From Paramicrobacterium agarici (GTDB lineage Bacteria; Actinomycetota; Actinomycetes; Actinomycetales; Microbacteriaceae), in assembly GCF_002563955.1 (NCBI RefSeq), contig NZ_PDJE01000001.1, forward strand, positions 2,976,001 through 3,040,000: a stretch of DNA of 64,000 nucleotides, given 5' to 3'. Positions 1 through 64,000 of this stretch are shown piece after piece (position 1 is the first letter of the stretch; every line of letters begins with the position of its first letter). The notes beneath the pieces are model-generated. The model made no database searches, was not told where the DNA came from, and saw only the letters and a list, made by a program, of their open reading frames with translations. A program made the position numbers and the translations under genes.

Positions 1-226
1 CCAGCTCGTCAGCGGCCTTGACAAGGCCCTCATAGCTGGACTGGTTGAACGACTTGTCGTCGAACCCGCCCGAGTCGGAGACGATGCAGGGCAGGTAATC
101 GATGGCCTCGCCGCCCGATCCGCCGTCTCCGGTGGACTCGGGAGCTTGACCACAGCCGGCGAGCAGGGCGACGACGCCCAGGCCAGCAAGACCGCTCATG
201 ACGGCCTTTCGGGTTGTGATTGTCAA
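1..226 (-). CDS. BMP-family ABC substrate-binding lipoprotein, N-terminal part (runs off window)
   Basis: Only the first 75 codons are inside the window. The product starts MTITTRKAV and has a lipoprotein signal: Arg6-Lys7, a hydrophobic stretch, and a lipobox L-A-G-C with the lipidated Cys at residue 25. After a Gly/Ser-rich linker comes S-F-N-Q-S-S-Y-E-G, the start of a BMP/Med (nucleoside-binding, PnrA-like) domain. I chose the TTG at 226-224: GGAGGT lies at 236-231, five bases away, and this start supplies the basic residues a signal peptide needs; the ATG at 200 would leave none. It shares G-C-G-Q-A-P-E after the lipobox with the BMP protein at 488-1564, so the two look like a tandem duplication. 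The rest of the transporter presumably lies to the left. Ligand (nucleoside or purine-like) is inferred from the family. Confidence 0.85.
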   Translation of the reverse strand, partial: MTITTRKAVMSGLAGLGVVALLAGCGQAPESTGDGGSGGEAIDYLPCIVSDSGGFDDKSFNQSSYEGLVKAADEL

Positions 227-247
227 GGTGACCTCCAGGTTGCGCAG

Positions 248-263
248 CCTGCGGTGCCGCAGG
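248..263 (-). promoter_or_regulatory. Hairpin in 5' leader of the partial BMP gene
   Basis: CCTGCGG and CCGCAGG form a 7-bp perfect stem with a 2-nt apex, ending about a dozen bases before the GGAGGT ribosome-binding site. It may affect mRNA stability or loading; function is inferred. Confidence 0.3.
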
Positions 264-313
264 GATTCAGGCTCAGGTTACCGAATGTGTCGTGCCCCAT
301 TTGCGCGTTTTCG

Positions 314-331
314 CACTTCGACCTCGAAGTG
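314..331. promoter_or_regulatory. 18-bp palindrome CACTTCGA-cc-TCGAAGTG
   Basis: Perfect 8+8 inverted repeat in the gap between the two BMP lipoprotein genes, upstream of the partial one. Size and place suit an operator for a dimeric regulator; the protein is unknown. Confidence 0.4.
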
Positions 332-398
332 TTACACATCGATAACTCGAACCGTGTGGAGCGATCGTAAGCCGCTTTTCGCGCACGGCGCACGTTTG

Positions 399-412
399 TG
401 CTCATATGAGCA
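399..412. promoter_or_regulatory. 14-bp palindrome TGCTCATATGAGCA
   Basis: Perfect, uninterrupted palindrome in the same intergenic region, about 70 bp further from the partial BMP gene. It is AT-rich at the centre, unlike the surrounding DNA. Candidate operator; the PucR-type protein at 1611-3122 is one possible binder. Confidence 0.4.
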
Positions 413-487
413 ATCGGCCTCGAGAGCCCCCAACGAATGAGCACGCGCGTGCACTTCAGAGCACCCGAACGGGGGTGTCGGATGCTG

Positions 488-1564
488 TCATGCCGTCGGT
501 GAGCTGGGTGACGTCACCTCAACATCGCCGTCGATGATCTGCTGGCGAAGCTCGTCGATCTCGGCGGCGAGGTCGTCGCCGACGGCATCCTCCATGTCAT
601 GGAATGGGGCGATGTCGACTCCCCCGTTCTCGAGCGTTCCGACGAACGGCTCGTTCGTGAGCTCGCCGTCGAGGTCGCGCTTCACGATGTCGGTGACAGC
701 ATCCTGTGTCTTCTTGAGCACGCTCGTCAGAACAAGCGGGCGGTACTCTTCGGGCAGCGTCTCGTAGCCGTCGTTGTCGACCCAGATGATCGACACGCCG
801 TCCGAATCGGCCGCCGCAGCCGCTGCCCCCTCGCCGACTTGACCCGCAACGGGCATGATCACGTCAGCGCCCTGATGAATGAGGGACTCAGCCGTGGCCT
901 TGCCCTTGTTGACGTCTTCGAAGTCACCGGTGAACTGGCCGTCCTGGGCGTCTTTGTCCCACCCGAGTGCCTCAACGTCGGCGTCGTGGACCTCGTTGTA
1001 GTGGGCGACGCCGTCGACGAAGCCGTCCATGAACAGCGTCACGGGAGGCTGGTTTCCGCCGCCGAACGTGCCGACAGTGCCTGTCTCGCTGACCCCCGCC
1101 GCGAGGTATCCCGCGAGAAACGCCGCTTCGGCCGTGTTGAAGACGACGGACGTGATGTTGTCGCCCTCGAGCTGCTCATCGACGATTGCGAAGTGGCGGT
1201 CGGGGTTGGCCTCTGCGGCCGCCTGGGTGTACTCGGCGAGCTCCCATCCGACGGTCACGATAAGCCGGCATCCGGTGTCGACGGCCTGCTCGACGTTGGG
1301 CTCGAGGTCGCTCGGTGTCTTCGACACGATCGCCTGAGCGTCGATGCCGAACTTCTCTTGCGCCTGCTCGAGGCCCTCCCAGCTCGACTGGTTGAACGAC
1401 CGGTCTTCAAGCCCGCCCGAGTTCGTCACCATGCGAGCGCAGTAGTCGGCGCCTTTTTCGTCGCCTGCTCCGGCGTCGGGTTCGGGCGCCTGCCCGCAGC
1501 CGGTCAGAATGAGGGCGGATGCTGCGGCGAGCGCAGCGAATCGGGCAAAGGGTCGACGAGACAT
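488..1564 (-). CDS. BMP-family ABC substrate-binding lipoprotein
   Basis: A 358-residue surface lipoprotein of the BMP/PnrA family, the binding subunit of ABC importers for nucleosides and related compounds. Residues 1-23 are a lipoprotein signal (R3-R4, hydrophobic core, L-T-G-C with Cys23). The mature protein opens with the family motif S-F-N-Q-S-S-W-E-G, and has G-T-V-G-T-F-G-G and F-M-D-G-F typical of the fold. I use the ATG at 1564, which follows AAAGGA at normal distance, not the upstream in-frame start at 1675, which would hide the signal peptide and overlap the regulator gene. It lies 46 bp downstream of the pucR-like gene on the same strand and is probably co-transcribed with it. Exact ligand unknown. 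Confidence 0.9.
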   Translation of the reverse strand: MSRRPFARFAALAAASALILTGCGQAPEPDAGAGDEKGADYCARMVTNSGGLEDRSFNQSSWEGLEQAQEKFGIDAQAIVSKTPSDLEPNVEQAVDTGCRLIVTVGWELAEYTQAAAEANPDRHFAIVDEQLEGDNITSVVFNTAEAAFLAGYLAAGVSETGTVGTFGGGNQPPVTLFMDGFVDGVAHYNEVHDADVEALGWDKDAQDGQFTGDFEDVNKGKATAESLIHQGADVIMPVAGQVGEGAAAAAADSDGVSIIWVDNDGYETLPEEYRPLVLTSVLKKTQDAVTDIVKRDLDGELTNEPFVGTLENGGVDIAPFHDMEDAVGDDLAAEIDELRQQIIDGDVEVTSPSSPTA

Positions 1565-1610
1565 CGGCGTCCTTTCACGCAGTGGTTTGCTCCCAGAGTA
1601 GCGACTGAAG

Positions 1611-3122
1611 TCATGCGCGTCGCTCCTCCAACGCCTCAAACGCAAGCCACAGCAGAACCCGATCTCGCGGCTCATCGAGCGAAACTCCGAGAACCTTCTC
1701 TACCTCAACGAGACGGGCGTTCAACGTCTGCCTGTGGATGCCCAGCGAACGCGCCGCCTTTTCCCGTGCCCCGTTGCATCGGAGGAACGCTCGCAGGGCG
1801 CTGACGTGTGTCGCCTCCCGCCCACTCGCTCTCTCGAGCCGCTTCCGCCATTCACGAAGCAGAGGCTCATCTGCCGCTTCTCTCATCCACATCTGCGCAG
1901 AATCGACGGTCACGACGTCCGAGTACTCAAGAATCGCGGGCTTCACGCCTCGCGCCGCGATTCGATGTGCGACCGCAGCTTCGCGCAGGAGCTCCATCAC
2001 GTCGTGGCGATGCTTGCCGCTACTCACCCCGACGCTCCACAATCGAGCGTTCTCGTTGTCACTCATCAATGCTGTCACCGACGAACGTAACGAGTCGATC
2101 GCCGCATCGGGTACGACCGCAATGACTGCCGACGAAGTCGCACAGACGAGGCATGGCAAGCCCGCCTTTCCCATCGTGCTCTGCAGCGCGTCGGCGAGTA
2201 CCTGCGACGCTGCGCCATCGCTGCTCGCGTGCACGATGGCGCAATTCTCGATGTCCGATAGGAGGACATCTATCACGTGTGGCTCTGGAGGCATCTCGTC
2301 GACGATCACGAGCTGAAACAAAGCTTCGCGCAGTCGCAGCGCATCCGAAACGGCAGACTCTGCAGACAGCCTGAGTGCCGTCGCGACCGAGCCGATGATG
2401 TTCTGCTCAACAGGCGAATAGCGACTTCGCTTCGCGACCCCGAGAGTCGCTCCGTCAGCCTTCGCCGCGTGAATGTAGAGATCACCAATCGCCGTCGTCG
2501 TGCTGTGGCGCGCTGAGCCGCGGTGCACCTGCATCTCGTGGACAACGGTGTCGCGATCGCTGGCGTCGAGGGATACGACACCGTCGATGACGTCGAGTGA
2601 ACCGTCGTCGTACTGCACGACGACCGTTGCATCGAGCACCCGCGCGAGCTTCGAGAGGCTGTCACGAACGAGTGCCTCCGTCTGCTCATTCTGAGCGAGT
2701 CGTTGTTGAACATCTAGCATGCGGTTGACCTGACTCAGCTCTTCAACGGCAATCTTGCGGGAGACGAATTCGGCGATTGCAATGTATGGCGTCGACAGTG
2801 GAATCTCCAGCACCGGAATGCCGTACCTGAGCGCCGCACAAATCCATACCGGTGGAACGTCGTCGTGAACGAATCCCGTGCCGTAGCCGACCGCCGCGAC
2901 CCGTGTCGCCGCCAGCGCATCGAAGAAGGCAAACACCTCCTCGTCCGTGCGTTCGACAAGCCCGGTCGTCAGCAGAAGCTCGTTACCCGATAGCCACGGG
3001 CTCGGGTCGCCGATTTCTGACACGTGTACCCAGCGAATCTGTCGACCCAGCAACTCGTGTCCGGCGAGGCAGCGCAGTTCAAATGACGGATCGCTGACGA
3101 GATCCGCGACGGTTACGCCCAT
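1611..3122 (-). CDS. PucR-family transcriptional regulator
   Basis: 503 residues with the layout of PucR/CdaR regulators. The N-terminal PucR domain (about 5-125) has V-A-D-L near the start and W-L-S-G-N-E-L-L-L-T-T-G. A variable middle follows (about 130-400). The C-terminal helix-turn-helix (about 435-495) contains L-R-A-F-L-R-C-N-G and G-I-H-R-Q-T-L-N-A-R-L. Family members control purine, polyamine and amino-acid catabolism. It is divergent from the ureohydrolase gene at 3248 and followed by a nucleoside-type binding lipoprotein, so it may control uptake and breakdown of a nitrogen-rich compound; that is inference. The ATG at 3122 follows GGAGG at good spacing, behind a perfect TATAAT box. 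Confidence 0.85.
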   Translation of the reverse strand: MGVTVADLVSDPSFELRCLAGHELLGRQIRWVHVSEIGDPSPWLSGNELLLTTGLVERTDEEVFAFFDALAATRVAAVGYGTGFVHDDVPPVWICAALRYGIPVLEIPLSTPYIAIAEFVSRKIAVEELSQVNRMLDVQQRLAQNEQTEALVRDSLSKLARVLDATVVVQYDDGSLDVIDGVVSLDASDRDTVVHEMQVHRGSARHSTTTAIGDLYIHAAKADGATLGVAKRSRYSPVEQNIIGSVATALRLSAESAVSDALRLREALFQLVIVDEMPPEPHVIDVLLSDIENCAIVHASSDGAASQVLADALQSTMGKAGLPCLVCATSSAVIAVVPDAAIDSLRSSVTALMSDNENARLWSVGVSSGKHRHDVMELLREAAVAHRIAARGVKPAILEYSDVVTVDSAQMWMREAADEPLLREWRKRLERASGREATHVSALRAFLRCNGAREKAARSLGIHRQTLNARLVEVEKVLGVSLDEPRDRVLLWLAFEALEERRA

Positions 3123-3151
3123 TCATACCTCCGGTTTCACGTTTACCGCGA

Positions 3152-3179
3152 ATTATAGCTTCAATGTTCACGCACACAA
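3152..3179 (-). promoter_or_regulatory. Promoter of the pucR-like gene
   Basis: On the minus strand TATAAT (3157-3152) is a perfect -10 box, 16 bp from TTGTGT (3179-3174). Transcription would start near 3145, giving a short leader with the GGAGG site. In a GC-rich genome an exact TATAAT in this position is strong evidence. Confidence 0.6.
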
Positions 3180-3213
3180 TGATTGGTGCGGTGACGGCAC
3201 ACCACGAGACTGA

Positions 3214-3224
3214 GTGCACTGCAC
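3214..3224. promoter_or_regulatory. 11-bp palindrome GTGCA-c-TGCAC
   Basis: Perfect short inverted repeat about 24 bp before the ureohydrolase start, in the divergent region shared with pucR. Candidate operator; a short palindrome can be chance. Confidence 0.3.
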
Positions 3225-3247
3225 GCCACTGAATTGAGGATTGTTTC

Positions 3248-4138
3248 ATGTCACAATCACCGCGGACCTTCGAGATCATCGGGGCGCCCTACGACGGCGC
3301 GTCGACTCTGGGCATTCCAGGATCTCGATACGCGCCGGGAGCGATCCGTCGCGCCCTTGAGTGGATCACGATGCGCGTCGAGCACGGCGAGGTCTATTCC
3401 CTCGAAAGTGGCGAGCTGCACCAAGCCCCCAAGCTCATCGACGGCGGAGATGCGGAGGTGATAGCTCACGACCTTGAATCGACACTCGTCAACACGAGCG
3501 CACGCCTGGGCGAAAGCATTCGCGGAGGCAACGTTCCGATCCTTCTCGGCGGGGACGACTGCTTTCTCTACGCGGGCAGCCGCGGGCTGCATGACGGCAC
3601 CGACGACGGAAGTGTCGCTGTCATCCACTTCGACGCCCACCTCGACGTCATGGACGAAAACGAGCAGCAGGGGCGGCACAGTCAGTCGAGCGGTATGCGC
3701 CGATCACTTGAGCTCCCGCGGGCGAGCCGCAACCACAGCATCCAAGTCGGGCTGCGACATTTCAACTTCCCTTCTTCGCGCCGCTACGTCGTCACTGATG
3801 GCCCGGCACAGATCACAGCGCGCGCCTTTGACGAAATCGGCAGCCGGGCAGTCGCGGAGCGAATTCTCGAGCGAATTGCGGGCGCCGCCCACGTGCATCT
3901 GAGTTTCGACATTGACGCGATTGACCCGGCTCACGCGCCCGGTGCCGGAGCATCGGAGCCGGGCGGCATCACCTCGCGCCAAGCCATCGACGTTGTCAGT
4001 GCCCTCGCCCCGCACTGCGATTCGTTTGCGGTGACGGAGGTAAATCCGATGACTGACCACAGGGACATGACGTCGACCCTCGCCGCCTACCTCTGCTACT
4101 ACTTCGCCGTCTTCGGACAGGTGAAGAACCAGCTCTGA
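3248..4138 (+). CDS. Ureohydrolase (arginase/agmatinase/formiminoglutamase) family protein, atypical active site
   Basis: 296 residues with the dimanganese ureohydrolase fold, an enzyme family that hydrolyses guanidino or formimino groups. Visible are F-D-A-H-L-D, S-F-D-I-D-A-I-D-P, A-P-G-A, P-G-G-I and the late E-V-N-P. Two positions differ from agmatinases: the first metal-ligand motif, normally G-G-D-H, reads G-G-D-D, and the segment normally S-H-G-S-P reads S-Q-S-S-G, removing the catalytic His. Formiminoglutamases also lack that second His (S-S-G-T), so a non-arginase substrate is likely. GAGG precedes the ATG by about eight bases. It is followed 34 bp later by a transporter gene and is divergent from pucR. 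Substrate not assignable; it could also be a non-catalytic relative. Confidence 0.75.
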   Translation: MSQSPRTFEIIGAPYDGASTLGIPGSRYAPGAIRRALEWITMRVEHGEVYSLESGELHQAPKLIDGGDAEVIAHDLESTLVNTSARLGESIRGGNVPILLGGDDCFLYAGSRGLHDGTDDGSVAVIHFDAHLDVMDENEQQGRHSQSSGMRRSLELPRASRNHSIQVGLRHFNFPSSRRYVVTDGPAQITARAFDEIGSRAVAERILERIAGAAHVHLSFDIDAIDPAHAPGAGASEPGGITSRQAIDVVSALAPHCDSFAVTEVNPMTDHRDMTSTLAAYLCYYFAVFGQVKNQL

Positions 4139-4172
4139 ACCTCACCCGCCCCGCGAACAACGGAGTTTTGTC

Positions 4173-5591
4173 GTGACACGCAACCCTGGCCACACAGCAT
4201 TCAACGGTCCCTTAGAGACGGGTTCCATCACCGTCGTAAAACGCCGACAGCTCAGGCGAACCGTGCTCGGCACGTTCGTCGGCAACGTCATGGAGTGGTA
4301 CGACGTCGGTGTCTTCGGCTACCTCATTGTCACGCTCGGCCCGGTCTTTCTCCCCGAAGCAGACCCAGCTACGCAAGTGGTCTTCATGCTCGGCACCTTC
4401 GCGAGCACCTACATCCTCCGCCCGCTGGGCGGCTTGTTCTTCGGCTGGCTGGGAGACAAGATCGGGCGAAAGCGCGTCTTGTTCATCACACTGACCCTCG
4501 TCGCCGGCGCGACGTTCGCCATAGGGCTGCTTCCCACGTACGCCGTCATCGGCGTTGTCGGCTCGATCCTGCTCGTCTTGCTGAAGATGGTGCAAGGCTT
4601 TTCTGCGGGTGGCGAATTCACTGGCGCCGTCGCATTCATCAGCGAGTCGTCTCCTGATAAGAAGCGGGGCTTCTACGCTGCGTTCCTCGACGCTGGAAGC
4701 TACCTGGGGTTCGCCCTCGGCGCGGGTATCGTCACGGCTCTTCAAGTGATCTTCGGCCAGCAGGCCATGCTCGACGGACTGTGGCGAGCACCGTTCCTGA
4801 TCGCCGGTCCCGTTGGCCTCATCGCGATCTACCTGCGCCTCCGCGTCGAGGAGTCGCCACAGTTCACGGCCCTGCTCAAACAGAGCAGCGCACGAGCGAC
4901 AACAGGAGGGCTCCGCGTGAACCCGCTTCGCGCATTTGCCGAGAACTGGCGCGCGATGCTCATGGTGATCGTGCTTGTTGCAGCCGCGAACTCTGCCGGA
5001 TATGCGTTCACGTCGTACATGCCGACGTACCTCTCAACCGTTCTTGAGCACGATGCCGTGCAGAGCAACCTCATCTCGCTACCACTGCTTCTGCTCATGG
5101 CGTGTTCCATGCCGTTCGTCGGAATGCTCTCAGACCGTGTGGGCCGCAAGCCGGTGCTCTTTGCAGCATCCATCTGGGTCATCGTGCTGAGCGTCCCGGC
5201 GTTCGCCCTTCTCGGCAGCGGCTCACTTGGGGGAACGGTGTCTGGTCTCGCGCTCATCGGCGTACCCGTGGCGCTGTACATGGGAACGCTTGCCTCGACG
5301 TATCCGGCGCTCTTTCCCACGAACAGCCGCACGACGAATCTCGGAGTCTCATACAACATCTCCATCGCGATCTTCGGAGGCACCGCTCCGCTCGTCATCG
5401 ACGCCCTCATTCGCGCAACAGGGAATGAGTTCGCCGCCGCGTTTTATCTCATCGGCATGTCGGTCGTCGGACTCGTCGCAGTGATCATTCTGCGAGAGAG
5501 TGCGCGGCAGCCGCTCAAGGGCTCAGAGCCCAACGTCGAGACTGAACGTGAAGCGCACATTCTCAATGCGGAGCGATCCGGGCGCGGCTGA
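4173..5591 (+). CDS. MFS transporter, metabolite:H+ symporter (MHS) type
   Basis: 472 residues, about 12 membrane segments. The start of the transport domain, G-N-V-M-E-W-Y-D-V-G-V-F-G-Y, is the hallmark of the MHS family (ProP, ShiA, citrate/alpha-ketoglutarate permeases). The loop motif G-D-K-I-G-R-K-R between helices 2 and 3 and S-D-R-V-G-R-K-P at the half-repeat are clear. GTG start at 4173 with CGGAG seven bases before it. It sits 34 bp after the ureohydrolase gene and is probably its partner, importing that enzyme's substrate by proton symport. The substrate is unknown. Confidence 0.88.
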   Translation: MTRNPGHTAFNGPLETGSITVVKRRQLRRTVLGTFVGNVMEWYDVGVFGYLIVTLGPVFLPEADPATQVVFMLGTFASTYILRPLGGLFFGWLGDKIGRKRVLFITLTLVAGATFAIGLLPTYAVIGVVGSILLVLLKMVQGFSAGGEFTGAVAFISESSPDKKRGFYAAFLDAGSYLGFALGAGIVTALQVIFGQQAMLDGLWRAPFLIAGPVGLIAIYLRLRVEESPQFTALLKQSSARATTGGLRVNPLRAFAENWRAMLMVIVLVAAANSAGYAFTSYMPTYLSTVLEHDAVQSNLISLPLLLLMACSMPFVGMLSDRVGRKPVLFAASIWVIVLSVPAFALLGSGSLGGTVSGLALIGVPVALYMGTLASTYPALFPTNSRTTNLGVSYNISIAIFGGTAPLVIDALIRATGNEFAAAFYLIGMSVVGLVAVIILRESARQPLKGSEPNVETEREAHILNAERSGRG

Positions 5592-5717
5592 CGACCTTCG
5601 GTGTGCCGAGGCACGGAAAGAGTGCCGGGACGAGGACGTTTTCGGCGATTTCTTCCTCTACTCAGCACAATCTCCTTGTCTCGGCACATGGGGCGCTGAC
5701 CGGCGTCGCGAAGCGCG

Positions 5718-7106
5718 TCACCGACGAGCGACGTGAGCTCCGGCCTGCGCCGGCAGCCGCGCGGCCTCGATCGTGGGGAACAGCAGCATCGCGGCAACGA
5801 CGAGGAACGCCCACCGATAGCCGAGCCCAACATCTGCCGGGTCAACGACGTCGGCGACACCCGTCGTGATGCGAACGATGAGCGCGGCGACGGCGATACC
5901 GAGTCCCGTCGCCACCTGCTGCATCGTCGAGGCGAGGGTGTTCGCCTCGTTCGTGTGCTCGGGCTCGACGTCGGCGAACTGCACGGAGTTGTAGCCGCTG
6001 AACCCGATCGAGCGAAAGACGCCGCTCAGAAACAGCGCCACAGCGATGACCACGAGCGGCGTCTGCTGCGTCAGAAACGCACACCACACGTAAACGGCGG
6101 CGCCCGCGAGGTTGCTGCCCACGATCACGGCGCGAAAGCCGAACCGCCGAATGAGCGGGCTCGTCGCGGGCTTGATCATGATGTTTCCGGCAAACACGGC
6201 GACAACGAGGATGCCGGCGAGCGACGCGCTCCAGCCGAATCCCTCTTGAAACATCAGCGTGAACACGAATGGCGCCGCGCTGATCAGCAGACGATACACT
6301 CCACCGCCGACGTTGCCCACGCGGAATGTGGCAATGCGCAGCGAGTCGAATCGCAGCAGCGGGTGCGCTGCCCGCAGCATCCGCCACACCCCGAGCACGC
6401 CGGCGACGATGCTGAGCGCCAGCAGCAGAAGCGCCGCGACCAGGCTCGTGCCGAGCTCTTCCATGCCGAGCACGAGGGCGGCAAGCGCAACGCCAAGCAG
6501 GGCGAACCCGACAATGTCGAGCGGATGCCGCTGCGCGATCTCCCCCGCCGGAACGAGCCTGCCCGCGGCGATCATCGCGGCAGCGCCGAGCGGAATGTTG
6601 ATGAGAAAGATCCAGTTCCAGCCGATCGTGTCGGCGAAGATTCCGCCGATCGCCGGCGCGATCACGGGAGCCAGCAGCGCCGGCCACGTGAGGTAGGCCA
6701 TGGCGTCGAGAAGGTCGCTCTTGTCGACGACGCGCAGCACGGCGAGACGTCCGACCGGCACCATCATCGCTCCGCCAAGGCCCTGCAGCACGCGAGCCGC
6801 AACGAGCAGCGGCAGCGTCAGGCTGAACGCGCACAGCAGCGATGCGACTGTGAACACCGCAATCGCTGCCATGAAGACGCGCTTCGTGCCGAAGCGGTCG
6901 GCGAGCCATCCGCTGGCGGGAACGCCGACCGCGAGGGTGAGAAGGTACGCCGTCATGGCGAGGTTGATGTCGACGGCGCGCACGCCGAAGTCGGCGGCCA
7001 TGGCTGGCGCAGCGGTCTGGATGATGGTGCCGTCGAGGTTCTCCATGAAGAACGTGGCGGCGACCAGCAGCGCGAGCGGCCGGTTGAGGGTCTGCGAGCG
7101 CGGCAT
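5718..7106 (-). CDS. MFS transporter, DHA2-like (EmrB/QacA type)
   Basis: 462 residues, almost all hydrophobic helices. N-terminal M-E-N-L-D-G-T-I-I-Q-T-A-A-P is the DHA2 drug:H+ antiporter motif (L-D-x-T-I-V-N-V-A-L-P in relatives), followed by W-L-A-D-R-F-G-T-K-R (motif A). The length is short for a 14-helix exporter. Likely exports drugs or toxic metabolites. It follows the ABC-F gene on the same strand after 34 bp, so the two may form a drug-tolerance operon. The ATG at 7106 is preceded directly by AGGGGG, and this site lies in the loop of a strong hairpin (7092-7130). Its 3' end is convergent with the MHS transporter. Confidence 0.85.
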   Translation of the reverse strand: MPRSQTLNRPLALLVAATFFMENLDGTIIQTAAPAMAADFGVRAVDINLAMTAYLLTLAVGVPASGWLADRFGTKRVFMAAIAVFTVASLLCAFSLTLPLLVAARVLQGLGGAMMVPVGRLAVLRVVDKSDLLDAMAYLTWPALLAPVIAPAIGGIFADTIGWNWIFLINIPLGAAAMIAAGRLVPAGEIAQRHPLDIVGFALLGVALAALVLGMEELGTSLVAALLLLALSIVAGVLGVWRMLRAAHPLLRFDSLRIATFRVGNVGGGVYRLLISAAPFVFTLMFQEGFGWSASLAGILVVAVFAGNIMIKPATSPLIRRFGFRAVIVGSNLAGAAVYVWCAFLTQQTPLVVIAVALFLSGVFRSIGFSGYNSVQFADVEPEHTNEANTLASTMQQVATGLGIAVAALIVRITTGVADVVDPADVGLGYRWAFLVVAAMLLFPTIEAARLPAQAGAHVARR

Positions 7107-7130
7107 CCCCCTATTCTGCCGCGCTCGCAG
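7092..7130 (-). promoter_or_regulatory. 13-bp hairpin enclosing ribosome-binding site and start codon of the DHA2 exporter
   Basis: Arms 7092-7104 and 7118-7130 are perfectly complementary, with a 13-nt loop. On the minus strand the 5' arm lies just after the ABC-F stop, AGGGGG and the A and T of the ATG lie in the loop, and the G of the ATG plus codons 2-5 form the 3' arm. It could terminate ABC-F transcripts, control exporter translation, or both. Confidence 0.55.
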
Positions 7131-7140
7131 ACCGCCGCTC

Positions 7141-8796
7141 CTACGCCGGATGCAACGCCAGCTCCTGCCCGCGCCAGCGCCGCCGCAGCCACCGGTCGTG
7201 ACTCGCGATCACCACGGCACCGGGATACGTGCCCAGAGCCTCCTCGAGCTCGGTGGCGAGCGCGAGCGACAGGTGGTTCGTCGGCTCATCGAGCAGGAAC
7301 AGATGCGGCGGCTTCGCGATGATGAGCGCGAGTGCCACGCGTCGCTGCTGCCCCACCGAGAGGCTGCCGACAGGCCGGTCCAGATCGCGCGGGGCCACGA
7401 GCCCGAGCGACGAGAGCGGCAGCTGCGCGGCGCGCTTGGCGCCAAGTGCCTTCTCATACAGCTCACGCGCGCTCGCCTCTGGTCGCGCGAACCGTACATC
7501 CTGCTCGAGCAGCTGAACCCTCAGTCCGCGGCGGCGCGACACACTCCCCTTGTCGACTCGCAGGTCGCCGGCCATCACATGCAGCAGCGTCGATTTTCCC
7601 GCACCGTTCGGTCCGGTCACGAGCAGCTGCGTGCGCGGTTCAACGGTCACGCGGTCGATGTCGAGACGACCATCGACGCTCACATCGCGAACGGAAAGCA
7701 GCGCTTCCCCGTCGGCAAGCGCGTGCGACCCCGTCGGGATACCGGCAAACGACAGCACCTTCGGTGGTTTGCGCACCTGGTTCTCGCGCAGCTCCTCGAG
7801 ACGCCCGCGAGCGTCCTTCACGCGCCTGCTGATCGCCCCGTCAGTGCGCGCCTGCTTGAACTTCACGATGTATTTGTCGTTGTCGGTCGGTCCGCGGCGA
7901 TGGCTCACCTGCCGTGCGCCCACATCGACGTCGTACTTCAGCCGCTTCAGCTCGTCTTGCTCGGCGGCGAACTGCGCCTCCCATCGCTCGCGCTCCAGCT
8001 GCTTTGCGTCGAGGTACTCCGTGAAGCTCCCTCCGAACACCGTTGCCCGCGACGCCTCTCCCACGGCGGCACGGCTCGCGTCAATGTCGACGAGCCCTGT
8101 CGCGACCTCGTCGAGGAACGCCCTGTCGTGGCTGGCGAACAGCACGGAACCTTTCCAGCCCATAAGTTCGTCGCGCAGAAACGCCACGGCGGAATCATCG
8201 AGGTGGTTCGTCGGCTCATCGAGCAGCAGGGCATCTGGTCGCTCGAGCAGAAGCGCAGCGAGTGCGAACCGGCTGCGCTGACCGCCACTCACGGCGTCAA
8301 GGCGTCGATCCAGACGGATGCTGTCAAGCCCGAGCCCCGCGAGCACGCGGTCGCGCCTCGCGTCGACGCCCCACACGTCGAGCCGCTCGGCGTTCTCGAG
8401 GGCATTGGCGTAACGCTCGGTGGCGTCGTCTGTGCCGTCGAGCTGCTCAGCAGCATCCGTCAGCTCTTTCTCCGCTCTGCGGTTCTCAGCGAGCGCGCGC
8501 TCGATCAGGTCGTCGACAGTGTCGTCGGCGTCGTGCGGCACCTCCTGCCACAGCAATCCGGTGCGCGCCGGCCGCGCGACCGTTCCGGCGTCGGGCTCGT
8601 CGGCACCCGCCGCAATGCGCAGCAGTGTCGACTTGCCCGATCCGTTCTCGCCGATCAGGCCGAGGCGCGCGTTGTGCGCGACGACGAGGTTTACATCGGT
8701 GAGCACGCGACGGTCGCCGAACGATCGCGAAATGCCATCGAGCCGAACGTGATCGAGTCGCGCGGCCGTGGACTGTCTGAGTGTCTGTGTATGCAT
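7141..8796 (-). CDS. ABC-F family ATPase (ribosome-acting)
   Basis: 551 residues with two ABC domains and no membrane segments, the mark of ABC-F proteins, which bind the ribosomal E site and rescue translation or displace antibiotics. Domain 1: Walker A G-E-N-G-S-G-K-S-T (49-57), signature V-S-G-G-Q-R, Walker B L-L-L-D-E-P-T-N-H-L. A charged linker follows (about 230-340). Domain 2: G-P-N-G-A-G-K-S-T (about 396-404), signature L-S-V-G-Q-Q, L-F-L-L-D-E-P-T-N-H-L. The ATG at 8796 follows AGGGGA; an upstream in-frame start lies almost at the transcription start. It is like the actinobacterial macrolide-tolerance group (OleB/TlrC type), but which drug, if any, cannot be told. Preceded by a good promoter and followed by a DHA2 exporter. 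Confidence 0.88.
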   Translation of the reverse strand: MHTQTLRQSTAARLDHVRLDGISRSFGDRRVLTDVNLVVAHNARLGLIGENGSGKSTLLRIAAGADEPDAGTVARPARTGLLWQEVPHDADDTVDDLIERALAENRRAEKELTDAAEQLDGTDDATERYANALENAERLDVWGVDARRDRVLAGLGLDSIRLDRRLDAVSGGQRSRFALAALLLERPDALLLDEPTNHLDDSAVAFLRDELMGWKGSVLFASHDRAFLDEVATGLVDIDASRAAVGEASRATVFGGSFTEYLDAKQLERERWEAQFAAEQDELKRLKYDVDVGARQVSHRRGPTDNDKYIVKFKQARTDGAISRRVKDARGRLEELRENQVRKPPKVLSFAGIPTGSHALADGEALLSVRDVSVDGRLDIDRVTVEPRTQLLVTGPNGAGKSTLLHVMAGDLRVDKGSVSRRRGLRVQLLEQDVRFARPEASARELYEKALGAKRAAQLPLSSLGLVAPRDLDRPVGSLSVGQQRRVALALIIAKPPHLFLLDEPTNHLSLALATELEEALGTYPGAVVIASHDRWLRRRWRGQELALHPA

Positions 8797-8829
8797 CTGG
8801 TCCCCTTTGGGGTCGGCCAGGCGCGCGCA

Positions 8830-8858
8830 CAATGACAGTGCTACTCGTATCGAGTGTC
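8830..8858 (-). promoter_or_regulatory. Sigma70-type promoter of the ABC-F gene with a palindrome in its spacer
   Basis: TTGACA (8858-8853) is a perfect -35 box, 17 bp from TGTCAT (8835-8830). The spacer holds a perfect inverted repeat ACTCG-tat-CGAGT at 8841-8853 that touches the -35 box. Transcription would start near 8823, about 27 nt before the ATG, too short for an attenuating leader peptide. The palindrome is placed to act as an operator for a dimeric repressor. Confidence 0.7.
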
Positions 8859-9080
8859 AAGAGGAAGAATCCTTGCGCGCCTGTCAGTGAAATCCGCCGG
8901 GCAAGCCTCGGACGCGGACCGGACAGGAGTGCGCTAGTTCTTCACGATCGACGAGCATAGACGACGGATGCTGCAAAGTAAACGAGTTTCAGACAGCTGC
9001 CTTTGCCCGTGTCTCTCCCGTGCCCTTTCGGAGCAAGGTTTGCAACAAGACATTCAGGGCGACGCCACCTCCTGAGATTT
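8859..9080. other. Intergenic region, nothing assigned
   Basis: The 378-bp gap between the ABC-F and hsp20 starts holds the ABC-F promoter on the left and the heat-shock operators on the right. Between them I see no gene, RNA gene or convincing hairpin. Confidence 0.5.
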
Positions 9081-9107
9081 CTAGCACTCTCTGCCTTCGA
9101 GTGCTAA
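9081..9107 (+). promoter_or_regulatory. CIRCE element (HrcA operator)
   Basis: CTAGCACTC, nine bases, GAGTGCTAA. The consensus is TTAGCACTC-N9-GAGTGCTAA, so only the first base differs. TAATAT at 9105-9110, overlapping the right arm, is a plausible -10 box, so HrcA bound here would block it. Confidence 0.92.
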
Positions 9108-9123
9108 TATTTCTGTTACTAAA

Positions 9124-9144
9124 CCTGAGTCAACGGGACTCAGG
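9124..9144 (+). promoter_or_regulatory. HAIR element (HspR operator)
   Basis: CCTGAGT, seven bases, ACTCAGG. The HspR consensus is CTTGAGT-N7-ACTCAAG; the single change in one arm is matched by the complementary change in the other, so symmetry is kept. It lies 16 bp downstream of the CIRCE element and 30 bp before the hsp20 ATG. Confidence 0.88.
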
Positions 9145-9174
9145 TGCTCATTCGATCACGAAGGGAGAAGTGAA

Positions 9175-9603
9175 ATGGTGATGACATTTGATCCGCTCAG
9201 CCAGCTTGACCGTGTCGCGTCGAGCATCTTCTACTCCGCGCGTGGTCCGAGCGCAATGCCCGTCGATCTGCATCTGGACGGGGATCGCTACATCCTCAGC
9301 GCGGATCTGCCCGGCATCGATCCCGGATCCATCGATATCAACGTCGATGGCTCACTGCTGACGCTTCGAGCTCAGCGCTCGATCGAGTCGGGCGAGCACG
9401 TTCGCTGGCTGACACGAGAGCGTTTTGGGGGAAGCCTGATGCGTCAGTTCACCCTCGGTGAGGGCATCGACACAGAAGGAATCAGCGCCTCGTATCAGAA
9501 CGGTGTGCTCAGTCTGATCATTCCGCTGTCCGAACGAGCGCGTCCCCGCAAGATCGAGGTCGAACAGGGCGCCCCGGATGCGCCGGCGGCCATTAACGCC
9601 TAG
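9175..9603 (+). CDS. Hsp20/alpha-crystallin small heat-shock protein
   Basis: 142 residues, a cytoplasmic holdase chaperone that keeps unfolding proteins from aggregating. The alpha-crystallin domain spans about 25-125: M-P-V-D-L-H-L-D-G-D opens it, A-D-L-P-G-I is typical, and Y-Q-N-G-V-L-S-L-I-I-P closes it (family motif G-V-L-x-I-x-P). GGGAG precedes the ATG at 9175; the second ATG at 9181 is an alternative. The promoter region carries both CIRCE and HAIR, so heat induction under HrcA and HspR is expected. Two small genes follow on the same strand. Confidence 0.93.
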   Translation: MVMTFDPLSQLDRVASSIFYSARGPSAMPVDLHLDGDRYILSADLPGIDPGSIDINVDGSLLTLRAQRSIESGEHVRWLTRERFGGSLMRQFTLGEGIDTEGISASYQNGVLSLIIPLSERARPRKIEVEQGAPDAPAAINA

Positions 9604-9621
9604 CCGGCGCCATCGCCATTC

Positions 9622-9648
9622 GCGGGGGAGCGGCTACCGCTCCCCCGC
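9622..9648 (+). terminator. Hairpin after hsp20
   Basis: Perfect 12-bp GC-rich stem (9622-9633 with 9637-9648) with a 3-nt loop, 19 bases after the hsp20 stop. No proper T-run follows, so it may only partly terminate or may protect the hsp20 mRNA. Confidence 0.5.
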
Positions 9649-9684
9649 ACAGCATCCTTTCAATGACGATGTGAGGTGAGAACG

Positions 9685-9948
9685 ATGAAACGTATCCTGT
9701 CGACTCAGATGACAATGTTCCTGCAGGACATGGAGTACCCGTGTGACCGCGACGACCTGCTCCGCGAAGCGAAGGCGGAAGGCCTCTCCACCGCCGATCG
9801 AAAACTGCTGGAGCACCTGGAAAGCCGACTCTTCTCCAGCCGCTGGGACATCCGACGTGCGCTCGCCACGTCGAGCACCGCGTCGGCACGGCAGACACGC
9901 AACCAGCAGAACGCCTCCCCAGCCGGGAGAGAAGTGGTCAGCGTTTAA
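9685..9948 (+). CDS. Small DUF2795-like protein
   Basis: 87 residues. The middle reads F-L-Q-D-M-E-Y-P-C-D-R-D-D-L-L-R-E-A, then L-E-H-L and a W-D-I-R-R-A-L helix; this resembles actinobacterial DUF2795 domains, small helical proteins of unknown function often seen beside stress genes. The tail is Ser/Ala/Gln-rich and probably disordered. AGGTGAG at 9674-9680 fixes the ATG at 9685. It is 82 bp after hsp20 and may share its heat-shock transcription through a leaky hairpin. Confidence 0.7.
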   Translation: MKRILSTQMTMFLQDMEYPCDRDDLLREAKAEGLSTADRKLLEHLESRLFSSRWDIRRALATSSTASARQTRNQQNASPAGREVVSV

Positions 9949-9951
9949 CGA

Positions 9952-10016
9952 CCCCGCGGCTTCAGCGGGGAGTCCACACTAAGAAGTTGCAGAGGCCGGG
10001 CGGGAAACGTCCCGCC
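9952..10016 (+). other. Two consecutive hairpins between small stress-locus genes
   Basis: First stem CCCCGC/GCGGGG (9952-9957 with 9965-9970). Second stem GGCGGGA/TCCCGCC with a 4-nt loop (9999-10005 with 10010-10016). Neither has a T-run. They lie directly before the next small gene and may set its expression relative to the gene upstream. Confidence 0.4.
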
Positions 10017-10045
10017 TTGCACGACGCAAGACCGAGGAGAGTGAA

Positions 10046-10303
10046 ATGTCGCTTGTTGCCGAACCTCAAATCCCGGGTCGCGGCACCACGGCACCGCCGT
10101 CACTCGAGGACATCCGGCTCGATGCACTGTCGCATCGTGAATGGCGAGTGATCGACACACGCTTACCCGAACATGACGCTCCGTGCGTGCTCGGATTTAT
10201 TGAACGCTGCGGCAACCGCTACGAAACCCTCGTCCTCGGCCGGGGAGTACGAAGGTACAGCTTCCCGAGCCTGGCTGAGGCAAAGCGCCACTTCGCCCGA
10301 TAA
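10046..10303 (+). CDS. Small protein of unknown function (heat-shock locus)
   Basis: 85 residues, no recognised family. It has an N-terminal disordered part (about 1-20), then a compact acidic/basic segment with H-R-E-W-R-V-I-D-T-R, L-G-F-I-E-R, Y-E-T-L-V-L-G and R-R-Y-S-F-P-S-L-A-E-A-K-R-H-F. That pattern suggests a small beta-rich domain. GAGGAGAG seven bases before the ATG at 10046 and normal codon use support it as a real gene. It is third in the hsp20 group. Confidence 0.6.
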   Translation: MSLVAEPQIPGRGTTAPPSLEDIRLDALSHREWRVIDTRLPEHDAPCVLGFIERCGNRYETLVLGRGVRRYSFPSLAEAKRHFAR

Positions 10304-10339
10304 CATCACTGCGCTTGAGCTTCCGGTTCGCGAGCGCCG

Positions 10340-11455
10340 TCAGAGCACGTCGTCGCGGCCCGAGATCTTGAGTGCGTCAACAACGCCCTTCACCCGCTGC
10401 GCGTTCTCGCTCGTCGTGACCAGAAGTGCATCCGGCGTATCGACGACGACGATGTCCTTCACGCCGATGAGACTCACGACGCGATCACTGTGCGACACGA
10501 CAATGCCGCTCGACGCATCCGCCAGCACACGAGCGTTCTCACCGAGAATCGCGAGATCGTTCGAGAGCCCGTTCGAATTGAGCTTCGCGAGCGAGGCGAA
10601 GTCCCCGACGTCGTCCCATCCGAAATGACCGGGAACCACGGCCATGCGGCCCTTGGCGGCCGACGGCTCTGCCACGGAATAGTCGATCGCGATCTTCTTG
10701 AGCTTCGGCCACAACCGGTCGACGGCGGGACCGCGCGTCGTCGGATCGTCCCACGCCTCGGCCAGCTGCAGGATCGCGTCATGCAGCTCCGGCTCATTGC
10801 TCGCAAGCTCTTCAAGCAGCACGTCGGCGCGCGAGATGAACATTCCCGCGTTCCACAAGTACCCGCCGTCATCGAGGTACGCCCGCGCCCGCTCGATGTC
10901 GGGCTTCTCGACGAAGGCGTCGACGCTCATGGTCCCATCAGCACCGTCGATGTTCAGCGCGTCGCCCGCCTTGATGTAGCCGAAGCCGATCGCGGGCTCG
11001 GTGGGGCGGATGCCGATGGTGGTGATGTATCCCGCTTCGGCAGCGGTGATCGCCTGCTGTACCGCAGCGCGGAAAAGCCGGTCCCCTCGAATGACGTGGT
11101 CCGCGGCGAACGACCCGATGATCACGTCGGGTTCCCTGCGCTGCAGAATGGCGGCGGCGAGACAGATCGCGACGGTGGAATCCCGGGGGTCGGCCTCGAG
11201 AACGATGTTGGCGTCGCTGATCTCGGGCAGCTGCGCCTCGACAGCGCCGCGGTGCGCGCGGCCGGTCACGACCATGATGCGATCGTCGCCCGCGACGGGA
11301 GCGAGCCTGTCCCACGTCGCACGCAGAAGCGTGACGCCCGAGCCCGTGAGGTCGTGCAGAAACTTGGGCGCGTCCGCACGCGACAGCGGCCACAGCCGCG
11401 AACCGATGCCGCCAGCGGGGATCACGCTGTAAAAGCGTCGTGAGGCGTTCGTCAT
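10340..11455 (-). CDS. manC: Mannose-1-phosphate guanylyltransferase
   Basis: 371 residues. Makes GDP-mannose from mannose 1-phosphate and GTP, for cell-wall polysaccharides, lipoarabinomannan-type glycolipids and protein mannosylation. The nucleotidyltransferase signature is at the N-terminus (P-A-G-G-I-G-S-R-L-W-P-L-S-R), followed by F-A-A-D-H-V-I, G-F-G-Y-I-K-A-G, F-V-E-K-P and W-N-A-G-M-F-I. It lacks the C-terminal isomerase domain of bifunctional ManC/AlgA, the short actinobacterial form. TACCGT lies six bases before the ATG at 11455, so the mRNA may be leaderless; GGAG is only two bases away. Confidence 0.9.
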   Translation of the reverse strand: MTNASRRFYSVIPAGGIGSRLWPLSRADAPKFLHDLTGSGVTLLRATWDRLAPVAGDDRIMVVTGRAHRGAVEAQLPEISDANIVLEADPRDSTVAICLAAAILQRREPDVIIGSFAADHVIRGDRLFRAAVQQAITAAEAGYITTIGIRPTEPAIGFGYIKAGDALNIDGADGTMSVDAFVEKPDIERARAYLDDGGYLWNAGMFISRADVLLEELASNEPELHDAILQLAEAWDDPTTRGPAVDRLWPKLKKIAIDYSVAEPSAAKGRMAVVPGHFGWDDVGDFASLAKLNSNGLSNDLAILGENARVLADASSGIVVSHSDRVVSLIGVKDIVVVDTPDALLVTTSENAQRVKGVVDALKISGRDDVL

Positions 11456-11488
11456 GACTCCACGGTACCGGCACCGCCCGCAGAACTA

Positions 11489-11502
11489 TCTCGACATCGA
11501 GA
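11489..11502. promoter_or_regulatory. 14-bp palindrome TCTCGA-ca-TCGAGA
   Basis: Perfect inverted repeat in the divergent region between manC and sdhC, about 35 bp from the manC start. It resembles MarR-type operators in form; the regulator is unknown. Confidence 0.4.
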
Positions 11503-11621
11503 CACTAAGGGTCCCCTAAGGGGCAGAGTGCCCTCAGAGCGGCATAGACTGGGAGTCAGCGCCATGCGCTCGCCGGCCGTCCGGCCGACGCACAATGCGA
11601 ACCGTCAGGGAGGGTCGTTCC

Positions 11622-12041
11622 GTGTCAGCGAAGACTGCAGGGACTCCACCAGTGTCAGCTACCACGTCGAAGCGTCCGGCAGGAACTCTGTACCGTGGTC
11701 GCGAGGGCATGTGGTCGTGGGTCCTGCACCGGATTACCGGTGTCGCCATCTTCTTCTTCCTCCTCGTGCATATTCTCGACACCGCACTCGTGCGGGTCTC
11801 GCCCGAGGCATACAACGCCGTCATCGGCACGTACCAGACTCCGATCATGGGGCTCGGTGAGGTCGCTCTCGTCGGCGCCATCGTGTTCCACGCGTTCAAC
11901 GGCATCCGGATTATTCTGATCGACCTGTGGAAGAAGGGGCCGAACTACCAGCGCGCCATGTTCTACATCGTCATCGCCGTCTGGGTCATCACCATGCTCG
12001 CTTTCGTGCCGCGGCACCTGATCAACGTCTTCGGGCACTAG
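11622..12041 (+). CDS. sdhC: Succinate dehydrogenase cytochrome b556 subunit
   Basis: 139 residues, membrane anchor of complex II. Three membrane helices; L-H-R-I-T-G at the first helix and F-H-A-F-N-G-I-R at the second are the SdhC signature, with histidines expected to bind haem b. The GTG at 11622 is chosen because AGGGAGGG lies seven bases before it; an ATG at 11595 has no such site. First gene of sdhCDAB. Confidence 0.93.
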   Translation: MSAKTAGTPPVSATTSKRPAGTLYRGREGMWSWVLHRITGVAIFFFLLVHILDTALVRVSPEAYNAVIGTYQTPIMGLGEVALVGAIVFHAFNGIRIILIDLWKKGPNYQRAMFYIVIAVWVITMLAFVPRHLINVFGH

Positions 12042-12055
12042 AAGAGGGGAACGAC

Positions 12056-12505
12056 ATGTCGCAAACAATCGAAGCTCCCCGCACACCGGCTCGCGCGAAC
12101 CGTTCGTCGGGAACGAACTGGGAGAAGTGGGGCTGGATCTACATGCGCGCGTCGGGCGTGCTGCTGATCGTGCTGATCTTCGGGCACCTGTTCATGAACC
12201 TCATGGTGGGCGACGGAGTCAGCGCCATCGACTTCGCGTTCGTCGGCGGAAAGTGGTCCGATCCGTTCTGGCAGGTCTGGGACGGCCTGATGCTGTGGCT
12301 CGCTCTCATTCACGGCGGCAACGGCATGCGAACGCTCGTCAACGACTACGCCCACAGCCGCGGCATGCGCGGAACCCTGAAAATCGCGATTCTCGTCGCC
12401 GTCGTCGTGCTGCTCGTGCTCGGCACGCTCGTGATCTTCACGTTTGACCCGTGCCCCGCCGGGTCTCCTGCCGACCTGCTTCCCTCGATCTGTAAGGGGC
12501 TCTAA
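12056..12505 (+). CDS. sdhD: Succinate dehydrogenase membrane anchor subunit
   Basis: 149 residues, second membrane anchor of complex II, with three helices. Y-M-R-A-S-G-V near the first helix, G-H-L-F at its end and L-I-H-G-G-N-G-M-R match actinobacterial SdhD. It helps form the quinone and haem sites. AGAGGGG precedes the ATG; it starts 14 bp after sdhC. The C-terminus carries two cysteines (C-P-A-G and I-C-K) outside the helices. Confidence 0.92.
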
Positions 12506-12512
12506 CTCACCA

Positions 12513-14330
12513 ATGTCCACCACCGCTGCACCATCGTCATCCGCCGATTCGACAGTCGTCGGCGGCATCCACTATCACCAGTTCGATGTCGTCATCGTCG
12601 GCGCAGGCGGCGCGGGAATGCGCGCAGCCATCGAGGCCGGCCCCGGCGCGAAGACCGCCGTCATCTCGAAGCTCTACCCCACGAGGTCGCACACGGGCGC
12701 CGCTCAAGGTGGCATGGCGGCCGCGCTCGCGAACGTCGAGGAGGACACCTGGGAGTGGCACACCTTCGACACCGTCAAGGGCGGCGACTACCTCGTCGAC
12801 CAGGATGCTGCTGAGATTCTCGCGAAAGAGGCGATCGACGCCGTCATCGATCTCGAGAACATGGGGCTGCCGTTCAACCGCACCCCCGAGGGCAAGATCG
12901 ACCAGCGGCGCTTCGGCGGCCACACCCGCGACCACGGCAAGTCGGCTGTTCGCCGAGCCTGCTACGCGGCGGACCGCACGGGACACATGATTCTGCAGAC
13001 GCTGTTCCAGAACTGCGTCAAGCTCGGCATCAACTTCTTCAACGAGTTCTACGTTCTCGACATCGTCATGGCCGAGGTCGAAGGCGAGAAGAAGCCCGCC
13101 GGTGTCGTGGCGTACGAGCTCGCGACCGGAGAGCTGCACGTCTTCCAGTCGAAGGCGATCATCTTCGCGACGGGCGGATTCGGCAAGATCTTCAAGACGA
13201 CGTCGAACGCGCATACGCTCACGGGTGACGGCGTCGGCATCGTCTGGCGCAAGGGACTCCCCCTCGAGGACATGGAGTTCTTCCAGTTCCACCCGACGGG
13301 CCTCGCGGGGCTCGGCATCCTGCTCACCGAGGGTGCCCGCGGCGAGGGCGCGATTCTGCGCAACGCCTCGGGCGAGCGGTTCATGGAGCGCTACGCCCCC
13401 ACGATCAAAGACCTCGCTCCCCGTGACATCGTCGCGCGCAGCATGGTGCAAGAGGTGCAGGAGGGGCGCGGCGCCGGCCCGAACAAGGACTACGTGCTGC
13501 TCGACTGCACGCATCTGGGCGCCGAGGTTCTCGAGACCAAGCTTCCCGACATCACGGAGTTCGCGCGCACGTACCTCGGCGTCGATCCGGTCACCGAGCC
13601 GGTTCCAGTGATGCCGACCGCTCACTACGCCATGGGCGGCATCCCGACAAACACCAATGCCGAGGTTCTCGCGACAAACGACACCGTCGTTCCGGGACTC
13701 TACGCCGCGGGCGAATGCGCGTGCGTCTCGGTGCACGGCTCGAACCGCCTGGGCACCAACTCGCTTCTCGACATCAACGTCTTCGGAAAGCGCGCGGGCA
13801 ACAACGCCGTCGAGTACGTCAAGACGGCGGAGTTCGTTCCGCTGCCCGAGGATCCGGCCAAGGAGGTGCGCGAGACCCTCGAACGCATCCGCAACGGCGA
13901 CGGCCCCGAGCGCATCGGCGCGCTGCGCAAGACGCTGCAAGACGAGATGGACAAGAACGCTCAGGTGTTCCGCACCGACGACACGCTCGACGAAGTCACG
14001 CAGACCATTCACGACCTGCGCACGAAGTACATGAACATCTCGATTCAAGACCACGGCAAGCGGTTCAACACCGACCTGCTCGAGGCCGTCGAGCTCGGGT
14101 TCTTGCTCGACCTTGCCGAGGTCGTCGTGTTCTCAGCGCGCAACCGCAAGGAGTCGCGTGGTGGCCACATGCGCGACGACTACCCCAAGCGCGACGACGA
14201 GAACTACATGAAGCACACCATGGCGTACCTGACCGGCGACCCGCATTCGGCGGATGCTGCCGATCACATTCGCCTGGACTGGAAGCCCGTCGTCATGACA
14301 CGCTACGAGCCAATGGAGAGGAAGTACTAG
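12513..14330 (+). CDS. sdhA: Succinate dehydrogenase flavoprotein subunit
   Basis: 605 residues. Oxidises succinate to fumarate in the TCA cycle, passing electrons to SdhB. The FAD dinucleotide fold is at 28-36 (V-G-A-G-G-A-G), the FAD-linking His is His60 in [10 protein letters not shown], and H-P-T-G plus R-G-E-G carry substrate-binding residues. The C-terminal R-x-G-H motif region ([11 protein letters not shown]) is intact. ATG at 12513; the nearest AAGGGG is 13 bases away, so loading may depend on sdhD translation 7 bp before. Confidence 0.97.
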
Positions 14331-14332
14331 GC

Positions 14333-15091
14333 ATGTCGCAGGTGGTGGAAGAGGCGCCGGTGTCGAACGACCCGACGCAGACCTTCACGGTGACGCTCAT
14401 CATCCGCCGTTTCGATCCGGATGCCGATACCGAACCGCACTGGCAGGACTTCGACGTCGAGATGCTCCCGACCGAGCGCGTTCTCGATGCCCTGCACAAG
14501 ATCAAGTGGGAGGTGGACGGTTCTCTGACGTTCCGCCGCTCGTGCGCCCACGGCATCTGCGGGTCTGACGCCATGCGCATCAACGGCCGCAACCGGCTCG
14601 CATGCAAGACGCTCATCAAGGACCTCGACGTCTCAAAGCCCATCTACATCGAGGCCATCAAGGGGCTTCCGCTCGAGAAGGACCTCGTCGTCGACATGGA
14701 GCCGTTCTTCGAGTCGTACCGCGAGGTGCAGCCGTTCCTCGTCGCCAACAGCAAGCCGGGCGCAGGCAAGGAGCGCACGCAGTCCGTCGCCGACCGCGCG
14801 CGCTTCGACGACACCACGAAGTGCATCCTCTGCGCGGCATGCACGTCATCGTGCCCCGTGTTCTGGACCGACGGTCAGTACTTCGGCCCGGCGGCGATCG
14901 TCAACGCGCACCGCTTCATCTTCGACTCGCGCGACGACAACGCGCAGGTGCGCCTCGACATCCTCAACGACAAGGAGGGCGTGTGGCGCTGCCGCACCAC
15001 GTTCAACTGCAGCGAGGCGTGCCCCCGCGGCATCCAGGTGACCAAGGCCATCGCCGAGGTCAAGCAGGCGATCATGCGCGGCAAGCCGTAG
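14333..15091 (+). CDS. sdhB: Succinate dehydrogenase iron-sulfur subunit
   Basis: 252 residues. Carries electrons from FAD to quinone through three clusters. The 2Fe-2S domain has S-C-A-H-G-I-C-G and A-C-K-T; the 4Fe-4S and 3Fe-4S clusters are bound by C-I-L-C-A-A-C-T-S-S-C-P and C-R-T-T-F-N-C-S-E-A-C-P-R-G. All expected cysteines are present. Starts 2 bp after sdhA with GAGAGGAAG before the ATG. A strong terminator follows. Confidence 0.97.
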   Translation: MSQVVEEAPVSNDPTQTFTVTLIIRRFDPDADTEPHWQDFDVEMLPTERVLDALHKIKWEVDGSLTFRRSCAHGICGSDAMRINGRNRLACKTLIKDLDVSKPIYIEAIKGLPLEKDLVVDMEPFFESYREVQPFLVANSKPGAGKERTQSVADRARFDDTTKCILCAACTSSCPVFWTDGQYFGPAAIVNAHRFIFDSRDDNAQVRLDILNDKEGVWRCRTTFNCSEACPRGIQVTKAIAEVKQAIMRGKP

Positions 15092-15116
15092 GCTTTCTGC
15101 TCCCCGCTCCAGAATT

Positions 15117-15156
15117 GGGCCGGCGTTCTCGGAATTTCGAGGGCGCCGGCCCGTTT
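15117..15156 (+). terminator. Terminator of sdhCDAB
   Basis: Arms GGGCCGGCG (15117-15125) and CGCCGGCCC (15144-15152), with an inner CTCG/CGAG stem, then GTTTGTGTT. Classic intrinsic terminator; it also faces the convergent HAD gene. Confidence 0.85.
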
Positions 15157-15167
15157 GTGTTGGACGG

Positions 15168-15866
15168 TCAGCGGCGTCGCACACTCTCGGTGAGTGCAGA
15201 GATCAGCTCGTCCAGACTGCGAAATTCGCCGTCGAAGATGTCGGATGCTGTCGGAGGATCGCCCACGGGCCGTTCGACGTACGCGGTGCGCATTCCGCAG
15301 GCCTGTGCACCGCGAAGATCCCACGCGTGAGCGGCGACCATGAGAACGCGCTCCGGCGCGACGCCGGCCACATCGATCGCGAGACGATACACCTCTGCGG
15401 CCGGTTTGTACGCCTTCACCGCATCGCTCGAGAGAACCTGGTGCCAGCGCAGTCCCGCGTGCGCATTCAGCTGAAGCAGTGCCGCGGTGCTCGCATTCGA
15501 CAGACCGAGAACGGGGTAGAACTGCGCAAGACGACCGAGGCCTGAGGCAGCATCCGCCCAGGGAGGCAGCCGGTGTCCCGCCCGGGCAAGCCGCTCGCGC
15601 ACCGCGAGATCTGAGACGCCCATGCGGTCGGCAACACGTGCTGCGGCCTCGCCGTCGACGACGTCGGTGTCTGCGTACGGCCGCTCACCGCTCGCCATGG
15701 CGGATTGCGCGGTTTCGACGTGCTGCTGCCAGAGCTGCACGTGCGCGTCGATGTCGCCCACGGATTCGGACGCCTCGCGGATCGCCTGCCGAATGCCGCG
15801 CGGCTCATCGACCATCGTACCGAGAACGTCGAACACCACGACGTCAATATCTCTGAGCTGCGCCAT
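15168..15866 (-). CDS. HAD superfamily hydrolase, haloacid dehalogenase type II-like
   Basis: 232 residues. The HAD motifs are in order: D-V-V-V-F-D-V-L-G-T (nucleophile Asp and second Asp replaced as in haloacid dehalogenases), L-S-N-A-S, K-A-Y-K-P, and V-A-A-H-A-W-D-L-R-G-A. This last motif and the lack of a second Asp at the start are typical of L-2-haloacid dehalogenase type II proteins, which displace halide or hydrolyse small esters. The ATG at 15866 follows GGAGG; an upstream start at 15887 is weaker. Physiological substrate unknown. Confidence 0.8.
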   Translation of the reverse strand: MAQLRDIDVVVFDVLGTMVDEPRGIRQAIREASESVGDIDAHVQLWQQHVETAQSAMASGERPYADTDVVDGEAAARVADRMGVSDLAVRERLARAGHRLPPWADAASGLGRLAQFYPVLGLSNASTAALLQLNAHAGLRWHQVLSSDAVKAYKPAAEVYRLAIDVAGVAPERVLMVAAHAWDLRGAQACGMRTAYVERPVGDPPTASDIFDGEFRSLDELISALTESVRRR

Positions 15867-15935
15867 GCGGCCTCCGTTCCCTGTCACCAGACGATCGTGG
15901 CATACCCACGACGCACGGCGCGCACGCGAGGCGGG

Positions 15936-16898
15936 TCAGCGAAGCGGAACCCCGGGCATGACCTCGATCACGTTGCCGTCGCCGAGGTCGATGAACGTTC
16001 CCGCCGCAACGGCAACAGACTCCCCCGGCGCCATGCGACGCCAGTGTGCGCCCGGCTCCATGACCGACGTGCCGTTCGTCGAGCCGAGATCCGACACGAC
16101 GACGGCGTCGCCGATCTGGCGCAGATCGAGATGCGTCGCCGACACGGTCTTCGTCGGCGACAGCAGCGGAACAAGCCGCGCCTCGCCGCCCGAGACCACG
16201 CGAGGGCTGCGCCCATAGCGGTGCGGAAGATCGAGGGCAAACGCCTGACCGCCGTTCACGCGGTAGCCGAACATCATCGTCGGGCGCGTGTGCGGCACGT
16301 CGGCGAGGCGAACGGGACCGGTGAGGGTGTTCGCACTGGGAACGTGCGCCACCGTCTGGCCATCGTGCGCGTCGTCGTGCGAATCGAGCAGAACCGAGCC
16401 CGGCTCTCCCGAGCGCTGGCTCGTGGATGCTGTCGCCTGCGCGACCTCGCCGATCGCGACGTCGATGCGCGATGTCGCCACGACTCCCGCGCCGAGGGGG
16501 AACTGCGGCGTCTCAGCATCCGCCCCGATCGCAATGTGCGACACGCTCTGAAGATTCGTACGCAGCCACGGCGAACTGCCCGTGGGTGCCACGTGCCGAG
16601 GAGCGCCCGCCGCCGCGACGTCGAAGCCGATCGGCCCGTTGACGAGGGCGTGGAACGCGGCGCCGTCTGCCCGCTCGACGATGTCGCCGATCGCGACGAA
16701 CGCGAGCTGCCTGCCCGCGGACTCTGCGGGGATGCTTCCGATGAGCGACTCGAAACCGGTACCGGCGGAGACCTGGCCCCACAGCTGATCGACAAGACCC
16801 GGATCGGTGCGGGAATCGAGAGCGACGAGTGTGCGGTCAGAGGCGATGACGATCGTCGAAGGGGATGCCGAGCGGGCGTACTGCAAGCGTACGACCAC
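15936..16898 (-). CDS. FHA-domain protein
   Basis: 320 residues, cytoplasmic. The C-terminal part (about 225-315) is a forkhead-associated domain, which binds phosphothreonine: G-R-S-P-R-V, S-A-T-H-L-D-L and L-G-S-T-N-G-T hold the usual Gly-Arg, Ser, His and Asn-Gly. The N-terminal about 200 residues are Ala/Ser/Thr-rich with beta-strand-like stretches and no family I recognise. Such proteins report Ser/Thr kinase signalling in actinobacteria. GTG start at 16898 after AAAGGGG. Divergent from the YihY gene. Confidence 0.85.
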   Translation of the reverse strand: MVVRLQYARSASPSTIVIASDRTLVALDSRTDPGLVDQLWGQVSAGTGFESLIGSIPAESAGRQLAFVAIGDIVERADGAAFHALVNGPIGFDVAAAGAPRHVAPTGSSPWLRTNLQSVSHIAIGADAETPQFPLGAGVVATSRIDVAIGEVAQATASTSQRSGEPGSVLLDSHDDAHDGQTVAHVPSANTLTGPVRLADVPHTRPTMMFGYRVNGGQAFALDLPHRYGRSPRVVSGGEARLVPLLSPTKTVSATHLDLRQIGDAVVVSDLGSTNGTSVMEPGAHWRRMAPGESVAVAAGTFIDLGDGNVIEVMPGVPLR

Positions 16899-17052
16899 GA
16901 TGAGTCCCCTTTACTCTCGAGCATCCGGCGCTGGTTCCGCCGAGCACCACCATTCTTTCGCAGTTCGGCGCCGAGCGCGAGTCGCAGCGCCACAATCTCG
17001 CAACACCACGGGCCAGCCGCCGTTCGCACTCGCACGCCGCTACGCTGACAAC

Positions 17053-18192
17053 GTGGCCGCCCTGTTCTCCCCTCGCGACCCCGACGTGCCCGCGTCGGGC
17101 GATACTCGAGGAGCAGGCAGGCCGGGCAGCCCGTGGCTCATCAAGCCCGCCGACACGGTCACCCGCATCGGAACCCGGCTGTCACGCAACCGGCTGTATC
17201 GCGTCGTTCAGCACTACCTGTGGGAAGACGGCAACCTCATGGCCGCGGGCATGACCTTCTACGCGGTCTTCGCGGTCTTCGCGGGACTCTCCGTCGGATT
17301 CTCCATCACCGGCGTCTGGTTGTCCGGCAACGAAGAGCTTTCTGCGTCGCTCATCGAGATCATCAACACGGCTGTTCCCGACCTCATCGGCGGAGAAGGC
17401 CATCTCATCGATCCGGAGCAGCTGTTCAACATCTCGCTGTACGGCTGGTTCGGCGCCGTCGCCCTCATCGGGCTGTCGTGGACCGCGACAGGATGGATGT
17501 TCTATACCCGGCAGGCTGTTCGCGCGATCTTCCAGGTGCCGCGAGACCCGCGCAACTTCTTCGTCAAGAAGCTCTGGGATCTGGGAATGGCGTTCGGCAT
17601 CGGGCTGCTTCTGATCGTCTCGGCCGCCATCAGCATTGTCGGCACGCAGCTGCTCGTGTGGTTCGACGAGCTGCTCGGGCTCGGACCTGACTCGTTTCTC
17701 GTCGGAGCAGGCGGCTCGGTGCTCGGCGTCGTGATCTCGCTGCTCATCAACGCCGTCTCGCTCACCGTGATGTTCCGGGTGCTCTCACGGCTTCCGATTC
17801 CGTGGCGAACGCTCTCTGTCGGCGTGCTCCTCGGCAGCGTCGTGCTCGCGGGGCTCTCCGTGGCGAGCGGACTCTTGCTCGATGGCGCAGGGCGTTACCC
17901 CGTTCTCACCGGATTCACCGTCTTCGTCGCCCTTCTGCTGTGGTTCAACCTGGTCAGCAGGGTCATTCTGCTCTCGGCGTCGTGGATCTCGATTCAGCTG
18001 GCCGACAACGACGTCAGCCTGCACACGCCGTCTGACGAGGAGCGTCGCGAAGCGGTTGAGCACGCGCGGCGGATCGTCGCCGCCGCCGACGTGCGCGAGG
18101 CTCGCGAGCAGCTCGACGACGCACGCGGGTTCTTCGCCCGGGCGCGCGCGAGACGCAACCTGAAGAAGGTCATCGAGCGCGTACGGCGCTGA
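17053..18192 (+). CDS. YihY/BrkB family membrane protein
   Basis: 379 residues with six to seven membrane segments. The family start is seen in L-W-E-D-G-N-L-M-A-A-G-M-T-F-Y-A-V-F-A, then G-L-S-W-T-A-T-G-W-M-F-Y-T-R-Q-A and the late L-L-L-W-F-N-L-V-S-R-V-I-L-L. Formerly called ribonuclease BN; the real function is not settled. The C-terminal 70 residues are charged and helical. I place the start at the GTG at 17053: TACGCT ends six bases before it and there is no Shine-Dalgarno site, so a leaderless mRNA is likely. Upstream in-frame codons overlap the divergent FHA promoter. Confidence 0.85.
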   Translation: MAALFSPRDPDVPASGDTRGAGRPGSPWLIKPADTVTRIGTRLSRNRLYRVVQHYLWEDGNLMAAGMTFYAVFAVFAGLSVGFSITGVWLSGNEELSASLIEIINTAVPDLIGGEGHLIDPEQLFNISLYGWFGAVALIGLSWTATGWMFYTRQAVRAIFQVPRDPRNFFVKKLWDLGMAFGIGLLLIVSAAISIVGTQLLVWFDELLGLGPDSFLVGAGGSVLGVVISLLINAVSLTVMFRVLSRLPIPWRTLSVGVLLGSVVLAGLSVASGLLLDGAGRYPVLTGFTVFVALLLWFNLVSRVILLSASWISIQLADNDVSLHTPSDEERREAVEHARRIVAAADVREAREQLDDARGFFARARARRNLKKVIERVRR

Positions 18193-18234
18193 CGCGGCAT
18201 CCGGCTGTCACATGCTCAACCTAGAATGGAGGGC

Positions 18235-19086
18235 ATGGCGAATCAGACCCCGTTCCGCATTGCATCCGTCAACGTCAATGGCATTCGTGCCGCCTACCGC
18301 AAGGGAATGGGCGAGTGGCTCGCCGAACGCGGCGTCGACGTTCTCGCGATGCAGGAGGTGCGCGCACAAGACGAGCACGTCGAGCAGCTGCTCGGCGAAG
18401 GCTGGAACATTCTGCACCACGAGGCCTCCGCAAAGGGACGCGCTGGCGTTGCCATCGCCAGCAGACTCGCTCCCGTCGCGCATCGCGTTGAGCTCGGCGA
18501 CCACGACTTCGACAGCGCCGGGCGCTGGCTCGAGGCCGACTTCAAGGTGGGCGGACGCACGCTCACCGTCGTCTCGTGCTACGTCCACTCGGGCGAGGTG
18601 AACACGCCAAAGCAGGTCGAGAAGTACCGCTTCCTCGACGCCATGACCGGGCGGCTGCCCGAGCTTGAGGCGCACTCCGATCTGGCCGTGGTCGTCGGCG
18701 ATCTCAACGTCGGTCACCGTGAGCTCGACATCAAGAACTGGAAGGGCAACCGCAAGAACGCCGGCTTCCTCGTCGAGGAACGCGCCTACTTCGACCGGTT
18801 CTTCGGCCCGAACGGCGAAACCGTCGAGGGTGTCGACGGAAGCACAGGACCCGGACTCGGCTGGGTCGACATCGGCCGGGCATGGGCGGGCGAGGTCGAC
18901 GGGCCGTACACCTGGTGGTCGCAACGCGGCAAGGCCTTCGACAACGACACCGGCTGGCGCATCGATTACCACGCCGCCACCCCCGCCCTGGCCAAGACGG
19001 TGACGAGCTACGCGATCGACCGTGCTGGCTCGTGGGACACGCGATGGTCCGACCACGCCCCCGTGGTCGTCGACTACGCCATCTGA
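18235..19086 (+). CDS. xth: Exodeoxyribonuclease III / AP endonuclease
   Basis: 283 residues of the endonuclease/exonuclease/phosphatase fold; cuts DNA at abasic sites in base-excision repair. Motifs in order: N-V-N-G-I-R-A, M-Q-E-V (metal Glu), G-D-L-N-V-G-H (catalytic Asp), W-R-I-D-Y and S-D-H-A-P-V-V. TAGAAT ends seven bases before the ATG at 18235, so transcription probably begins at the start codon; the GGAGGG between them would be too close to serve. An ATG at 18226 lies inside the -10 box and is rejected. Confidence 0.93.
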   Translation: MANQTPFRIASVNVNGIRAAYRKGMGEWLAERGVDVLAMQEVRAQDEHVEQLLGEGWNILHHEASAKGRAGVAIASRLAPVAHRVELGDHDFDSAGRWLEADFKVGGRTLTVVSCYVHSGEVNTPKQVEKYRFLDAMTGRLPELEAHSDLAVVVGDLNVGHRELDIKNWKGNRKNAGFLVEERAYFDRFFGPNGETVEGVDGSTGPGLGWVDIGRAWAGEVDGPYTWWSQRGKAFDNDTGWRIDYHAATPALAKTVTSYAIDRAGSWDTRWSDHAPVVVDYAI

Positions 19087-19129
19087 CCGCATCGCAGCAT
19101 CCGCCATCTGCTTTTTGAAGGACACACTC

Positions 19130-20134
19130 ATGACCAAGCCCCGGCTCTATTCGGGCATGCAACCCACGAACGATTCGCTGCACGTCGGCAACTACATCGG
19201 CGCACTCGTGCAATGGAGAAAGATGCAGGAGGAGTACGACGCGTTCTTCTCGGTCGTCGACCTGCACGCCATCTCTGTGCCGCAGAACCCTGCCGAGCTG
19301 CGCGAGAAGACGCGCCGCACTGCGGCTCAGTACATCGCGGCGGGCATCGAGCCCGAGAAGTCGACGCTGTACGTGCAGTCGCACGTTCCCGCTCACGCGC
19401 AGCTCGCGTGGGTGCTCAGCAGCATCACGGGCTTCGGCGAGGCCAACCGCATGACGCAGTTCAAAGACAAGTCGTCGCGGTACGGCTCCGACGCCACGAA
19501 CGTCGCCCTGTTCACGTATCCGATTCTCATGGCCGCGGACATTCTGCTGTACCGGACAGAGGCCGTTCCCGTCGGAGACGACCAGCGCCAGCACGTTGAG
19601 CTGACCCGCACGCTCGCGGAGCGCTTCAACTCGCGCTTCGGCGAGACCTTCGTCGTGCCCGAGGCGACGATTCCCGCCGACAGCGCGCGCATCTACGATC
19701 TGCAGGACCCGACGTCGAAGATGTCGAAGTCGGGCGAGTCCCCGCAGGGCATTCTGTGGCTGTTCGACGAGCCGAAGGCCATGCAGAAGAAGATCATGCG
19801 CTCGGTCACAGACAACGACGGCGTCGTGGCGTTCGACCGCGAGACGAAGCCGGGCGTCTCGAATCTCATGGCGATCTACTCGGCGCTCACGGGCAGCACG
19901 GTCGAGCAGGTCACGGCGGAATTCGACGGCCGCGGCTACGGCGACTTCAAGAAGGGCGTCGCCGAGGCCGTCGTCAGCGAACTCGAGCCCGTGCGGGCAC
20001 GAGCACTCGAGCTGCTCGACGATCCAGCAGAGCTCGACCGCCTGCTCGCCGTCAACGCCGCCCGAGCCAACGAGGTAGCCGAGGCGACGCTTGCCGACGT
20101 ATACGAGAAGGTCGGCTTCTTGGCGGGACGATGA
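19130..20134 (+). CDS. trpS: Tryptophanyl-tRNA synthetase
   Basis: 334 residues, class I aminoacyl-tRNA synthetase charging tRNA-Trp. Y-S-G-M-Q-P-T-N-D-S-L-H-V-G-N-Y holds the HIGH-like motif, and T-S-K-M-S-K-S the KMSKS loop. G-D-D-Q-R-Q-H and F-T-Y-P-I-L-M-A-A-D-I-L are also typical. Length is normal. GAAGGA precedes the ATG. The last bases overlap the next gene in ATGA. Confidence 0.97.
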   Translation: MTKPRLYSGMQPTNDSLHVGNYIGALVQWRKMQEEYDAFFSVVDLHAISVPQNPAELREKTRRTAAQYIAAGIEPEKSTLYVQSHVPAHAQLAWVLSSITGFGEANRMTQFKDKSSRYGSDATNVALFTYPILMAADILLYRTEAVPVGDDQRQHVELTRTLAERFNSRFGETFVVPEATIPADSARIYDLQDPTSKMSKSGESPQGILWLFDEPKAMQKKIMRSVTDNDGVVAFDRETKPGVSNLMAIYSALTGSTVEQVTAEFDGRGYGDFKKGVAEAVVSELEPVRARALELLDDPAELDRLLAVNAARANEVAEATLADVYEKVGFLAGR

Positions 20135-20892
20135 CGCGCTTCGCCCTCGCCCTCTTCGACCTCGACGACACGCTCCTCGACCATCGCAGCGCTGTCGTGC
20201 GCGGCATCCGCTCGCACGTTGATGCGCTCGGTTCGCCGTACTCCGACGGACGGATCGATTCGGTCACGCTGTGGCACGAGCTCGAAGACGCGCACTATCA
20301 CCGGTATCTCTCCGGCGAGCTGACGTTCGCCGAGCAGCGGCGCACACGCGCTGTCGCCTTTGCCGATGCTCACGGTGTCGCGCTCACAGACGAACTCGCC
20401 GACCAGTGGTTCGACGATTACTTCGTGCACTATCGCGAGAGCTGGACGCTGTTCGACGATGCACTCCCCTGCCTCGACGCGGTGGCCGCCGCCGGGGCGC
20501 AGATCGGCGTGATCACGAACGGCGATCCCGACTTTCAGCAGGTGAAGCTCGAGCGAACGGGGCTCGAAGGCCGGTTCGCGCACGTGGTCGCTTCGGGAGC
20601 CGTTGGTGTGGCCAAGCCCGACCCCGCGATCTTCACAGCGACGTGCGACCGCTTCGGCGTCGACCCCGCCGATGCGCTCTACATCGGCGACAGGCTCATG
20701 ACGGATGCTGTCGGCGCCGCGCGCGCCGGACTCACAGGAGTGTGGCTCAACCGCTTCGGCGATGACCTGCCCGAGGGCGCTCTCGGCCACGGCTCGGGAA
20801 CGGATGCTGCGCCAGAGCGCATCGTCGAGGACAACGGCGTGATCACTGTATCGTCACTCGGCGAGCTGAGCGCTCTCGTCTCCGGCCGCTGA
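20131..20892 (+). CDS. HAD superfamily hydrolase (phosphatase-like)
   Basis: 253 residues. F-D-L-D-D-T-L-L-D is motif I with both aspartates, V-I-T-N-G-D motif II, V-A-K-P-D-P motif III and Y-I-G-D-R-L-M-T-D motif IV, so it is a true phosphomonoesterase-type HAD with a helical cap (about 20-100). Its start overlaps the trpS stop, so it is translationally coupled to trpS. Substrate unknown; relatives act on nucleotides or sugar phosphates. Confidence 0.85.
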   Translation: MTRFALALFDLDDTLLDHRSAVVRGIRSHVDALGSPYSDGRIDSVTLWHELEDAHYHRYLSGELTFAEQRRTRAVAFADAHGVALTDELADQWFDDYFVHYRESWTLFDDALPCLDAVAAAGAQIGVITNGDPDFQQVKLERTGLEGRFAHVVASGAVGVAKPDPAIFTATCDRFGVDPADALYIGDRLMTDAVGAARAGLTGVWLNRFGDDLPEGALGHGSGTDAAPERIVEDNGVITVSSLGELSALVSGR

Positions 20893-20896
20893 ACGC

Positions 20897-20935
20897 ACGT
20901 GTGCCGGCGCAACCTGAGGCTGCGCCGGCACACGT
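20897..20935. terminator. Bidirectional hairpin between convergent genes
   Basis: Perfect 15-bp stem (20897-20911 with 20921-20935) and a 9-nt loop, 4 bp after the HAD stop and facing the dehydrogenase gene from the other side. No T-run. Likely the shared 3' end signal. Confidence 0.65.
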
Positions 20936-21029
20936 CGGCACGATACGACGCTCGCTCGGTGGAGACTCCTCGGGGCCTCCGTCGCCGTGCCCGGCCGGTG
21001 CGAAGCCGCATCCGACCCGAGGTCTGTCG

Positions 21030-22058
21030 TCAGCGCTGCGGCGTGACGATGGATTTGAGGGTGTCGGACCGACCCGTCGATTCGAGAGCCTGCTGCACCT
21101 CGTCGAGCGGGAATCGACCCGTGACAAGGGCATCGAGGTCGACCTCGCCTCGCTCGACGAGGCCGATCGCTGTCGGCCACGTGTTGGCGTAGCGGAAGAT
21201 CCCGGTCACGATGAGCTCGTTGTTCTGAATGGTCGTGACCGGCAGCGGAATCTCACTCGCACCCATGCCGACGAGCACAACGGCTCCGCCGGGGCGAACC
21301 TCGCCAAAGCCCGAGCGCACCGCTGGCGCGGCCCCCGATGCGTCGACGAACGCGTCGACGTCGAGTCCGAGCGAGCCGACGGACTCCGCGGACGGGTCGA
21401 TGACTCGTGTGGCACCGAAACGCAGCGCCTGCTCACGACGGGCCGCGTCGAGGTCGGTAACGATGATCTCTGCAGCGCCGTAGGCCTTCGCGACCTGCGC
21501 GGTGATGATGCCGATCGGGCCGGCACCCGTGATGAGCACACGTGAGCCGACCGTGAACCCGGCCTTGCGGGCGGTGGCGACGGCAACCGAGAGCGGTTCG
21601 AGAAGCGCAGCGGCCTCAAGGCTGACCGAGTCGGGAACGGTGTGCGCGAAGTGCGCCTGAATGACGGCGTACTCGGCGAACGCTCCGTCGACGCCGGGTA
21701 CCGCGTAGAACTCCATGGCCGGATCGAGGTTGTACTGACCCGCCATCGACTCGCGCGACGTCGGGTCTGGACGCTGGGGCTCGATCGAGACGCGCTCTCC
21801 GACACGGTTGGCGTCGACGTCGGAGCCGACGGCGACGATCACGCCAGCCGACTCGTGTCCCAGAATGAGCGGCTCGTCGACGACCCAGTCGCCGAGGCGC
21901 CCTTCTTTGTAGAAGTGCACGTCGGAGCCGCAGACGCCGACGGCTTCGATGCGCACGAGCACCTGATCGGCGTCGGGGACGGGAATCTCGCGCGACTGCA
22001 CCTCAAGCGACGTTGCTGCCGTGAGCACGCTCGCACGCATTCGACCGGTTTCCGACAT
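21030..22058 (-). CDS. Medium-chain polyol dehydrogenase lacking structural zinc site
   Basis: 342 residues, sorbitol/xylitol-dehydrogenase group. Catalytic zinc residues are present: C-G-S-D-V-H, G-H-E-S-A-G and the Glu following. The NAD fold is G-A-G-P-I-G-I. The structural-zinc lobe, normally four cysteines before G-x-Y-N-L, reads R-P-D-P-T-S-R-E-S-M-A-G-Q-Y-N-L with none, as in some animal sorbitol dehydrogenases. Expected to oxidise a secondary hydroxyl of a polyol to a ketose. It is last on the minus strand behind a DeoR-type regulator and an RbsABC-like importer, so it probably acts on the imported polyol. Confidence 0.85.
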   Translation of the reverse strand: MSETGRMRASVLTAATSLEVQSREIPVPDADQVLVRIEAVGVCGSDVHFYKEGRLGDWVVDEPLILGHESAGVIVAVGSDVDANRVGERVSIEPQRPDPTSRESMAGQYNLDPAMEFYAVPGVDGAFAEYAVIQAHFAHTVPDSVSLEAAALLEPLSVAVATARKAGFTVGSRVLITGAGPIGIITAQVAKAYGAAEIIVTDLDAARREQALRFGATRVIDPSAESVGSLGLDVDAFVDASGAAPAVRSGFGEVRPGGAVVLVGMGASEIPLPVTTIQNNELIVTGIFRYANTWPTAIGLVERGEVDLDALVTGRFPLDEVQQALESTGRSDTLKSIVTPQR

Positions 22059-22096
22059 GATGCTTCTCCTGATTTCTCGACGGCTGTGTGCCGCCG

Positions 22097-22900
22097 CTAT
22101 TCGTCTGTTGACTCCGCCGCCGCGACGACGACGCCCACGTCTTCTGAGCGCAGCCGCTCAACCTCGTCCGGGTCGGTCGCCGCATCGACGATGACGACGT
22201 CGAACTCGCGAACCGAGGCGAGTTCGTGCAACGCCCTGCGGCCGAACTTCGTGTGGTCGAGCATGAGCACGCGCACGGCGGCCGAGTCGATCATCGCGCG
22301 CTTCGTGTCGACGGTCTCGAGCGCCTGGTAGTAGATGGTGCTGCCGATGAGCGACGGTGCCGAGATGAAGGCGATGTCGCTGCGCAGCTTGGTGATGGCG
22401 TCTGTCGTCATGCGCCCCATGAACGACGTGCACCAGTTGTGGTAGCTGCCGCCGAGCCCGATGACCGTGATGCCCCGCAGCCCCGTGAGCATGTTCATCG
22501 CGGTGAGCGAGTTGGTGATCACGGTGAGCGGCGCCTTCTCGACGAGCAGCGGAATGAGGTGGTGCACGGTCGTCGAGTCGTCGATGAAGATCGACTGCCC
22601 CGGTTCGACGTAGTCGAGAGCGGTCCTCGCGATCGATTCCTTCTCGGCGCGCGCGAGGCCCTCGCGGTACATGATGCTCGATTCGACGAGCGTCGAGGCC
22701 AGTGCGGTTGCCACTCCGCGAGACTTCCGCAGGATCCCCCGCTCCTCGAGGTCATCGAGGTCACGGTGAACGGTCATGAGGCTGATGCTGAAGCGTTCGG
22801 CGAGCTCTTCGATGCGCAGCGCTCCCGCTGCCATGACAGCATCCGCTATCGCCTTCTGCCGTTGCGCCCGCTTGCCTGTGCGCGGTTGCGTTTCGGTCAC
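22097..22900 (-). CDS. DeoR/GlpR-family transcriptional regulator
   Basis: 267 residues. N-terminal winged helix (about 15-70): I-E-E-L-A-E-R-F-S-I-S-L-M-T-V-H-R-D-L-D-D-L-E-x-R-G, which differs from the commonest pattern by His for Arg in T-V-R-R-D. The C-terminal sugar-phosphate sensor has F-I-D-D-S-T-T-V, V-I-T-N-S and D-H-T-K-F-G. Family repressors are usually released by a phosphorylated sugar. It probably controls the surrounding uptake and kinase genes; direct repeats at 28515-28546 are candidate sites. GTG start with AGGGGG before it. Confidence 0.85.
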   Translation of the reverse strand: MTETQPRTGKRAQRQKAIADAVMAAGALRIEELAERFSISLMTVHRDLDDLEERGILRKSRGVATALASTLVESSIMYREGLARAEKESIARTALDYVEPGQSIFIDDSTTVHHLIPLLVEKAPLTVITNSLTAMNMLTGLRGITVIGLGGSYHNWCTSFMGRMTTDAITKLRSDIAFISAPSLIGSTIYYQALETVDTKRAMIDSAAVRVLMLDHTKFGRRALHELASVREFDVVIVDAATDPDEVERLRSEDVGVVVAAAESTDE

Positions 22901-22923
22901 GATGCCCCCTGAGAGTGGAACCC

Positions 22924-22965
22924 GCTGAGGGCCGGGACGGAAGGTCAGGTCCCCCGGCCCTCAGC
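22924..22965 (-). terminator. Hairpin between binding-protein gene and deoR-type gene
   Basis: Perfect 13-bp stem (22924-22936 with 22953-22965), 16 bases beyond the binding-protein stop. No T-run. Likely stabilises the abundant binding-protein mRNA and lowers expression of the regulator downstream. Confidence 0.55.
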
Positions 22966-22980
22966 GAGATTGATACGGTG

Positions 22981-23955
22981 TCAGCCTTCCAAACTGAATT
23001 CTGTCACCTGGTCGGCGTTTTCCTCAGTGATGAGCGTGCAGTCGAATGCCTGCTTCTCAGAGTCGACGCCGGTCTCACCCGTTGTCAGGTAGCTGTCGAT
23101 CTGGTCGACGACGGCCTTCGAGAAGTCGACGACCGGCTGCAGCACCGTGTACGCGAGCTCACCGTCCACCACGGCCTGGATGGCCTCGGGCGATCCGTCG
23201 AATCCGCCGACGACGACGTCATCGAGCTTCTTCGCCTGCTTGAGCGCGGCGATCGCACCGAGCGCCATCTGGTCGTTGCCCGAGATGATTCCCTTGATGT
23301 CCGGGTGAGCCTGCAGCATCACCTGGGTCTTCTCGAATCCCTTGTTCTGATCCCAGTCAGCGGTCTCCTGCTGAACGAGCTCGAGGTCGGGGTACTGCTC
23401 GAGGACGCTCTTGAAGCCCTCGGAACGCACGACGGAGTTGGAGTCTGTCGACTCTCCGACGAGCTCGACGTACTTTCCTTCGCCGCCCATCGCCTTGACG
23501 AACTGCTGGGCGGCCAGAACGGCGCCCTGCGCGTTGTTCGACACGAGCTGCGACTTCGCGATTCCGGCCTCGTTGATCTCGGCGTTCACGAGGAACACCG
23601 GGATGCCGGCATCCTCGGCCTTCTGCACGTTTCCGATCGACGAGTCGGCACCCGCGGGGTCAAGAACGATCGCAACGGAGTCGTTGCTGATCGCGGTGTC
23701 GATCAGGTCGCTCTCCTTCTTGGGGTCGTAGTCGTGCGACGAGATCTTGGCTGTGTAGCCCTTCTCCTCCGCAGCATCCTTGACCGTCTGTGCCTCGGTG
23801 CTCCAGAACGGGTTGTCGAGGGGCGGCGTGATCACCGAGATGAGGCCGCCCTCTGTCGACTTCGCCTCTTCTTCTGAGGAGCCTGAACAGGCGGTCGCCG
23901 TGAGTGCCACGACGGCCCCCATGGCCAGCGCCATCGCTGCCTTGCGCAGATTCAT
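22981..23955 (-). CDS. RbsB-like sugar/polyol ABC substrate-binding lipoprotein
   Basis: 324 residues. Signal with R4-K5, a hydrophobic core and A-T-A-C lipobox, Cys at 23. The periplasmic-binding-protein type 1 fold follows: P-P-L-D-N-P-F-W, A-I-V-L-D-P-A-G-A, I-P-V-F-L-V-N-A-E, I-I-S-G-N-D-Q-M-A-L-G-A. It binds a sugar or polyol outside the membrane. Together with DUF2291, ATPase and permease genes it matches tetritol-type importers. AAAGGA precedes the ATG. Confidence 0.9.
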   Translation of the reverse strand: MNLRKAAMALAMGAVVALTATACSGSSEEEAKSTEGGLISVITPPLDNPFWSTEAQTVKDAAEEKGYTAKISSHDYDPKKESDLIDTAISNDSVAIVLDPAGADSSIGNVQKAEDAGIPVFLVNAEINEAGIAKSQLVSNNAQGAVLAAQQFVKAMGGEGKYVELVGESTDSNSVVRSEGFKSVLEQYPDLELVQQETADWDQNKGFEKTQVMLQAHPDIKGIISGNDQMALGAIAALKQAKKLDDVVVGGFDGSPEAIQAVVDGELAYTVLQPVVDFSKAVVDQIDSYLTTGETGVDSEKQAFDCTLITEENADQVTEFSLEG

Positions 23956-24000
23956 TGTGTTCCTTTCGTTGGATGTGATGCGGTCACGTGTGCCGCGGGG

Positions 24001-25095
24001 TCAGGAGGAGGATGCTGCCGCAGGTGCACGCGGCGACACCGCCTCCTTCTTCTTCGAGGAGCGCTTTGTCTTGACTTCGACGGCGTTGAGCATGACGGCC
24101 AGCACAATGACCGCGCCCTTGAACACCATCTGCCAGTACTCGGAGACGCCGACGATCACGAGGCCGTCGCCGAGGAAGCCGATCACGAACGCACCGAGCA
24201 ATGTGCCGCGAATCGTGCCTTTTCCACCCATGAGCGATGCTCCGCCGATGACGACGGCGGCGATGGCCGTGAGCTCGTAGGAGTCTCCCGCCTGCGGGGT
24301 CGCGCTCGTGAGCTCAGATGTGAGGATGAGTCCCGCTGCTCCCGCGAACAGGCCGGCGAGCACATAGACGCTTACCTGCACCTTCTTGACGGGGATGCCG
24401 GAGAGCGCTGCCGCGCGCTCGTTGCCACCCGACGCGTACAGCCAGCGGCCGAACGGGGACTTGTTCAGCACCATGCTCATGATCGCGGCGATCACGATCA
24501 TGACGATGACGCCGATGGGAATGATCCAGATCGAGTTGAAGCCGACCCAGTTGAACCCGGTGTTGCCGAGCGCCTCTTCACCGCGGAGCTTGGGGAACGT
24601 GCGGCCGTTCGTGATCAGCAGCGCGATTCCGCGCACGACGTACATCATGCCGAGGGTGGCGACGAACGGAGCCACCTTGAACCGCGCGACGAGCATGCCG
24701 TTCACCCAGCCGACGGCGGCACCGACGGCGAGGGAGATGAGCACGACGACCCAGACGGCAGGGTACGCGATCGCCTCTGTGAGCGGCAGATCGACCCCCT
24801 GCAGCAGGTACCCGGCGACAACCCCCGAGAGCGCGACCGTCGACCCGACGGACAGGTCGATGCCCGCGTTGAGGATGACCATGAGCATCCCGATCGCGAG
24901 AATCGCGTTCACGGCGACGTGGCGGGTCATGACGATCAGGTTGTCAACCGTGAAGAAGTTGTCCGAGAGGAACGAGAACACGATGATGATGACGAGAAGG
25001 GCGATGAATGCGCGCCCCTCAAGCAACACCTGACCGATCGTCATTCCTTCGGGAAGGAGCCCCCGCTTCTTGGGAGCTGTTTCCGTGGCGTTCAT
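24001..25095 (-). CDS. RbsC-like ABC permease
   Basis: 364 residues, about ten membrane helices. I-L-N-A-G-I-D-L-S-V-G-S and G-G-N-E-R-A-A-A-L-S-G are the RbsC-family motifs; the latter contacts the ATPase. A charged tail of about 25 residues follows. Its ATG overlaps the ATPase stop (ATGA), so the two are coupled. Forms the membrane channel of the importer, probably as a homodimer. Confidence 0.92.
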   Translation of the reverse strand: MNATETAPKKRGLLPEGMTIGQVLLEGRAFIALLVIIIVFSFLSDNFFTVDNLIVMTRHVAVNAILAIGMLMVILNAGIDLSVGSTVALSGVVAGYLLQGVDLPLTEAIAYPAVWVVVLISLAVGAAVGWVNGMLVARFKVAPFVATLGMMYVVRGIALLITNGRTFPKLRGEEALGNTGFNWVGFNSIWIIPIGVIVMIVIAAIMSMVLNKSPFGRWLYASGGNERAAALSGIPVKKVQVSVYVLAGLFAGAAGLILTSELTSATPQAGDSYELTAIAAVVIGGASLMGGKGTIRGTLLGAFVIGFLGDGLVIVGVSEYWQMVFKGAVIVLAVMLNAVEVKTKRSSKKKEAVSPRAPAAASSS

Positions 25096-26639
25096 GAGAG
25101 TGTTCCGTTCGTTTCTTCGACCGCCTCGCCAGACGCGGCCATGATGTCTTCTTTCGTCGCCTCAGACGAGTGGAATTCGGCGACAACAGAGCCCTTGCTC
25201 ATGACGAGCACGCGGTTCGCGACGCCGAGGCACTCGGTCACCTCAGAGGTGCTGTAGAGCACGGCGAGACCGTCTTTCGCCATTTCGGCGAGCAGATGGA
25301 AGACCTCGGTCTTCGCGCCGATATCGATTCCGCGGCTCGGCTCGTCGAGCAGGATCACCTTGGGGCCGGTCTGCAGGATCTTGCCGATCACGACCTTCTG
25401 CTGGTTTCCGCCGGAGAGTGAGGTGATGGGTGCGCGCGGCCCCGCGGTCTTGATGTGCACGTCGGCGATGCTCTTGAGGTTGCGCTTGTGCTCTTTCTTG
25501 TCGTCGAGCCACGACGCTTTCGAGATCGCGGGAAGACTTGCGAGTGAGAGATTGCGGCCGACGGACAGCGCCTGGATCATCCCGTCGCGCTGCCGGTCCT
25601 CTGGCACAAGTGCGAGGCCCGACGCGATGCGGTCGCCTACGGAGAGTCCCGCGAGGTCGTCACCGTCAACGGTGAAGTTCCCCTCGACAATGTCTCCCCT
25701 GCCGGCAAGAGCCTCGAGCAGCTCTGTCCGTCCGGCCCCCATAAGCCCGTAGATGCAGACGATCTCGCCCTTGCGCACCTGCAGGTCCACGCCGTAGACG
25801 GCCAGGCGCTCCGGGTTGGTGGCGTCAACGACGCTGACGCCGTTGACGTCGAGGGCGACGTCGCCGAAGCCCGCCTCGTCCGGCGGTGTGCCGAGGTCGA
25901 ACTCGGCGCCGACCATCTGCCTCACGATCCACGGCAGGTCGACGTTCGATACCGGCTCTGTCGCGACAAGCTCGCCGTCGCGGAAGACGACGCAGTAGTC
26001 GGAGACCTGCAGCGCCTCCTCGAGGTGGTGCGAGATGTAGACGATCGAGACACCGTCTGCGCGCAGATCGTTGATCACCTTGAACAGCACGTCAACCTCT
26101 GAAGCACTCAGTGCCGACGTCGGCTCGTCCATGATGAGGATGCGCGCGTCTTGCGACAGCGAACGCGCGATCTCAACGATCTGCTGCTGCCCGAGCCGGA
26201 GCTCAGAGACGCTGGCGCGCGGGCTGATGTCTTCTTCGAGCCGGCTCATAAGCTCGGCGACGATCTTCTCTTCTGCGGCGTAATCGACGGTTCCCGCTGG
26301 AGTGCGCAGCTCTCTGCCCATGAAGATGTTGTCGCGCACGTTGAGGTTCGGTGCGAGACTCAGCTCCTGGTGAATGATCGAGATTCCGCGGTCTGTCGCC
26401 TCTGTCGTCGACGCGAACTCAACCGGCTCGCCGTAGAGCTCCAGGGTGCCGCCCGTCGGCTTCTCGACTCCCGAGAGAATGCGCATGAGCGTCGATTTTC
26501 CGGCCCCGTTCTCGCCGAACAGGGTCGTCACCTTGCCGCGATGGATCTCGAAGTTCACGCCCTTAAGCGCACGGGTCGCGCCGTAGGTCTTCGAGATGTT
26601 CTGCGCGCGCAGGATCACCTCGTCGGAATGCGCCGTCAT
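25092..26639 (-). CDS. RbsA-like sugar ABC transporter ATPase (two domains)
   Basis: 515 residues, two fused ATPase domains as in RbsA/MglA. Domain 1: G-E-N-G-A-G-K-S-T, signature L-R-L-G-Q-Q, Walker B I-L-I-M-D-E-P-T-S-A-L. Domain 2: degenerate Walker A G-L-M-G-A-G-R-T-E-L, L-S-G-G-N-Q-Q-K and V-I-L-L-D-E-P-S-R-G-I-D-I-G, as normal for the family. Drives import with the permease and binding protein. Overlaps DUF2291 upstream and the permease downstream, both by ATGA. Confidence 0.94.
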   Translation of the reverse strand: MTAHSDEVILRAQNISKTYGATRALKGVNFEIHRGKVTTLFGENGAGKSTLMRILSGVEKPTGGTLELYGEPVEFASTTEATDRGISIIHQELSLAPNLNVRDNIFMGRELRTPAGTVDYAAEEKIVAELMSRLEEDISPRASVSELRLGQQQIVEIARSLSQDARILIMDEPTSALSASEVDVLFKVINDLRADGVSIVYISHHLEEALQVSDYCVVFRDGELVATEPVSNVDLPWIVRQMVGAEFDLGTPPDEAGFGDVALDVNGVSVVDATNPERLAVYGVDLQVRKGEIVCIYGLMGAGRTELLEALAGRGDIVEGNFTVDGDDLAGLSVGDRIASGLALVPEDRQRDGMIQALSVGRNLSLASLPAISKASWLDDKKEHKRNLKSIADVHIKTAGPRAPITSLSGGNQQKVVIGKILQTGPKVILLDEPSRGIDIGAKTEVFHLLAEMAKDGLAVLYSTSEVTECLGVANRVLVMSKGSVVAEFHSSEATKEDIMAASGEAVEETNGTLS

Positions 26640-27289
26640 TTGCCGACCTCGAGCGAGACGGGCGTCACGACGATCAGCTGAGGGTTGAGCGGCGCGGTGG
26701 CTCCTGTGACGGTGACGGTCTTGCCGACGAGGGACTCGACGTCGATCGGGTCGAGCACACTCTCCTTCATCATCTGGTTGAAGACGGCACCGACTTCCTG
26801 GTAATCGAGCTGGTTGGTGAACATCGAGAATGACACCTCGCCTGTCGCGTCGCGCAGGGCCGTTCCGATGATGCCCGGGTTTCCGGTCTGGATCGCCGCC
26901 TGGGATTCGTCGGGCATGCCCTCGACATCGACGAGCAGATTTCCGGCTTCAGCGTCGTATTCGCTCACGACGCCCGTGAACGACACGGAGTACGTGGGTG
27001 ACGGGCCATCGCCGACGCCGTACTCTTCTGCGGCAGCGGCCGGGTCGTCGGCGAGTGCCTGCGCGACTTTCGGGAGCTCGACGGCGTTCTCGGTGATGCC
27101 GGCGACGATCAGGGATTCGTAGTTCTCTTCGGCGAAGACCTTCGGGTCATTGCCCGACGACGACGCCTCGGCGGCTTCGTCCGGAGTGAGGTACGTGGTT
27201 CCGATGGTCCCCATGGCGACGACCGTGATCACGGCGATCGCAGCGATGATCCACGGGGATTTGCGGGACCTCTTCTGTGCGTTCGACAC
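26636..27289 (-). CDS. DUF2291-like membrane-anchored protein of sugar importer operon
   Basis: 217 residues. One N-terminal membrane anchor (about 11-33) after a basic K-R-S-R-K-S start; the rest is outside the cell, with V-S-F-T-G-V-V, L-V-D-V-E-G and T-V-T-V-T-G-A strands suggesting an OB-like fold. DUF2291 proteins occur in actinobacterial and proteobacterial operons with RbsABC-type importers; their role is unknown. GTG at 27289 after GAGGAAG. Overlaps the ATPase gene, so it is part of the transport unit. Confidence 0.75.
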   Translation of the reverse strand: MSNAQKRSRKSPWIIAAIAVITVVAMGTIGTTYLTPDEAAEASSSGNDPKVFAEENYESLIVAGITENAVELPKVAQALADDPAAAAEEYGVGDGPSPTYSVSFTGVVSEYDAEAGNLLVDVEGMPDESQAAIQTGNPGIIGTALRDATGEVSFSMFTNQLDYQEVGAVFNQMMKESVLDPIDVESLVGKTVTVTGATAPLNPQLIVVTPVSLEVGK

Positions 27290-27316
27290 TTGTTGTCTTC
27301 CTCTGGCTGGGGGCGG

Positions 27317-27347
27317 GCGGCCGCCGGAGCATGCTCTCGGCGGCCGC
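27317..27347 (-). other. Intercistronic GC-rich hairpin
   Basis: GCGGCCGCCG pairs with CGGCGGCCGC, topped by GAGC/GCTC, between the dehydrogenase stop and the DUF2291 start. Probably an mRNA processing or stability element within the operon. Confidence 0.4.
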
Positions 27348-27363
27348 GATGGCGGCCTTTCGG

Positions 27364-28401
27364 CTAGATGTCGAGCAGAACGCGCGACTCGGTGTCGTTC
27401 GGGCGGATCTGCAGCTTGCGGCCGGTGCCCGCGCGGAACTTCTCAAGGGCGCTGGAGTACTCGTCGAGGGTGAACGAGTGGCTGATCATGGGGGTCGGGT
27501 TGATCGCGCCTGCCTCGAACATCGCCACGGCGCGGCCGAAGGTGTTGAGCACGGCCATGGTGCCGACGATGTTGATCTCGTCGCGGTACACGCGGAACGG
27601 CGAGTAGTGGGCTGTCGCCTCTGCCGGCGCGACGCCGAAGTGCTGGAAGGTGCCTCCGGCCTTGACGCGGGGCAGCGCGTCTTCGATGGCGGGAATGGCT
27701 CCCGTGCAGTCGATCACGACGTCCCACTTCTCGATGCCGAGCTCACGGGAGGCATCGTCTGCCTTCGTGTAGGTGTTCTCGACGCCGACGTCGCGCGCGG
27801 CCTGCAGGCGGCCCTCGTTGAGGTCGACGACCGTCACGCTCGCGGCACCCGCACGCGGTGCGAGCTGGGCCATGAGCAGGCCCATCGTGCCTGCACCGTA
27901 GATGAGGTAGGTCTCGCCCATGCGACGCGGGAGCAGGTCGTACCCGCGAATCGCGCACGCGAGCGGCTCGATGAGCGCGGCCTCGTGAATGTCGGTTTCG
28001 GGACGCAGCTTGAATACGTTGGCGCGCGGTGCGGACAGGTACTCAGCCGAGGCACCGTCGCTCGCGACAACGCCGAGGCCGTTCCACGAGCGGCAGAGGT
28101 TCTGGCGGCCGTTGAGGCAGAACTCGCACTCGCCGCACGTCGTGCTCGGGTTGATCGCGACGTGGTCGCCGACCGCGATATCTGCGACGTCCGCTCCCAC
28201 AGCCGTGACGACGCCCGTCGCCTCGTGCCCGGGGATGAGCGGATAGACCGTTCCCTCGAACTCGCCGTCGAAAACGTGCGTGTCTGTGCCGCAGATGCCG
28301 ACGGCGGCGACCTTCAGCACGACGTCATTCGCACCGGGCTCCGGTGCGTCTACCTCTTTCAGCGCCAGGTTATGTGCGTCTTCAAAAACTATTGCTCGCA
28401 T
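27364..28401 (-). CDS. Zinc-dependent polyol dehydrogenase (possible erythritol/threitol dehydrogenase)
   Basis: 345 residues, medium-chain dehydrogenase. Catalytic zinc: C-G-T-D-T-H, G-H-E-A; structural zinc: four cysteines in C-G-E-C-E-F-C-L and N-L-C are all present. NAD fold G-A-G-T-M-G-L. First gene of the importer operon, divergent from the kinase gene at 28685. Known tetritol pathways use such an enzyme (EltD) to turn erythritol or L-threitol into L-erythrulose, which the neighbouring kinase would take. Role by context; D-arabinitol-type substrates are also possible. Confidence 0.75.
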   Translation of the reverse strand: MRAIVFEDAHNLALKEVDAPEPGANDVVLKVAAVGICGTDTHVFDGEFEGTVYPLIPGHEATGVVTAVGADVADIAVGDHVAINPSTTCGECEFCLNGRQNLCRSWNGLGVVASDGASAEYLSAPRANVFKLRPETDIHEAALIEPLACAIRGYDLLPRRMGETYLIYGAGTMGLLMAQLAPRAGAASVTVVDLNEGRLQAARDVGVENTYTKADDASRELGIEKWDVVIDCTGAIPAIEDALPRVKAGGTFQHFGVAPAEATAHYSPFRVYRDEINIVGTMAVLNTFGRAVAMFEAGAINPTPMISHSFTLDEYSSALEKFRAGTGRKLQIRPNDTESRVLLDI

Positions 28402-28514
28402 GGCCGGTGACCTTCCCGCCGATCGCTCGTGGATCGGCTCACGATCCCGATGGCCGTGGTTCGCGAGGGGTGCTGCCCACGTCCTTGGGGAGTGCTATTC
28501 GATACATCTAACGT

Positions 28515-28546
28515 ACCGTTTTATCAGGTACGCCACCGTTCTATCA
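28515..28546. promoter_or_regulatory. Two 12-bp direct repeats upstream of divergent polyol operons
   Basis: ACCGTTTTATCA (28515-28526) and ACCGTTCTATCA (28535-28546) differ at one base and are exactly 20 bp apart, two helical turns, so they present the same face of DNA. Nearby, at 28573-28584, is the perfect palindrome ATGTTAGAACAT, and CGATAA/TTATCG flank it at 28567-28572 and 28601-28606. The AT-rich island (about 28500-28630) stands out and must hold both promoters. Candidate operators for the DeoR-type regulator at 22097. Confidence 0.55.
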
Positions 28547-28684
28547 CAAATACGCGCCCTGCGCACCGATAAATGTTAGAACATCCGTGTTAGTTTGTGA
28601 TTATCGCATTTTGAGTGAGATATTCGAAGTGCGAGAAATCTCAGCGATGGCATGCAAGAGCCGTCTCGACGACGAGGAGTGACG

Positions 28685-30409
28685 ATGACCCGGCTGTGGA
28701 ACGATCCGGCTGATTTCGCCGATGAGATGGTCGATGGGTTCGTGCGCGCGCACGGACGGTGGGTGCGCAAGGTCACGGGCGGGGTCGCCCGTTCGACGCA
28801 ATCCGCCGACCCCACAGTGTCGCTCGTCATCGGCGGCGGTTCCGGCCACTACCCCGCGTTCGCCGGACTCGTCGGCCCGGGCCTCGCACACGGTGCCGCC
28901 ATGGGAAACCTGTTCGCATCGCCCTCGGCGCATCAGGTGGAGTCGGTTGCCCGCGCGGCCGATCAGGGCCGCGGCATCCTCTTCAGCTACGGCAACTACG
29001 CCGGGGATGTGCTCCACTTCAATGCCGCGCAGGATGCCCTGCGCGAGGCCGGCATCGATTGCCGTACGGTGACCGTCACCGATGACATCTTCAGCGCCAA
29101 GCCGAACGAGCGCGAGAAGCGCCGGGGCATCGCCGGGGATCTCACGGTCTTCAAGACGGCGGGTGCAGCGGCAGCATCCGGATTCCCACTCGACGATGTC
29201 GAGCGCATCGCCCGAACCGCCAACGACCGCACCCGCTCCATGGGCGTCGCCTTCACCGGCTGCACGCTCCCCGGCGCCGACGAGCCGCTGTTCACCGTTC
29301 CCGAGGGCCGCATGGCGATCGGACTTGGCATCCACGGCGAACCCGGAATCGACGAGACCGACATTCCCACCGCGAACGAGCTCGCCGAGCTCTTCGTCAG
29401 CCGGCTTCTCGACGACGCCGAGATCCCCGAGAACGTCACCGTCGACGGAGCGCGCGTTGTTCCCATTCTCAACGGTCTCGGCTCGGTCAAGAGCGAAGAG
29501 CTCTTCGTCGTCTACGCCCGCATCGCCGAGCTGCTCGACGAACGCGGCCTAACGGTCGTCGACCCGCAGGTCGGCGAGTTCTGCACGAGCTTTGACATGG
29601 CCGGCGCCTCGCTCACGCTCTTCTGGCTTGACGACGAGCTCGAGCAGCTCTGGTCCGCACCCGCCGACACTCCCGCGTACCGCACGGGCAACGTCGATTC
29701 AACGGCTCTCACGACGGTGACGACAGAGGATGCCGCCGAGAGCGACGAGCTTCCCGACGCCGACGAGGCATCGGCAGACGTCGCCGCCCGCATCGCGGAG
29801 CTTCTCGCCGTGGTGCGCGACGTCGTCGACGAGAACGTCGCCGAGCTGGGCCGCATCGACGCGATCGCCGGTGACGGCGACCACGGAATCGGCATGCAGC
29901 GCGGCACGGTCGCCGCAGCCGGTACGGCGGCGTCCCTCGCGGAGAAGCGCGCGGGAGCAGCGTCCCTTCTCGCACGCAGCGGCGACGCATGGTCGGATCG
30001 CGCGGGCGGCACCTCTGGAGCGCTCTGGGGCGTGATTCTTCGCACCATCGGCGACCACCTCGGAGACGCCGGCCGCCCCGATGCGGCGACGATCAGCGCG
30101 GGAGTGTCCCACGCCGCGCGCGCCGTCATGGACTACGGCAAGGCAGCGGTCGGCGACAAGACCATGGTCGATGCGCTCGTGCCGTTCGCCGAGGAACTGC
30201 ACCGTGCGGTTGACGCGGGCAGCACGCTGACAGAAGCCTGGACCGACGCCGCACGCGCGGCAACCGAGGCCGCGGAGGCGACGGCCGATCTCCTGCCCGC
30301 AATGGGCCGCGCCCGGTCGCACGGCGAGAAGGCGCTCGGCGTGCGCGACCCGGGAGCCGTCTCATTCGCTCTGATCACCACGCGCATCGCGGCCGAGCTC
30401 GGTCGCTGA
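28685..30409 (+). CDS. lerK: DhaK-DhaL fusion kinase, probable L-erythrulose kinase
   Basis: 574 residues. The DhaK part (about 1-330) has G-G-G-S-G-H-Y-P, G-D-V-L-H-F and G-I-H-G-E-P-G with the His that holds the keto substrate; the DhaL part (about 370-574) has A-G-D-G-D-H-G-I-G-M and G-G-T-S-G-A-L-W-G for ATP and magnesium. Plain dihydroxyacetone kinases share this layout, but the next two genes encode an RpiB-type and a TIM-type isomerase, exactly the set known to convert L-erythrulose 1-phosphate to D-erythrose 4-phosphate. I therefore favour LerK. AGGAG precedes the ATG at 28685 by five bases. Dihydroxyacetone kinase is the alternative. Confidence 0.72.
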   Translation: MTRLWNDPADFADEMVDGFVRAHGRWVRKVTGGVARSTQSADPTVSLVIGGGSGHYPAFAGLVGPGLAHGAAMGNLFASPSAHQVESVARAADQGRGILFSYGNYAGDVLHFNAAQDALREAGIDCRTVTVTDDIFSAKPNEREKRRGIAGDLTVFKTAGAAAASGFPLDDVERIARTANDRTRSMGVAFTGCTLPGADEPLFTVPEGRMAIGLGIHGEPGIDETDIPTANELAELFVSRLLDDAEIPENVTVDGARVVPILNGLGSVKSEELFVVYARIAELLDERGLTVVDPQVGEFCTSFDMAGASLTLFWLDDELEQLWSAPADTPAYRTGNVDSTALTTVTTEDAAESDELPDADEASADVAARIAELLAVVRDVVDENVAELGRIDAIAGDGDHGIGMQRGTVAAAGTAASLAEKRAGAASLLARSGDAWSDRAGGTSGALWGVILRTIGDHLGDAGRPDAATISAGVSHAARAVMDYGKAAVGDKTMVDALVPFAEELHRAVDAGSTLTEAWTDAARAATEAAEATADLLPAMGRARSHGEKALGVRDPGAVSFALITTRIAAELGR

Positions 30410-30442
30410 TCGAGACACCTGAAACCGAAAGCAGAGGACACC

Positions 30443-30901
30443 ATGACTGGACTGAGAATCGTGGTCGGCGGAGACGACGCCGGCTTCGCCTACAAAGAGC
30501 GCATCAAAGAAGACCTGCAGAACGACCCGCGGGTCGCATCGGTGACCGACGTGGGAGTGGATGCCGACAGTCACACGAACTACCCCCACATCGCCGTCGA
30601 CGCGGCGCGCCTCGTGGCCGACGGCGAGGCGGACAGGGCCATGCTGATCTGCGGAACGGGACTTGGCGTCGCAATCGCCGCGAACAAGGTCAAGGGAATT
30701 CGCGCCGTGACCGCGCACGACAGCTACTCCGTTGAGCGCTCGGTGCTCTCGAACAACGCGCAGGTGCTCTGCATGGGTCAGCGCGTCGTCGGAATCGAGC
30801 TCGCTCGGCGCCTCGTGAGCGAGTGGCTCGACTACACCTTCGACCCGACCAGCGCGTCGAACGAGAAGGTGCAGGACATCTGCGCCTACGAGGGCGACTA
30901 G
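30443..30901 (+). CDS. derI: RpiB-type sugar-phosphate isomerase, probable D-erythrulose 4-phosphate isomerase
   Basis: 152 residues, RpiB/LacAB family. [13 protein letters not shown] is the active-site motif with the catalytic Cys, and [15 protein letters not shown] the second. The N-terminal motif, usually D-H-A-G in ribose 5-phosphate isomerase, is G-G-D-D-A-G-F here, pointing away from ordinary RpiB. In tetritol pathways DerI turns D-erythrulose 4-phosphate into D-erythrose 4-phosphate, an intermediate of the pentose phosphate route. AGAGGA precedes the ATG; the next gene starts right at its stop. Confidence 0.72.
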
Positions 30902-31666
30902 ATGCCCGCCGCGGGGCATCCGATCACACTCGGCATCAGCCTCAAGATGTACTTCGACCACGAGCGCACGCTCTCGTGGTGCCGTGGAGTCGCCGAGATC
31001 GCGCGAGCGCATGACGCCGTGCGGTCAGGCAGAGCTACCCTGTTCGCCATGCCCTCGTTCGTGTCGATCTCAGACGCGCGCGACATTCTCAATGGGGCGG
31101 CAGAAGTGGGCGCGCAGGACATCGCGGCAGACGACGCGGGGGCGTTCACGGGAGAAGTGAGCGGCCCGCAGCTCGTGCAGGTGGGCTGCCGCTATGCAGA
31201 GATCGGCCATGCCGAGCGGCGCACGCTGTTCGGCGAGACCGACGATCTCGTCGCGCGCAAACTCGCCGCCGCCGTGCGCAACGGCATCACCCCCGTGCTG
31301 TGCATCGGCGAGGAGCAGCAGCTGACTCCCGCGGCCGCCGCCGAGGCGTGCGCGGAGCAGATCGCCTCGGCAAGCGCCCGTCTCGACGACAGCGCGACGC
31401 GCATGATCGTCGCCTACGAGCCGCAGTGGGCGATCGGCCAGGCAGAGCCCGCGCCCACCGACTACGTGCGCGAGGTCGCGCAGCGCTTGCGCGGCACTCT
31501 CGACGCAAGCGGTCGGGAGTCCTCGTCCATCCTCTATGGCGGAAGCGCCGGCCCCGGTCTCATCACCGAGATCGCCGACAGCGTCGACGGCCTGTTCCTC
31601 GGCCGTTTCGCGCACGACCCGCACGCTCTCGAGCAGATCCTCGACGAGGTCGACGCGCTCGCGTGA
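30902..31666 (+). CDS. lerI: TIM-like isomerase, probable L-erythrulose 1-phosphate isomerase
   Basis: 254 residues, triosephosphate-isomerase fold. Catalytic Lys (in S-L-K-M), His (E-I-G-H-A-E-R-R) and Glu (A-Y-E-P-Q-W-A-I-G) are kept, as is the phosphate loop Y-G-G-S-A-G. The usual N-W-K-M of glycolytic TIM is S-L-K-M, so the substrate pocket differs. Known LerI enzymes convert L-erythrulose 1-phosphate to D-erythrulose 4-phosphate. Starts immediately after derI, with a terminator hairpin overlapping its stop codon. Confidence 0.72.
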   Translation: MPAAGHPITLGISLKMYFDHERTLSWCRGVAEIARAHDAVRSGRATLFAMPSFVSISDARDILNGAAEVGAQDIAADDAGAFTGEVSGPQLVQVGCRYAEIGHAERRTLFGETDDLVARKLAAAVRNGITPVLCIGEEQQLTPAAAAEACAEQIASASARLDDSATRMIVAYEPQWAIGQAEPAPTDYVREVAQRLRGTLDASGRESSSILYGGSAGPGLITEIADSVDGLFLGRFAHDPHALEQILDEVDALA

Positions 31667-31693
31667 GGCTGCCTGGGGCGCACAGGCAGCCTC
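31665..31693. terminator. Bidirectional terminator between lerI and apnO
   Basis: GAGGCTGCCTG (31665-31675) pairs perfectly with CAGGCAGCCTC (31683-31693) around a 7-nt loop. The first arm starts within the lerI stop codon and the second ends 6 bp from the convergent gene's stop. Confidence 0.7.
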
Positions 31694-31699
31694 GCGCGG

Positions 31700-32557
31700 C
31701 TATCTCGCGACGGCGTCAAGCCGCAGCATCCGCGCGAGCACGGTGTCGAGCTCGTCGTCGCGGAACACCTTCTTCCAGTCATCTTTGATGATCGACTCGC
31801 GGCCGTAGTCCATGGCGATCAGGCACGCGTCGGAGAACGGATTGTCACCGTTGAGCGAGTTGGCGAGTGCGACCTGCGTATGACCGAGCAGAATCGCCCG
31901 CGCGGCAGGCTCGGGAACCCCCATGGTGTGCACGGCCTCGTGCAGCGACTCCTTGAGCAGGCCCCCGATCATGCACGCGATCGTCTCGACGAGCGTCGGC
32001 TCGAGCTGCGCGAGCTGCTTGACGGTGACCCAGTGCACGTCGATGACCGGAGCGTAGATGACGCGCACGGCCTCTTCGGCGATCGCCTTCTTCTCAGCAT
32101 CCTCTGACTCGATGGCCGCGACGACGTCTTGCGGAGCGGCGATGCCGCCGAAGGTGTCGGCGTATTCCTCGGGCGTGTGACGCTCGAGGAAGATCGAGGG
32201 GTGGCAGGGGTGGGCAACCGCGAAGACGACATCGTCGCGGGTGGCGAGCAGTCCCGCGTACGCTGCCGCTGGATCGAGCGTCAGGATGACGGCGCCCGGT
32301 TTCGCCTGCGGCACGAGCTCTGCCGACACCGCCTGCAGCGCGAGGTCGGGGACGGCGAGCACAACGACGTCTGCCTCGGCGACGGCGTCACTCGCGTCGG
32401 TGATCGTGCGGCCTGCCTCGCGCACGCGATCTTGGCCAGCGGGCGAGACCTCGCTGTAATACCCGTCGTGGCGTGACGTCGCGATGTTGTTAGACACTCG
32501 CATGCCCATCTTGCCGCCCGCGCCGATCACGGCGATGTTCAGCTGTGGCGTTGTCAT
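31700..32557 (-). CDS. apnO: Probable D-apionate oxidoisomerase
   Basis: 285 residues. NAD-binding Rossmann start I-A-V-I-G-A-G-G-K-M-G-M-R-V, then V-V-V-L-A-V-P-D, and an all-helical C-terminal domain of the phosphogluconate-dehydrogenase kind (H-P-C-H-P-S-I-F at the junction, K-Q-L-A-Q-L-E-P-T-L-V-E). This two-domain type includes ApnO, which oxidises and rearranges D-apionate to 3-oxo-isoapionate. Gene context agrees: OiaC-like gene overlapping upstream (ATGA), ApnL-like lactonase nearby, and LerK/LerI/DerI downstream. Symbol given on fold and context; another hydroxyacid dehydrogenase is possible. Confidence 0.68.
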   Translation of the reverse strand: MTTPQLNIAVIGAGGKMGMRVSNNIATSRHDGYYSEVSPAGQDRVREAGRTITDASDAVAEADVVVLAVPDLALQAVSAELVPQAKPGAVILTLDPAAAYAGLLATRDDVVFAVAHPCHPSIFLERHTPEEYADTFGGIAAPQDVVAAIESEDAEKKAIAEEAVRVIYAPVIDVHWVTVKQLAQLEPTLVETIACMIGGLLKESLHEAVHTMGVPEPAARAILLGHTQVALANSLNGDNPFSDACLIAMDYGRESIIKDDWKKVFRDDELDTVLARMLRLDAVAR

Positions 32558-33354
32558 GTGTTCATGCTCCTCACGTAGCGCACATTGTGTGCTGTCCATT
32601 CGTCCTCAAGCCGGAACGTCGTCTCTGCGTCGCCCTGCCAGGGAAGCCAGTGCTCGATGATCTGGTTGATGCCGCGTTCTTCGGGCTCGATCGCCGCGAT
32701 CATGCCGGCGTAGTCGAGCAGCCCCTCGCCGAGGGGCGCCCCCGTGAGCGAGAACCCGATCCAGCCCGCGTGGCGGGTGAACGCGAAGTCCTTGATGTGC
32801 ATGTTCACGACGTGCGGGGCGACGCGCGCGATGAGCTCTGCCGGGCTCTCGAGCGCCGCGACGCAGTTGGCGGGATCGCTGCAGATGCCGAGCCGCGGGC
32901 TTCCGATGCGCTCGACGATGCCAACGAGTGTGCTGGTCGGCACCTGCTCGTATGTCTCGAGTGCGATCGTCACCTCGGCTCGCTCGTATTCGGGAAGCAC
33001 CTCGCGCAGCAGTCCCTCGGCCTCGTTGTCGCCGGGGTGGTCGCCGGCTGTGGCGATCATGGTGCGCACAAGCGTCACGCCGAGAAGCTCGGCGATGTGC
33101 AGGAATCGGCGCAGGTGAGCGGGCCGCACTCCTCTCGTTCCCAGTTCGAGGCGGATGCCGAGGCCGTCGGCGATCCGCCACAGCTCACGCAGTTCGGCAT
33201 CGCTGCGCCGCTCGAGGGGCGGGTAATCGCAGACCTGGAACACGTCGGCGTCGAGATCGCGCGTCTTCTGCAGCATCCTCTCGAGTGAGAGGGGTTCTGT
33301 CGCGCGCTCCGACCACTGCCAGAAGAATGCGTACGTGCTGAGTCCGAGTGCCAC
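32554..33354 (-). CDS. oiaC: Sugar-isomerase-like TIM barrel, probable 3-oxo-isoapionate decarboxylase
   Basis: 266 residues, xylose-isomerase-like (AP endonuclease 2) barrel. G-L-S-T-Y-A-F-F-W-Q-W opens it; metal ligands are expected in I-A-L-E-T-Y-E, I-C-S-D-P-A-N-C and N-M-H-I-K-D-F-A-F. In apionate pathways OiaC decarboxylates 3-oxo-isoapionate to L-erythrulose, the substrate of the kinase at 28685. I start it at the GTG at 33354: a -35/-10 pair with 17-bp spacer (TTGACT, GATACT) ends seven bases before it, so the mRNA is leaderless. A longer frame upstream would run through the promoter and operators. Overlaps apnO. Confidence 0.68.
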   Translation of the reverse strand: MALGLSTYAFFWQWSERATEPLSLERMLQKTRDLDADVFQVCDYPPLERRSDAELRELWRIADGLGIRLELGTRGVRPAHLRRFLHIAELLGVTLVRTMIATAGDHPGDNEAEGLLREVLPEYERAEVTIALETYEQVPTSTLVGIVERIGSPRLGICSDPANCVAALESPAELIARVAPHVVNMHIKDFAFTRHAGWIGFSLTGAPLGEGLLDYAGMIAAIEPEERGINQIIEHWLPWQGDAETTFRLEDEWTAHNVRYVRSMNT

Positions 33355-33361
33355 GTCACTC

Positions 33362-33390
33362 AGTATCAACCGGTGACGCGAAATAGTCAA
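33362..33390 (-). promoter_or_regulatory. Leaderless promoter of oiaC-apnO
   Basis: TTGACT (33390-33385), 17 bp, GATACT (33367-33362), then seven bases to the GTG. The -35 box is part of operator site B, and a partial operator TCAACCGGTGA (33366-33376) lies in the spacer and -10, so a bound regulator would cover the promoter. Confidence 0.65.
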
Positions 33391-33399
33391 CCGGTTGAC
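33386..33399. promoter_or_regulatory. Operator site B, GTCAACCGGTTGAC
   Basis: Perfect 14-bp palindrome between oiaC and the FadR-type gene. Near copies lie on both sides: a partial site centred 21 bp to the left and site C centred 30 bp to the right, both near whole helical turns. A fourth stands before the SDR-apnL operon at 36735. Its presence at all three promoters marks it as the site of the FadR-type regulator. Confidence 0.7.
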
Positions 33400-33414
33400 C
33401 AAACAGGCGCTTTT

Positions 33415-33428
33415 GGTCAACCAGTTGC
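33415..33428. promoter_or_regulatory. Operator site C, GGTCAACCAGTTGC
   Basis: Imperfect copy of the operator, preceded by CTTTT like site D. It directly abuts TAGGCT (33429-33434), the -10 box of the FadR-type gene, suggesting autoregulation. Confidence 0.6.
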
Positions 33429-33440
33429 TAGGCTGAGTGC

Positions 33441-34175
33441 ATGCCTGCCTATCCCGGGGACTCCGCAACTCGCATCAGCGCCGAACTCGGCAGCGTGAGC
33501 GCGGGCAATTCGGTCCCCGAGATCGCTCGACGCATGCTCGACCTATTCACGAGCGGCAGCATCGAGGCCGGCACGCGCCTTCCGCCAGAACGTCAGCTGT
33601 CGGCGTCTCTCGGTGTCGGGCGTTCCGCGGTGCGCGAGACCCTCGCGGCTCTCGAGATTCTCGGCATCGTCGAGATCCGCCCCGGCTCGGGAACCTACCT
33701 GCGCGGCAGCGCCTCAGAACTGCTTCCCGAGACACTCAACTGGGGCCTCATGCTGAGCGCAGAGCGCACGACCGAGCTCATCGAGCTGCGCGGCGAACTC
33801 GAGGTGTCGGCGGCGACGTTCGCGGCCACGCGCGTGGATGCCGACCAGCTCGCGAGCCTGCGTGCGCACCTCGATGAGATGCGCGCTGGGCTCGACGATC
33901 TCCCCCGGTTCATCACGGCCGACGTCGCCTTTCACGTCGCCATCGCCGAGTCCGCGGGCAACACGGTGCTCACGGGAATGCTGCAGTCCGTGCGGTCGAT
34001 GCTGCGCCTGTGGGTCGAGCGCGGACTTCGTGATCGCACGCAGGCAGAGAAGGCTCTCGCGGAGCACGCCGCGATCGTCGCGGCACTCGAGAAAAACGAC
34101 GCGGATGCTGCAGCCGCAGCCATGCGCGCACACATGGCGACCGCCGGCGAGCGTCTCGCGTCAGAGACGACGTAG
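33441..34175 (+). CDS. FadR/GntR-family transcriptional regulator of the apionate genes
   Basis: 244 residues. N-terminal winged helix (about 20-85): L-P-P-E-R-Q-L-S-A-S-L-G-V-G-R-S-A-V-R-E-T-L and R-P-G-S-G-T-Y-L. C-terminal FCD ligand domain (about 95-235) with metal-type positions in F-H-V-A-I-A-E-S-A-G-N and E-H-A-A-I-V-A-A-L. FCD regulators sense small acids and usually repress. TAGGCT ends six bases before the ATG, no Shine-Dalgarno site, so leaderless. Three to four copies of one palindrome at its own and neighbouring promoters make it the likely controller of oiaC-apnO and SDR-apnL, with apionate or an intermediate as signal (inference). Confidence 0.85.
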   Translation: MPAYPGDSATRISAELGSVSAGNSVPEIARRMLDLFTSGSIEAGTRLPPERQLSASLGVGRSAVRETLAALEILGIVEIRPGSGTYLRGSASELLPETLNWGLMLSAERTTELIELRGELEVSAATFAATRVDADQLASLRAHLDEMRAGLDDLPRFITADVAFHVAIAESAGNTVLTGMLQSVRSMLRLWVERGLRDRTQAEKALAEHAAIVAALEKNDADAAAAAMRAHMATAGERLASETT

Positions 34176-34196
34176 GCTCGCCCGCGCTCTCACGGG

Positions 34197-35936
34197 TCAG
34201 TACGCCTGCCGCACGTAGTCCGTCGCAGGAACGACGAGAGCGCCGATGCCCTCGATCGTGAATCGCGCGTCGTCGTCGGCAACGTTTGCCACGAGAATCT
34301 CGCGCCGCTCGGGAAACGCGGCGCCCCAGCATCCGTCGGGCAGGTTCTCGAGGCGGCGCGTCAGCTCTCCTCCGCGAGCAATGAGCAGCTCGGCCGCGTC
34401 GGCCACCGGAAATCGCCCGGTCTCGTCGGCAAGACCTCGCGGCCCCCGCGCCTCGCCCAGGGTGATGCTCGCCACGTTGTCGATCGCGAGCGCGAACGTG
34501 CTCGCCATGACCCACGCCGCCATCGCGGGGCTCGTCTGCCGAGCATCCGTGGCCTCTGCGACACGCTCGGCGCCGTAACCGCCGCTCACATCTGTCGCAC
34601 GATCTGCCGCGTATGGCGTCGTCGCCACCGCGTTATACCGGGCGCGCAGCGTGACCGGGCCGACGTGCACAGCGGCACCGTCGGCGATGCGCACGGCGTT
34701 CTCGGCGACGAGGCGTTGCATGGCGATGGACTCGACGATCTGCGCGCGCTCGATGTCGTGCATCTGCGGAGTGATGCTGAAGGTCAGCGGTGCGTCCGGC
34801 AACCGTTCATGCGTGCGATTCAGCTCGGTGAAGTGCGCGCGCGTTCCCGCGACCAGTTCACCGCGAATGCCGCGCGCAGCCGCGGCGTCGCCCAGGACCC
34901 GCCAGAGAACAGGCTCGCTCACGTGTGTTGTCGCATCGAAAACCGCGAGGCGCGCAATCGGCAGCGGGGCAACAGCATCGACGAGCTGCGCAACGTCTGC
35001 CTCGTCTCGCGCGATGAGCCTCACGTCGAGCAGACCCTTTCCCGCGTCCTGCCGCGCACGCTCGAGGGCCGCCCGCCAGTTCGCGTCTCTCACATCGAGT
35101 TCGACGAGCGTGACCGGCGCTCGCACCTCATCGCGCGGTCGAGATGACTCGGATGCTGTCGATGCAGCGATGCCGATCTGAGGAAACACGCGCTCAGCGC
35201 CGAGCACGACCTCCTCGCGTTCTGGCGCGTCATCACCCGCGCCGCTTTCAGGGTCACCGTCGCACGTCACGGTGACGCTCTGCGCGACACGATCTCCCGG
35301 GTCCAGACGGACCGGAAAAGGCCTCTCGAGCGGCGTGCTGTAGGTCTTGAACGAGGCGTCTGTCCAGTTGCGCTGATCTTCCATTTCGAACACGTCGCCC
35401 GCGAAGTGCAGCCGAACGTCGATTCCCTGACGCGACCACTCGAGGCCCGCGATGTCGAGCGCAGGCTGGTGCGGGGCGATTGCGTCGGGAAACCGCGTCC
35501 GCGTCGACGTGCCGTCCGGATGCGTCACCCACAGCTGCGAACCGGCATCGCTCGGCCAGTGCAGCACGATGATGCCAATGCGGTTGCGGTCGAACGCAGA
35601 CTGCGCCACTCCCGAAAGGTCGACGCGCAGCTCGGTGTCGTCAAGCGACAGCGTGGCCGTCCACGCGAGGTCGACCTCGTTGCGCTGGCACCGCGCCGCA
35701 ATCGTGATGCTGCCTCCGTCTCCCCCGGTGACCGTCACGTCGCGCGGTTCGATCGTGCGCCAGTCGGCGTCGCGAACGACGACGCGCAGCGCTCGAAGAA
35801 CGGAGACTCCCCGGAACCGAATGTCGGCGAGTCCCGCTCCCACGCGATCCATACGCCACGGTCCATGCTCGATGGCGACGGCTGTGGGAGCGTCGTCGAG
35901 CCACCGAGCGGCTGCGGGCGTTGCGAATTCGGTCAC
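34197..35936 (-). CDS. apnL: Probable D-apionolactonase (ApnL-like)
   Basis: 579 residues, no signal peptide. N-terminal half is beta-rich (V-L-R-A-L-R-V-V-V-R-D, F-E-M-E-D-Q-R-N-W-T-D-A-S-F-K-T-Y), the C-terminal half contains a barrel-like pattern (V-R-L-I-A-R-D, L-T-F-S-I-T-P-Q-M-H, N-A-V-A-T-T-P-Y). I recognise this as the family of ApnL, which opens D-apionolactone to D-apionate. GTG start overlapping the SDR stop by GTGA. Placed with ApnO- and OiaC-like genes and the shared operator, which supports the role. Family recall is by motif and size, without a search. Confidence 0.62.
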   Translation of the reverse strand: MTEFATPAAARWLDDAPTAVAIEHGPWRMDRVGAGLADIRFRGVSVLRALRVVVRDADWRTIEPRDVTVTGGDGGSITIAARCQRNEVDLAWTATLSLDDTELRVDLSGVAQSAFDRNRIGIIVLHWPSDAGSQLWVTHPDGTSTRTRFPDAIAPHQPALDIAGLEWSRQGIDVRLHFAGDVFEMEDQRNWTDASFKTYSTPLERPFPVRLDPGDRVAQSVTVTCDGDPESGAGDDAPEREEVVLGAERVFPQIGIAASTASESSRPRDEVRAPVTLVELDVRDANWRAALERARQDAGKGLLDVRLIARDEADVAQLVDAVAPLPIARLAVFDATTHVSEPVLWRVLGDAAAARGIRGELVAGTRAHFTELNRTHERLPDAPLTFSITPQMHDIERAQIVESIAMQRLVAENAVRIADGAAVHVGPVTLRARYNAVATTPYAADRATDVSGGYGAERVAEATDARQTSPAMAAWVMASTFALAIDNVASITLGEARGPRGLADETGRFPVADAAELLIARGGELTRRLENLPDGCWGAAFPERREILVANVADDDARFTIEGIGALVVPATDYVRQAY

Positions 35937-36685
35937 AGCGTCGTCATTCCGCCGTCGACGCGAAAGAGGCTGCCCGTCGCGAACGCTGCCTCGTCGCTCG
36001 CGAGAAAGACCATGATGCCTTCCACGTCGGCGGGAGTTCCCGGCCGTCCGAGCGGAATGCGCGAAACGATCGCGGCGCGGGACTCCGGGTCGTCGGAGAT
36101 CGACGTGACAAGCGGAGTCTCCGTGTACCCTGGCACAACGGCGTTGGCACGGATCCCCTCTCGCGCATACGCGGCCGCGACCGTGCGCGTCAGCCCGTGG
36201 ATTCCCGCTTTCGTCGTGCTGTACGCCGTGAACTCGGCCCCTTCTCCGGTCAGACCCGTCGGAGACCCGGTGAGAATGATGCTTCCGCCTCGGCCGCGCA
36301 GCGCCCGCACGGCGTGCTTGACCGTCAGGAAGGTTCCGGTCAGGTTCACGTCAAGCGTGCGCTTCCAGACGTCGAGGTCGAGATCGGCGACCGGGGCGTC
36401 GTGGCCGAAGAGCTGCACACCGGCGTTCGCGACGACGACATCGAGCGCGATCCCGCGGCCGGCGATCTCGGCATAGGCCCGCTCAACGCTTCCCTCGTCA
36501 GAGACATCGAGTTCTACTCCGATGGCGTCGCGACAGCTCGCGGCGGCACGGTGAGCCGCCGCGCCGTCTCGATCCGAGAACACGACAGCTGCACCCTCGT
36601 GCGCGAAGCGCGTGGCCACAGCCTTGCCGATGCCCGAGCCTGCGCCCGTGACCAAAATGGATTTACCTGCTAGTCGTTCCTGCAC
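35933..36685 (-). CDS. Short-chain dehydrogenase/reductase, possible apiose dehydrogenase
   Basis: 250 residues, classical SDR. T-G-A-G-S-G-I-G is the coenzyme motif, N-A-G the structural one; the catalytic Ser (T-G-S-P-T-G), Tyr-x-x-x-Lys (Y-S-T-T-K) are present, and the end D-G-G-M-T-T-L is typical. GAGGAGG stands five bases before the GTG at 36685. First gene of the operon with the lactonase, so oxidation of D-apiose to D-apionolactone is the attractive guess; described apiose dehydrogenases are of another family, so this is inference. Confidence 0.8.
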   Translation of the reverse strand: MQERLAGKSILVTGAGSGIGKAVATRFAHEGAAVVFSDRDGAAAHRAAASCRDAIGVELDVSDEGSVERAYAEIAGRGIALDVVVANAGVQLFGHDAPVADLDLDVWKRTLDVNLTGTFLTVKHAVRALRGRGGSIILTGSPTGLTGEGAEFTAYSTTKAGIHGLTRTVAAAYAREGIRANAVVPGYTETPLVTSISDDPESRAAIVSRIPLGRPGTPADVEGIMVFLASDEAAFATGSLFRVDGGMTTL

Positions 36686-36734
36686 GTTGTCCTCCTCAAG
36701 GGTCGCCTTACGACACTGCCGCTGCCGCTATTAG

Positions 36735-36748
36735 GCTAACCGGTTGAC
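36735..36748. promoter_or_regulatory. Operator site D before the SDR-apnL operon
   Basis: GCTAACCGGTTGAC matches the perfect site B at 12 of 14 positions. On the minus strand CTTTTGGTCAACC runs into it, the same flank as at site C. Likely bound by the FadR-type regulator. Confidence 0.6.
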
Positions 36749-36785
36749 CAAAAGAAGTCACGGTAGGGGCGACGTTTAACGGGAA

Positions 36786-36810
36786 CGGGCCGGGGCACCG
36801 CCCCGGCCCG
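36786..36810 (-). terminator. Terminator after glpK
   Basis: Perfect 11-bp GC-only stem (36786-36796 with 36800-36810) and 3-nt loop, 18 bases beyond the glpK stop. Followed by a weak T-containing stretch. Confidence 0.65.
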
Positions 36811-36827
36811 CTTCACCACGAGGTCTC

Positions 36828-38342
36828 CTACTTGACGTCCTCGTCGATCCAGTCGAAGGTCTTGGTCACGGCCTTCTTCCAGAGACGCAGCTGGCGCTGA
36901 GCTTCAGCGTCATCCATCTGCGGCTCCCACCGCTTGTCTTCCGACCAGTTCGCCGAAAGCTCGTCGAGATCTGACCAGAAGCCGACAGCGAGACCGGCCG
37001 CGTATGCGGCACCCAGCGCTGTCGTCTCAATGACCTTCGGGCGGATGACGGGGACCCCGAGCACATCTGCCTGGAACTGCATGAGGGCGTCGTTCGCGAC
37101 CATTCCGCCGTCGACCTTCAGCTCGCTGAGATCCACGCCGGAGTCCGCGTTCACAGCATCCAGCACCTCACGCGTCTGGAACGCCGTGGCCTCGAGAGCC
37201 GCACGTGCGATGTGCCCCTTGTTCGCAAAGCGCGTCAGCCCGACGATCGCACCGCGGGCATCGGAGCGCCAGTACGGAGCGAACAGACCGGAGAACGCGG
37301 GGACGATGTACACGCCGCCGTTGTCCTCGACCGTGTCCGCGAGCTTCTCGACCTCTGGAGCCGAGTTGATGAGGTTCAGGTTGTCGCGCAGCCACTGGAT
37401 GAGCGATCCCGTGACGGCGATCGATCCTTCGAGCGCGTAATGTGGCTTGGCGTCGCCCAGCTTGTAGCCGAGCGTTGTGAGCAGGCCGTTCTCGGAGCGC
37501 ACGATCTCTTCACCCGTGTTGAAGATGAGGAAGTTGCCCGTTCCGTACGTGTTCTTCGACTCGCCCTTCTGGAACGCGGCCTGACCGAACGTCGCCGCCT
37601 GCTGGTCGCCAAGGATGCCGGCGATCGGCGTCTCGCGCAGAAGGCTCGATCCGTGAGCGTGGCCATAGACCTCGCTCGAGGACTTGATCTCAGGCAGCAT
37701 CGACTTCGGAACGCCGAACACCTCGAGAATGTCGTCACGCCACTCGAGCGTCTCGAGGTCCATGAACATCGTGCGGCTCGCGTTCGTCACATCGGTGACG
37801 TGCACGCCGCCGTCGGTGCCGCCCGTGAGGTTCCACAGCACCCACGTGTCGGTGGTGCCGAAGATGAGGTCGCCGGCCTCCGCCTTCTCGCGCGCTCCGT
37901 CGACGTTGTCGAGGATCCACTTGATCTTCGTGCCCGCGAAGTAGGTTGCGAGCGGAAGGCCCACGATGTCCTTGAAGCGCTCGACTCCGCCGTCCTTCGC
38001 GAGCTCGTCGACAATCGACTGCGTGCGGGTGTCCTGCCACACGATGGCGTTGTACACAGGCTCGCCGGTGTTCTTGTCCCACACCACCGTTGTTTCGCGC
38101 TGGTTGGTGATTCCGACGGCAGCGATGTCGTGACGCGTCACGTTCGCCTTCGACAGTGCCTGGCCGATGACCTCGCGGGTGTTCGTCCAGATCTCGTTCG
38201 CGTCGTGCTCGACCCATCCAGCTTTGGGCAGAATCTGCTCATGCTCGAGCTGGCCGGTCGAGACGATCGAGCCGGACTTGTCGAAGATGATGGCGCGAGA
38301 GCTTGTCGTGCCCTGATCGATGGCAATGATGTAGTCCGCCAT
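36828..38342 (-). CDS. glpK: Glycerol kinase
   Basis: 504 residues. Phosphorylates glycerol to glycerol 3-phosphate. FGGY kinase fold: I-D-Q-G-T-T-S-S-R near the start, [22 protein letters not shown] and K-V-D-G-G-M-V-A-N. Length is that of the family. AAAGGAG before the ATG. Last of glpD-glpF-glpK on the minus strand. Confidence 0.97.
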
Positions 38343-38408
38343 GGGGAACTCCTTTGTTTGTGCGACTTCGGGTTGAGGCGACGGACCGGCGAGCGGCCCG
38401 CCGCGACG

Positions 38409-39167
38409 TCAGATGAGAGCGGGAAGCAGACCGGCAGTGCCGAGCCAGCCGCCGAGGGCGCCACCGATGAGCGGGCCGACGACGGGCACCCACGAGTAGC
38501 TCCAGTCGCTCGAGCCCTTGCCCTTGATCGGCAGCAGAGCGTGCGCGATGCGGGGGCCGAGGTCACGAGCCGGGTTGATCGCGTATCCGGTCGGACCACC
38601 GAGCGAGATACCGATGGCGAGAACGACGAGCGCCACGGGCAGAGCGCCGAGGGCAGCAAGCCCCTTTGCATCGCCGTGCTGACCGAACGCGATGACGAGA
38701 AACACGAGCACGAACGTTCCGACGATCTCGGTGACGAGGTTCCAGCCGTAGCTGCGAATCTCGGGGCCGGTCGAGAAGACAGCGAGCTTGGCGCCCGGAT
38801 CGTCCGACTCATCGAAGTGCTTCTTGTACGCCAGGAACACGACGACGGCGCCGATGAATGCTCCGAGCATCTCGGAACCGAAATACAGGAACGTCGACCC
38901 GAGGGTGACCGGTACTCCTTCGACGAACTCGGTCGCGCCGCTCGTGATTATCCCAAGGGTGACGGCCGGGTTGAGGTGAGCTCCTGAGAACGCGGCGGCG
39001 ACGACGCCGACGTAGACCGCGAGGCCCCATCCGAAGTTGATCAGCAGCCAGCCGCCGTTGAACCCCTTCGTCTTCGCCAGCACGACGTTCGCTACGACGC
39101 CGCCACCGAGAATGATGAGCAGTGCCGTTCCAACGACCTCGGAGATGAATATCGATCCAAGTGCCAT
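38409..39167 (-). CDS. glpF: Glycerol uptake facilitator
   Basis: 252 residues, aquaglyceroporin with six helices. The two pore motifs are H-L-N-P-A-V-T and Y-A-I-N-P-A-R-D-L-G-P-R; the Asp after the second marks a glycerol channel rather than a water channel. ATG at 39167 preferred over an earlier frame start at 39188, because the family begins at this point. 66 bp before glpK. Confidence 0.94.
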   Translation of the reverse strand: MALGSIFISEVVGTALLIILGGGVVANVVLAKTKGFNGGWLLINFGWGLAVYVGVVAAAFSGAHLNPAVTLGIITSGATEFVEGVPVTLGSTFLYFGSEMLGAFIGAVVVFLAYKKHFDESDDPGAKLAVFSTGPEIRSYGWNLVTEIVGTFVLVFLVIAFGQHGDAKGLAALGALPVALVVLAIGISLGGPTGYAINPARDLGPRIAHALLPIKGKGSSDWSYSWVPVVGPLIGGALGGWLGTAGLLPALI

Positions 39168-39258
39168 GTGTCTTCTTTGACCTTCCAATAATGGTGCGGC
39201 GCCGAGCCGGATGCCCGGGCCGCTGCTGCAGGGTGGTGTTACTGGTCACCCACTCCAG

Positions 39259-39287
39259 AACCTAACCGTGTCGCGGCGCGGTAACAA
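39259..39287 (-). promoter_or_regulatory. Possible internal promoter for glpF-glpK
   Basis: TTGTTA (39287-39282), 17 bp, TAGGTT (39264-39259) in the 139-bp gap between glpD and glpF. Boxes are imperfect, but the gap and spacing suggest separate start of glpFK. Confidence 0.4.
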
Positions 39288-39306
39288 GAGCAGGCTTACC
39301 TCGGGT

Positions 39307-41037
39307 TTAAGCGTGTGCGGGTGTCTCCCTTCGTCCGGAGAGCTCGACGCCGTGGGCATCGCGCAGAACGCGCGATGCTTCGGCGCGCTCGGCGACGGCG
39401 TCCGCGTCGCTCCAGCGCAGTTCGCTGGCGACGATCGGGGTGATCTCGTCGAGCAGCTCATCGGTGACCTGGCCGGTGAAGGCAAGGCTCGTGCGTCGCT
39501 TGAGCACGTCGATCAGGTGCACGACATGCTCGGTGCGCACAAGGTACGCGATCTCTTCGCGCGAGTAGTCCGGGGCATTCACAAGCGGGGTGTCACTCGT
39601 CGCGTCGAGTTCATCGATGACGGATGCTGCTCGCGAGCCGTACCGCTCGAGCAGAACGTCCGCTCGCTCTCGTGAGACGGCGTCGCCGTGCGCGGCGAGC
39701 CACGTCGTGCGCGCAGCATCCGTTGTGGGATAGCCGCGTCCACCGCCGATGGGCATACCCGTCGTCGAGACCGAGCGCTCGGTTCCGATGCGCGACAGCA
39801 CCTCGTCGCCGAGCTGCTCGCCGAGCGCGCGGAACGTCGTGAGCTTGCCGCCGACGAGACTGAGCACCGGCGTTCCGCCGAGCTCTGCGGGAACGATGCG
39901 GTAGTCGCGCGAGACGAAGCCGGGCTGGGTGTCCCCGTGCCCGGGCAGCGGGCGGATGCCCGAGAAGCGGTAGACGATCTGCTGGCGATCGACGTGAACG
40001 TCGGGGAACACGTGCTTGACGAGGTCGAAGAAGTAGTCAACCTCTTCTTCGGTGCACACGGCGGGCTGCGACGGGTCGGCGTCAATGTCGGTGGTGCCCA
40101 CCATGACGCGTCCCTTGAGCGGGTAGATCAGCACGATGCGGCCGTCTTCGTGCTCGAAGAAGATCTCGTTTCCACCCGTCGCCTCCAGCAGCTCGGGGTT
40201 GTCGAGCACGATGTGCGAGCCCTTGGTGCCGCCCATGTATGCGGTCGTCTGGCCGAGAGCGGCGTTCGTCAGGTCGGTCCACGGTCCGCTCGCGTTGACG
40301 ATCACGTCTGCCGTCACCGGGAACGTCTCCCCCGTCACGTTGTCCCGAAGGGTCACGCCGGCTCCGTCGAACCCGACGGCCTCGACATAGTTGGCCGCTC
40401 GGGCGTGCGGTCCCGCATCCACACCATCGCGCAGCACGTCGAGCGCGAGACGCTCGGGGTCGTGCACCGACGCGTCGTAGTAGGTCGCCGTGTACTTGAG
40501 GTCTTTATTGAATGCCGGATGCTGCTTGAGCGACGCCGTGCGGCCCCGGAACGAGTGCCTCGGCACCGATCCCCCGTCGCGTGAGAAGGAGTCGTAGAGC
40601 ATGAGGCCGATCTTGATCAAGAAGGCGCCGCGCTCGGTCGGCTTTCCCTGTTTGTGCGTGAGGAAGCGCAGCGGTGCAGAGAGGATGCCCGAGAACGTCG
40701 AGAAGATGGGCACGGTCGTCTCGAGGGGCTTCACGTAGTGCGGCGCGATCTTCACGAGGCCGTTGCGCTCCTGAACCGATTCGCGCACGAGGCGGAACTC
40801 GCCGTTCTCGAGGTAGCGGATGCCGCCGTGAATCATGTGCGACGACGCCGAAGAGGCGCCGGAGCACCAGTCGTCGCGCTCGACGATCGCGACATCCACG
40901 CCCTGCAGCGAGAGGTCGCGGAACGTCGAGAGGCCGTTGATTCCCCCTCCGATGATGAGAATGCTCGCGTGCGGACGTTCTGCGAGTGCACGCACCGTGT
41001 CTCTCGTGCCGACGCTGCCAGGCTTCTCGCTCGTCAT
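39307..41037 (-). CDS. glpD: Aerobic glycerol-3-phosphate dehydrogenase
   Basis: 576 residues. FAD enzyme at the membrane that oxidises glycerol 3-phosphate to dihydroxyacetone phosphate. I-I-G-G-G-I-N-G binds FAD; S-S-H-M-I-H-G-G-I-R-Y-L and R-D-Y-R-I are family marks; a helical C-terminal domain (about 420-560) follows. GAGGAG seven bases before the ATG at 41037 sets the start. Divergent from the SorC-type regulator. Confidence 0.95.
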   Translation of the reverse strand: MTSEKPGSVGTRDTVRALAERPHASILIIGGGINGLSTFRDLSLQGVDVAIVERDDWCSGASSASSHMIHGGIRYLENGEFRLVRESVQERNGLVKIAPHYVKPLETTVPIFSTFSGILSAPLRFLTHKQGKPTERGAFLIKIGLMLYDSFSRDGGSVPRHSFRGRTASLKQHPAFNKDLKYTATYYDASVHDPERLALDVLRDGVDAGPHARAANYVEAVGFDGAGVTLRDNVTGETFPVTADVIVNASGPWTDLTNAALGQTTAYMGGTKGSHIVLDNPELLEATGGNEIFFEHEDGRIVLIYPLKGRVMVGTTDIDADPSQPAVCTEEEVDYFFDLVKHVFPDVHVDRQQIVYRFSGIRPLPGHGDTQPGFVSRDYRIVPAELGGTPVLSLVGGKLTTFRALGEQLGDEVLSRIGTERSVSTTGMPIGGGRGYPTTDAARTTWLAAHGDAVSRERADVLLERYGSRAASVIDELDATSDTPLVNAPDYSREEIAYLVRTEHVVHLIDVLKRRTSLAFTGQVTDELLDEITPIVASELRWSDADAVAERAEASRVLRDAHGVELSGRRETPAHA

Positions 41038-41137
41038 TGGATCACTCCTCATCGCCATTGGTGCCGGATGCTGTGAAGCGTGCGCTCCGGCGTCACTCAC
41101 CATCCTCTGCAGAAGCTACACTTGCGTTCAAACCTGA

Positions 41138-41151
41138 TGCACAAACGTGCA
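41138..41151. promoter_or_regulatory. Inverted repeat TGCAC-aaac-GTGCA between glpD and regulator
   Basis: Perfect 5+5 repeat twelve bases before the SorC-type start, just after a possible TACACT -10 box (41117-41122). Candidate operator for autoregulation and control of glpD. Confidence 0.45.
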
Positions 41152-41162
41152 AGGAGCGAACT

Positions 41163-42134
41163 GTGGCCAAACATCCGTCGAATTCTCTGTCGGGAAAGAC
41201 TCGCGACGCCCTGACCGCTGCCCAGCTGTACTATCTGCAGGACCTCACGATGGATGCGATCGCTCGCGAGCTGCACACCTCGAGATCCTCGGTATCTCGC
41301 CTGTTGAGCCACGCTCGCGACACGGGACTCGTCACGATCAACGTGTCCAGTCCGCTCGATGTCCCTCGTCAGCTCGAGTCAGACATCCGTCGCCGATTCG
41401 GAGTCGTGACGCACGTCGTTCCTATCCCCGAGCACACGAGCGACGTCGACAGGCTCGACCGCGTCGCGCTCACTGCTGCACGAATTCTCGGAGGATTCGT
41501 CGAGTCGAACATGGTGATCGGCGTCGCGTGGGGCGCGACCATGACCGCCGTCTCGCGGCATCTCACTCCCAAGCACACGCACAATTCCCGCATCGTCCAG
41601 CTCAACGGAGCCGCCAACCCGCGCACGACGGGTCTCGTCTACGCGAGTGAGCTGCTGCAGCGGTTCGGAACGGCCTTCGGGGCCGCCGTGCAGCAGTTCG
41701 CCGTTCCCGCGTTGTTCGACGACCCCGAGACCAAGGCGGCGATGTGGCGCGAGCGCAGTGTCCGCCGTGTTCTCGACATTCAGCACAGCATGGATATGAC
41801 AGTCTTCGGCCTCGGGTCGCCGTTCGCGGTCGTGCCGAGCCACGTCTATGTGGGCGGCTATCTCGACGAAGACGACCTCGCGTCAATGCAGAAGGCCAAC
41901 GTGGTCGGCGACGTCGCCACCGTCTTCTACCGTGAGGACGGCTCGTCCGACGGCATCGAGATCAATACGCGCTCCTCCGGCCCAGACCTCGATGTGCAGC
42001 GCCGTGTGGCGCGCCGAGTCTGCATTGTCTCGGGCGAGAGCAAGCTGCAGAGCCTGCGTGGCGCGCTCGCTGCCGGTCTCATCACCGACCTCATTGTCGA
42101 TGCGACGACGGCCCGCCTCCTTCTTGCCTCCTGA
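41163..42134 (+). CDS. SorC/DeoR-like sugar-binding transcriptional regulator
   Basis: 323 residues. N-terminal helix-turn-helix (about 15-60): L-Y-Y-L-Q-D-L-T-M-D-A-I-A-R-E-L-H-T-S-R-S-S-V-S-R. C-terminal sugar-phosphate-binding domain: I-G-V-A-W-G-A-T, L-N-G-A-A-N, F-G-L-G-S-P. Family members respond to phosphorylated sugars. GTG at 41163 with AAGGAG seven bases before. Divergence from glpD suggests control of glycerol genes by glycerol 3-phosphate or a related effector (inference). Confidence 0.85.
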   Translation: MAKHPSNSLSGKTRDALTAAQLYYLQDLTMDAIARELHTSRSSVSRLLSHARDTGLVTINVSSPLDVPRQLESDIRRRFGVVTHVVPIPEHTSDVDRLDRVALTAARILGGFVESNMVIGVAWGATMTAVSRHLTPKHTHNSRIVQLNGAANPRTTGLVYASELLQRFGTAFGAAVQQFAVPALFDDPETKAAMWRERSVRRVLDIQHSMDMTVFGLGSPFAVVPSHVYVGGYLDEDDLASMQKANVVGDVATVFYREDGSSDGIEINTRSSGPDLDVQRRVARRVCIVSGESKLQSLRGALAAGLITDLIVDATTARLLLAS

Positions 42135-42185
42135 CTGCAGGCCTGTCGCGCCATCAACGATGCGGCCGACATGACCCGTCGCCCG

Positions 42186-42245
42186 GTGAGTTGCAGGAAA
42201 CGGTTCCTCTTGCCGGCGCTGGAGCAGCCATTTCCTGCAATTCAC
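42186..42245. repeat. Palindromic intergenic repeat, copy 1 (60 bp)
   Basis: Outer arms of 15 bp, GTGAGTTGCAGGAAA and TTTCCTGCAATTCAC, are complementary save one base. A second element of the same design (61 bp, outer 11 bp identical) is at 59111-59171. Lies between the SorC-type gene and the FMN riboswitch. Confidence 0.65.
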
Positions 42246-42319
42246 GTCGCCCGATCGCGTCATGAAGCGACACGAAAACCGCCGCGGGAACAGACTGACG
42301 TAGCATGGTGTTATACGTA

Positions 42320-42460
42320 ACGTGCTCCGGGGTCGGTGAGAGTCCGAACCGGCGGTGAAAGTCCGCGACCCTCCCTCGGGAGGTTGAGCCGGTGAAATTC
42401 CGGCACCGACGGTTATGGATCGCCACACGGCGATTCGAGTCCGGAAGGGAGGAGGCACGT
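42320..42460 (+). promoter_or_regulatory. FMN riboswitch (RFN element)
   Basis: Closing stem ACGTGC (42320-42325) with GCACGT (42455-42460). Inside are the conserved blocks CTCCGGGGTCGGTG, AGTCCGAACCGGCGGT, AGTCCGCGACCC, GGTGAAATTCCGGCACCGAC and GAGTCCGG-GGGAGG. FMN binding should lower expression of the rib genes. After it, CGGCGCC/GGTGCCG (42461-42480) can form a hairpin near the ribD ribosome site. Confidence 0.97.
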
Positions 42461-42527
42461 CGGCGCCGCCTGCGGTGCCGTCAACGCAGCCTCGCGTTTC
42501 CCCGGAGCCTCGAGAACGGGAGCGCCG

Positions 42528-43547
42528 GTGGCATCACAACGCGAGCAGCAGCTCATGCGTCGCGCCCTCGAGCTTGCCGCAAACGGCCCGGCCCGCGGCG
42601 TCAATCCCCGCGTCGGATGCGTCATCGTCTCCCCCGACGGAACCATCATCGGCGAGGGATGGCACCGCGGTGCAGGAACCCCGCACGCGGAGGTCGCAGC
42701 GTTGTCACAGACGGCTCCGGATGCTGCGCGCGGCGCAACCGCCATCGTCACTCTCGAGCCGTGCAACCACACCGGCCGAACGGGTCCGTGCGTCGACGCT
42801 CTGCTTGACGCCGGCATCGCGCGCGTCGTCTACGCGTCGACCGATCCGGGCGGCGACTCCAGCGGAGGCGGCACGAGGCTCCGCGAATCGGGAGTCGATG
42901 TCGAGGGCGGCGTTCTTGAATCCGAGGTCGACGCGTTCCTCGGCACCTGGATGACGACGGCCCGTCTCGCGCGCCCGCACGTCACCGTCAAGTGGGCGTC
43001 GTCGCTCGACGGCCGCACAGCAGCGGCCGACGGCACAAGCCAGTGGATCACGGGGGCAGAGTCCCGCGCCGACGCACACCTTCTGCGGTCGCAGCACGAT
43101 GCGATCGCTGTCGGCACGGGGACAGTGCTGACCGACGATCCGTCGCTCACAGCGCGCGATTCCGCGGGCGCGCTGCTTGCCGAGCAGCCTGTTCCGGTCG
43201 TGTTCGGCACCCGCGCGATTCCGGGCGGCGCGCGTCTGCGACAGCATCCACTCCCCCTCATTCAGGTCGACGGTCGCGACCTCGCCGCCGATCTGCGGCT
43301 GCTGCGTGAACGCGGCATCCGCTCGCTCTTCATCGAGGGCGGTCCTACCCTCGTCTCGGCATTCGTGCGCGCGGGTCTTGTCGACTCCTACGTCGTCTAT
43401 CTCGCGCCCGCACTGCTCGGCGGCGATCGCGTCGCCCTCACAGACATCGGCGTCGCCTCCATCGATGAGGCACGGCGTCTGACCATCACAGACATCACGC
43501 TCACGGGCGACGACGCTCGCCTCACTCTGAGTCCGAAGGGACGGTAA
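42528..43547 (+). CDS. ribD: Riboflavin biosynthesis deaminase/reductase
   Basis: 339 residues. Second and third steps of riboflavin synthesis from the GTP product. Deaminase zinc site: H-A-E-V, E-P-C-N-H-T-G-R-T-G-P-C. Reductase half (about 145-339): V-K-W-A-S-S-L-D-G-R, W-I-T-G, D-A-I-A-V-G-T-G-T-V-L-T-D-D-P and E-G-G-P-T-L. GTG start with GGGAG five bases before, behind the FMN riboswitch. First of ribD-ribE-ribBA-ribH. Confidence 0.95.
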   Translation: MASQREQQLMRRALELAANGPARGVNPRVGCVIVSPDGTIIGEGWHRGAGTPHAEVAALSQTAPDAARGATAIVTLEPCNHTGRTGPCVDALLDAGIARVVYASTDPGGDSSGGGTRLRESGVDVEGGVLESEVDAFLGTWMTTARLARPHVTVKWASSLDGRTAAADGTSQWITGAESRADAHLLRSQHDAIAVGTGTVLTDDPSLTARDSAGALLAEQPVPVVFGTRAIPGGARLRQHPLPLIQVDGRDLAADLRLLRERGIRSLFIEGGPTLVSAFVRAGLVDSYVVYLAPALLGGDRVALTDIGVASIDEARRLTITDITLTGDDARLTLSPKGR

Positions 43548-43551
43548 CACC

Positions 43552-44178
43552 ATGTTCACCGGAATCATCGAAGAGATCGGCACGGTCACGGCTGTGACGC
43601 GCAGCGTGTCGTCGCTGCGCCTCAGCGTGCAGGGCCCGCTCGCAGTCTCTGACGCCAGACACGGAGACTCCATCGCTGTCTCGGGCGTCTGTCTCACCGT
43701 CGTCGAGCAGTCAGACGACAGCTTCACCGCCGACGTCATGGGCCAGACCCTCGCGATGTCGACGCTCGACACCGTCGATGTCGGCCGGCGCGTCAACCTC
43801 GAGCGCGCCGCCCACGTCGGCGATCGTCTCGGCGGACACATCGTGCAGGGCCACGTCGACGGCACGTCGCGCCTTGAGAGCATCCGCGACGATGGCGACT
43901 GGCGCGTGCTGCGCTTCTCACTCGCGAGCGACCTCGCCCGGCTCGTGGTCGACAAGGGGTCCGTCGCCGTCGACGGCACATCGCTCACCGTGAGCGCCGT
44001 GGCCCCCGCCGAGCTCGCGCAGCAGTGGTTCGAGGTCTCCCTCATTCCCGAGACTCTCGCCGCCACGACGCTCGGTGAGCTGCGGGTCGGGGACCACGTC
44101 AATATCGAGACCGACATCATTGCGCGACACGTCGAACGGATGCTGGCGCGCGACGCCGCGGAAGGGAACAACCGATGA
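43552..44178 (+). CDS. ribE: Riboflavin synthase alpha chain
   Basis: 208 residues. Joins two lumazines into riboflavin. Two similar barrels: M-F-T-G-I-I-E-E-I-G, G-V-C-L-T-V in the first and G-H-I-V-Q-G-H-V-D-G-T, V-A-V-D-G-T-S-L-T-V in the second. Starts 4 bp after ribD; its stop overlaps the next start (ATGA). Confidence 0.95.
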   Translation: MFTGIIEEIGTVTAVTRSVSSLRLSVQGPLAVSDARHGDSIAVSGVCLTVVEQSDDSFTADVMGQTLAMSTLDTVDVGRRVNLERAAHVGDRLGGHIVQGHVDGTSRLESIRDDGDWRVLRFSLASDLARLVVDKGSVAVDGTSLTVSAVAPAELAQQWFEVSLIPETLAATTLGELRVGDHVNIETDIIARHVERMLARDAAEGNNR

Positions 44179-45440
44179 GCCTGGCCACCATTCCCGAGGC
44201 CCTCGACGCGCTGCGTCAGGGCAAGCCGGTTCTCGTCGCCGACGACGAATCACGTGAGAACGAGGGAGACGTCATTCTGTCGGCGGCTCTCGCCACTCAG
44301 GAGTGGCTCGCGTGGACGATCAGGCACACGAGCGGCTACATCTGCGCTCCCATGACCAACGAGATCGCCGATCGGCTGAACCTGCCGCTCATGGTCAACG
44401 ACAGCGAAGACCCGCGCGGCACCGCGTACACGATCTCTGTTGACGCGTCGGATCGAGTCTCGACGGGCATCAGCGCCGCCGACCGCGCGCACACTCTGCG
44501 CACGCTCGGCGATCCCGAATCGACCCCCGCGAGCCTCATTCGGCCTGGGCACGTGCTTCCCCTTCGCGCGCGCGACGGCGGGGTTCGCGAGCGCGACGGG
44601 CACACCGAAGCGGCCGTCGATCTCATGAAGCTCGCCGGGCTTCCTCCCGTCGGCGCGATCTGCGAGGCCGTGCACGACGACGGCGAGATGATGCGCCTGC
44701 CCGGGCTCATCGAGCTCGGGACCGAGGCCGATGTTCCCGTGATCACGATCGCGGAGCTCATTCGCTACATCGAGACGACGCCCGACGCTTCGCGCGTCTG
44801 CACAGCTGGTTCGTCGGTTCCCGAGTCGAGCGAGGTGATCTTCGAGGTCGAGACGACAGTGCCCACCACCCACGGCACGTTCAGCGTGCGGGCGTACCGC
44901 GACCGCGCGACAGGCGCAGATCACGTCGCCATCATCTCGGGCGAGCTCGAGCCGGGAGCGCTCGTGCGCGTGCACTCCGAGTGCCTCACAGGCGAAGCGT
45001 TCGGCTCACTCAAGTGCGAGTGCGGGCCGCAATTGGATGCTGCGCTCGATACGGTTCAGCGCCATGGCGGCGTCGTCATCTATCTTCGGGGTCACGAGGG
45101 TAGGGGCATCGGCCTGGTGAACAAGCTGCGCGCGTACAAGCTGCAGGAAGACGGCCTCGACACACTCGACGCGAACCTCGCGCTCGGGCTGCCCGCCGAC
45201 GCGCGTGATTACACGGCAGCATCCGCCATTCTGGCCGATCTCGGCCTCGACACCGTTCGCGTTCTGACGAACAATCCGGCCAAGGTGCAGCAGCTTGAGT
45301 CGCACGGCATCACCGTCACCGAGCGCGTGCCGCTCGTCGTGGGCGTCGGGCCGTTCAACTCCGAGTACCTGGCGACGAAGCGCGACCGCATGGGGCACCA
45401 GCTTGAGCAGTCGCTTGCCCCTGGCGCCGTCGAAGGCTGA
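44175..45440 (+). CDS. ribBA: Bifunctional DHBP synthase / GTP cyclohydrolase II
   Basis: 421 residues. N-terminal half (1-205) makes dihydroxybutanone phosphate: D-D-E-S-R-E-N-E-G-D, T-G-I-S-A-A-D-R-A, R-P-G-H-V and G-H-T-E-A. C-terminal half opens GTP: zinc cysteines in S-E-C-L-T-G-E-A-F-G-S-x-x-C-E-C and Y-L-R-G-H-E-G-R-G-I-G-L. Supplies both branches of riboflavin synthesis. Confidence 0.97.
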   Translation: MSLATIPEALDALRQGKPVLVADDESRENEGDVILSAALATQEWLAWTIRHTSGYICAPMTNEIADRLNLPLMVNDSEDPRGTAYTISVDASDRVSTGISAADRAHTLRTLGDPESTPASLIRPGHVLPLRARDGGVRERDGHTEAAVDLMKLAGLPPVGAICEAVHDDGEMMRLPGLIELGTEADVPVITIAELIRYIETTPDASRVCTAGSSVPESSEVIFEVETTVPTTHGTFSVRAYRDRATGADHVAIISGELEPGALVRVHSECLTGEAFGSLKCECGPQLDAALDTVQRHGGVVIYLRGHEGRGIGLVNKLRAYKLQEDGLDTLDANLALGLPADARDYTAASAILADLGLDTVRVLTNNPAKVQQLESHGITVTERVPLVVGVGPFNSEYLATKRDRMGHQLEQSLAPGAVEG

Positions 45441-45506
45441 ACCCGCGCCACGCAATAGTCGTGGGACACTGAAGAAACCACCCGTCAACAACCCGAAGGA
45501 AGCACA

Positions 45507-45977
45507 ATGAGCGGAGCTGGATCCCCTACCCTCAACGTCGACGGCACCGGCCTCGACATCACGATCGTCGCCGCCAGCTGGCACGACACGATCATGAACG
45601 GGCTCATCGACGGAGCCGTGCGCGCTCTCGACGAAGCGGGCGCATCCCACTCGGTCGTTCGGGTTCCGGGCAGTTTCGAGCTTCCCGTCGTCGCACGCGC
45701 AGCACTGCACGACGGCGCCGACGCCGTCGTCGCGCTGGGCGTAATCATTCGCGGAGGCACACCGCATTTCGAGTACGTCGCCGATGCGGCGACGTCCGGG
45801 CTTACAACTGTCGCGATCGAAACGGGAAAGCCAATCGGATTCGGAGTGCTCACCGTCGACGACGAGCAGCAGGCGCTCGATCGGGCCGGTCTGCCTGGTT
45901 CCACCGAAGACAAGGGACGCGAAGCCGCAGAGGCGGCGATCGCCACGACGCGCGCGCTCACGGCCATCATGCGCTGA
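45507..45977 (+). CDS. ribH: 6,7-dimethyl-8-ribityllumazine synthase
   Basis: 156 residues. Condenses the two branch products to lumazine. S-W-H-D, P-G-S-F-E-L-P and [14 protein letters not shown] (catalytic His) are present. 66 bp after ribBA with AAGGAAG before the ATG. Followed by a long terminator hairpin. Confidence 0.96.
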
Positions 45978-45984
45978 GGCCGGA

Positions 45985-46032
45985 ACAGAGAAGAGCGCCC
46001 GAGCGAATGATCGCTCGGGCGCTCTTCTCTGT
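45985..46032. terminator. Bidirectional terminator, 22-bp perfect stem
   Basis: 45985-46006 pairs perfectly with 46011-46032 around a 4-nt loop, between the convergent ribH and DUF2269-like genes. Longest perfect stem in the window; it can terminate from either side. Confidence 0.85.
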
Positions 46033-46042
46033 GTCGACGGTT

Positions 46043-46474
46043 CTACGGCTTCCAGACCATGAGCACAACGACGGCGATCAGAAGGATCGTCGACAGTCCG
46101 CTGCCCGCGGCGATCGCCGGGTAGCCGGACCGCTCGTTCGCCTCGCCATCGGCGAGCGCACTCGCGGCCTTTCTCATGGTCGGCACCACGAGCGCAAGAT
46201 TGATGATGGTTGCGACGGCCCAGAGAATGAGCGACCACAGAATCCACGGTGTCGAGATCGAGATGTCGTACTCCGACATGCCCATGATCCCGAATCCGAA
46301 CACCACGACGAGCAGCGACAGCCAGCTGAAGATCATCGTGGACTTCGCAAGCACCGCGACCTGCGCGCCATTGCCCGCGCGCACCGCACGCATCGCCGTC
46401 ATCGGAAGGATCGCCATGGGGCCGACGATGAAGACCGCCGCGACGACGTGAAGCACAGTGAACAAGGTATCCAT
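46043..46474 (-). CDS. DUF2269-like small membrane protein
   Basis: 143 residues, four membrane helices. Starts with L-F-T-V-L-H-V-V-A-A-V-F-I-V-G-P, the motif of predicted membrane proteins of the DUF2269/CopD-like kind, with His9 in the first helix. Function unknown; the His could bind haem or metal. Convergent with ribH. Confidence 0.65.
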   Translation of the reverse strand: MDTLFTVLHVVAAVFIVGPMAILPMTAMRAVRAGNGAQVAVLAKSTMIFSWLSLLVVVFGFGIMGMSEYDISISTPWILWSLILWAVATIINLALVVPTMRKAASALADGEANERSGYPAIAAGSGLSTILLIAVVVLMVWKP

Positions 46475-46717
46475 GCCTCAAGGCTACGTGCCCGCGGTCG
46501 CGAACAGCATCAACCTTTCGATGGGTTCGCGCTGTGCGGATTGCGGCATGGGGAACGTCTGCCCACAGCATCCGGAATGGTTTGGCAGCGTTTTCACAGC
46601 AGGCGTATTGTTATGAGGTCCCGCCACAAGCAGGGCCTCGTCAATGCCGCGACACGACCGCGCGTAACCCGCGTGATCCCGTCAGCGGCACCACGTATCT
46701 CACGCAATCGAAGGCTC

Positions 46718-48076
46718 ATGTCCAAGGCTCCACTCTCGACACCCACTGCAACGGCCGAAGTGCCCACGCCCGCGAATCCGCGTTCACGCGTCATTCTCGC
46801 GAGCATGATCGGCACGACGATCGAGTTCTATGACTTCTACGTCTACGCAACCGCCGCCGTTCTCGTCTTTCCGCGCCTCTTCTTTCCCGAAGGCGACCCG
46901 ACCGTAGCTCTGCTGTCGTCGTTCGCAATCTTCGGTGCCGCCATGGTGGCTCGCCCGCTTGGCGCAATCTTCTACGGCCACCTCGGCGACCGCAAGGGTC
47001 GCAAGACCACGCTCGTCGCGTCTCTCATGACAATGGGCATCGCGACGTTCCTCATCGGATTCCTCCCCACGTATCACGACGTCGGCTGGTTCGCGCCGCT
47101 GTTCCTCGTGATCTTCCGCCTCGCGCAGGGCTTTGCCCTTGGCGGCGAATGGTCGGGCGCCGCGCTCGTCGCCACCGAGAACGCCCCGAAGGGCAAGCGG
47201 GCCTGGTACGGCACCTTCCCGCAGCTCGGCGCTCCCCTCGGCTACATCATCGCCAACGGCATCTTCATCATCATCTCGGTGCTGCAGCCCGCAAACGGCG
47301 GCGTGAGCGAGCAGTTCCTCGCGTGGGGCTGGCGTGTTCCGTTCTGGTTCTCGATCATCATGGTCATCGTCGGTGTGATCGTGCGTTTGAAGCTCGTGGA
47401 GTCCACCTCGTTCGCGGCAACCGTCGCAAAGGGTACGGTGCGCAAGGTTCCGCTGGGAACGGTGCTGCGCAACAACTGGCGCGAGCTCATTCTCGGCACG
47501 TTCTTCATGCTCGCGACGTACGTGCTGTTCTACCTGATGACGACGTTCGTGCTCAGCTACGGAACCACACCGACGGATGCTGCCATGGCGGGGCTCGGGT
47601 ACGAGCGCAACCAGTTCATTCTGATGTCCATCATCGGCGTCGTGTTCTTCGGCATCTTCACCCTGGTGTCTGGCCCATGGGCTGACAAGTGGGGCCGTCG
47701 ACGCACGCTCATCTGGGTGACCCTCGCGATCGTCGTCTTCGGGCTGCTGTTCGTGCCACTGCTCGACGGCGGTCCCGTGGGCGTCATGGCGATGCTGATC
47801 ATCGGGTTCTCACTCATGGGCATGACGTTCGGCCCGATGGGCGCGCTGCTGCCAGAGCTCTTCCCGACGAATGTGCGCTACACCGGGTCAGGCGTCTCGT
47901 ACAACGTCTCGTCGATTCTCGGTGCGGCCGTTGCGCCGTTCATCGCCGTCGCTCTCTGGAGCGCCGGCGGCGGCAGCCCGTTCTGGGTGGGCGTCTACCT
48001 CTCCGCGATGGCGCTCATCACGCTCGTCTCGCTGCTGGTCAGCAGAGAGACCAAAGACGTCGACATGGAGAAGTAG
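46718..48076 (+). CDS. MFS transporter, metabolite:H+ symporter (MHS) type
   Basis: 452 residues, 12 helices. I-G-T-T-I-E-F-Y-D-F-Y-V-Y marks the MHS family; G-H-L-G-D-R-K-G-R-K and W-A-D-K-W-G-R-R are the two motif-A loops; R-L-A-Q-G-F-A-L-G-G-E-W-S-G-A is also typical (ShiA/proline-betaine type). ATG at 46718 after GAAGG; upstream in-frame starts add a basic non-transport stretch. Single gene with its own terminator. Substrate unknown. Confidence 0.88.
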   Translation: MSKAPLSTPTATAEVPTPANPRSRVILASMIGTTIEFYDFYVYATAAVLVFPRLFFPEGDPTVALLSSFAIFGAAMVARPLGAIFYGHLGDRKGRKTTLVASLMTMGIATFLIGFLPTYHDVGWFAPLFLVIFRLAQGFALGGEWSGAALVATENAPKGKRAWYGTFPQLGAPLGYIIANGIFIIISVLQPANGGVSEQFLAWGWRVPFWFSIIMVIVGVIVRLKLVESTSFAATVAKGTVRKVPLGTVLRNNWRELILGTFFMLATYVLFYLMTTFVLSYGTTPTDAAMAGLGYERNQFILMSIIGVVFFGIFTLVSGPWADKWGRRRTLIWVTLAIVVFGLLFVPLLDGGPVGVMAMLIIGFSLMGMTFGPMGALLPELFPTNVRYTGSGVSYNVSSILGAAVAPFIAVALWSAGGGSPFWVGVYLSAMALITLVSLLVSRETKDVDMEK

Positions 48077-48100
48077 CTCTCAGCGTCTGTGTGCACCCAC

Positions 48101-48140
48101 AAGGAGGCCGACCCGGAATGCATTCCGGGCCGGCCTCCTT
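48101..48140 (+). terminator. Terminator after the MHS transporter
   Basis: AAGGAGGCCG pairs with CGGCCTCCTT, with CCCGGAATG/CATTCCGGG continuing the stem inside; ends in CCTTTC. Near-perfect 19-bp stem. Confidence 0.8.
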
Positions 48141-48287
48141 TCGCGTGGTTACCCTCAGCTCTGCTCGCAACCCCTACCAGAGGACTAAGCGAGAACGGCA
48201 CCGCGGGGTGACGCGCGGTACGGTCGTGGTCTTTAGCGTGGAAGTGCGTGATGCGACAGCATCCTTACACTCCCACGAAAGCAGACC

Positions 48288-49172
48288 ATGACTTCGACTT
48301 CTCCTGTTCGCCGCTTACTGCAATTTCCCCTCACCTGGCTCGTGATCGGGACTGTCACCGTCGGCGGTGCGTACGCGCTCATCACTGCCCTTACCGCCGC
48401 CACAGGCGACGTCGGCGCGGCCGTGCTTCCGCTTGCCGGAGCGGTCGTCGCGATGCTGCTGTATCACGTGGTCATGCGGCGCATCGCCCGTCGAGCAACA
48501 CCGGAAACTGCGGCGAAAGGCGCACTGTTCGACGTGCTTCTCGGCATCGAAATCGGTCTCGGTTTCATCGCCGTCTCCGTTGCGACGATCACGCTTCTCG
48601 GCGGATACCGCATTGAGTGGGCATCCGCTGACGTTCTCGGCGTCGTCCTCCAGATCGTGGCGCTGAACGTCGGCGTCGCCGTCGTCGAAGAACTCATCTT
48701 CCGCGGCTTCGCACTTCAGGCACTTGAGCGTCTCACCGGAAGCTGGTTCGCCCTGGGCGCCACTGCGCTCTTCTTCGGTGCCGCCCATCTGGCCAACCCC
48801 GGCGCGACGCTGTGGAGGGGGCTGGCGATCGCGATCGAGGCGGGAGTGCTTCTCGGCGCCGTCTTCCTCTGGCGTCGCAGCCTCTGGACGGCGATCGGCG
48901 CGCACTTCGCGTGGAACACGACGGTCGGGCTGCTCGGCATCCCGGTCTCGGGCCATGCTCTTCCCGGGCTCTTCAACACGACCGCGACCGGCTCACCGAT
49001 GCTGACGGGAGGCGAGTTCGGGCTTGAGGCGTCGATTGTTCCCGTTGTCGTGAGCCTGCTGCTGTCGATTCCGATGCTCGTGATCGCTCACCGCCGCGGA
49101 AACCTCGTGTCGCGACCGCGACGCAACGACCCCTCGGTTCTGGACGTGTCCGTTGCTACGACGCAGCGATGA
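48288..49172 (+). CDS. CPBP-family intramembrane metalloprotease
   Basis: 294 residues, about eight helices. The three CPBP (Abi/CAAX) motifs are present: E-E-L-I-F-R-G (about 133-139), F-F-G-A-A-H, and H-F-A-W-N. These hold the glutamate and histidines of a Rce1-type membrane protease. Bacterial members process peptides or give immunity to bacteriocins; target unknown. Its last 17 bp overlap the end of vapC on the other strand. Confidence 0.88.
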   Translation: MTSTSPVRRLLQFPLTWLVIGTVTVGGAYALITALTAATGDVGAAVLPLAGAVVAMLLYHVVMRRIARRATPETAAKGALFDVLLGIEIGLGFIAVSVATITLLGGYRIEWASADVLGVVLQIVALNVGVAVVEELIFRGFALQALERLTGSWFALGATALFFGAAHLANPGATLWRGLAIAIEAGVLLGAVFLWRRSLWTAIGAHFAWNTTVGLLGIPVSGHALPGLFNTTATGSPMLTGGEFGLEASIVPVVVSLLLSIPMLVIAHRRGNLVSRPRRNDPSVLDVSVATTQR

Positions 49173-49581
49173 CGTCGACCTGAACTCGCATCGCTTCATA
49201 CGTCGGCCGCGCTCGCGCGTCTCGTGTCGTAAGCACGAGATTATGCTCGCGCGCGGCCAGGGCGACGAGTCCGTCGTATGCTGCGCCTCCGGCGATGCCG
49301 CTCCGCTGCAACTCGCGATGCGCGAGAGCTGCTTTGTCCGGCGAGAGCTGCACCGTCTCTGGAAAGTTGTCGTCGATGATCGCCACTGCGTCATCGGGAC
49401 TCACGCGTGCATCGGCCGGCAGCCGGGTGAGCACCGAATACGTCTCGGCAAGTGCGTGTCCGCTGAGACCGAGGACGCGACCGTCAGCCCAGCGTGCGAC
49501 GGCCTCGTGTGCTTCGTGCGACCTGACAAGCAAGGGAATGGCCACGCTTGTATCGATCGCGAATGGGCCTGCGCCGGTCAC
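49156..49581 (-). CDS. vapC: PIN-domain toxin, VapC-like
   Basis: 141 residues, PIN ribonuclease fold. Acidic residues expected at the metal site: A-I-D-T-S-V at the start, L-A-E-T-Y-S-V, A-Y-D-G-L-V-A and T-T-R-D. VapC toxins cut tRNA or rRNA under stress when the antitoxin is lost. The GTG at 49581 overlaps the stop of a short upstream gene (GTGA), the usual antitoxin-toxin arrangement. Confidence 0.85.
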   Translation of the reverse strand: MTGAGPFAIDTSVAIPLLVRSHEAHEAVARWADGRVLGLSGHALAETYSVLTRLPADARVSPDDAVAIIDDNFPETVQLSPDKAALAHRELQRSGIAGGAAYDGLVALAAREHNLVLTTRDARARPTYEAMRVQVDVIAAS

Positions 49582-49724
49582 CGGCGTCCCGCATCGATGA
49601 GTGCGAACATCGTGTCATCCGTGACCGCAGTTTTTCCACTCGATACCAGGCGTCCGGACGCGTCGCGGTCGAGCCTCGCCGTGCGCCCTCCCGGGGGGTA
49701 CATGGCTCGTACCTGGCTCTCCAT
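49578..49724 (-). CDS. Putative VapB-like antitoxin (short)
   Basis: 48 residues from the ATG at 49724, or 41 from the ATG at 49703. It is Arg/Asp-rich (R-T-A-R-L-D-R-D-A-S-G-R-L) with the end F-A-L-I-D-A-G-R-R. No clear ribosome site. No DNA-binding motif is visible, so it may be only the toxin-neutralising part, or a remnant. The argument for it is the GTGA overlap with vapC and reasonable codon use. A competing frame (start near 49794) is less likely as it ends before the toxin. Confidence 0.45.
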   Translation of the reverse strand: MESQVRAMYPPGGRTARLDRDASGRLVSSGKTAVTDDTMFALIDAGRR

Positions 49725-49789
49725 CTCGGTCGAACTGGTGGAACAGATTCCATTCGAGCCACTTCCCCGCAGTAATCGTAATGACTGTC

Positions 49790-50611
49790 TCAACCAAGGA
49801 ACAGCGCTCGGAGGCGCCGCGTGGTGAAGACCAGTCCGATGAGCGACATCACCGCGAAGTAGAGCACGTGCCACAGCATCCCGAACCCGACGACACCGGT
49901 CGTCAGCCCGCGCACGAGTTCGACACCGTGCCAGAGCGGCAGCACCTGAATCACGAACTGCACGCCTTGCGGGTAGACGCTGAGCGGAAAGAACGTTGCC
50001 GAGAACAGGAACATGGGCATGAGAATGAAGTTGATCCAGTCCATGTGCTGGAAGGTCTTCATGTAGCTCGTCACCGCCATGCCGAAGCTCGCGAAGCCGC
50101 ACGCGATCAGCAGAACGGCGGGGAAAGCGAGCAGCGCCCACCACGACAGGTTGAGCCCGAGCACCTGCATCACGAGTATGAACCCGAATGCGTAAAGCGC
50201 ACCGCGAAGGAGTGCGAGGGCGATCTCACCGAGCGCGATGTCGAAGGGGCCGAGCGACGTCGCGAGCATTCCCTCGTAGATCTTCGAGAACTTGATCTTG
50301 AAGAACACGTTCCATGTGGAGTCGTAGACGGCTCCGTTCATGGCCGCGACTGCGAGAAGCGCGGGAGCGATGAAGGCAGCGTAGGGAATCTCGGTTCCGC
50401 CCGGACCGTCAACGTCGCCGACGAGGGCACCGAGCCCGATGCCCATCGACAGGAGGTAGAAGATCGGCTCGAAGAAGCCCGAGACCATGACGAGCCAGTT
50501 CGTGCTGGCCGTCGCGCGCCAGCCGCGCAGCATCACCGCGCGGGCGTTTCCCGCGTAAAGCGCGGAGGGCCCGTTGACGCGGCGTCGTGAGGGAGCAGTG
50601 TGAATGCTCAT
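49790..50611 (-). CDS. ABC-2 type exporter permease
   Basis: 273 residues, six helices, ABC-2 membrane domain (DrrB/NodJ type): F-E-P-I-F-Y-L-L-S-M-G-I-G-L-G-A-L-V near the start and F-P-L-S-V-Y-P-Q-G-V-Q, L-P-L-W-H-G-V-E-L-V-R near the end. Third gene of an ATPase-permease-permease set, its ATG overlapping the previous stop by ATGA. Probably exports a drug, lipid or glycan together with the partner permease. Confidence 0.88.
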   Translation of the reverse strand: MSIHTAPSRRRVNGPSALYAGNARAVMLRGWRATASTNWLVMVSGFFEPIFYLLSMGIGLGALVGDVDGPGGTEIPYAAFIAPALLAVAAMNGAVYDSTWNVFFKIKFSKIYEGMLATSLGPFDIALGEIALALLRGALYAFGFILVMQVLGLNLSWWALLAFPAVLLIACGFASFGMAVTSYMKTFQHMDWINFILMPMFLFSATFFPLSVYPQGVQFVIQVLPLWHGVELVRGLTTGVVGFGMLWHVLYFAVMSLIGLVFTTRRLRALFLG

Positions 50612-51447
50612 CGGTTGAGCCTCCTCGCGGCGACGCGGCGCGCCAGCATCCACCCGATCACTGTCAGAAGCAGAAGGTATGCCATGTGAATGATGGTGAG
50701 CCAGATCGGCTCGTGGTGCCCGTACGAAAGCACGCGTCCCAGCTCTGTGCCGTGCCAGAGCGGCGAGAGCCAGCCGATCCACTGCAGAAACCAGGGCAGC
50801 TGCGTGAGCGGAAACACGGTTCCCGAGAAGAGCGTGAGCGGCAGCACGAGAAACCGCATGACCATGGCGATCTGACCGCTGTCGTTTTCCAGCGTTGCGA
50901 CGTACGCCATGAGCAGCGTGCCGAACGCGAGACCGGTGAGCACGGCGGTGAAAAGCGAGAGCCAGCCGAGCTCGCCCGGAACAGCACCGAACAGCAGCAT
51001 GAAGAGGTAGTAGAGACCGGATGTGACGGCGATGCGCACGGTCACGGCGATGACCTGGCCGTCGATGATCTGCCCGGGCGTCACCGGGCTCGCGCCCATG
51101 CCGGTGAAGATGGGGTTCCACTTGAACCCGAGCATGATCGGGTAGCTGAACTCCTCGGCAGCGGCTTCGAACGCCGCCATCGCCAGCAGCGCGGGCGCGA
51201 CGAACACGAGGTAGCTGACCGCGAGACCGTTCTGCTCGACGTTGGCGTCGACGAGGCTCGCGAGGCCGACACCCATCGCGAAGAGGTACATGAGCGGCGA
51301 TCCGATGCCCGTCGCGATGACCGTCTGCGTGTACGCCTTCATGCCGCGGAAGCGGTGCTCCGCGACATACCAGGCTCCCCAGCGCCGTGGTGCCCGCGCT
51401 GCGATCAGTGCACGAGCAGCATTCGCCCGTCTCGTCGTGGTGGTCAT
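50608..51447 (-). CDS. ABC-2 type exporter permease
   Basis: 279 residues, six helices, same family as the gene after it: G-I-G-S-P-L-M-Y-L-F-A-M-G-V-G-L-A-S-L-V and F-P-L-T-Q-L-P-W-F-L-Q, L-S-P-L-W-H-G-T-E-L-G-R. The two permeases share the late P-L-W-H-G motif, so they are diverged duplicates likely forming a heterodimer. Overlaps the ATPase by ATGA. Confidence 0.88.
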   Translation of the reverse strand: MTTTTRRANAARALIAARAPRRWGAWYVAEHRFRGMKAYTQTVIATGIGSPLMYLFAMGVGLASLVDANVEQNGLAVSYLVFVAPALLAMAAFEAAAEEFSYPIMLGFKWNPIFTGMGASPVTPGQIIDGQVIAVTVRIAVTSGLYYLFMLLFGAVPGELGWLSLFTAVLTGLAFGTLLMAYVATLENDSGQIAMVMRFLVLPLTLFSGTVFPLTQLPWFLQWIGWLSPLWHGTELGRVLSYGHHEPIWLTIIHMAYLLLLTVIGWMLARRVAARRLNR

Positions 51448-52370
51448 TCGATCAGGCTCCGCCCGGTGAGCCGCAAAAACACGTCTTCGAGGCTCGATCG
51501 GCGCACCAGACTCGTGAGGGGCGTGTGGCCGCGGTCGGTCACGGCGCCGAGCGCTTCTTCGCCGCTGGCGGCATAGATGAGGATGCGGTCGGGCAGCACC
51601 TCGAGCCGATCGCCGAGCCCCTCGAGCTCGCGTGCGACGAGATCGTTGTTCTGCGAGCCGAAGCGCACCTCGAGAACTTCGCGCGACGAATACTGCCGAA
51701 TGAGCTGCGACGGCGACCCCTCGGCCATGATGCGGCCGTTGTCGACGACGACGAGTCGGTCGCAGAGCTGTTCGGCCTCGTCCATGTAGTGCGTCGTGAG
51801 CACAAGCGTCGTTCCCTGCTCTTTGAGCCGGAAGAGGCGGTCCCACAGAATGTGTCGTGCTTGCGGGTCGAGGCCGGTTGTCGGCTCGTCGAGCAGCAGA
51901 ATGCGCGGATCGTTGATGAGCGCGCGGGCGATGGTGAGGCGCCGCTTCATGCCGCCCGAGAGATCGTCGACCTTGGCTTTCACCTTGTCTTCGAGCTGCG
52001 CGAACGCCATGAGTTCGTCTGCTCGCTCGGCGACGAGCTTGCGCGGCAGGCCGAAATATCGGCCGTAGACGAGCAGGTTCTCGCGGGCGCGCAGCTCTTC
52101 GTCGAGGTTGTCGGCCTGCGGAACGACGCCGAGCTGTGAACGGATCTCGGGGCCATACTCATCAGGGTCAAGACCCAGGATGCTGAGTTGACCCGACGTG
52201 CGGGTCGAGACGGCTCCGACCATGCGCATGGTCGTCGATTTGCCGGCGCCGTTCGGCCCGAGCAGACCGAACGACTCCCCCGGTGCCACGTCGAACGAGA
52301 TGTCGTCGACGGCGGCGAAGTCTTTGTACTTCTTGACGAGGTTGGTGGCTTCGATGACGGGTTCAGGCAC
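51444..52370 (-). CDS. ABC exporter ATPase (DrrA/CcmA-like)
   Basis: 308 residues. Walker A G-P-N-G-A-G-K-S-T, signature L-S-G-G-M-K-R-R, Walker B I-L-L-L-D-E-P-T-T-G-L-D, H-loop T-T-H-Y-M-D-E-A. The C-terminal 90 residues are the DrrA-type regulatory extension. I start it at the GTG at 52370: a promoter (TTGGCA, 17 bp, TAAGCT) ends seven bases before it, so the mRNA is leaderless; a TTG at 52406 that opens the frame is the -35 box itself. Powers the two permeases downstream. Confidence 0.92.
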   Translation of the reverse strand: MPEPVIEATNLVKKYKDFAAVDDISFDVAPGESFGLLGPNGAGKSTTMRMVGAVSTRTSGQLSILGLDPDEYGPEIRSQLGVVPQADNLDEELRARENLLVYGRYFGLPRKLVAERADELMAFAQLEDKVKAKVDDLSGGMKRRLTIARALINDPRILLLDEPTTGLDPQARHILWDRLFRLKEQGTTLVLTTHYMDEAEQLCDRLVVVDNGRIMAEGSPSQLIRQYSSREVLEVRFGSQNNDLVARELEGLGDRLEVLPDRILIYAASGEEALGAVTDRGHTPLTSLVRRSSLEDVFLRLTGRSLIE

Positions 52371-52377
52371 GACTGAC

Positions 52378-52406
52378 AGCTTATTAAGAGCCGCTGACAC
52401 TGCCAA
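52378..52406 (-). promoter_or_regulatory. Leaderless promoter of the ABC exporter operon
   Basis: TTGGCA (52406-52401), exactly 17 bp, TAAGCT (52383-52378), then seven bases to the GTG. No Shine-Dalgarno site. Confidence 0.65.
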
Positions 52407-52434
52407 GAAGCGCGTTTCGGTTCTTCACCACGTT

Positions 52435-52836
52435 TCAGCGCCGCGGAGGCCGGCTCTTGCCGGTGATGATGCCGACGATTCCAAGCACCAGAAGGACAGC
52501 CCCGATAGCGAATACCGTAAGGCCCGGAGCCTTGAAGCTGTCGGCGAATCCGTAGAACGCGTCGACGTTGCCGCCGCCACCCAAGAGAAAGAGACCGTAT
52601 GGCAAAACGACGATAATGCCGCCCATCACCGCCGTGAAAAATCCGAGCACCGTTGCGACGATTCCGCAGATGCGAAGCGGATGCATCCTTGGGCTCGGCT
52701 GCCGCACGCGCGGCGCATACGGGCGCACGGGCGGCGGATACGGGCCGTAGCGGGGCGGATACCCGGGTGGAGGGGCCGGAGGCAGGGGCGCAGCGTTCGT
52801 GCTCGGGTGCTGGCCAGCTCCCTCTGAGTGCGTCAT
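52435..52836 (-). CDS. Small Pro-rich two-helix membrane protein
   Basis: 133 residues. N-terminal 55 are Pro/Tyr/Arg-rich and cytoplasmic (P-P-P-G-Y-P-P-R-Y-G-P-Y-P-P-P), then two membrane helices (about 55-78 and 100-122) with a short loop. Reminiscent of DUF4190-type actinobacterial proteins but not assignable. TATGGT lies six bases before the ATG at 52836, again hinting at a leaderless mRNA. Confidence 0.65.
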   Translation of the reverse strand: MTHSEGAGQHPSTNAAPLPPAPPPGYPPRYGPYPPPVRPYAPRVRQPSPRMHPLRICGIVATVLGFFTAVMGGIIVVLPYGLFLLGGGGNVDAFYGFADSFKAPGLTVFAIGAVLLVLGIVGIITGKSRPPRR

Positions 52837-52862
52837 GGCTTCACCATAGCGAGCCGCGGTCA

Positions 52863-53651
52863 CTATGCGAGGAGGACGGCAGCACCCGCGGCACGCAGGT
52901 CGGCGACAAGAACGGGGTCTGCGGAAGCATCCGTCACGATCGTGTCAACCTGCGACAGCCCGGCGACGTGCCCCATCGTCACTCGTCCGAGCTTTGACGC
53001 ATCGGCGGTAATGACAACACGGTCGGATGCCGCCACCATGGCGCGCTTGATCTCGGCTTCGGGAAGGTTGACGTTTGTCACGCCGGCCCCAACGTCGACG
53101 CCGTTGCAGCCGAGAATCGCGACGTCAGCGTGCACCGTCTCGATGAGCTGCTGCCCCATGGGATTGACCAGCGAGTGCTGTAGCGGGCGAAGCGCACCAC
53201 CCGTCACGTAGACCGACAGCCGTGGCAGTGCCGGTTCAAGCGCGAGCGCCGTTGCGAGACCGTTCGTGACAACAACGACGTCGTGCAGCTCAGTGCGATC
53301 GACGAGCGCCTCCGCCACGGCGAGCGCCGTCGATCCAACGTCGAGGAACACGCTCTGACCAGCATCCACGAGGCTCGCCGCCCTGCGTCCGATCGCCGCC
53401 TTCGACTCCGCACCGGATTGCGACGTCTGCTCAACCGGAGCTTCGGGCGCGGCCGACGCCGACACCGCTCCCCCGTGCACCCGCCGGGCCGCCCCCGCGT
53501 CGACGAGCGCGTCGAGGTCGGCCCGCGCCGTGACGCTCGATACAGAAAAGTCGCGCGCAATATCGGCGGCGCGAATGTACCCGCGCTGATCAAGGCGTTC
53601 GCGAATGCGAGAGCGACGCAATTCGGCGGGGAGAGCTGCAGCATCCGTCAT
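52863..53651 (-). CDS. DeoR/GlpR-family transcriptional regulator (divergent to galTK)
   Basis: 262 residues. N-terminal winged helix (about 12-65): R-A-A-D-I-A-R-D-F-S-V-S-S-V-T-A-R-A-D-L-D-A-L. C-terminal sensor: F-L-D-V-G-S-T, V-V-T-N-G-L-A-T-A, A-D-A-S-K-L-G-R. Likely represses galTK and itself, released by a galactose phosphate (inference from divergence). Direct repeats TTTACTT at 53665-53681 are candidate sites. Confidence 0.87.
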   Translation of the reverse strand: MTDAAALPAELRRSRIRERLDQRGYIRAADIARDFSVSSVTARADLDALVDAGAARRVHGGAVSASAAPEAPVEQTSQSGAESKAAIGRRAASLVDAGQSVFLDVGSTALAVAEALVDRTELHDVVVVTNGLATALALEPALPRLSVYVTGGALRPLQHSLVNPMGQQLIETVHADVAILGCNGVDVGAGVTNVNLPEAEIKRAMVAASDRVVITADASKLGRVTMGHVAGLSQVDTIVTDASADPVLVADLRAAGAAVLLA

Positions 53652-53664
53652 AGCTCAATTTTCG

Positions 53665-53703
53665 TTTACTTGCCTTTACTTATCAATACGCAAGCGATAG
53701 ATT
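53665..53703 (+). promoter_or_regulatory. galTK promoter with direct-repeat operator
   Basis: TTTACTT occurs at 53665-53671 and 53675-53681, 10 bp apart. The second includes the -35 box TTTACT (53675-53680), 17 bp from TAGATT (53698-53703). Repeats one helical turn apart at the -35 box fit DeoR-type repression. Confidence 0.55.
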
Positions 53704-53796
53704 CAGTGGATGCTGCTGCGCGAGCGTCACGCGCCTGAGAATCTTGTGGCGCACACCCGAACACGTAGCGCAGAAGAGGAAGCGAAGCGGAACCCG

Positions 53797-55029
53797 ATGC
53801 CCGACACCCCCGAGAATGCACAGACCGATGCTCGCCGCACAACGAAAACGGCTCTTTCGACGCTGACCGGCGGCATCACGAGCCAGGCGCACAAGCTCGC
53901 CGACGGCCGCGACATCATCTACTTCGACGACCCCGACACGCAGCTTCCCGCCGAGCGCCGCGCCGATCCTCGCGAGCTCGACCCTCGACCCGCAACAGCG
54001 ACCATGCGGCAGGACCCACTCACCGGCGAATGGGTCTCCATCGCGGCCGCCCGGCAGAACCGCGCGTTTCTGCCCCCGGCAGAGCTCGACCCCCTCGCAC
54101 CGCAAACGCCGACGAACCCCTCAGAGGTACCGAGCGATTACGACGTCGCGGTGTTCGAGAACAAGTCGCCCTCGTTCGGCCCGCTGCTGCGCGACGACAA
54201 CGAGCCGCGAGGCCTCTACGACCTGACGCGCATCGGCCTCGAACGCACCCGAACCTCGGTCGGCCGCTGCGAAGTCGTGTGCTTCTCACCGGAGCGCGAA
54301 GGCTCGTTCGGCTCGCTCTCGCGCACGCGCGCCCGCACCGTGATTGAGGCATGGGCAGAGCGCACTCGAGCTCTCAGCGCCATGCCGAACGTGCGGCAGG
54401 TCTTTCCCTTCGAGAACCGCGGCGTCGAGATCGGCGTCACCCTGCAGCATCCGCACGGTCAGATCTACTCGTACCCGTACATCACGCCGCGCACCCGCCA
54501 GGTGCTCGACGCCATTGATACCTATGGGCCGACGCTCTTCGCCGACATTCTCGAGCGCGAACAGGCGGGCGAGAGGATGCTGCTGCGCGGCGAGCACTGG
54601 AGCGCGTTCGTTCCGTTTGCCGCTCGCTGGCCCGTCGAAGTGCACATGCTGCCGCACCGTCACGTCGCCGACTTCACCGAGACGACGGCGGAGGAGCGCG
54701 ACGAACTCGCGGTGCTGTACCTGCGGCTGCTGCGGGGCGTCGACGCCCTGTACGACACACCAACGCCCTACATCGCCGCGTGGCACCAGGCGCCCGTGAA
54801 CGTCGCGCGCGACGACGTGCGGCTCATGCTGCAGCTCACGTCGCCGCGCCGCGCCGCCGACAAGCTCAAGTACCTCGCCGGATCCGAGGCGGCAATGGGT
54901 GCGTGGATCGGCGACATCCCGCCCGAGAAGGCGGCGCAGAACCTGCGCGACGCCATCGCTCGCGCCGATATCGCGCACCCCGTCGAGCCGACAGCATCCG
55001 CCGCCTCGAATGACCAGGAGCCACGATGA
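53797..55029 (+). CDS. galT: Galactose-1-phosphate uridylyltransferase
   Basis: 410 residues. Leloir pathway: swaps UDP-glucose and galactose 1-phosphate. Q-H-P-H-G-Q holds the nucleophilic His; F-E-N-R-G-V-E-I-G-V-T precedes it, and W-H-Q-A-P-V-N closes the active site. ATG at 53797 chosen with a weak GGA site. The frame is open to an ATG at 53710, six bases after TAGATT, which would give 29 more residues if the mRNA is leaderless; unresolved. Overlaps galK by ATGA. Confidence 0.93.
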   Translation: MPDTPENAQTDARRTTKTALSTLTGGITSQAHKLADGRDIIYFDDPDTQLPAERRADPRELDPRPATATMRQDPLTGEWVSIAAARQNRAFLPPAELDPLAPQTPTNPSEVPSDYDVAVFENKSPSFGPLLRDDNEPRGLYDLTRIGLERTRTSVGRCEVVCFSPEREGSFGSLSRTRARTVIEAWAERTRALSAMPNVRQVFPFENRGVEIGVTLQHPHGQIYSYPYITPRTRQVLDAIDTYGPTLFADILEREQAGERMLLRGEHWSAFVPFAARWPVEVHMLPHRHVADFTETTAEERDELAVLYLRLLRGVDALYDTPTPYIAAWHQAPVNVARDDVRLMLQLTSPRRAADKLKYLAGSEAAMGAWIGDIPPEKAAQNLRDAIARADIAHPVEPTASAASNDQEPR

Positions 55030-56201
55030 TGACCTCCCCACGCTCAACCGCAGATTCGTTCAGCGCCCACTACGGGCACACCCCGGACGGCGTGTGGCGC
55101 GGACCGGGGCGCGTCAATCTGATCGGCGAGCACACCGACTATAACGACGGCTTCGTTTTTCCGTTCGCGATCGACCGTTCGACGGCCGTCGCCGTGGGGT
55201 CACGAGACGACCGCACCGTGCGCATGACGACAGATTTCGCGGATGCTGCAGCCACGGTGTCGCTCGACGATCTCGACGTCGAGCAGCTCGCCGACGGAAC
55301 GCTGAGCGGCTGGTCGGCGTACCCGTTCGGCGTCATCTGGGCCATGCGGCACTTCGGCGCCGATCTGTGCCAGGTGAGCGGCTTCGACGCACACATCGCC
55401 TCGGACGTTCCCGCCGGAGCAGGGCTGTCGTCGTCTGCCGCGCTCATGTGCGCTGTCGCCGTCGCGCTCAACGACGAGTGGCAGCTCGGCTTCGACACCC
55501 AGACACTCGCGCGCATCGGCCAGCTCGCCGAGAACAAAGCCGTCGGCGCGCCGACCGGAATCATGGACGAGAGCGCCTCGCTCTTCGGTCAGCGCGATCA
55601 CGGCGTGTTTCTGGACTGCCGTTCGCTCGACTCCGAGGTGATCGAGCTCGGCTTCGAGCAGTACGGCCTCGACGTGCTCGTCATGAACACGCGCGTCGAC
55701 CACGCCCACGCGACGGGCGGCTATGCCGAGCGCCGAGCGTCATGCGAGAAGGGCGCGCGACTCATGGGCGTGAAGAGCCTGCGCGATCTCGACGTCGACG
55801 ACCTCGAGCGCGCCAAACGTGAGCTCGACGACGAGACGTTCCGTCGGGTGCGGCACATCGTCACCGAGAACCAGCGCGTGCTCGACACCGTTCGCACCCT
55901 GCGCACTGAGGGACCCGCGGCGATCGGCGATCTACTCAACGCCTCGCACGTCTCGATGCGCGACGACTTCGAGATCTCCGTTGCCGAGCTCGACCTCGCC
56001 GTCGAGACGGCCCAGGCGTGCGGCGCGATCGGAGCACGCATGACGGGAGGCGGCTTCGGCGGTGCCGCGATCGCGCTCGTCGCGCACGATCGCGTGGGAG
56101 AGACGGCGGATGCTGTCATGCAGGCGTTCGCCGATGCCGGGTACCGCGCGCCGGAGTGCTTCACGGTGCATCCCGACGACGGCGCCGGCCGCGCACTCTG
56201 A
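55026..56201 (+). CDS. galK: Galactokinase
   Basis: 391 residues, GHMP kinase. G-R-V-N-L-I-G-E-H-T-D-Y-N-D-G is the galactokinase signature, P-A-G-A-G-L-S-S-S-A-A-L the ATP motif, and T-G-G-G-F-G-G the late motif. Phosphorylates galactose for GalT. Starts inside the galT stop. Confidence 0.96.
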   Translation: MMTSPRSTADSFSAHYGHTPDGVWRGPGRVNLIGEHTDYNDGFVFPFAIDRSTAVAVGSRDDRTVRMTTDFADAAATVSLDDLDVEQLADGTLSGWSAYPFGVIWAMRHFGADLCQVSGFDAHIASDVPAGAGLSSSAALMCAVAVALNDEWQLGFDTQTLARIGQLAENKAVGAPTGIMDESASLFGQRDHGVFLDCRSLDSEVIELGFEQYGLDVLVMNTRVDHAHATGGYAERRASCEKGARLMGVKSLRDLDVDDLERAKRELDDETFRRVRHIVTENQRVLDTVRTLRTEGPAAIGDLLNASHVSMRDDFEISVAELDLAVETAQACGAIGARMTGGGFGGAAIALVAHDRVGETADAVMQAFADAGYRAPECFTVHPDDGAGRAL

Positions 56202-56383
56202 GCGACAGCATCCACACTCTGCGAGCACCCGCCACACTCGACGAGCCGTTTCTCGGGGTGACCGCTGCCGAAAGAGGCACCGCCCTCACAGCGACCTGAG
56301 TCGTTTCGCGAACCCGCAGGGGAACGTCACAAAGCGAACGTCGATTACGAGATACGAGCAACTCTCGCTAGCCTCGAAGAACG

Positions 56384-59056
56384 ATGACTGACACGTATCC
56401 CCCCACGTCGGCAATTACGATCATCCAAGCCCCCCGCAATCTGGAGATTCCCGACGCGCTCCGCTCAGACGTTCGTCTTCTCGGCGAACTGCTGGGCCGT
56501 GTGCTGATCGAGACGGGCGGAAAAGACCTTCTCGACGACGTCGAGAGGCTGCGGAGCCTGACGATCGCCGCATACGAGAACGAAGACACCGCCGCGTTCG
56601 AAGACGCTGAAGCGCTCGTCACATCGTTCTCTCCCGAGCGGGCAGAAGAGGTGGCGCGCGCGTTCACGTGCTACTTCCACCTCGTGAATCTCGCAGAGGA
56701 GCGCCACCGTGTGCGCGTACTGCAGGGCCGCAATCCCGAACCGGGCGAAGACGTCGGAGCGTCCTTCACCTCGACCATGAACGCCCTCGTCGACGAGCTC
56801 GGCGAAGACGGCGCGCAGAAGATGCTCGACGGGCTCGAGTTCCGCCCCGTACTGACGGCGCACCCGACGGAGGCGCGGCGCCGTGCCGTGGCCTCGTCGA
56901 TTCGCCGCATCAGCGAGCTCATCGCTACAAACGACGACCCGCGGCTGGGCGAAGACGTTCAGGCCGAGACCAAACGCACGCTGCTCGCCGAGATCAACGT
57001 GCTGTTCCGCACCGCTCCCCTGCGCTCGACGCGGCCGACGCCGCTCGACGAGGTGCGCACGGCGATGAACATCTTCGACCAGACGCTGTTCGAGGCGATG
57101 CCCCGCATCTACCGCCTCATCGACGACCGCCTCACGGGCAAGGCCGCCGGAACGCTTCCGCCCCGCTCGCACTCGTTCGTGCGATTCGGCTCGTGGATCG
57201 GCGCCGACCGCGACGGCAACCCCAACGTCACGGCGAAGATCACGCGCCAGGCGGCCGCGATTCAGTCGGAGCACGTGCTGCTCGGGCTCGAGCACGCGGC
57301 GTCGCGCGTCGGCCGGATGCTGACGCTCGACGCGGGCGATACGGCACCCAGCCCCGAGCTTCTGCAGCTCTGGCAGCGGCAGCGCTCACTCGCCGACGAG
57401 CTCACCAGCGAGATCGCGACGCGCTCCCCCAACGAGCCGCACCGCCGTGTCGTGCTCATGATCGCCGAGCGCATCGCCGCGACGCGCGGTCGCAACGCCG
57501 ACCTCGCCTACGCCGGGCCCGACGACCTGCTCGACGACCTGCGCACAGTACAGGACTCCCTCGTTGCCGCGGGCGACAAGCGCAGTGCCTACGGCGAGGT
57601 GCAGGGGCTCATCTGGCAGGTCGAGACGTTCGGCTTCCACCTTGCCGAGCTCGAGGTGCGCCAGCACTCGAAGGTGCACCGCCAGGCGCTCGACGAACTC
57701 GACCGCGGCGTGCAGCCGAGCGAGATGACCGACGAAGTGCTCGACGTCTTCCGCACGATCGGCGCTCTGCAGTCCCGCTACGGCGTCAACGCCGCCCGCC
57801 GCTACATCATCTCGTTCACGCAAGAAGTCGACGACATCGCCAACGTGCACCGCCTCGCGCGCTACGCGTTCGGCGACGGCGAGACGCCCGTGCTCGACGT
57901 GATTCCGCTGTTCGAGACGTTCAACGACCTCAAGAACGCTCCCGCGATCCTCGAGAAGATGATCGAGCTCCCCGAGGTGGCCAAGCGCCTCGACGAGACC
58001 GACCGTCGCCTTGAGGTCATGCTCGGCTACTCCGACTCGTCAAAGGACGTCGGCCCGGTCTCGGCGACGCTGACGCTGTATGAGGCGCAAGACGCGATCG
58101 CTCGCTGGGCGGAGCGCCACAGCATCCGTCTCACTCTCTTTCACGGCCGAGGCGGTGCCATGGGCCGCGGCGGCGGTCCGGCGAACGAGGCCGTGCTGTC
58201 GCAGCCGCCCGGGTCGGTCGACGGCCGCTTCAAGCTCACCGAGCAGGGCGAAGTCATCTTCGCCCAGTACGGCAACCCGACGATCGCGCTGCGTCACCTC
58301 GAGCAGATCGCGTCGGCGACCCTTCTGGCGTCGAGCCCGTCGAACGGCGAGCTCAACGCGTCGGCGGCGACGACGTTCGCCGACATGGCGCAGGTGATGG
58401 ATGCTGCAAGCCGCGAGCGCTTCTACGAGCTCGTTCACGCGGAAGGCTTTGCCCCGTGGTTCGCCGAGGTCACGCCGCAAGAAGAGGTCGGCCTTCTTCC
58501 CCTCGGCTCGCGTCCGGCACGCCGTGGACTCTCGGTCGAGTCGCTCGAAGACCTCCGTGCGATTCCGTGGGTGTTCTCGTGGTCGCAGGCGCGCATCAAC
58601 CTTGCCGGCTGGTTCGGCCTCGGCACAGCACTCAAAGCTGTCGGCGACCGCGAGCAGCTGCAGAAGGCGTACCGCGAGTGGCCGCTGTTCACGACGATGA
58701 TCGACAACGTGCAGATGTCGCTTGCGAAGACCGACGCGCGCATTGCCGCCCGGTACCTGCAGCTCGGCAATCGTGACGACCTCGCGGCGCTCGTTCTCGA
58801 CGAGATGGAGCGCACGCGCGAATGGGTGCTCGCCGCTACCGGAAGCACTGAGCTTCTCGACAACCGCGCCGTGCTGCAGCGCGCCGTGCGGCTGCGCACG
58901 CCGTACGTTGATGCGCTGTCGCTACTGCAGCTTCGCGCCCTGCGCACGCTGCGAGGTGCGGCGACGCAAGAAACCGAGACGACAATCGACCAGGCGCGCA
59001 ACTTGCTGCTGCTCTCGGTCAACGGAGTCGCTGCGGGGCTGCAGAACACGGGCTGA
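56384..59056 (+). CDS. ppc: Phosphoenolpyruvate carboxylase
   Basis: 890 residues. Makes oxaloacetate from phosphoenolpyruvate and bicarbonate to refill the TCA cycle. L-T-A-H-P-T-E-A carries the catalytic His (about 158); F-H-G-R-G-G-A-M-G-R-G-G-G-P-A the active-site loop; the C-terminus Q-N-T-G is the invariant end. GAAG precedes the ATG closely. Single gene with a hairpin after it. Confidence 0.97.
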   Translation: MTDTYPPTSAITIIQAPRNLEIPDALRSDVRLLGELLGRVLIETGGKDLLDDVERLRSLTIAAYENEDTAAFEDAEALVTSFSPERAEEVARAFTCYFHLVNLAEERHRVRVLQGRNPEPGEDVGASFTSTMNALVDELGEDGAQKMLDGLEFRPVLTAHPTEARRRAVASSIRRISELIATNDDPRLGEDVQAETKRTLLAEINVLFRTAPLRSTRPTPLDEVRTAMNIFDQTLFEAMPRIYRLIDDRLTGKAAGTLPPRSHSFVRFGSWIGADRDGNPNVTAKITRQAAAIQSEHVLLGLEHAASRVGRMLTLDAGDTAPSPELLQLWQRQRSLADELTSEIATRSPNEPHRRVVLMIAERIAATRGRNADLAYAGPDDLLDDLRTVQDSLVAAGDKRSAYGEVQGLIWQVETFGFHLAELEVRQHSKVHRQALDELDRGVQPSEMTDEVLDVFRTIGALQSRYGVNAARRYIISFTQEVDDIANVHRLARYAFGDGETPVLDVIPLFETFNDLKNAPAILEKMIELPEVAKRLDETDRRLEVMLGYSDSSKDVGPVSATLTLYEAQDAIARWAERHSIRLTLFHGRGGAMGRGGGPANEAVLSQPPGSVDGRFKLTEQGEVIFAQYGNPTIALRHLEQIASATLLASSPSNGELNASAATTFADMAQVMDAASRERFYELVHAEGFAPWFAEVTPQEEVGLLPLGSRPARRGLSVESLEDLRAIPWVFSWSQARINLAGWFGLGTALKAVGDREQLQKAYREWPLFTTMIDNVQMSLAKTDARIAARYLQLGNRDDLAALVLDEMERTREWVLAATGSTELLDNRAVLQRAVRLRTPYVDALSLLQLRALRTLRGAATQETETTIDQARNLLLLSVNGVAAGLQNTG

Positions 59057-59076
59057 CCCGGAGACACGTCTCAGCC

Positions 59077-59104
59077 GAGCGGCGGTCCGGGAGGGCCGTC
59101 GCTC
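59077..59104 (+). terminator. Hairpin after ppc
   Basis: GAGCGGCGG pairs with CCGTCGCTC (one G-T pair), 20 bases after the ppc stop. No T-run. Confidence 0.45.
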
Positions 59105-59110
59105 GCTGAC

Positions 59111-59171
59111 GTGAGTTGCAGAAGGTGGCTCTTCACGCCAGCTCGCGTGGCCGCCATCTTCTGCAACTCAC
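59111..59171. repeat. Palindromic intergenic repeat, copy 2 (61 bp)
   Basis: GTGAGTTGCAGAAG at the left and CTTCTGCAACTCAC at the right are perfectly complementary, with GTGG/CCGCC-type pairing continuing inside. Matches the element at 42186-42245 in ends, size and a shared inner CTCTT-GCC-GC pattern. Lies between ppc and the nonulosonic acid operon. Confidence 0.65.
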
Positions 59172-59246
59172 ACCGTACGCACGTTCGCCACCGCGTGTTT
59201 ACCCCGACAGAACCGACGGGAAACGTCGCCGGCTTAGCGTCGCCGT

Positions 59247-60596
59247 ATGCACGGTGTTGATGAGCGTGGCCACGACCGGGCGACAGTCGTCGCCATCATT
59301 CCCGCCCGCGGCGGCTCACAGGGCATACCTGCCAAGAACCTGCGCGAGGTCGGCGGTACACCGCTGATCGTTCGCGCAATCGAGGCAGCGGCCGCATCTG
59401 CGCGCATACAGAAGGTCGTGGTCTCGACCGACGACGAGCAGATTGCAGCAGTCGCGCGGGCGGCCGGGGCAGACGTGATCGAGCGGCCCGATGAGCTGGC
59501 CACACACGAAGCGACGTCGGAGTCTGCCCTGCTGCACGCGCTCGCGCAGCTCGATGCCCGCGGTGCCGCGCCCGAGATCACCGTGTTCATTCAGGCGACC
59601 TCGCCGTTCATCGACCCGGTCGACATCGACGAGGCCATCGCTCGCGTCGCATCCGGCACAAGCGACGTGGTTTTCTCGGCCGTTCCCAACCACTCGTTTC
59701 TCTGGCGCCCAGACGAGATCGACCCGGGCAACATGGTCGGCGTCAACCACCGGCGCCTCACGCGGCAGCGTCGCCAGGACCGCCCCGTCGAGTATCGCGA
59801 GACCGGTGCCTTCTATGTGCTGCGCACGCGCGGGTTTCTCGAGGCGAAGCACCGGTTCTTCGGGCGGGTCGGCGTGCAGCTCGTCGCCGAGCAGAACGCG
59901 CTCGAGATCGACACGCTCGACGATCTGCGTGTTGCGCGCGCGATCGTCGACGTGCGTGGCGTCGACGGCGGGCGCGTTGCGCAGACAGCATCCGCCGACT
60001 CGGTTTCCGTGGCGATCGGCGACGAGAACAGCGCCCCGGCAGAGCGCGCCGCGCTGACAGCATCCGGAAGCGCGATGTCAGACCGCATCGACGTGGATGC
60101 TGTCGTCACGGACTTCGACGGCGTGCACACCGACGACACCGCGATCATCGGCGCAGACGGCGAAGAGCTCGTGCGCGTCAGCCGACGTGACGGCGCCGGA
60201 ATCGCGCGGCTTCGCGCCGCCGGCATCCGGGTTCTGATTCTCTCTGCCGAGAAGCATCCCGTCGTCGCCGCTCGAGCACGCAAGCTCGAGGTCGATGTGC
60301 GGCAGGGCATCGACGACAAGGGCGCCGCCCTCTCCGCGTGGGCTCGAGCCAACGGCATCCGTCTCGATCGCATCGCGTACCTGGGAAACGATCTCGGCGA
60401 CGTCTCTGCCTCGACGATCGTGGGCTGGCCCATGGCCGTAGCGGATGCTGCGCCCGAAGTGCGCGCGGCCGCCCGGCGTGTGCTGACCAGACGAGGAGGC
60501 GACGGTGCCGTGCGCGAACTCGCCGACGCCGTACTCCGTGCCGTTGCGCACGCTCAACCGCCCGCTGTCGCTCATACCGAAGGAGCCCTGTCGTGA
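59247..60596 (+). CDS. neuA: Acylneuraminate cytidylyltransferase fused to HAD phosphatase
   Basis: 449 residues in two parts. Residues about 14-235 are a CMP-sialic acid synthetase: I-I-P-A-R-G-G-S-Q-G-I-P-x-K-N, S-T-D-D-E, F-I-Q-A-T-S-P-F. Residues about 282-440 are a KdsC-type HAD phosphatase: T-D-F-D-G-V-H-T-D-D, and Y-L-G-N-D-L-G-D. One protein could thus remove the 9-phosphate and activate the sugar. TAGCGT ends six bases before the ATG; no Shine-Dalgarno site, so leaderless. The next gene overlaps by GTGA. Confidence 0.88.
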   Translation: MHGVDERGHDRATVVAIIPARGGSQGIPAKNLREVGGTPLIVRAIEAAAASARIQKVVVSTDDEQIAAVARAAGADVIERPDELATHEATSESALLHALAQLDARGAAPEITVFIQATSPFIDPVDIDEAIARVASGTSDVVFSAVPNHSFLWRPDEIDPGNMVGVNHRRLTRQRRQDRPVEYRETGAFYVLRTRGFLEAKHRFFGRVGVQLVAEQNALEIDTLDDLRVARAIVDVRGVDGGRVAQTASADSVSVAIGDENSAPAERAALTASGSAMSDRIDVDAVVTDFDGVHTDDTAIIGADGEELVRVSRRDGAGIARLRAAGIRVLILSAEKHPVVAARARKLEVDVRQGIDDKGAALSAWARANGIRLDRIAYLGNDLGDVSASTIVGWPMAVADAAPEVRAAARRVLTRRGGDGAVRELADAVLRAVAHAQPPAVAHTEGALS

Positions 60597-61462
60597 CCGT
60601 GCAGATCGGAAGCCACCGCATTGGAATGGGCGAGCCCGTCTACGTGATCGCCGAAATTGGCCTCAACCATAACGGCGACATCGGGCTCGCGAAGCAGCTC
60701 ATCGATGTGGCCGCGAGCGCCGGCGCGCAGGCCGTGAAGTTTCAGAAGCGCACTCCCGAGATCGCGACGCCCGAGCACATGAAAGATGTGCCGCGCGAGA
60801 CGCCCTGGGGCACGATGAGCTACCTCGACTACCGCCGCCGTGTCGAGTTCGGGCGCGTCGAATACGCGCAGATCGCCGCGCACGCCGCCGAACGCGGGCT
60901 CGACTGGTTCGCGTCGCCGTGGGACGTTCCGAGTGTCGCGTTTCTGTACGAACTCGATGTTCCGGCGTTCAAAGTCGCCTCAGCATCCGTCACCGACCTC
61001 GAGTTGCTCGAGGCGATCGCCGAGACGCGCAAGCCCGTGATCCCGTCGACCGGCATGTCGACGCTCGACGAGATCGACATGGCCGTCGCCACCCTCGGCA
61101 CCGAGAAACTCGTGATTCTGCACGCGACGTCGACGTATCCGATGCCGCCAGAAGAGGCCAACCTGCGGGTGATCGGCGAGCTGCAGCAGCGTTACCCCGC
61201 GCCCGTCGGGTATTCGGGGCACGAGCGCGGGCTGCAGATCTCGCTCGCGGCGGTGACGCTGGGAGCGGTCGCCGTCGAGCGGCACATCACGCTCGACCGC
61301 ACGATGTGGGGATCTGACCACGCGGCGTCGCTCGAGCCGCTGGGGTTTGAGCACCTCGTGCGCGACATTAGGGTCATTGAGCAGGCGATGGGCGACGGAG
61401 TGAAGCGAGTGTTCCCCGGCGAAGAGGCGCCGAAAGCGAAGCTGCGGCGGGTGCTCGCGTGA
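60593..61462 (+). CDS. neuB: NeuB-type nonulosonic acid synthase without SAF domain
   Basis: 289 residues. Condenses phosphoenolpyruvate with an aldose (ManNAc-6-P, mannose-6-P or similar) to a nonulosonic acid. I-A-E-I-G-L-N-H-N-G-D, V-K-F-Q-K-R, S-T-G-M-S-T-L-D-E, Y-S-G-H-E-R-G and E-R-H-I-T-L-D-R-T-M-W-G-S-D-H-A are all present. The usual C-terminal antifreeze-like (SAF) domain of about 60 residues is absent: the protein ends soon after the barrel. GTG start, overlapping neuA and the next gene. Confidence 0.85.
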   Translation: MTVQIGSHRIGMGEPVYVIAEIGLNHNGDIGLAKQLIDVAASAGAQAVKFQKRTPEIATPEHMKDVPRETPWGTMSYLDYRRRVEFGRVEYAQIAAHAAERGLDWFASPWDVPSVAFLYELDVPAFKVASASVTDLELLEAIAETRKPVIPSTGMSTLDEIDMAVATLGTEKLVILHATSTYPMPPEEANLRVIGELQQRYPAPVGYSGHERGLQISLAAVTLGAVAVERHITLDRTMWGSDHAASLEPLGFEHLVRDIRVIEQAMGDGVKRVFPGEEAPKAKLRRVLA

Positions 61463-62805
61463 GCACGGGCACGCGGCGGATGCTGGTCATCGCCGACTCC
61501 GATTCGTATCTCAAGTGGGGCGCCGCCTTCGCGGAGCAGCGCGACGCATCGTGGAGCGCGGCACTCGTGCTGTTGAAGTCGCCCGTGCTGCCGAGCGCCA
61601 GGCAGCTCGATGCCGCTCTGGCGGGCACACGGTTCACGCGCGGTGACACACGCTCGATCGATCTCGACGACCTCACGGCACTCATCGAGACTGAGCGCCC
61701 GCACGTCGTGCTGCTGGCTCTGCGCGGTCCGCTCGTTCGCGTCGTCGCGCCGCTCATCGCGGAGCTTCCCGGTCGTCCCGTCATCGTGTCGGGGCTCCCC
61801 GGCCTCACGATTCCGGCCGAACCGAAGGCGATCGTCTACCGCGAACAGTGCGACATGATCGTGCTGCACAGCAGACGCGAAGTGCGGGAGTTCAGTGCCA
61901 ATGCCGCGTCGCTTGGCATCGAGATGCGTTTCGCTCTCGCCACTCTCCCGTTTCTCGAAGCGCGGGAGCAGCGCGCACGAACTGACGCGCGGTCGATCGT
62001 CTTCGCCGTGCAGGCAAAGGTGCCGGCTGCGCGCGAGGAGCGCGTTCAGCTGCTGCAGATTCTGAGCACTGCCGCTCGCGCGCACACCGGAAAGCGCGTC
62101 GTCGTGAAGACGCGTGCGCGCCGCGGCGAAGCGCAGACGCACCTCGAGCAGTACGACCTCGCGGCGCTGCTCGACACGCCCGACGTCGTCGACGCGATCG
62201 GCGGTGTTCCCGACAATCTCGTCGTTTCAGATGGTCCCATGGCGGAGCACCTCTCGCGGGCTGCGGCGCTGGTCACCGTGAGTTCGACGGCGGCGCTCGA
62301 GGCCATCGCCGCGGGCGTGCCCGTGCTGCTGCTCGACGACTTCGGCATCGGGCCGCGGCAGATCAACACGGTGTTCGTGGGCAGCGACCTCTTTGGCAAC
62401 GCCTCCGATCTGGCGCGCGGCGCGTGGCGGCATCCTGATTCTGCCTGGCTCGACGACAACTACTTTCATCCCGCGCACGCGACCACGGTCGACGACCGGC
62501 TCGACGAGCTCGTCCGTCGCAACGCCGCCCGGCCCCTGCCATTTCCCGAGCGCCGCTTCAACCTCACGGGCGGCACTCTGCGCCGAGCGTTCGAGCGCAA
62601 GCGGATGCTGGGGCACTACGATCGGTCGCTGTCGGGCACACTGTCACTCGTGGTCGCGCTCCCGGCGCGCGCGGCGGTGCGGCGCGCGAGAAGACTCGCC
62701 CGGATGCTGCGCGGCGACCAGCAGCATCCAGCCCTCTTCACGTCGGCTGCCGTGTCGACGTCACCGGGCGCGCACGAGTTCGGAGACTCACGTCCCGTCG
62801 GGTGA
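61459..62805 (+). CDS. Putative glycosyltransferase of nonulosonic acid operon (DUF6716-like)
   Basis: 448 residues. GT-B-like: an N-terminal Rossmann half (M-L-V-I-A-D-S-D-S-Y-L-K-W-G), a C-terminal half with V-S-S-T-A-A-L-E-A-I-A-A-G-V-P-V-L-L-L-D-D, a nucleotide-sugar binding pattern as in TagF-type and polysialyltransferases. Basic C-terminus may touch the membrane. GTG start inside the neuB stop. Likely transfers the CMP-activated sugar onto a wall polymer or makes it a polymer; acceptor unknown. Confidence 0.7.
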   Translation: MSTGTRRMLVIADSDSYLKWGAAFAEQRDASWSAALVLLKSPVLPSARQLDAALAGTRFTRGDTRSIDLDDLTALIETERPHVVLLALRGPLVRVVAPLIAELPGRPVIVSGLPGLTIPAEPKAIVYREQCDMIVLHSRREVREFSANAASLGIEMRFALATLPFLEAREQRARTDARSIVFAVQAKVPAAREERVQLLQILSTAARAHTGKRVVVKTRARRGEAQTHLEQYDLAALLDTPDVVDAIGGVPDNLVVSDGPMAEHLSRAAALVTVSSTAALEAIAAGVPVLLLDDFGIGPRQINTVFVGSDLFGNASDLARGAWRHPDSAWLDDNYFHPAHATTVDDRLDELVRRNAARPLPFPERRFNLTGGTLRRAFERKRMLGHYDRSLSGTLSLVVALPARAAVRRARRLARMLRGDQQHPALFTSAAVSTSPGAHEFGDSRPVG

Positions 62806-62959
62806 CCGCTGACGCGAGAAGCGGGCCGATCATGCTGCAAACCCCGTTTTCTGCCAGCCGATGTTCGCTAGTCGGAAGCCTCCCGGCCGCTGCAGCGTGT
62901 TGCGCACGACACGCCGCCGACGCGCCGGAATCTCCGATTATCGGAACGGCACCGCTGCC

Positions 62960-63841
62960 TCAGCCGGCGGCGCGCTCGGCAGCCTCCACGACGTTGGTCA
63001 TGAGCAGCGCGACGGTCATCGGCCCCACGCCGCCGGGGTTCGGCGACAGGTATCCGGCGACGTCTGCAACCCCGGGGTCGACGTCTCCGAAGACCTTGGC
63101 CTTTCCGCCGTCTGGGTTCTCCTCGCGCGTCACGCCGACGTCGAGAACCGCGGCGCCAGGCTTGACGTCTTCGGGACGAATGAGGTGCTTCACTCCGGCA
63201 GCGGCCACGATCACGTCGCCCTGACGCAGGTAGCGCGGCATGTCGACAGTGCCCGTGTGCGTGAGCGTCACCGTCGCGTTGAGCTGACGTCGCGTCAGCA
63301 GCAGCCCGATCGTGCGACCGATCGTCACGCCCCGACCCACGACGACGACGTGCTTGCCCGTGAGGTCGTAGTCGTTGCGCAGCAGCAGCTCGATCACACC
63401 GCGTGGCGTGCACGGCAGCGGAGTGTCGATCGGCGCATTGACGTTGAGCACAAGTCGGCCCAGGTTGGTGGGGTGCAACCCGTCGGCGTCTTTCGCCGGA
63501 TCGATGCGTTCGAGGATGCTATCGGTGTCGATGTGCTTCGGCAGCGGAAGCTGCACGATGTAGCCGTGGCATTCGGGATCGGCGTTGAGCTCGTCGATCA
63601 GCGCCTCGACCTGCTCTTGCGTCGCATCGGCGGGCAGTTCGCGCTGAATCGAGTTCATGCCGATCGCGACGGACTGCTTGTGCTTCATGCCCACGTACAG
63701 CTGCGATGCCGGGTCGGCACCCACGAGCACCGTCGCGATGCCCGGCGTGATGCCCCTCTGCTTGAGTGCTGCCACGCGCTCGGTCAGCTCGGCTTTGATG
63801 TCGGCAGACGCCGCGCGCCCGTCAAGAATCTGTGCGGTCAT
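62960..63841 (-). CDS. folD: Methylenetetrahydrofolate dehydrogenase/cyclohydrolase
   Basis: 293 residues. Interconverts methylene- and formyl-tetrahydrofolate. Y-V-G-M-K-H-K holds the catalytic Lys, V-Q-L-P-L-P and P-C-T-P-R-G-V the folate site, [14 protein letters not shown] the NADP site in the actinobacterial form. Follows glyA on the same strand by 12 bp: serine gives the one-carbon unit, FolD processes it. Confidence 0.96.
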
Positions 63842-63853
63842 TCGCTGCCCGCC

Positions 63854-64000
63854 CTACTGCTGCAGCCCGGGGTACAGCGGGAAGGCGTCGGTGAGGGTCT
63901 TCACCCGGCCGCGAAGCGCCGCGATGTCAGCATCCGGCCGCACGGCCAGCGCGATGATGTCGGCGACCTCGGCGAATTCCGCATCTCCGAAACCACGCGT
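63854..64000 (-). CDS. glyA: Serine hydroxymethyltransferase, C-terminal end (partial)
   Basis: Last 48 codons: T-R-G-F-G-D-A-E-F, A-D-I-I-A-L-A-V, V-K-T-L-T-D-A-F-P-L-Y-P-G-L, the usual C-terminus of GlyA. The start is to the right of the window. Partner of folD. Confidence 0.9.
   Translation of the reverse strand, partial: TRGFGDAEFAEVADIIALAVRPDADIAALRGRVKTLTDAFPLYPGLQQ

Follow-up and report, generated by a model that had tools for sequence, protein, structure and literature searches.

Known erythrulose pathways and the locus of Paramicrobacterium agarici

The sugar apiose is characteristic of rhamnogalacturonan II and of numerous glycosides from plants. According to what Carter et al. 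reportedly described in 2018, D-apiose and D-apionate are degraded with ApnL, ApnO, OiaC and LerK-LerI-DerI. The tetritol catabolism of Mycolicibacterium smegmatis, said to have been worked out by Huang et al. in 2015, reportedly uses EltD-LerK-LerI-DerI, with Zn dehydrogenases, a DhaK/L kinase, TIM- and RpiB-type isomerases and a CUT2 importer as gene types. Convergence on L-erythrulose is established for these pathways and is no new idea.

Here, we analyzed a 64-kb stretch of the P. agarici genome (the window), in which one locus at 21030-36685 resembles both systems. Like the Carter-type system, it has homologues of ApnO, OiaC and ApnL, a kinase-isomerase triad and, presumably, an L-erythrulose intermediate, but an SDR stands in for the Gfo/Idh/MocA dehydrogenase, the ApnL is distant, and the triad is on another promoter, adjoining a tetritol-type operon. 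With M. smegmatis it shares the gene types listed above, although the substrate-binding protein (SBP) is far from 4rsm/4rs3 and the triad is apparently shared and outside the operon's usual clade. Two plasmids of the Erwiniaceae, from Pantoea At-9b and Erwinia E602, also carry a DAK-TIM-OiaC-ApnO operon with a divergent rpiB; there, however, an MFS importer adjoins the kinase, and ApnL, SDR, GntR and tetritol genes of the window kinds were not recognised. The OiaX-type apiose locus of Shinella H4-D48 has ApnO, ApnL and a NanR-like GntR, but a kinase and the RuBisCO-like OiaX in place of OiaC and the triad, and a Gfo/Idh/MocA gene beside ApnL.

All the genes named in an earlier note on this DNA were borne out as present and intact by open reading frames, Pfam or NCBIfam matches and a third-position GC as high as in coding DNA (Table 1). 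Start corrections were read from the sequence and homologue alignments. From the gene orientations, about five transcription units are expected, and divergent promoters are predicted upstream of ADH1 (28402-28684) and between OiaC and GntR.

Table 1. Features of the locus, in window coordinates
Feature	Position	Strand	Basis
ADH2, Zn-dependent polyol dehydrogenase	21030..22058	-	Pfam; closest solved are sorbitol dehydrogenases
DeoR-family regulator of tetritol-type operon	22097..22900	-	Pfam, homologues in tetritol-type loci
CUT2 substrate-binding lipoprotein (SBP)	22981..23955	-	Pfam, solved relatives, SBP tree
CUT2 permease	24001..25095	-	Pfam
CUT2 ATPase	25092..26639	-	Pfam
DUF2291 lipoprotein	26636..27289	-	Pfam
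ADH1, Zn-dependent dehydrogenase, first gene of tetritol-type operon	27364..28401	-	Pfam, orthologues
Divergent promoter region	28402..28684	.	DeoR-motif matches 28495, 28575; repeated ACCGTTYTATCA at 28515, 28535
DhaK-DhaL fusion kinase (DAK), L-erythrulose kinase candidate	28652..30409 (likely start ATG 28685)	+	Pfam (Dak1-Dak2 fusion), NCBIfam, kinase trees
RpiB-type isomerase, D-erythrulose 4-phosphate isomerase candidate	30443..30901	+	Pfam (LacAB_rpiB), NCBIfam
TIM-type isomerase, L-erythrulose 1-phosphate isomerase candidate	30902..31666	+	Pfam (TIM), NCBIfam
ApnO-like D-apionate oxidoisomerase candidate	31700..32599 (likely start ATG 32557)	-	Pfam (PGDH_C), homologues, synteny
OiaC-like 3-oxo-isoapionate decarboxylase candidate	32554..33468 (likely start GTG near 33354)	-	Pfam (AP_endonuc_2), homologues, synteny
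Two GntR operator-like palindromes, between oiaC and gntR	33385-33400, 33415-33430 (region 33385..33430)	.	Palindrome/matrix search
GntR/FCD regulator	33441..34175	+	Pfam (GntR-FCD)
ApnL-like D-apionolactonase homologue, distant	34197..35936	-	NCBIfam, co-occurrence
SDR, candidate D-apiose 1-dehydrogenase (non-orthologous replacement)	35933..36685	-	Pfam, co-occurrence
GntR operator-like palindrome upstream of SDR-ApnL	36734..36749	.	Palindrome/matrix search

Two modules and one kinase-isomerase triad

We consider it somewhat probable that two catabolic modules, mostly separate in other bacteria, are joined here in a single locus with a common terminal triad of enzymes. By comparative genomics, the locus is composed of two putative modules, in agreement with the two distinct halves described before: module T (ADH1-DUF2291-CUT2 importer-DeoR-ADH2) and module A (SDR-ApnL-GntR-OiaC-ApnO), with a single triad (DAK, RpiB and TIM) between them. 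Gene presence was scored by E-value across 299 genomes, ignoring their relatedness. ADH1 orthologues (71 to 84%) were found in 15 other genomes of the 299 searched, and 11 of these 15 loci included the triad, a count that takes one arrangement twice because loci L165 and L166 are near-identical. The triad was placed directly between the SBP and DeoR genes in 8 of the 11, a slot that in the window is a gap of 80 bp. It followed the SBP in L158 and L159, with the contig end at or near TIM, and ADH1 in L156, where this CUT2 importer was absent; the contigs of L160 and L161 end in or just after DAK, and no triad was seen in L162 and L167.

Two other genomes bear on the sharing. Genome G016 (2 contigs, 100% complete) has SDR-ApnL-GntR-OiaC-ApnO without a triad, and its only DAK at E ≤ 1e-60 is located in the T operon, while in G003 the apiose cluster again has no triad, the T locus carries a pair of DAKs, and a further DAK at 37% lies elsewhere. 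Since module T of the window lacks a triad of its own and the close kinases of G016 and G003 are confined to T, we regard a predicted triad common to both modules as well supported at this locus, as had been proposed. Counting against sharing, G030 has ApnO, ApnL and SDR, but its best kinase reaches only 39%. We found at least 40 actinobacterial ApnO loci among the matches listed, 27 of them with at least 20 kb of sequence; DAK, RpiB, TIM and OiaC homologues lay with ApnO in all 27 (again among the matches listed), so this arrangement is not due to chance.

The T clade of the DAK tree (support 99/96) excluded the window kinase as well as the second-copy kinase of L157, although the latter lies in a T locus. 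A second triad was found in the same genome (G000:C1:1120642-1123728) as part of a third, conserved operon, so that the claim of one kinase and isomerase set is true for the locus but not for the genome. In a second tree that took in the kinases of such third operons (two long-branch kinases, L072 and L044, were dropped), the window kinase stood beside five of seven of them, near the apionate-operon kinases, and the idea that it is simply apionate-type was rejected. The DhaK-DhaL fusion of the joint locus is a probable shared kinase, but not a member of the tetritol-operon clade. It passed subfamily NF011049, fell below glycerone kinase TIGR02361 (354 versus a cut-off of 575) and was 39 to 41% identical to the genome's two Dak1 proteins outside triads; by these measures, it does not appear to fall with plain dihydroxyacetone kinases.

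Of the two isomerases, the RpiB-type protein scored below the cut-off of the curated, rhizobial DerI model of NCBIfam (NF051858, 146.8 bits versus 240) and passed TIGR02133, an actinobacterial ribose-5-phosphate isomerase model (211 over 168.2); the RpiB tree gave no resolved placement. The TIM-type protein scored 178.5 against a cut-off of 293 for its best-matching triosephosphate isomerase model and is thus not a canonical TIM by score, which is compatible with a specialised LerI-like role.

The apionate module

Homology and conserved synteny sustain the proposed ApnO-like and OiaC-like identities. The ApnO-like protein is 56% identical to Pantoea ApnO and 43% (over 274 amino acids) to a Shinella gene that is accompanied by OiaX, a kinase and an ApnL above the curated cut-off, and the OiaC-like TIM barrel is 52% identical to Pantoea OiaC; OiaC lay beside ApnO in 40/40 actinobacterial ApnO loci among the matches listed. 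The ApnL assignment fared differently: the protein had no Pfam match at E ≤ 0.001, is 29% identical to Shinella ApnL and scored 181.6 bits with the D-apionate lactonase model NF049900, far below the cut-off of 750 (Shinella gene, 805.1), so it is a homologue only. Judged from context, it may work like ApnL.

ApnO was present in 48/50 genomes with ApnL, and the SDR co-occurred with ApnL in 46/46 genomes (by genus, SDR in 26/85 and ApnL in 28/85). By Pfam, the window dehydrogenase has an SDR fold, not that of Gfo/Idh/MocA. A relative of the Shinella Gfo/Idh/MocA gene was found in 1/299 genomes at E ≤ 1e-50, and a copy elsewhere in the genome of P. agarici was rejected, with no match at that threshold. 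We suggest that the SDR probably replaces the Gfo/Idh/MocA D-apiose dehydrogenase.

Importer and alternative explanations

Within module T, ADH2 is 85% identical to the copy in the tetritol-type locus L153, and DeoR 54 to 66% to that of nine such loci. The nearest solved relatives of the SBP are 5ibq (281 bits) and 4ry0 (280 bits), reportedly bound to apiose and ribose, respectively; it is far from 4rsm (89 bits) and 4rs3 (86 bits), presumably the M. smegmatis SBPs with tetritol/xylitol. In the SBP tree, the window protein was nearest to tetritol-operon SBPs, while SBPs from the apiose loci of Rhizobia and other actinobacteria formed a clade without it; with a support of 80/99, this evidence is moderate. 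An apiose importer, suggested by the likeness to 5ibq, was rejected on this tree. Searches of the genome turned up no separate apiose-type importer, in line with the earlier note, which saw none in the locus; nor did the GntR palindrome, at ≤2 mismatches, lead to one in 3.23 Mb.

The locus might nevertheless serve apiose only, with the CUT2 importer taking D-apiose, both Zn dehydrogenases acting on apiose/apiitol and no tetritol module at all. The 5ibq and 4ry0 likeness and the lack of another importer would fit, as would the CUT2 and DUF2291 genes adjoining ApnO in Rhizobium-type loci, but ApnO is missing from 8/16 ADH1 genomes, ADH1 or ADH2 at ≥60% was found in 0/40 actinobacterial ApnO loci (available stretches, among the matches listed), and the apiose-locus clade, with its moderate support, excludes the SBP; we judge this unlikely. 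That the genes of module A act on another branched or C5 acid seems quite unlikely: ApnL is distant, the one Shinella barrel compared had no meaningful match to OiaC, OiaC matches are only 28 to 30% in L044 and L045, and the scanned ApnO proteins match no NCBIfam model able to test identity, yet the Shinella similarity of ApnO and its presence in nearly all ApnL genomes speak for apionate.

The two halves could also be chance neighbours, the dehydrogenase-importer operon feeding a sorbitol/ribitol-type pathway and the triad serving apionate alone. This would agree with the sorbitol dehydrogenases closest to ADH2, the kinase outside the tetritol-operon clade and a loose association of ADH1 with ApnO (8/16 ADH1 genomes versus 52/283 others, p = 0.006, relatedness ignored). 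However, the same operon holds DAK, RpiB and TIM in most of the other ADH1 genomes, the divergent promoter shared by the window operon and triad contains matches to the DeoR-type motif, and only one close kinase is available to the two modules of G016, which makes mere adjacency very improbable.

Regulation

Operator motifs agree with separate regulators for the two halves, DeoR for the tetritol and GntR for the apionate half; two distinct regulators stand, and the triad would go with the DeoR half. Predicted operators are strong evidence for OiaC-ApnO and SDR-ApnL being under GntR. With ≤2 mismatches, the palindrome occurred only at two window sites (33385 and 36734) in 3.23 Mb; with 3 mismatches there were 21 sites, and the reversed control pattern gave 9 in all. 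The matrix was built from 37/41 regions, the window's own included; the four excluded regions had 7 mismatches.

For DeoR, predicted operators give modest evidence that triad and importer are under its control. For the EM motif, four of 16 regions (L160, L162, L166 and L167) were dropped and the window was held out, and L158/L159 are near-copies; the search used 60 starts on the actual sequences and 20 per shuffle on 6 mononucleotide shuffles. Its two best matches in the whole window were those in the divergent promoter (12.8 and 11.6 bits; the next two scored 10.6 and 10.2, and the best scores in the training loci were 13.9 to 23.4). The margin is small and the motif AT-rich, so that intergenic DNA is favoured. 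A convincing DeoR site did not emerge from counts of k-mers and palindromes upstream of ADH1, but from the EM search alone.

Proposed pathway and its significance

The substrate of module T would be a tetritol or a C4 compound like it, imported and then oxidised to erythrulose. On homology and synteny, the SDR would convert D-apiose to D-apionolactone, ApnL open the lactone, ApnO convert D-apionate to 3-oxo-isoapionate and OiaC decarboxylate the latter to L-erythrulose. Following the roles of LerK, LerI and DerI as given in PMC10733421, the kinase would then form L-erythrulose 1-phosphate, the TIM-type isomerase D-erythrulose 4-phosphate and the RpiB-type isomerase D-erythrose 4-phosphate. GntR would control oiaC-apnO and SDR-apnL, and DeoR the importer, the dehydrogenases and, via the same divergent promoter, the triad; with the triad under DeoR, an inducer from both branches would be needed, e.g., erythrulose or its phosphate.

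While the chemistry is largely known, three features look new: the arrangement, the replacement of the first enzyme and the division of regulation. Here the sharing of one end module by two rare-sugar pathways can be put to the test, and the locus yields a candidate new type of D-apiose dehydrogenase and predicted operators for two regulators. It also points to a third route, seemingly not yet described, that would enter the same erythrulose hub and in which a 3-hydroxyacyl-CoA-dehydrogenase-family enzyme would make 3-oxopentonate and an AP_endonuc_2 barrel decarboxylate it; a literature search on pentonate gave nothing useful. More tentatively, erythrulose may be a metabolic hub in Microbacteriaceae, with the kinase-TIM-RpiB triad as a plug-in end module fed by any of three exchangeable front ends (one for tetritols, one for apiose/apionate that starts with an SDR-type D-apiose dehydrogenase, and the route via 3-oxopentonate), and triads may be lost, moved and re-regulated as front ends change.

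Organization of the locus

The earlier note had placed apiose/apionate breakdown and tetritol assimilation together at positions 21030 to 36685, served by one kinase and isomerase set. All the genes it named were found intact there, in a window covering positions 2976001 to 3040000 of a 3.23-Mb genome assembled as one contig. The glycerol cluster follows directly after the locus, and GlpD or GlpK homologues are adjacent to or near ADH1 in three related loci (L153, L163 and L164).

Arrangement of the locus and of side loci (C1, contig of the same genome, G000)
Feature	Position	Strand or context
Module T (tetritol-type): ADH1, DUF2291, CUT2 ATPase, permease, substrate-binding protein (SBP), DeoR, ADH2		minus, in this order
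Triad: DhaK-DhaL kinase (DAK), RpiB-type, TIM-type		plus, divergent from ADH1 operon
Module A (apiose/apionate): OiaC-ApnO		minus; GntR gene divergent
Module A: SDR-ApnL		minus
Glycerol cluster GlpK, GlpF, GlpD	window 36828-41103	next after locus
FMN riboswitch, 79.4 bits	window 42319-42461	
Third operon (L070)	G000:C1:1112000-1131999, at 4326-11729	
Another CUT2 importer operon (L072)	G000:C1:876000-890000	

Two separable modules

ADH1 orthologues (71 to 84% identity) were present in 15 other genomes among the 299 of the family, with the fullest order in L153 (ADH1-DUF2291-ATPase-permease-SBP-DAK-RpiB-TIM-DeoR-ADH2). The complete triad was found in 11 of these 15 loci, in 8 of them between SBP and DeoR; L158 and L159 end at TIM, L156 has the triad without the importer, and the contig ends inside or just past DAK in L160 and L161, while no triad genes were found in the ADH1 loci L162 and L167. 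Since just 8 of the 16 ADH1 genomes have ApnO (52 of the 283 others; p = 0.006), modules T and A are separable. Only in our genome, one of the eight with both, were ADH1 and ApnO seen as neighbors. A distance of more than 600 kb separates them in G003, G017 and G135, and they occupy separate contigs in G016, G101, G130 and G267, with some doubt for the last three, which are fragmented. A related union was seen in a Nocardioidaceae genome (L027, L034), where the neighbors of OiaC-ApnO-ApnL-SDR include two kinases, one of them of the tetritol clade, together with DeoR and a Zn dehydrogenase of 27% identity.

EltD, LerK, LerI and DerI reportedly form the tetritol pathway of Huang 2015. PMC10733421 describes L-threitol and erythritol as the compounds on which EltD and LerK act, with LerI/DerI completing the route to erythrose 4-phosphate; because of these roles, a tetritol is by analogy the likeliest substrate of module T. 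An enlarged tetritol-type locus (L157, in G003) has two kinases and two RpiB matches, as well as SDRs and additional Zn dehydrogenases; it may handle tetritols of both the D and the L series.

The ApnO scan of named genomes gave at least 62 loci, at least 40 of them actinobacterial. Among the 40 actinobacterial loci in the matches listed (64 to 82% ApnO identity), OiaC was present in all, DAK in 33, RpiB in 35 and TIM in 37 within the stretches examined, and all four in each of the 27 listed ApnO loci with at least 20 kb of sequence. ApnL was found in 12 of the 40 and SDR in 9; 23 had an MFS gene, 5 a CUT2 SBP of the window's kind and none both. Pantoea and Erwinia plasmids also carry DAK-TIM-OiaC-ApnO, with rpiB divergent. 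Shinella groups ApnO with a Gfo/Idh/MocA gene, ApnL (above the cut-off of the curated model), a NanR-like regulator, an annotated OiaX and a kinase. Excerpts of PMC11747546 describe a D-apiose-growing strain with apionolactonase, apiose dehydrogenase, apionate oxidoisomerase and 3-oxoisoapionate kinase and decarboxylase in one cluster.

A probable shared triad

The window has an 80-bp gap between SBP and DeoR, at the triad's usual place. Its kinase falls outside the clade of tetritol-operon kinases (12 of 13, plus those of L027 and L034; support 99/96), and the TIM tree agrees (SH-aLRT of 93 for ten tetritol-operon TIMs, 87 for the group including the window), while the RpiB tree gave no resolution. 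When third-operon kinases were added, the window kinase grouped with five of the seven (support 98 to 99), L204 and L205 being placed elsewhere.

Gene content points to sharing of a triad in three other genomes: G016 has a module A without its own (L217) and one kinase at E ≤ 1e-60, within module T; G003 is similar (L218), with two kinases in L157 and one of 37% elsewhere; and in G135 (92% complete) the sole kinase above 50% lies in the third operon and is absent from L167 and L206. G017 also has module A without the triad, with three kinases above 50% elsewhere; G130 and G267 have one triad for each module, and G101 is too fragmented to judge. Against sharing stands G030, a 1.8-Mb genome with ApnO, ApnL and SDR, yet with a best kinase of just 39%. 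A further RpiB-family gene, the third in our genome, lies at 2113507, so the pentose-phosphate role could belong to an enzyme other than the window RpiB.

Regulation and import

The palindrome AACCGGTT was found in 27 of 41 regions upstream of GntR orthologues, against at most 9 in 20 shuffles, whichever four-base half-site was counted. A matrix built on 37 regions, including the window's own, scored highest at 33385 (24.3), 36734 (21.3) and 33415 (16.5), with 11.9 next and maxima of 12.6 to 14.7 in five shuffled windows; genome-wide, the palindrome with at most two mismatches occurred only at 33385 and 36734. No GntR site was found ahead of the window kinase. The DeoR motif, learned on 11 ADH1-upstream regions without the window's (log-likelihood 73.9, shuffles up to 54.4), matched best in the window at 28495 (12.8) and 28575 (11.6), between ADH1 and the kinase, followed by 10.6 and 10.2. 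From the positions of these predicted operators, the apionate-specific genes are most likely governed by GntR and, less certainly, the importer and triad by DeoR. In many other loci the triad follows a GntR/MFS divergent promoter. Apiose use would require an intermediate common to both modules as the signal for DeoR, or else a contribution from the second triad.

The best solved relatives of the window SBP were 5ibq (281 bits) and 4ry0 (280 bits), presumably a single Rhizobium etli protein solved once with apiose and once with ribose. Eleven SBPs of apiose loci form a clade (80/99); the window SBP is nearest to those of L153 and L154 (70 to 72%), a grouping without starred support. A search of our genome gave only partial matches (25 to 29%) to the MFS gene, and the next full-length SBP match was only 31%. 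The CUT2 importer may take both apiose and the module T substrate.

A candidate D-apiose dehydrogenase

ApnO was present in 60, ApnL in 50 and SDR in 46 of the 299 genomes, our own included. All 46 SDR genomes have ApnL, which occurs without SDR in four others (G056, G057, G228 and G267; Fisher p = 6e-50, ignoring relatedness of the 299 genomes). The two genes are less than 1 kb apart in 39 of the 46, within 3 kb in one and within 10 kb in three; they are 105 kb apart in G087 and on separate contigs in G245 and G282. The Shinella Gfo/Idh/MocA gene has a relative at E ≤ 1e-50 in one of the 299 genomes (G029, 41%), and none of the 40 listed actinobacterial ApnO loci matched the rhizobial gene (L046) at 35% or more. 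This linkage, with the near-absence of Gfo/Idh/MocA relatives, makes the SDR a candidate D-apiose 1-dehydrogenase.

An SMP-30-type lactonase gene adjoins ApnL in G267, as does an SMP-30/gluconolactonase gene in L176, L179 and L182, the first two also with a sugar SBP gene; an alternative lactonase or another aldose are candidate readings.

The third operon

Away from the window, in L070, a second triad is accompanied by genes for a GntP permease, an AP_endonuc_2 barrel and a 3HCDH-family dehydrogenase, as well as by a further GntR gene. The barrel (69 to 83%) and dehydrogenase (78 to 88%) recur with kinase and RpiB in G045, G050, G002 and G106, with TIM in three of the four, and MFS and SDR genes but no GntP; variants occur in G135 and G017. 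The barrel resembles OiaC by only 28% over 112 residues. By analogy with OiaC, a 3-dehydrogenase would act on a C5 aldonate and beta-decarboxylation would yield erythrulose, a possible undescribed pentonate-to-erythrulose route. L072 contains a xylulokinase-like FGGY kinase, an M29 peptidase-like protein, a 39% DhaK-DhaL kinase and an SDR.

The apiose/apionate and tetritol pathways are already known, and PMC13001218 describes a different route of apiose use in E. coli, which includes two oxidoreductases that lack an assigned role. In the literature searched, the key pathway papers themselves aside, apiose and apionate occurred together in one paper, and among the papers listed that name at least two of apiose, threitol and erythrulose, none covers both apiose and threitol. 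As far as that literature shows, the merger of the modules around one common triad under altered regulation is a new detail, as are the SDR and the third operon.
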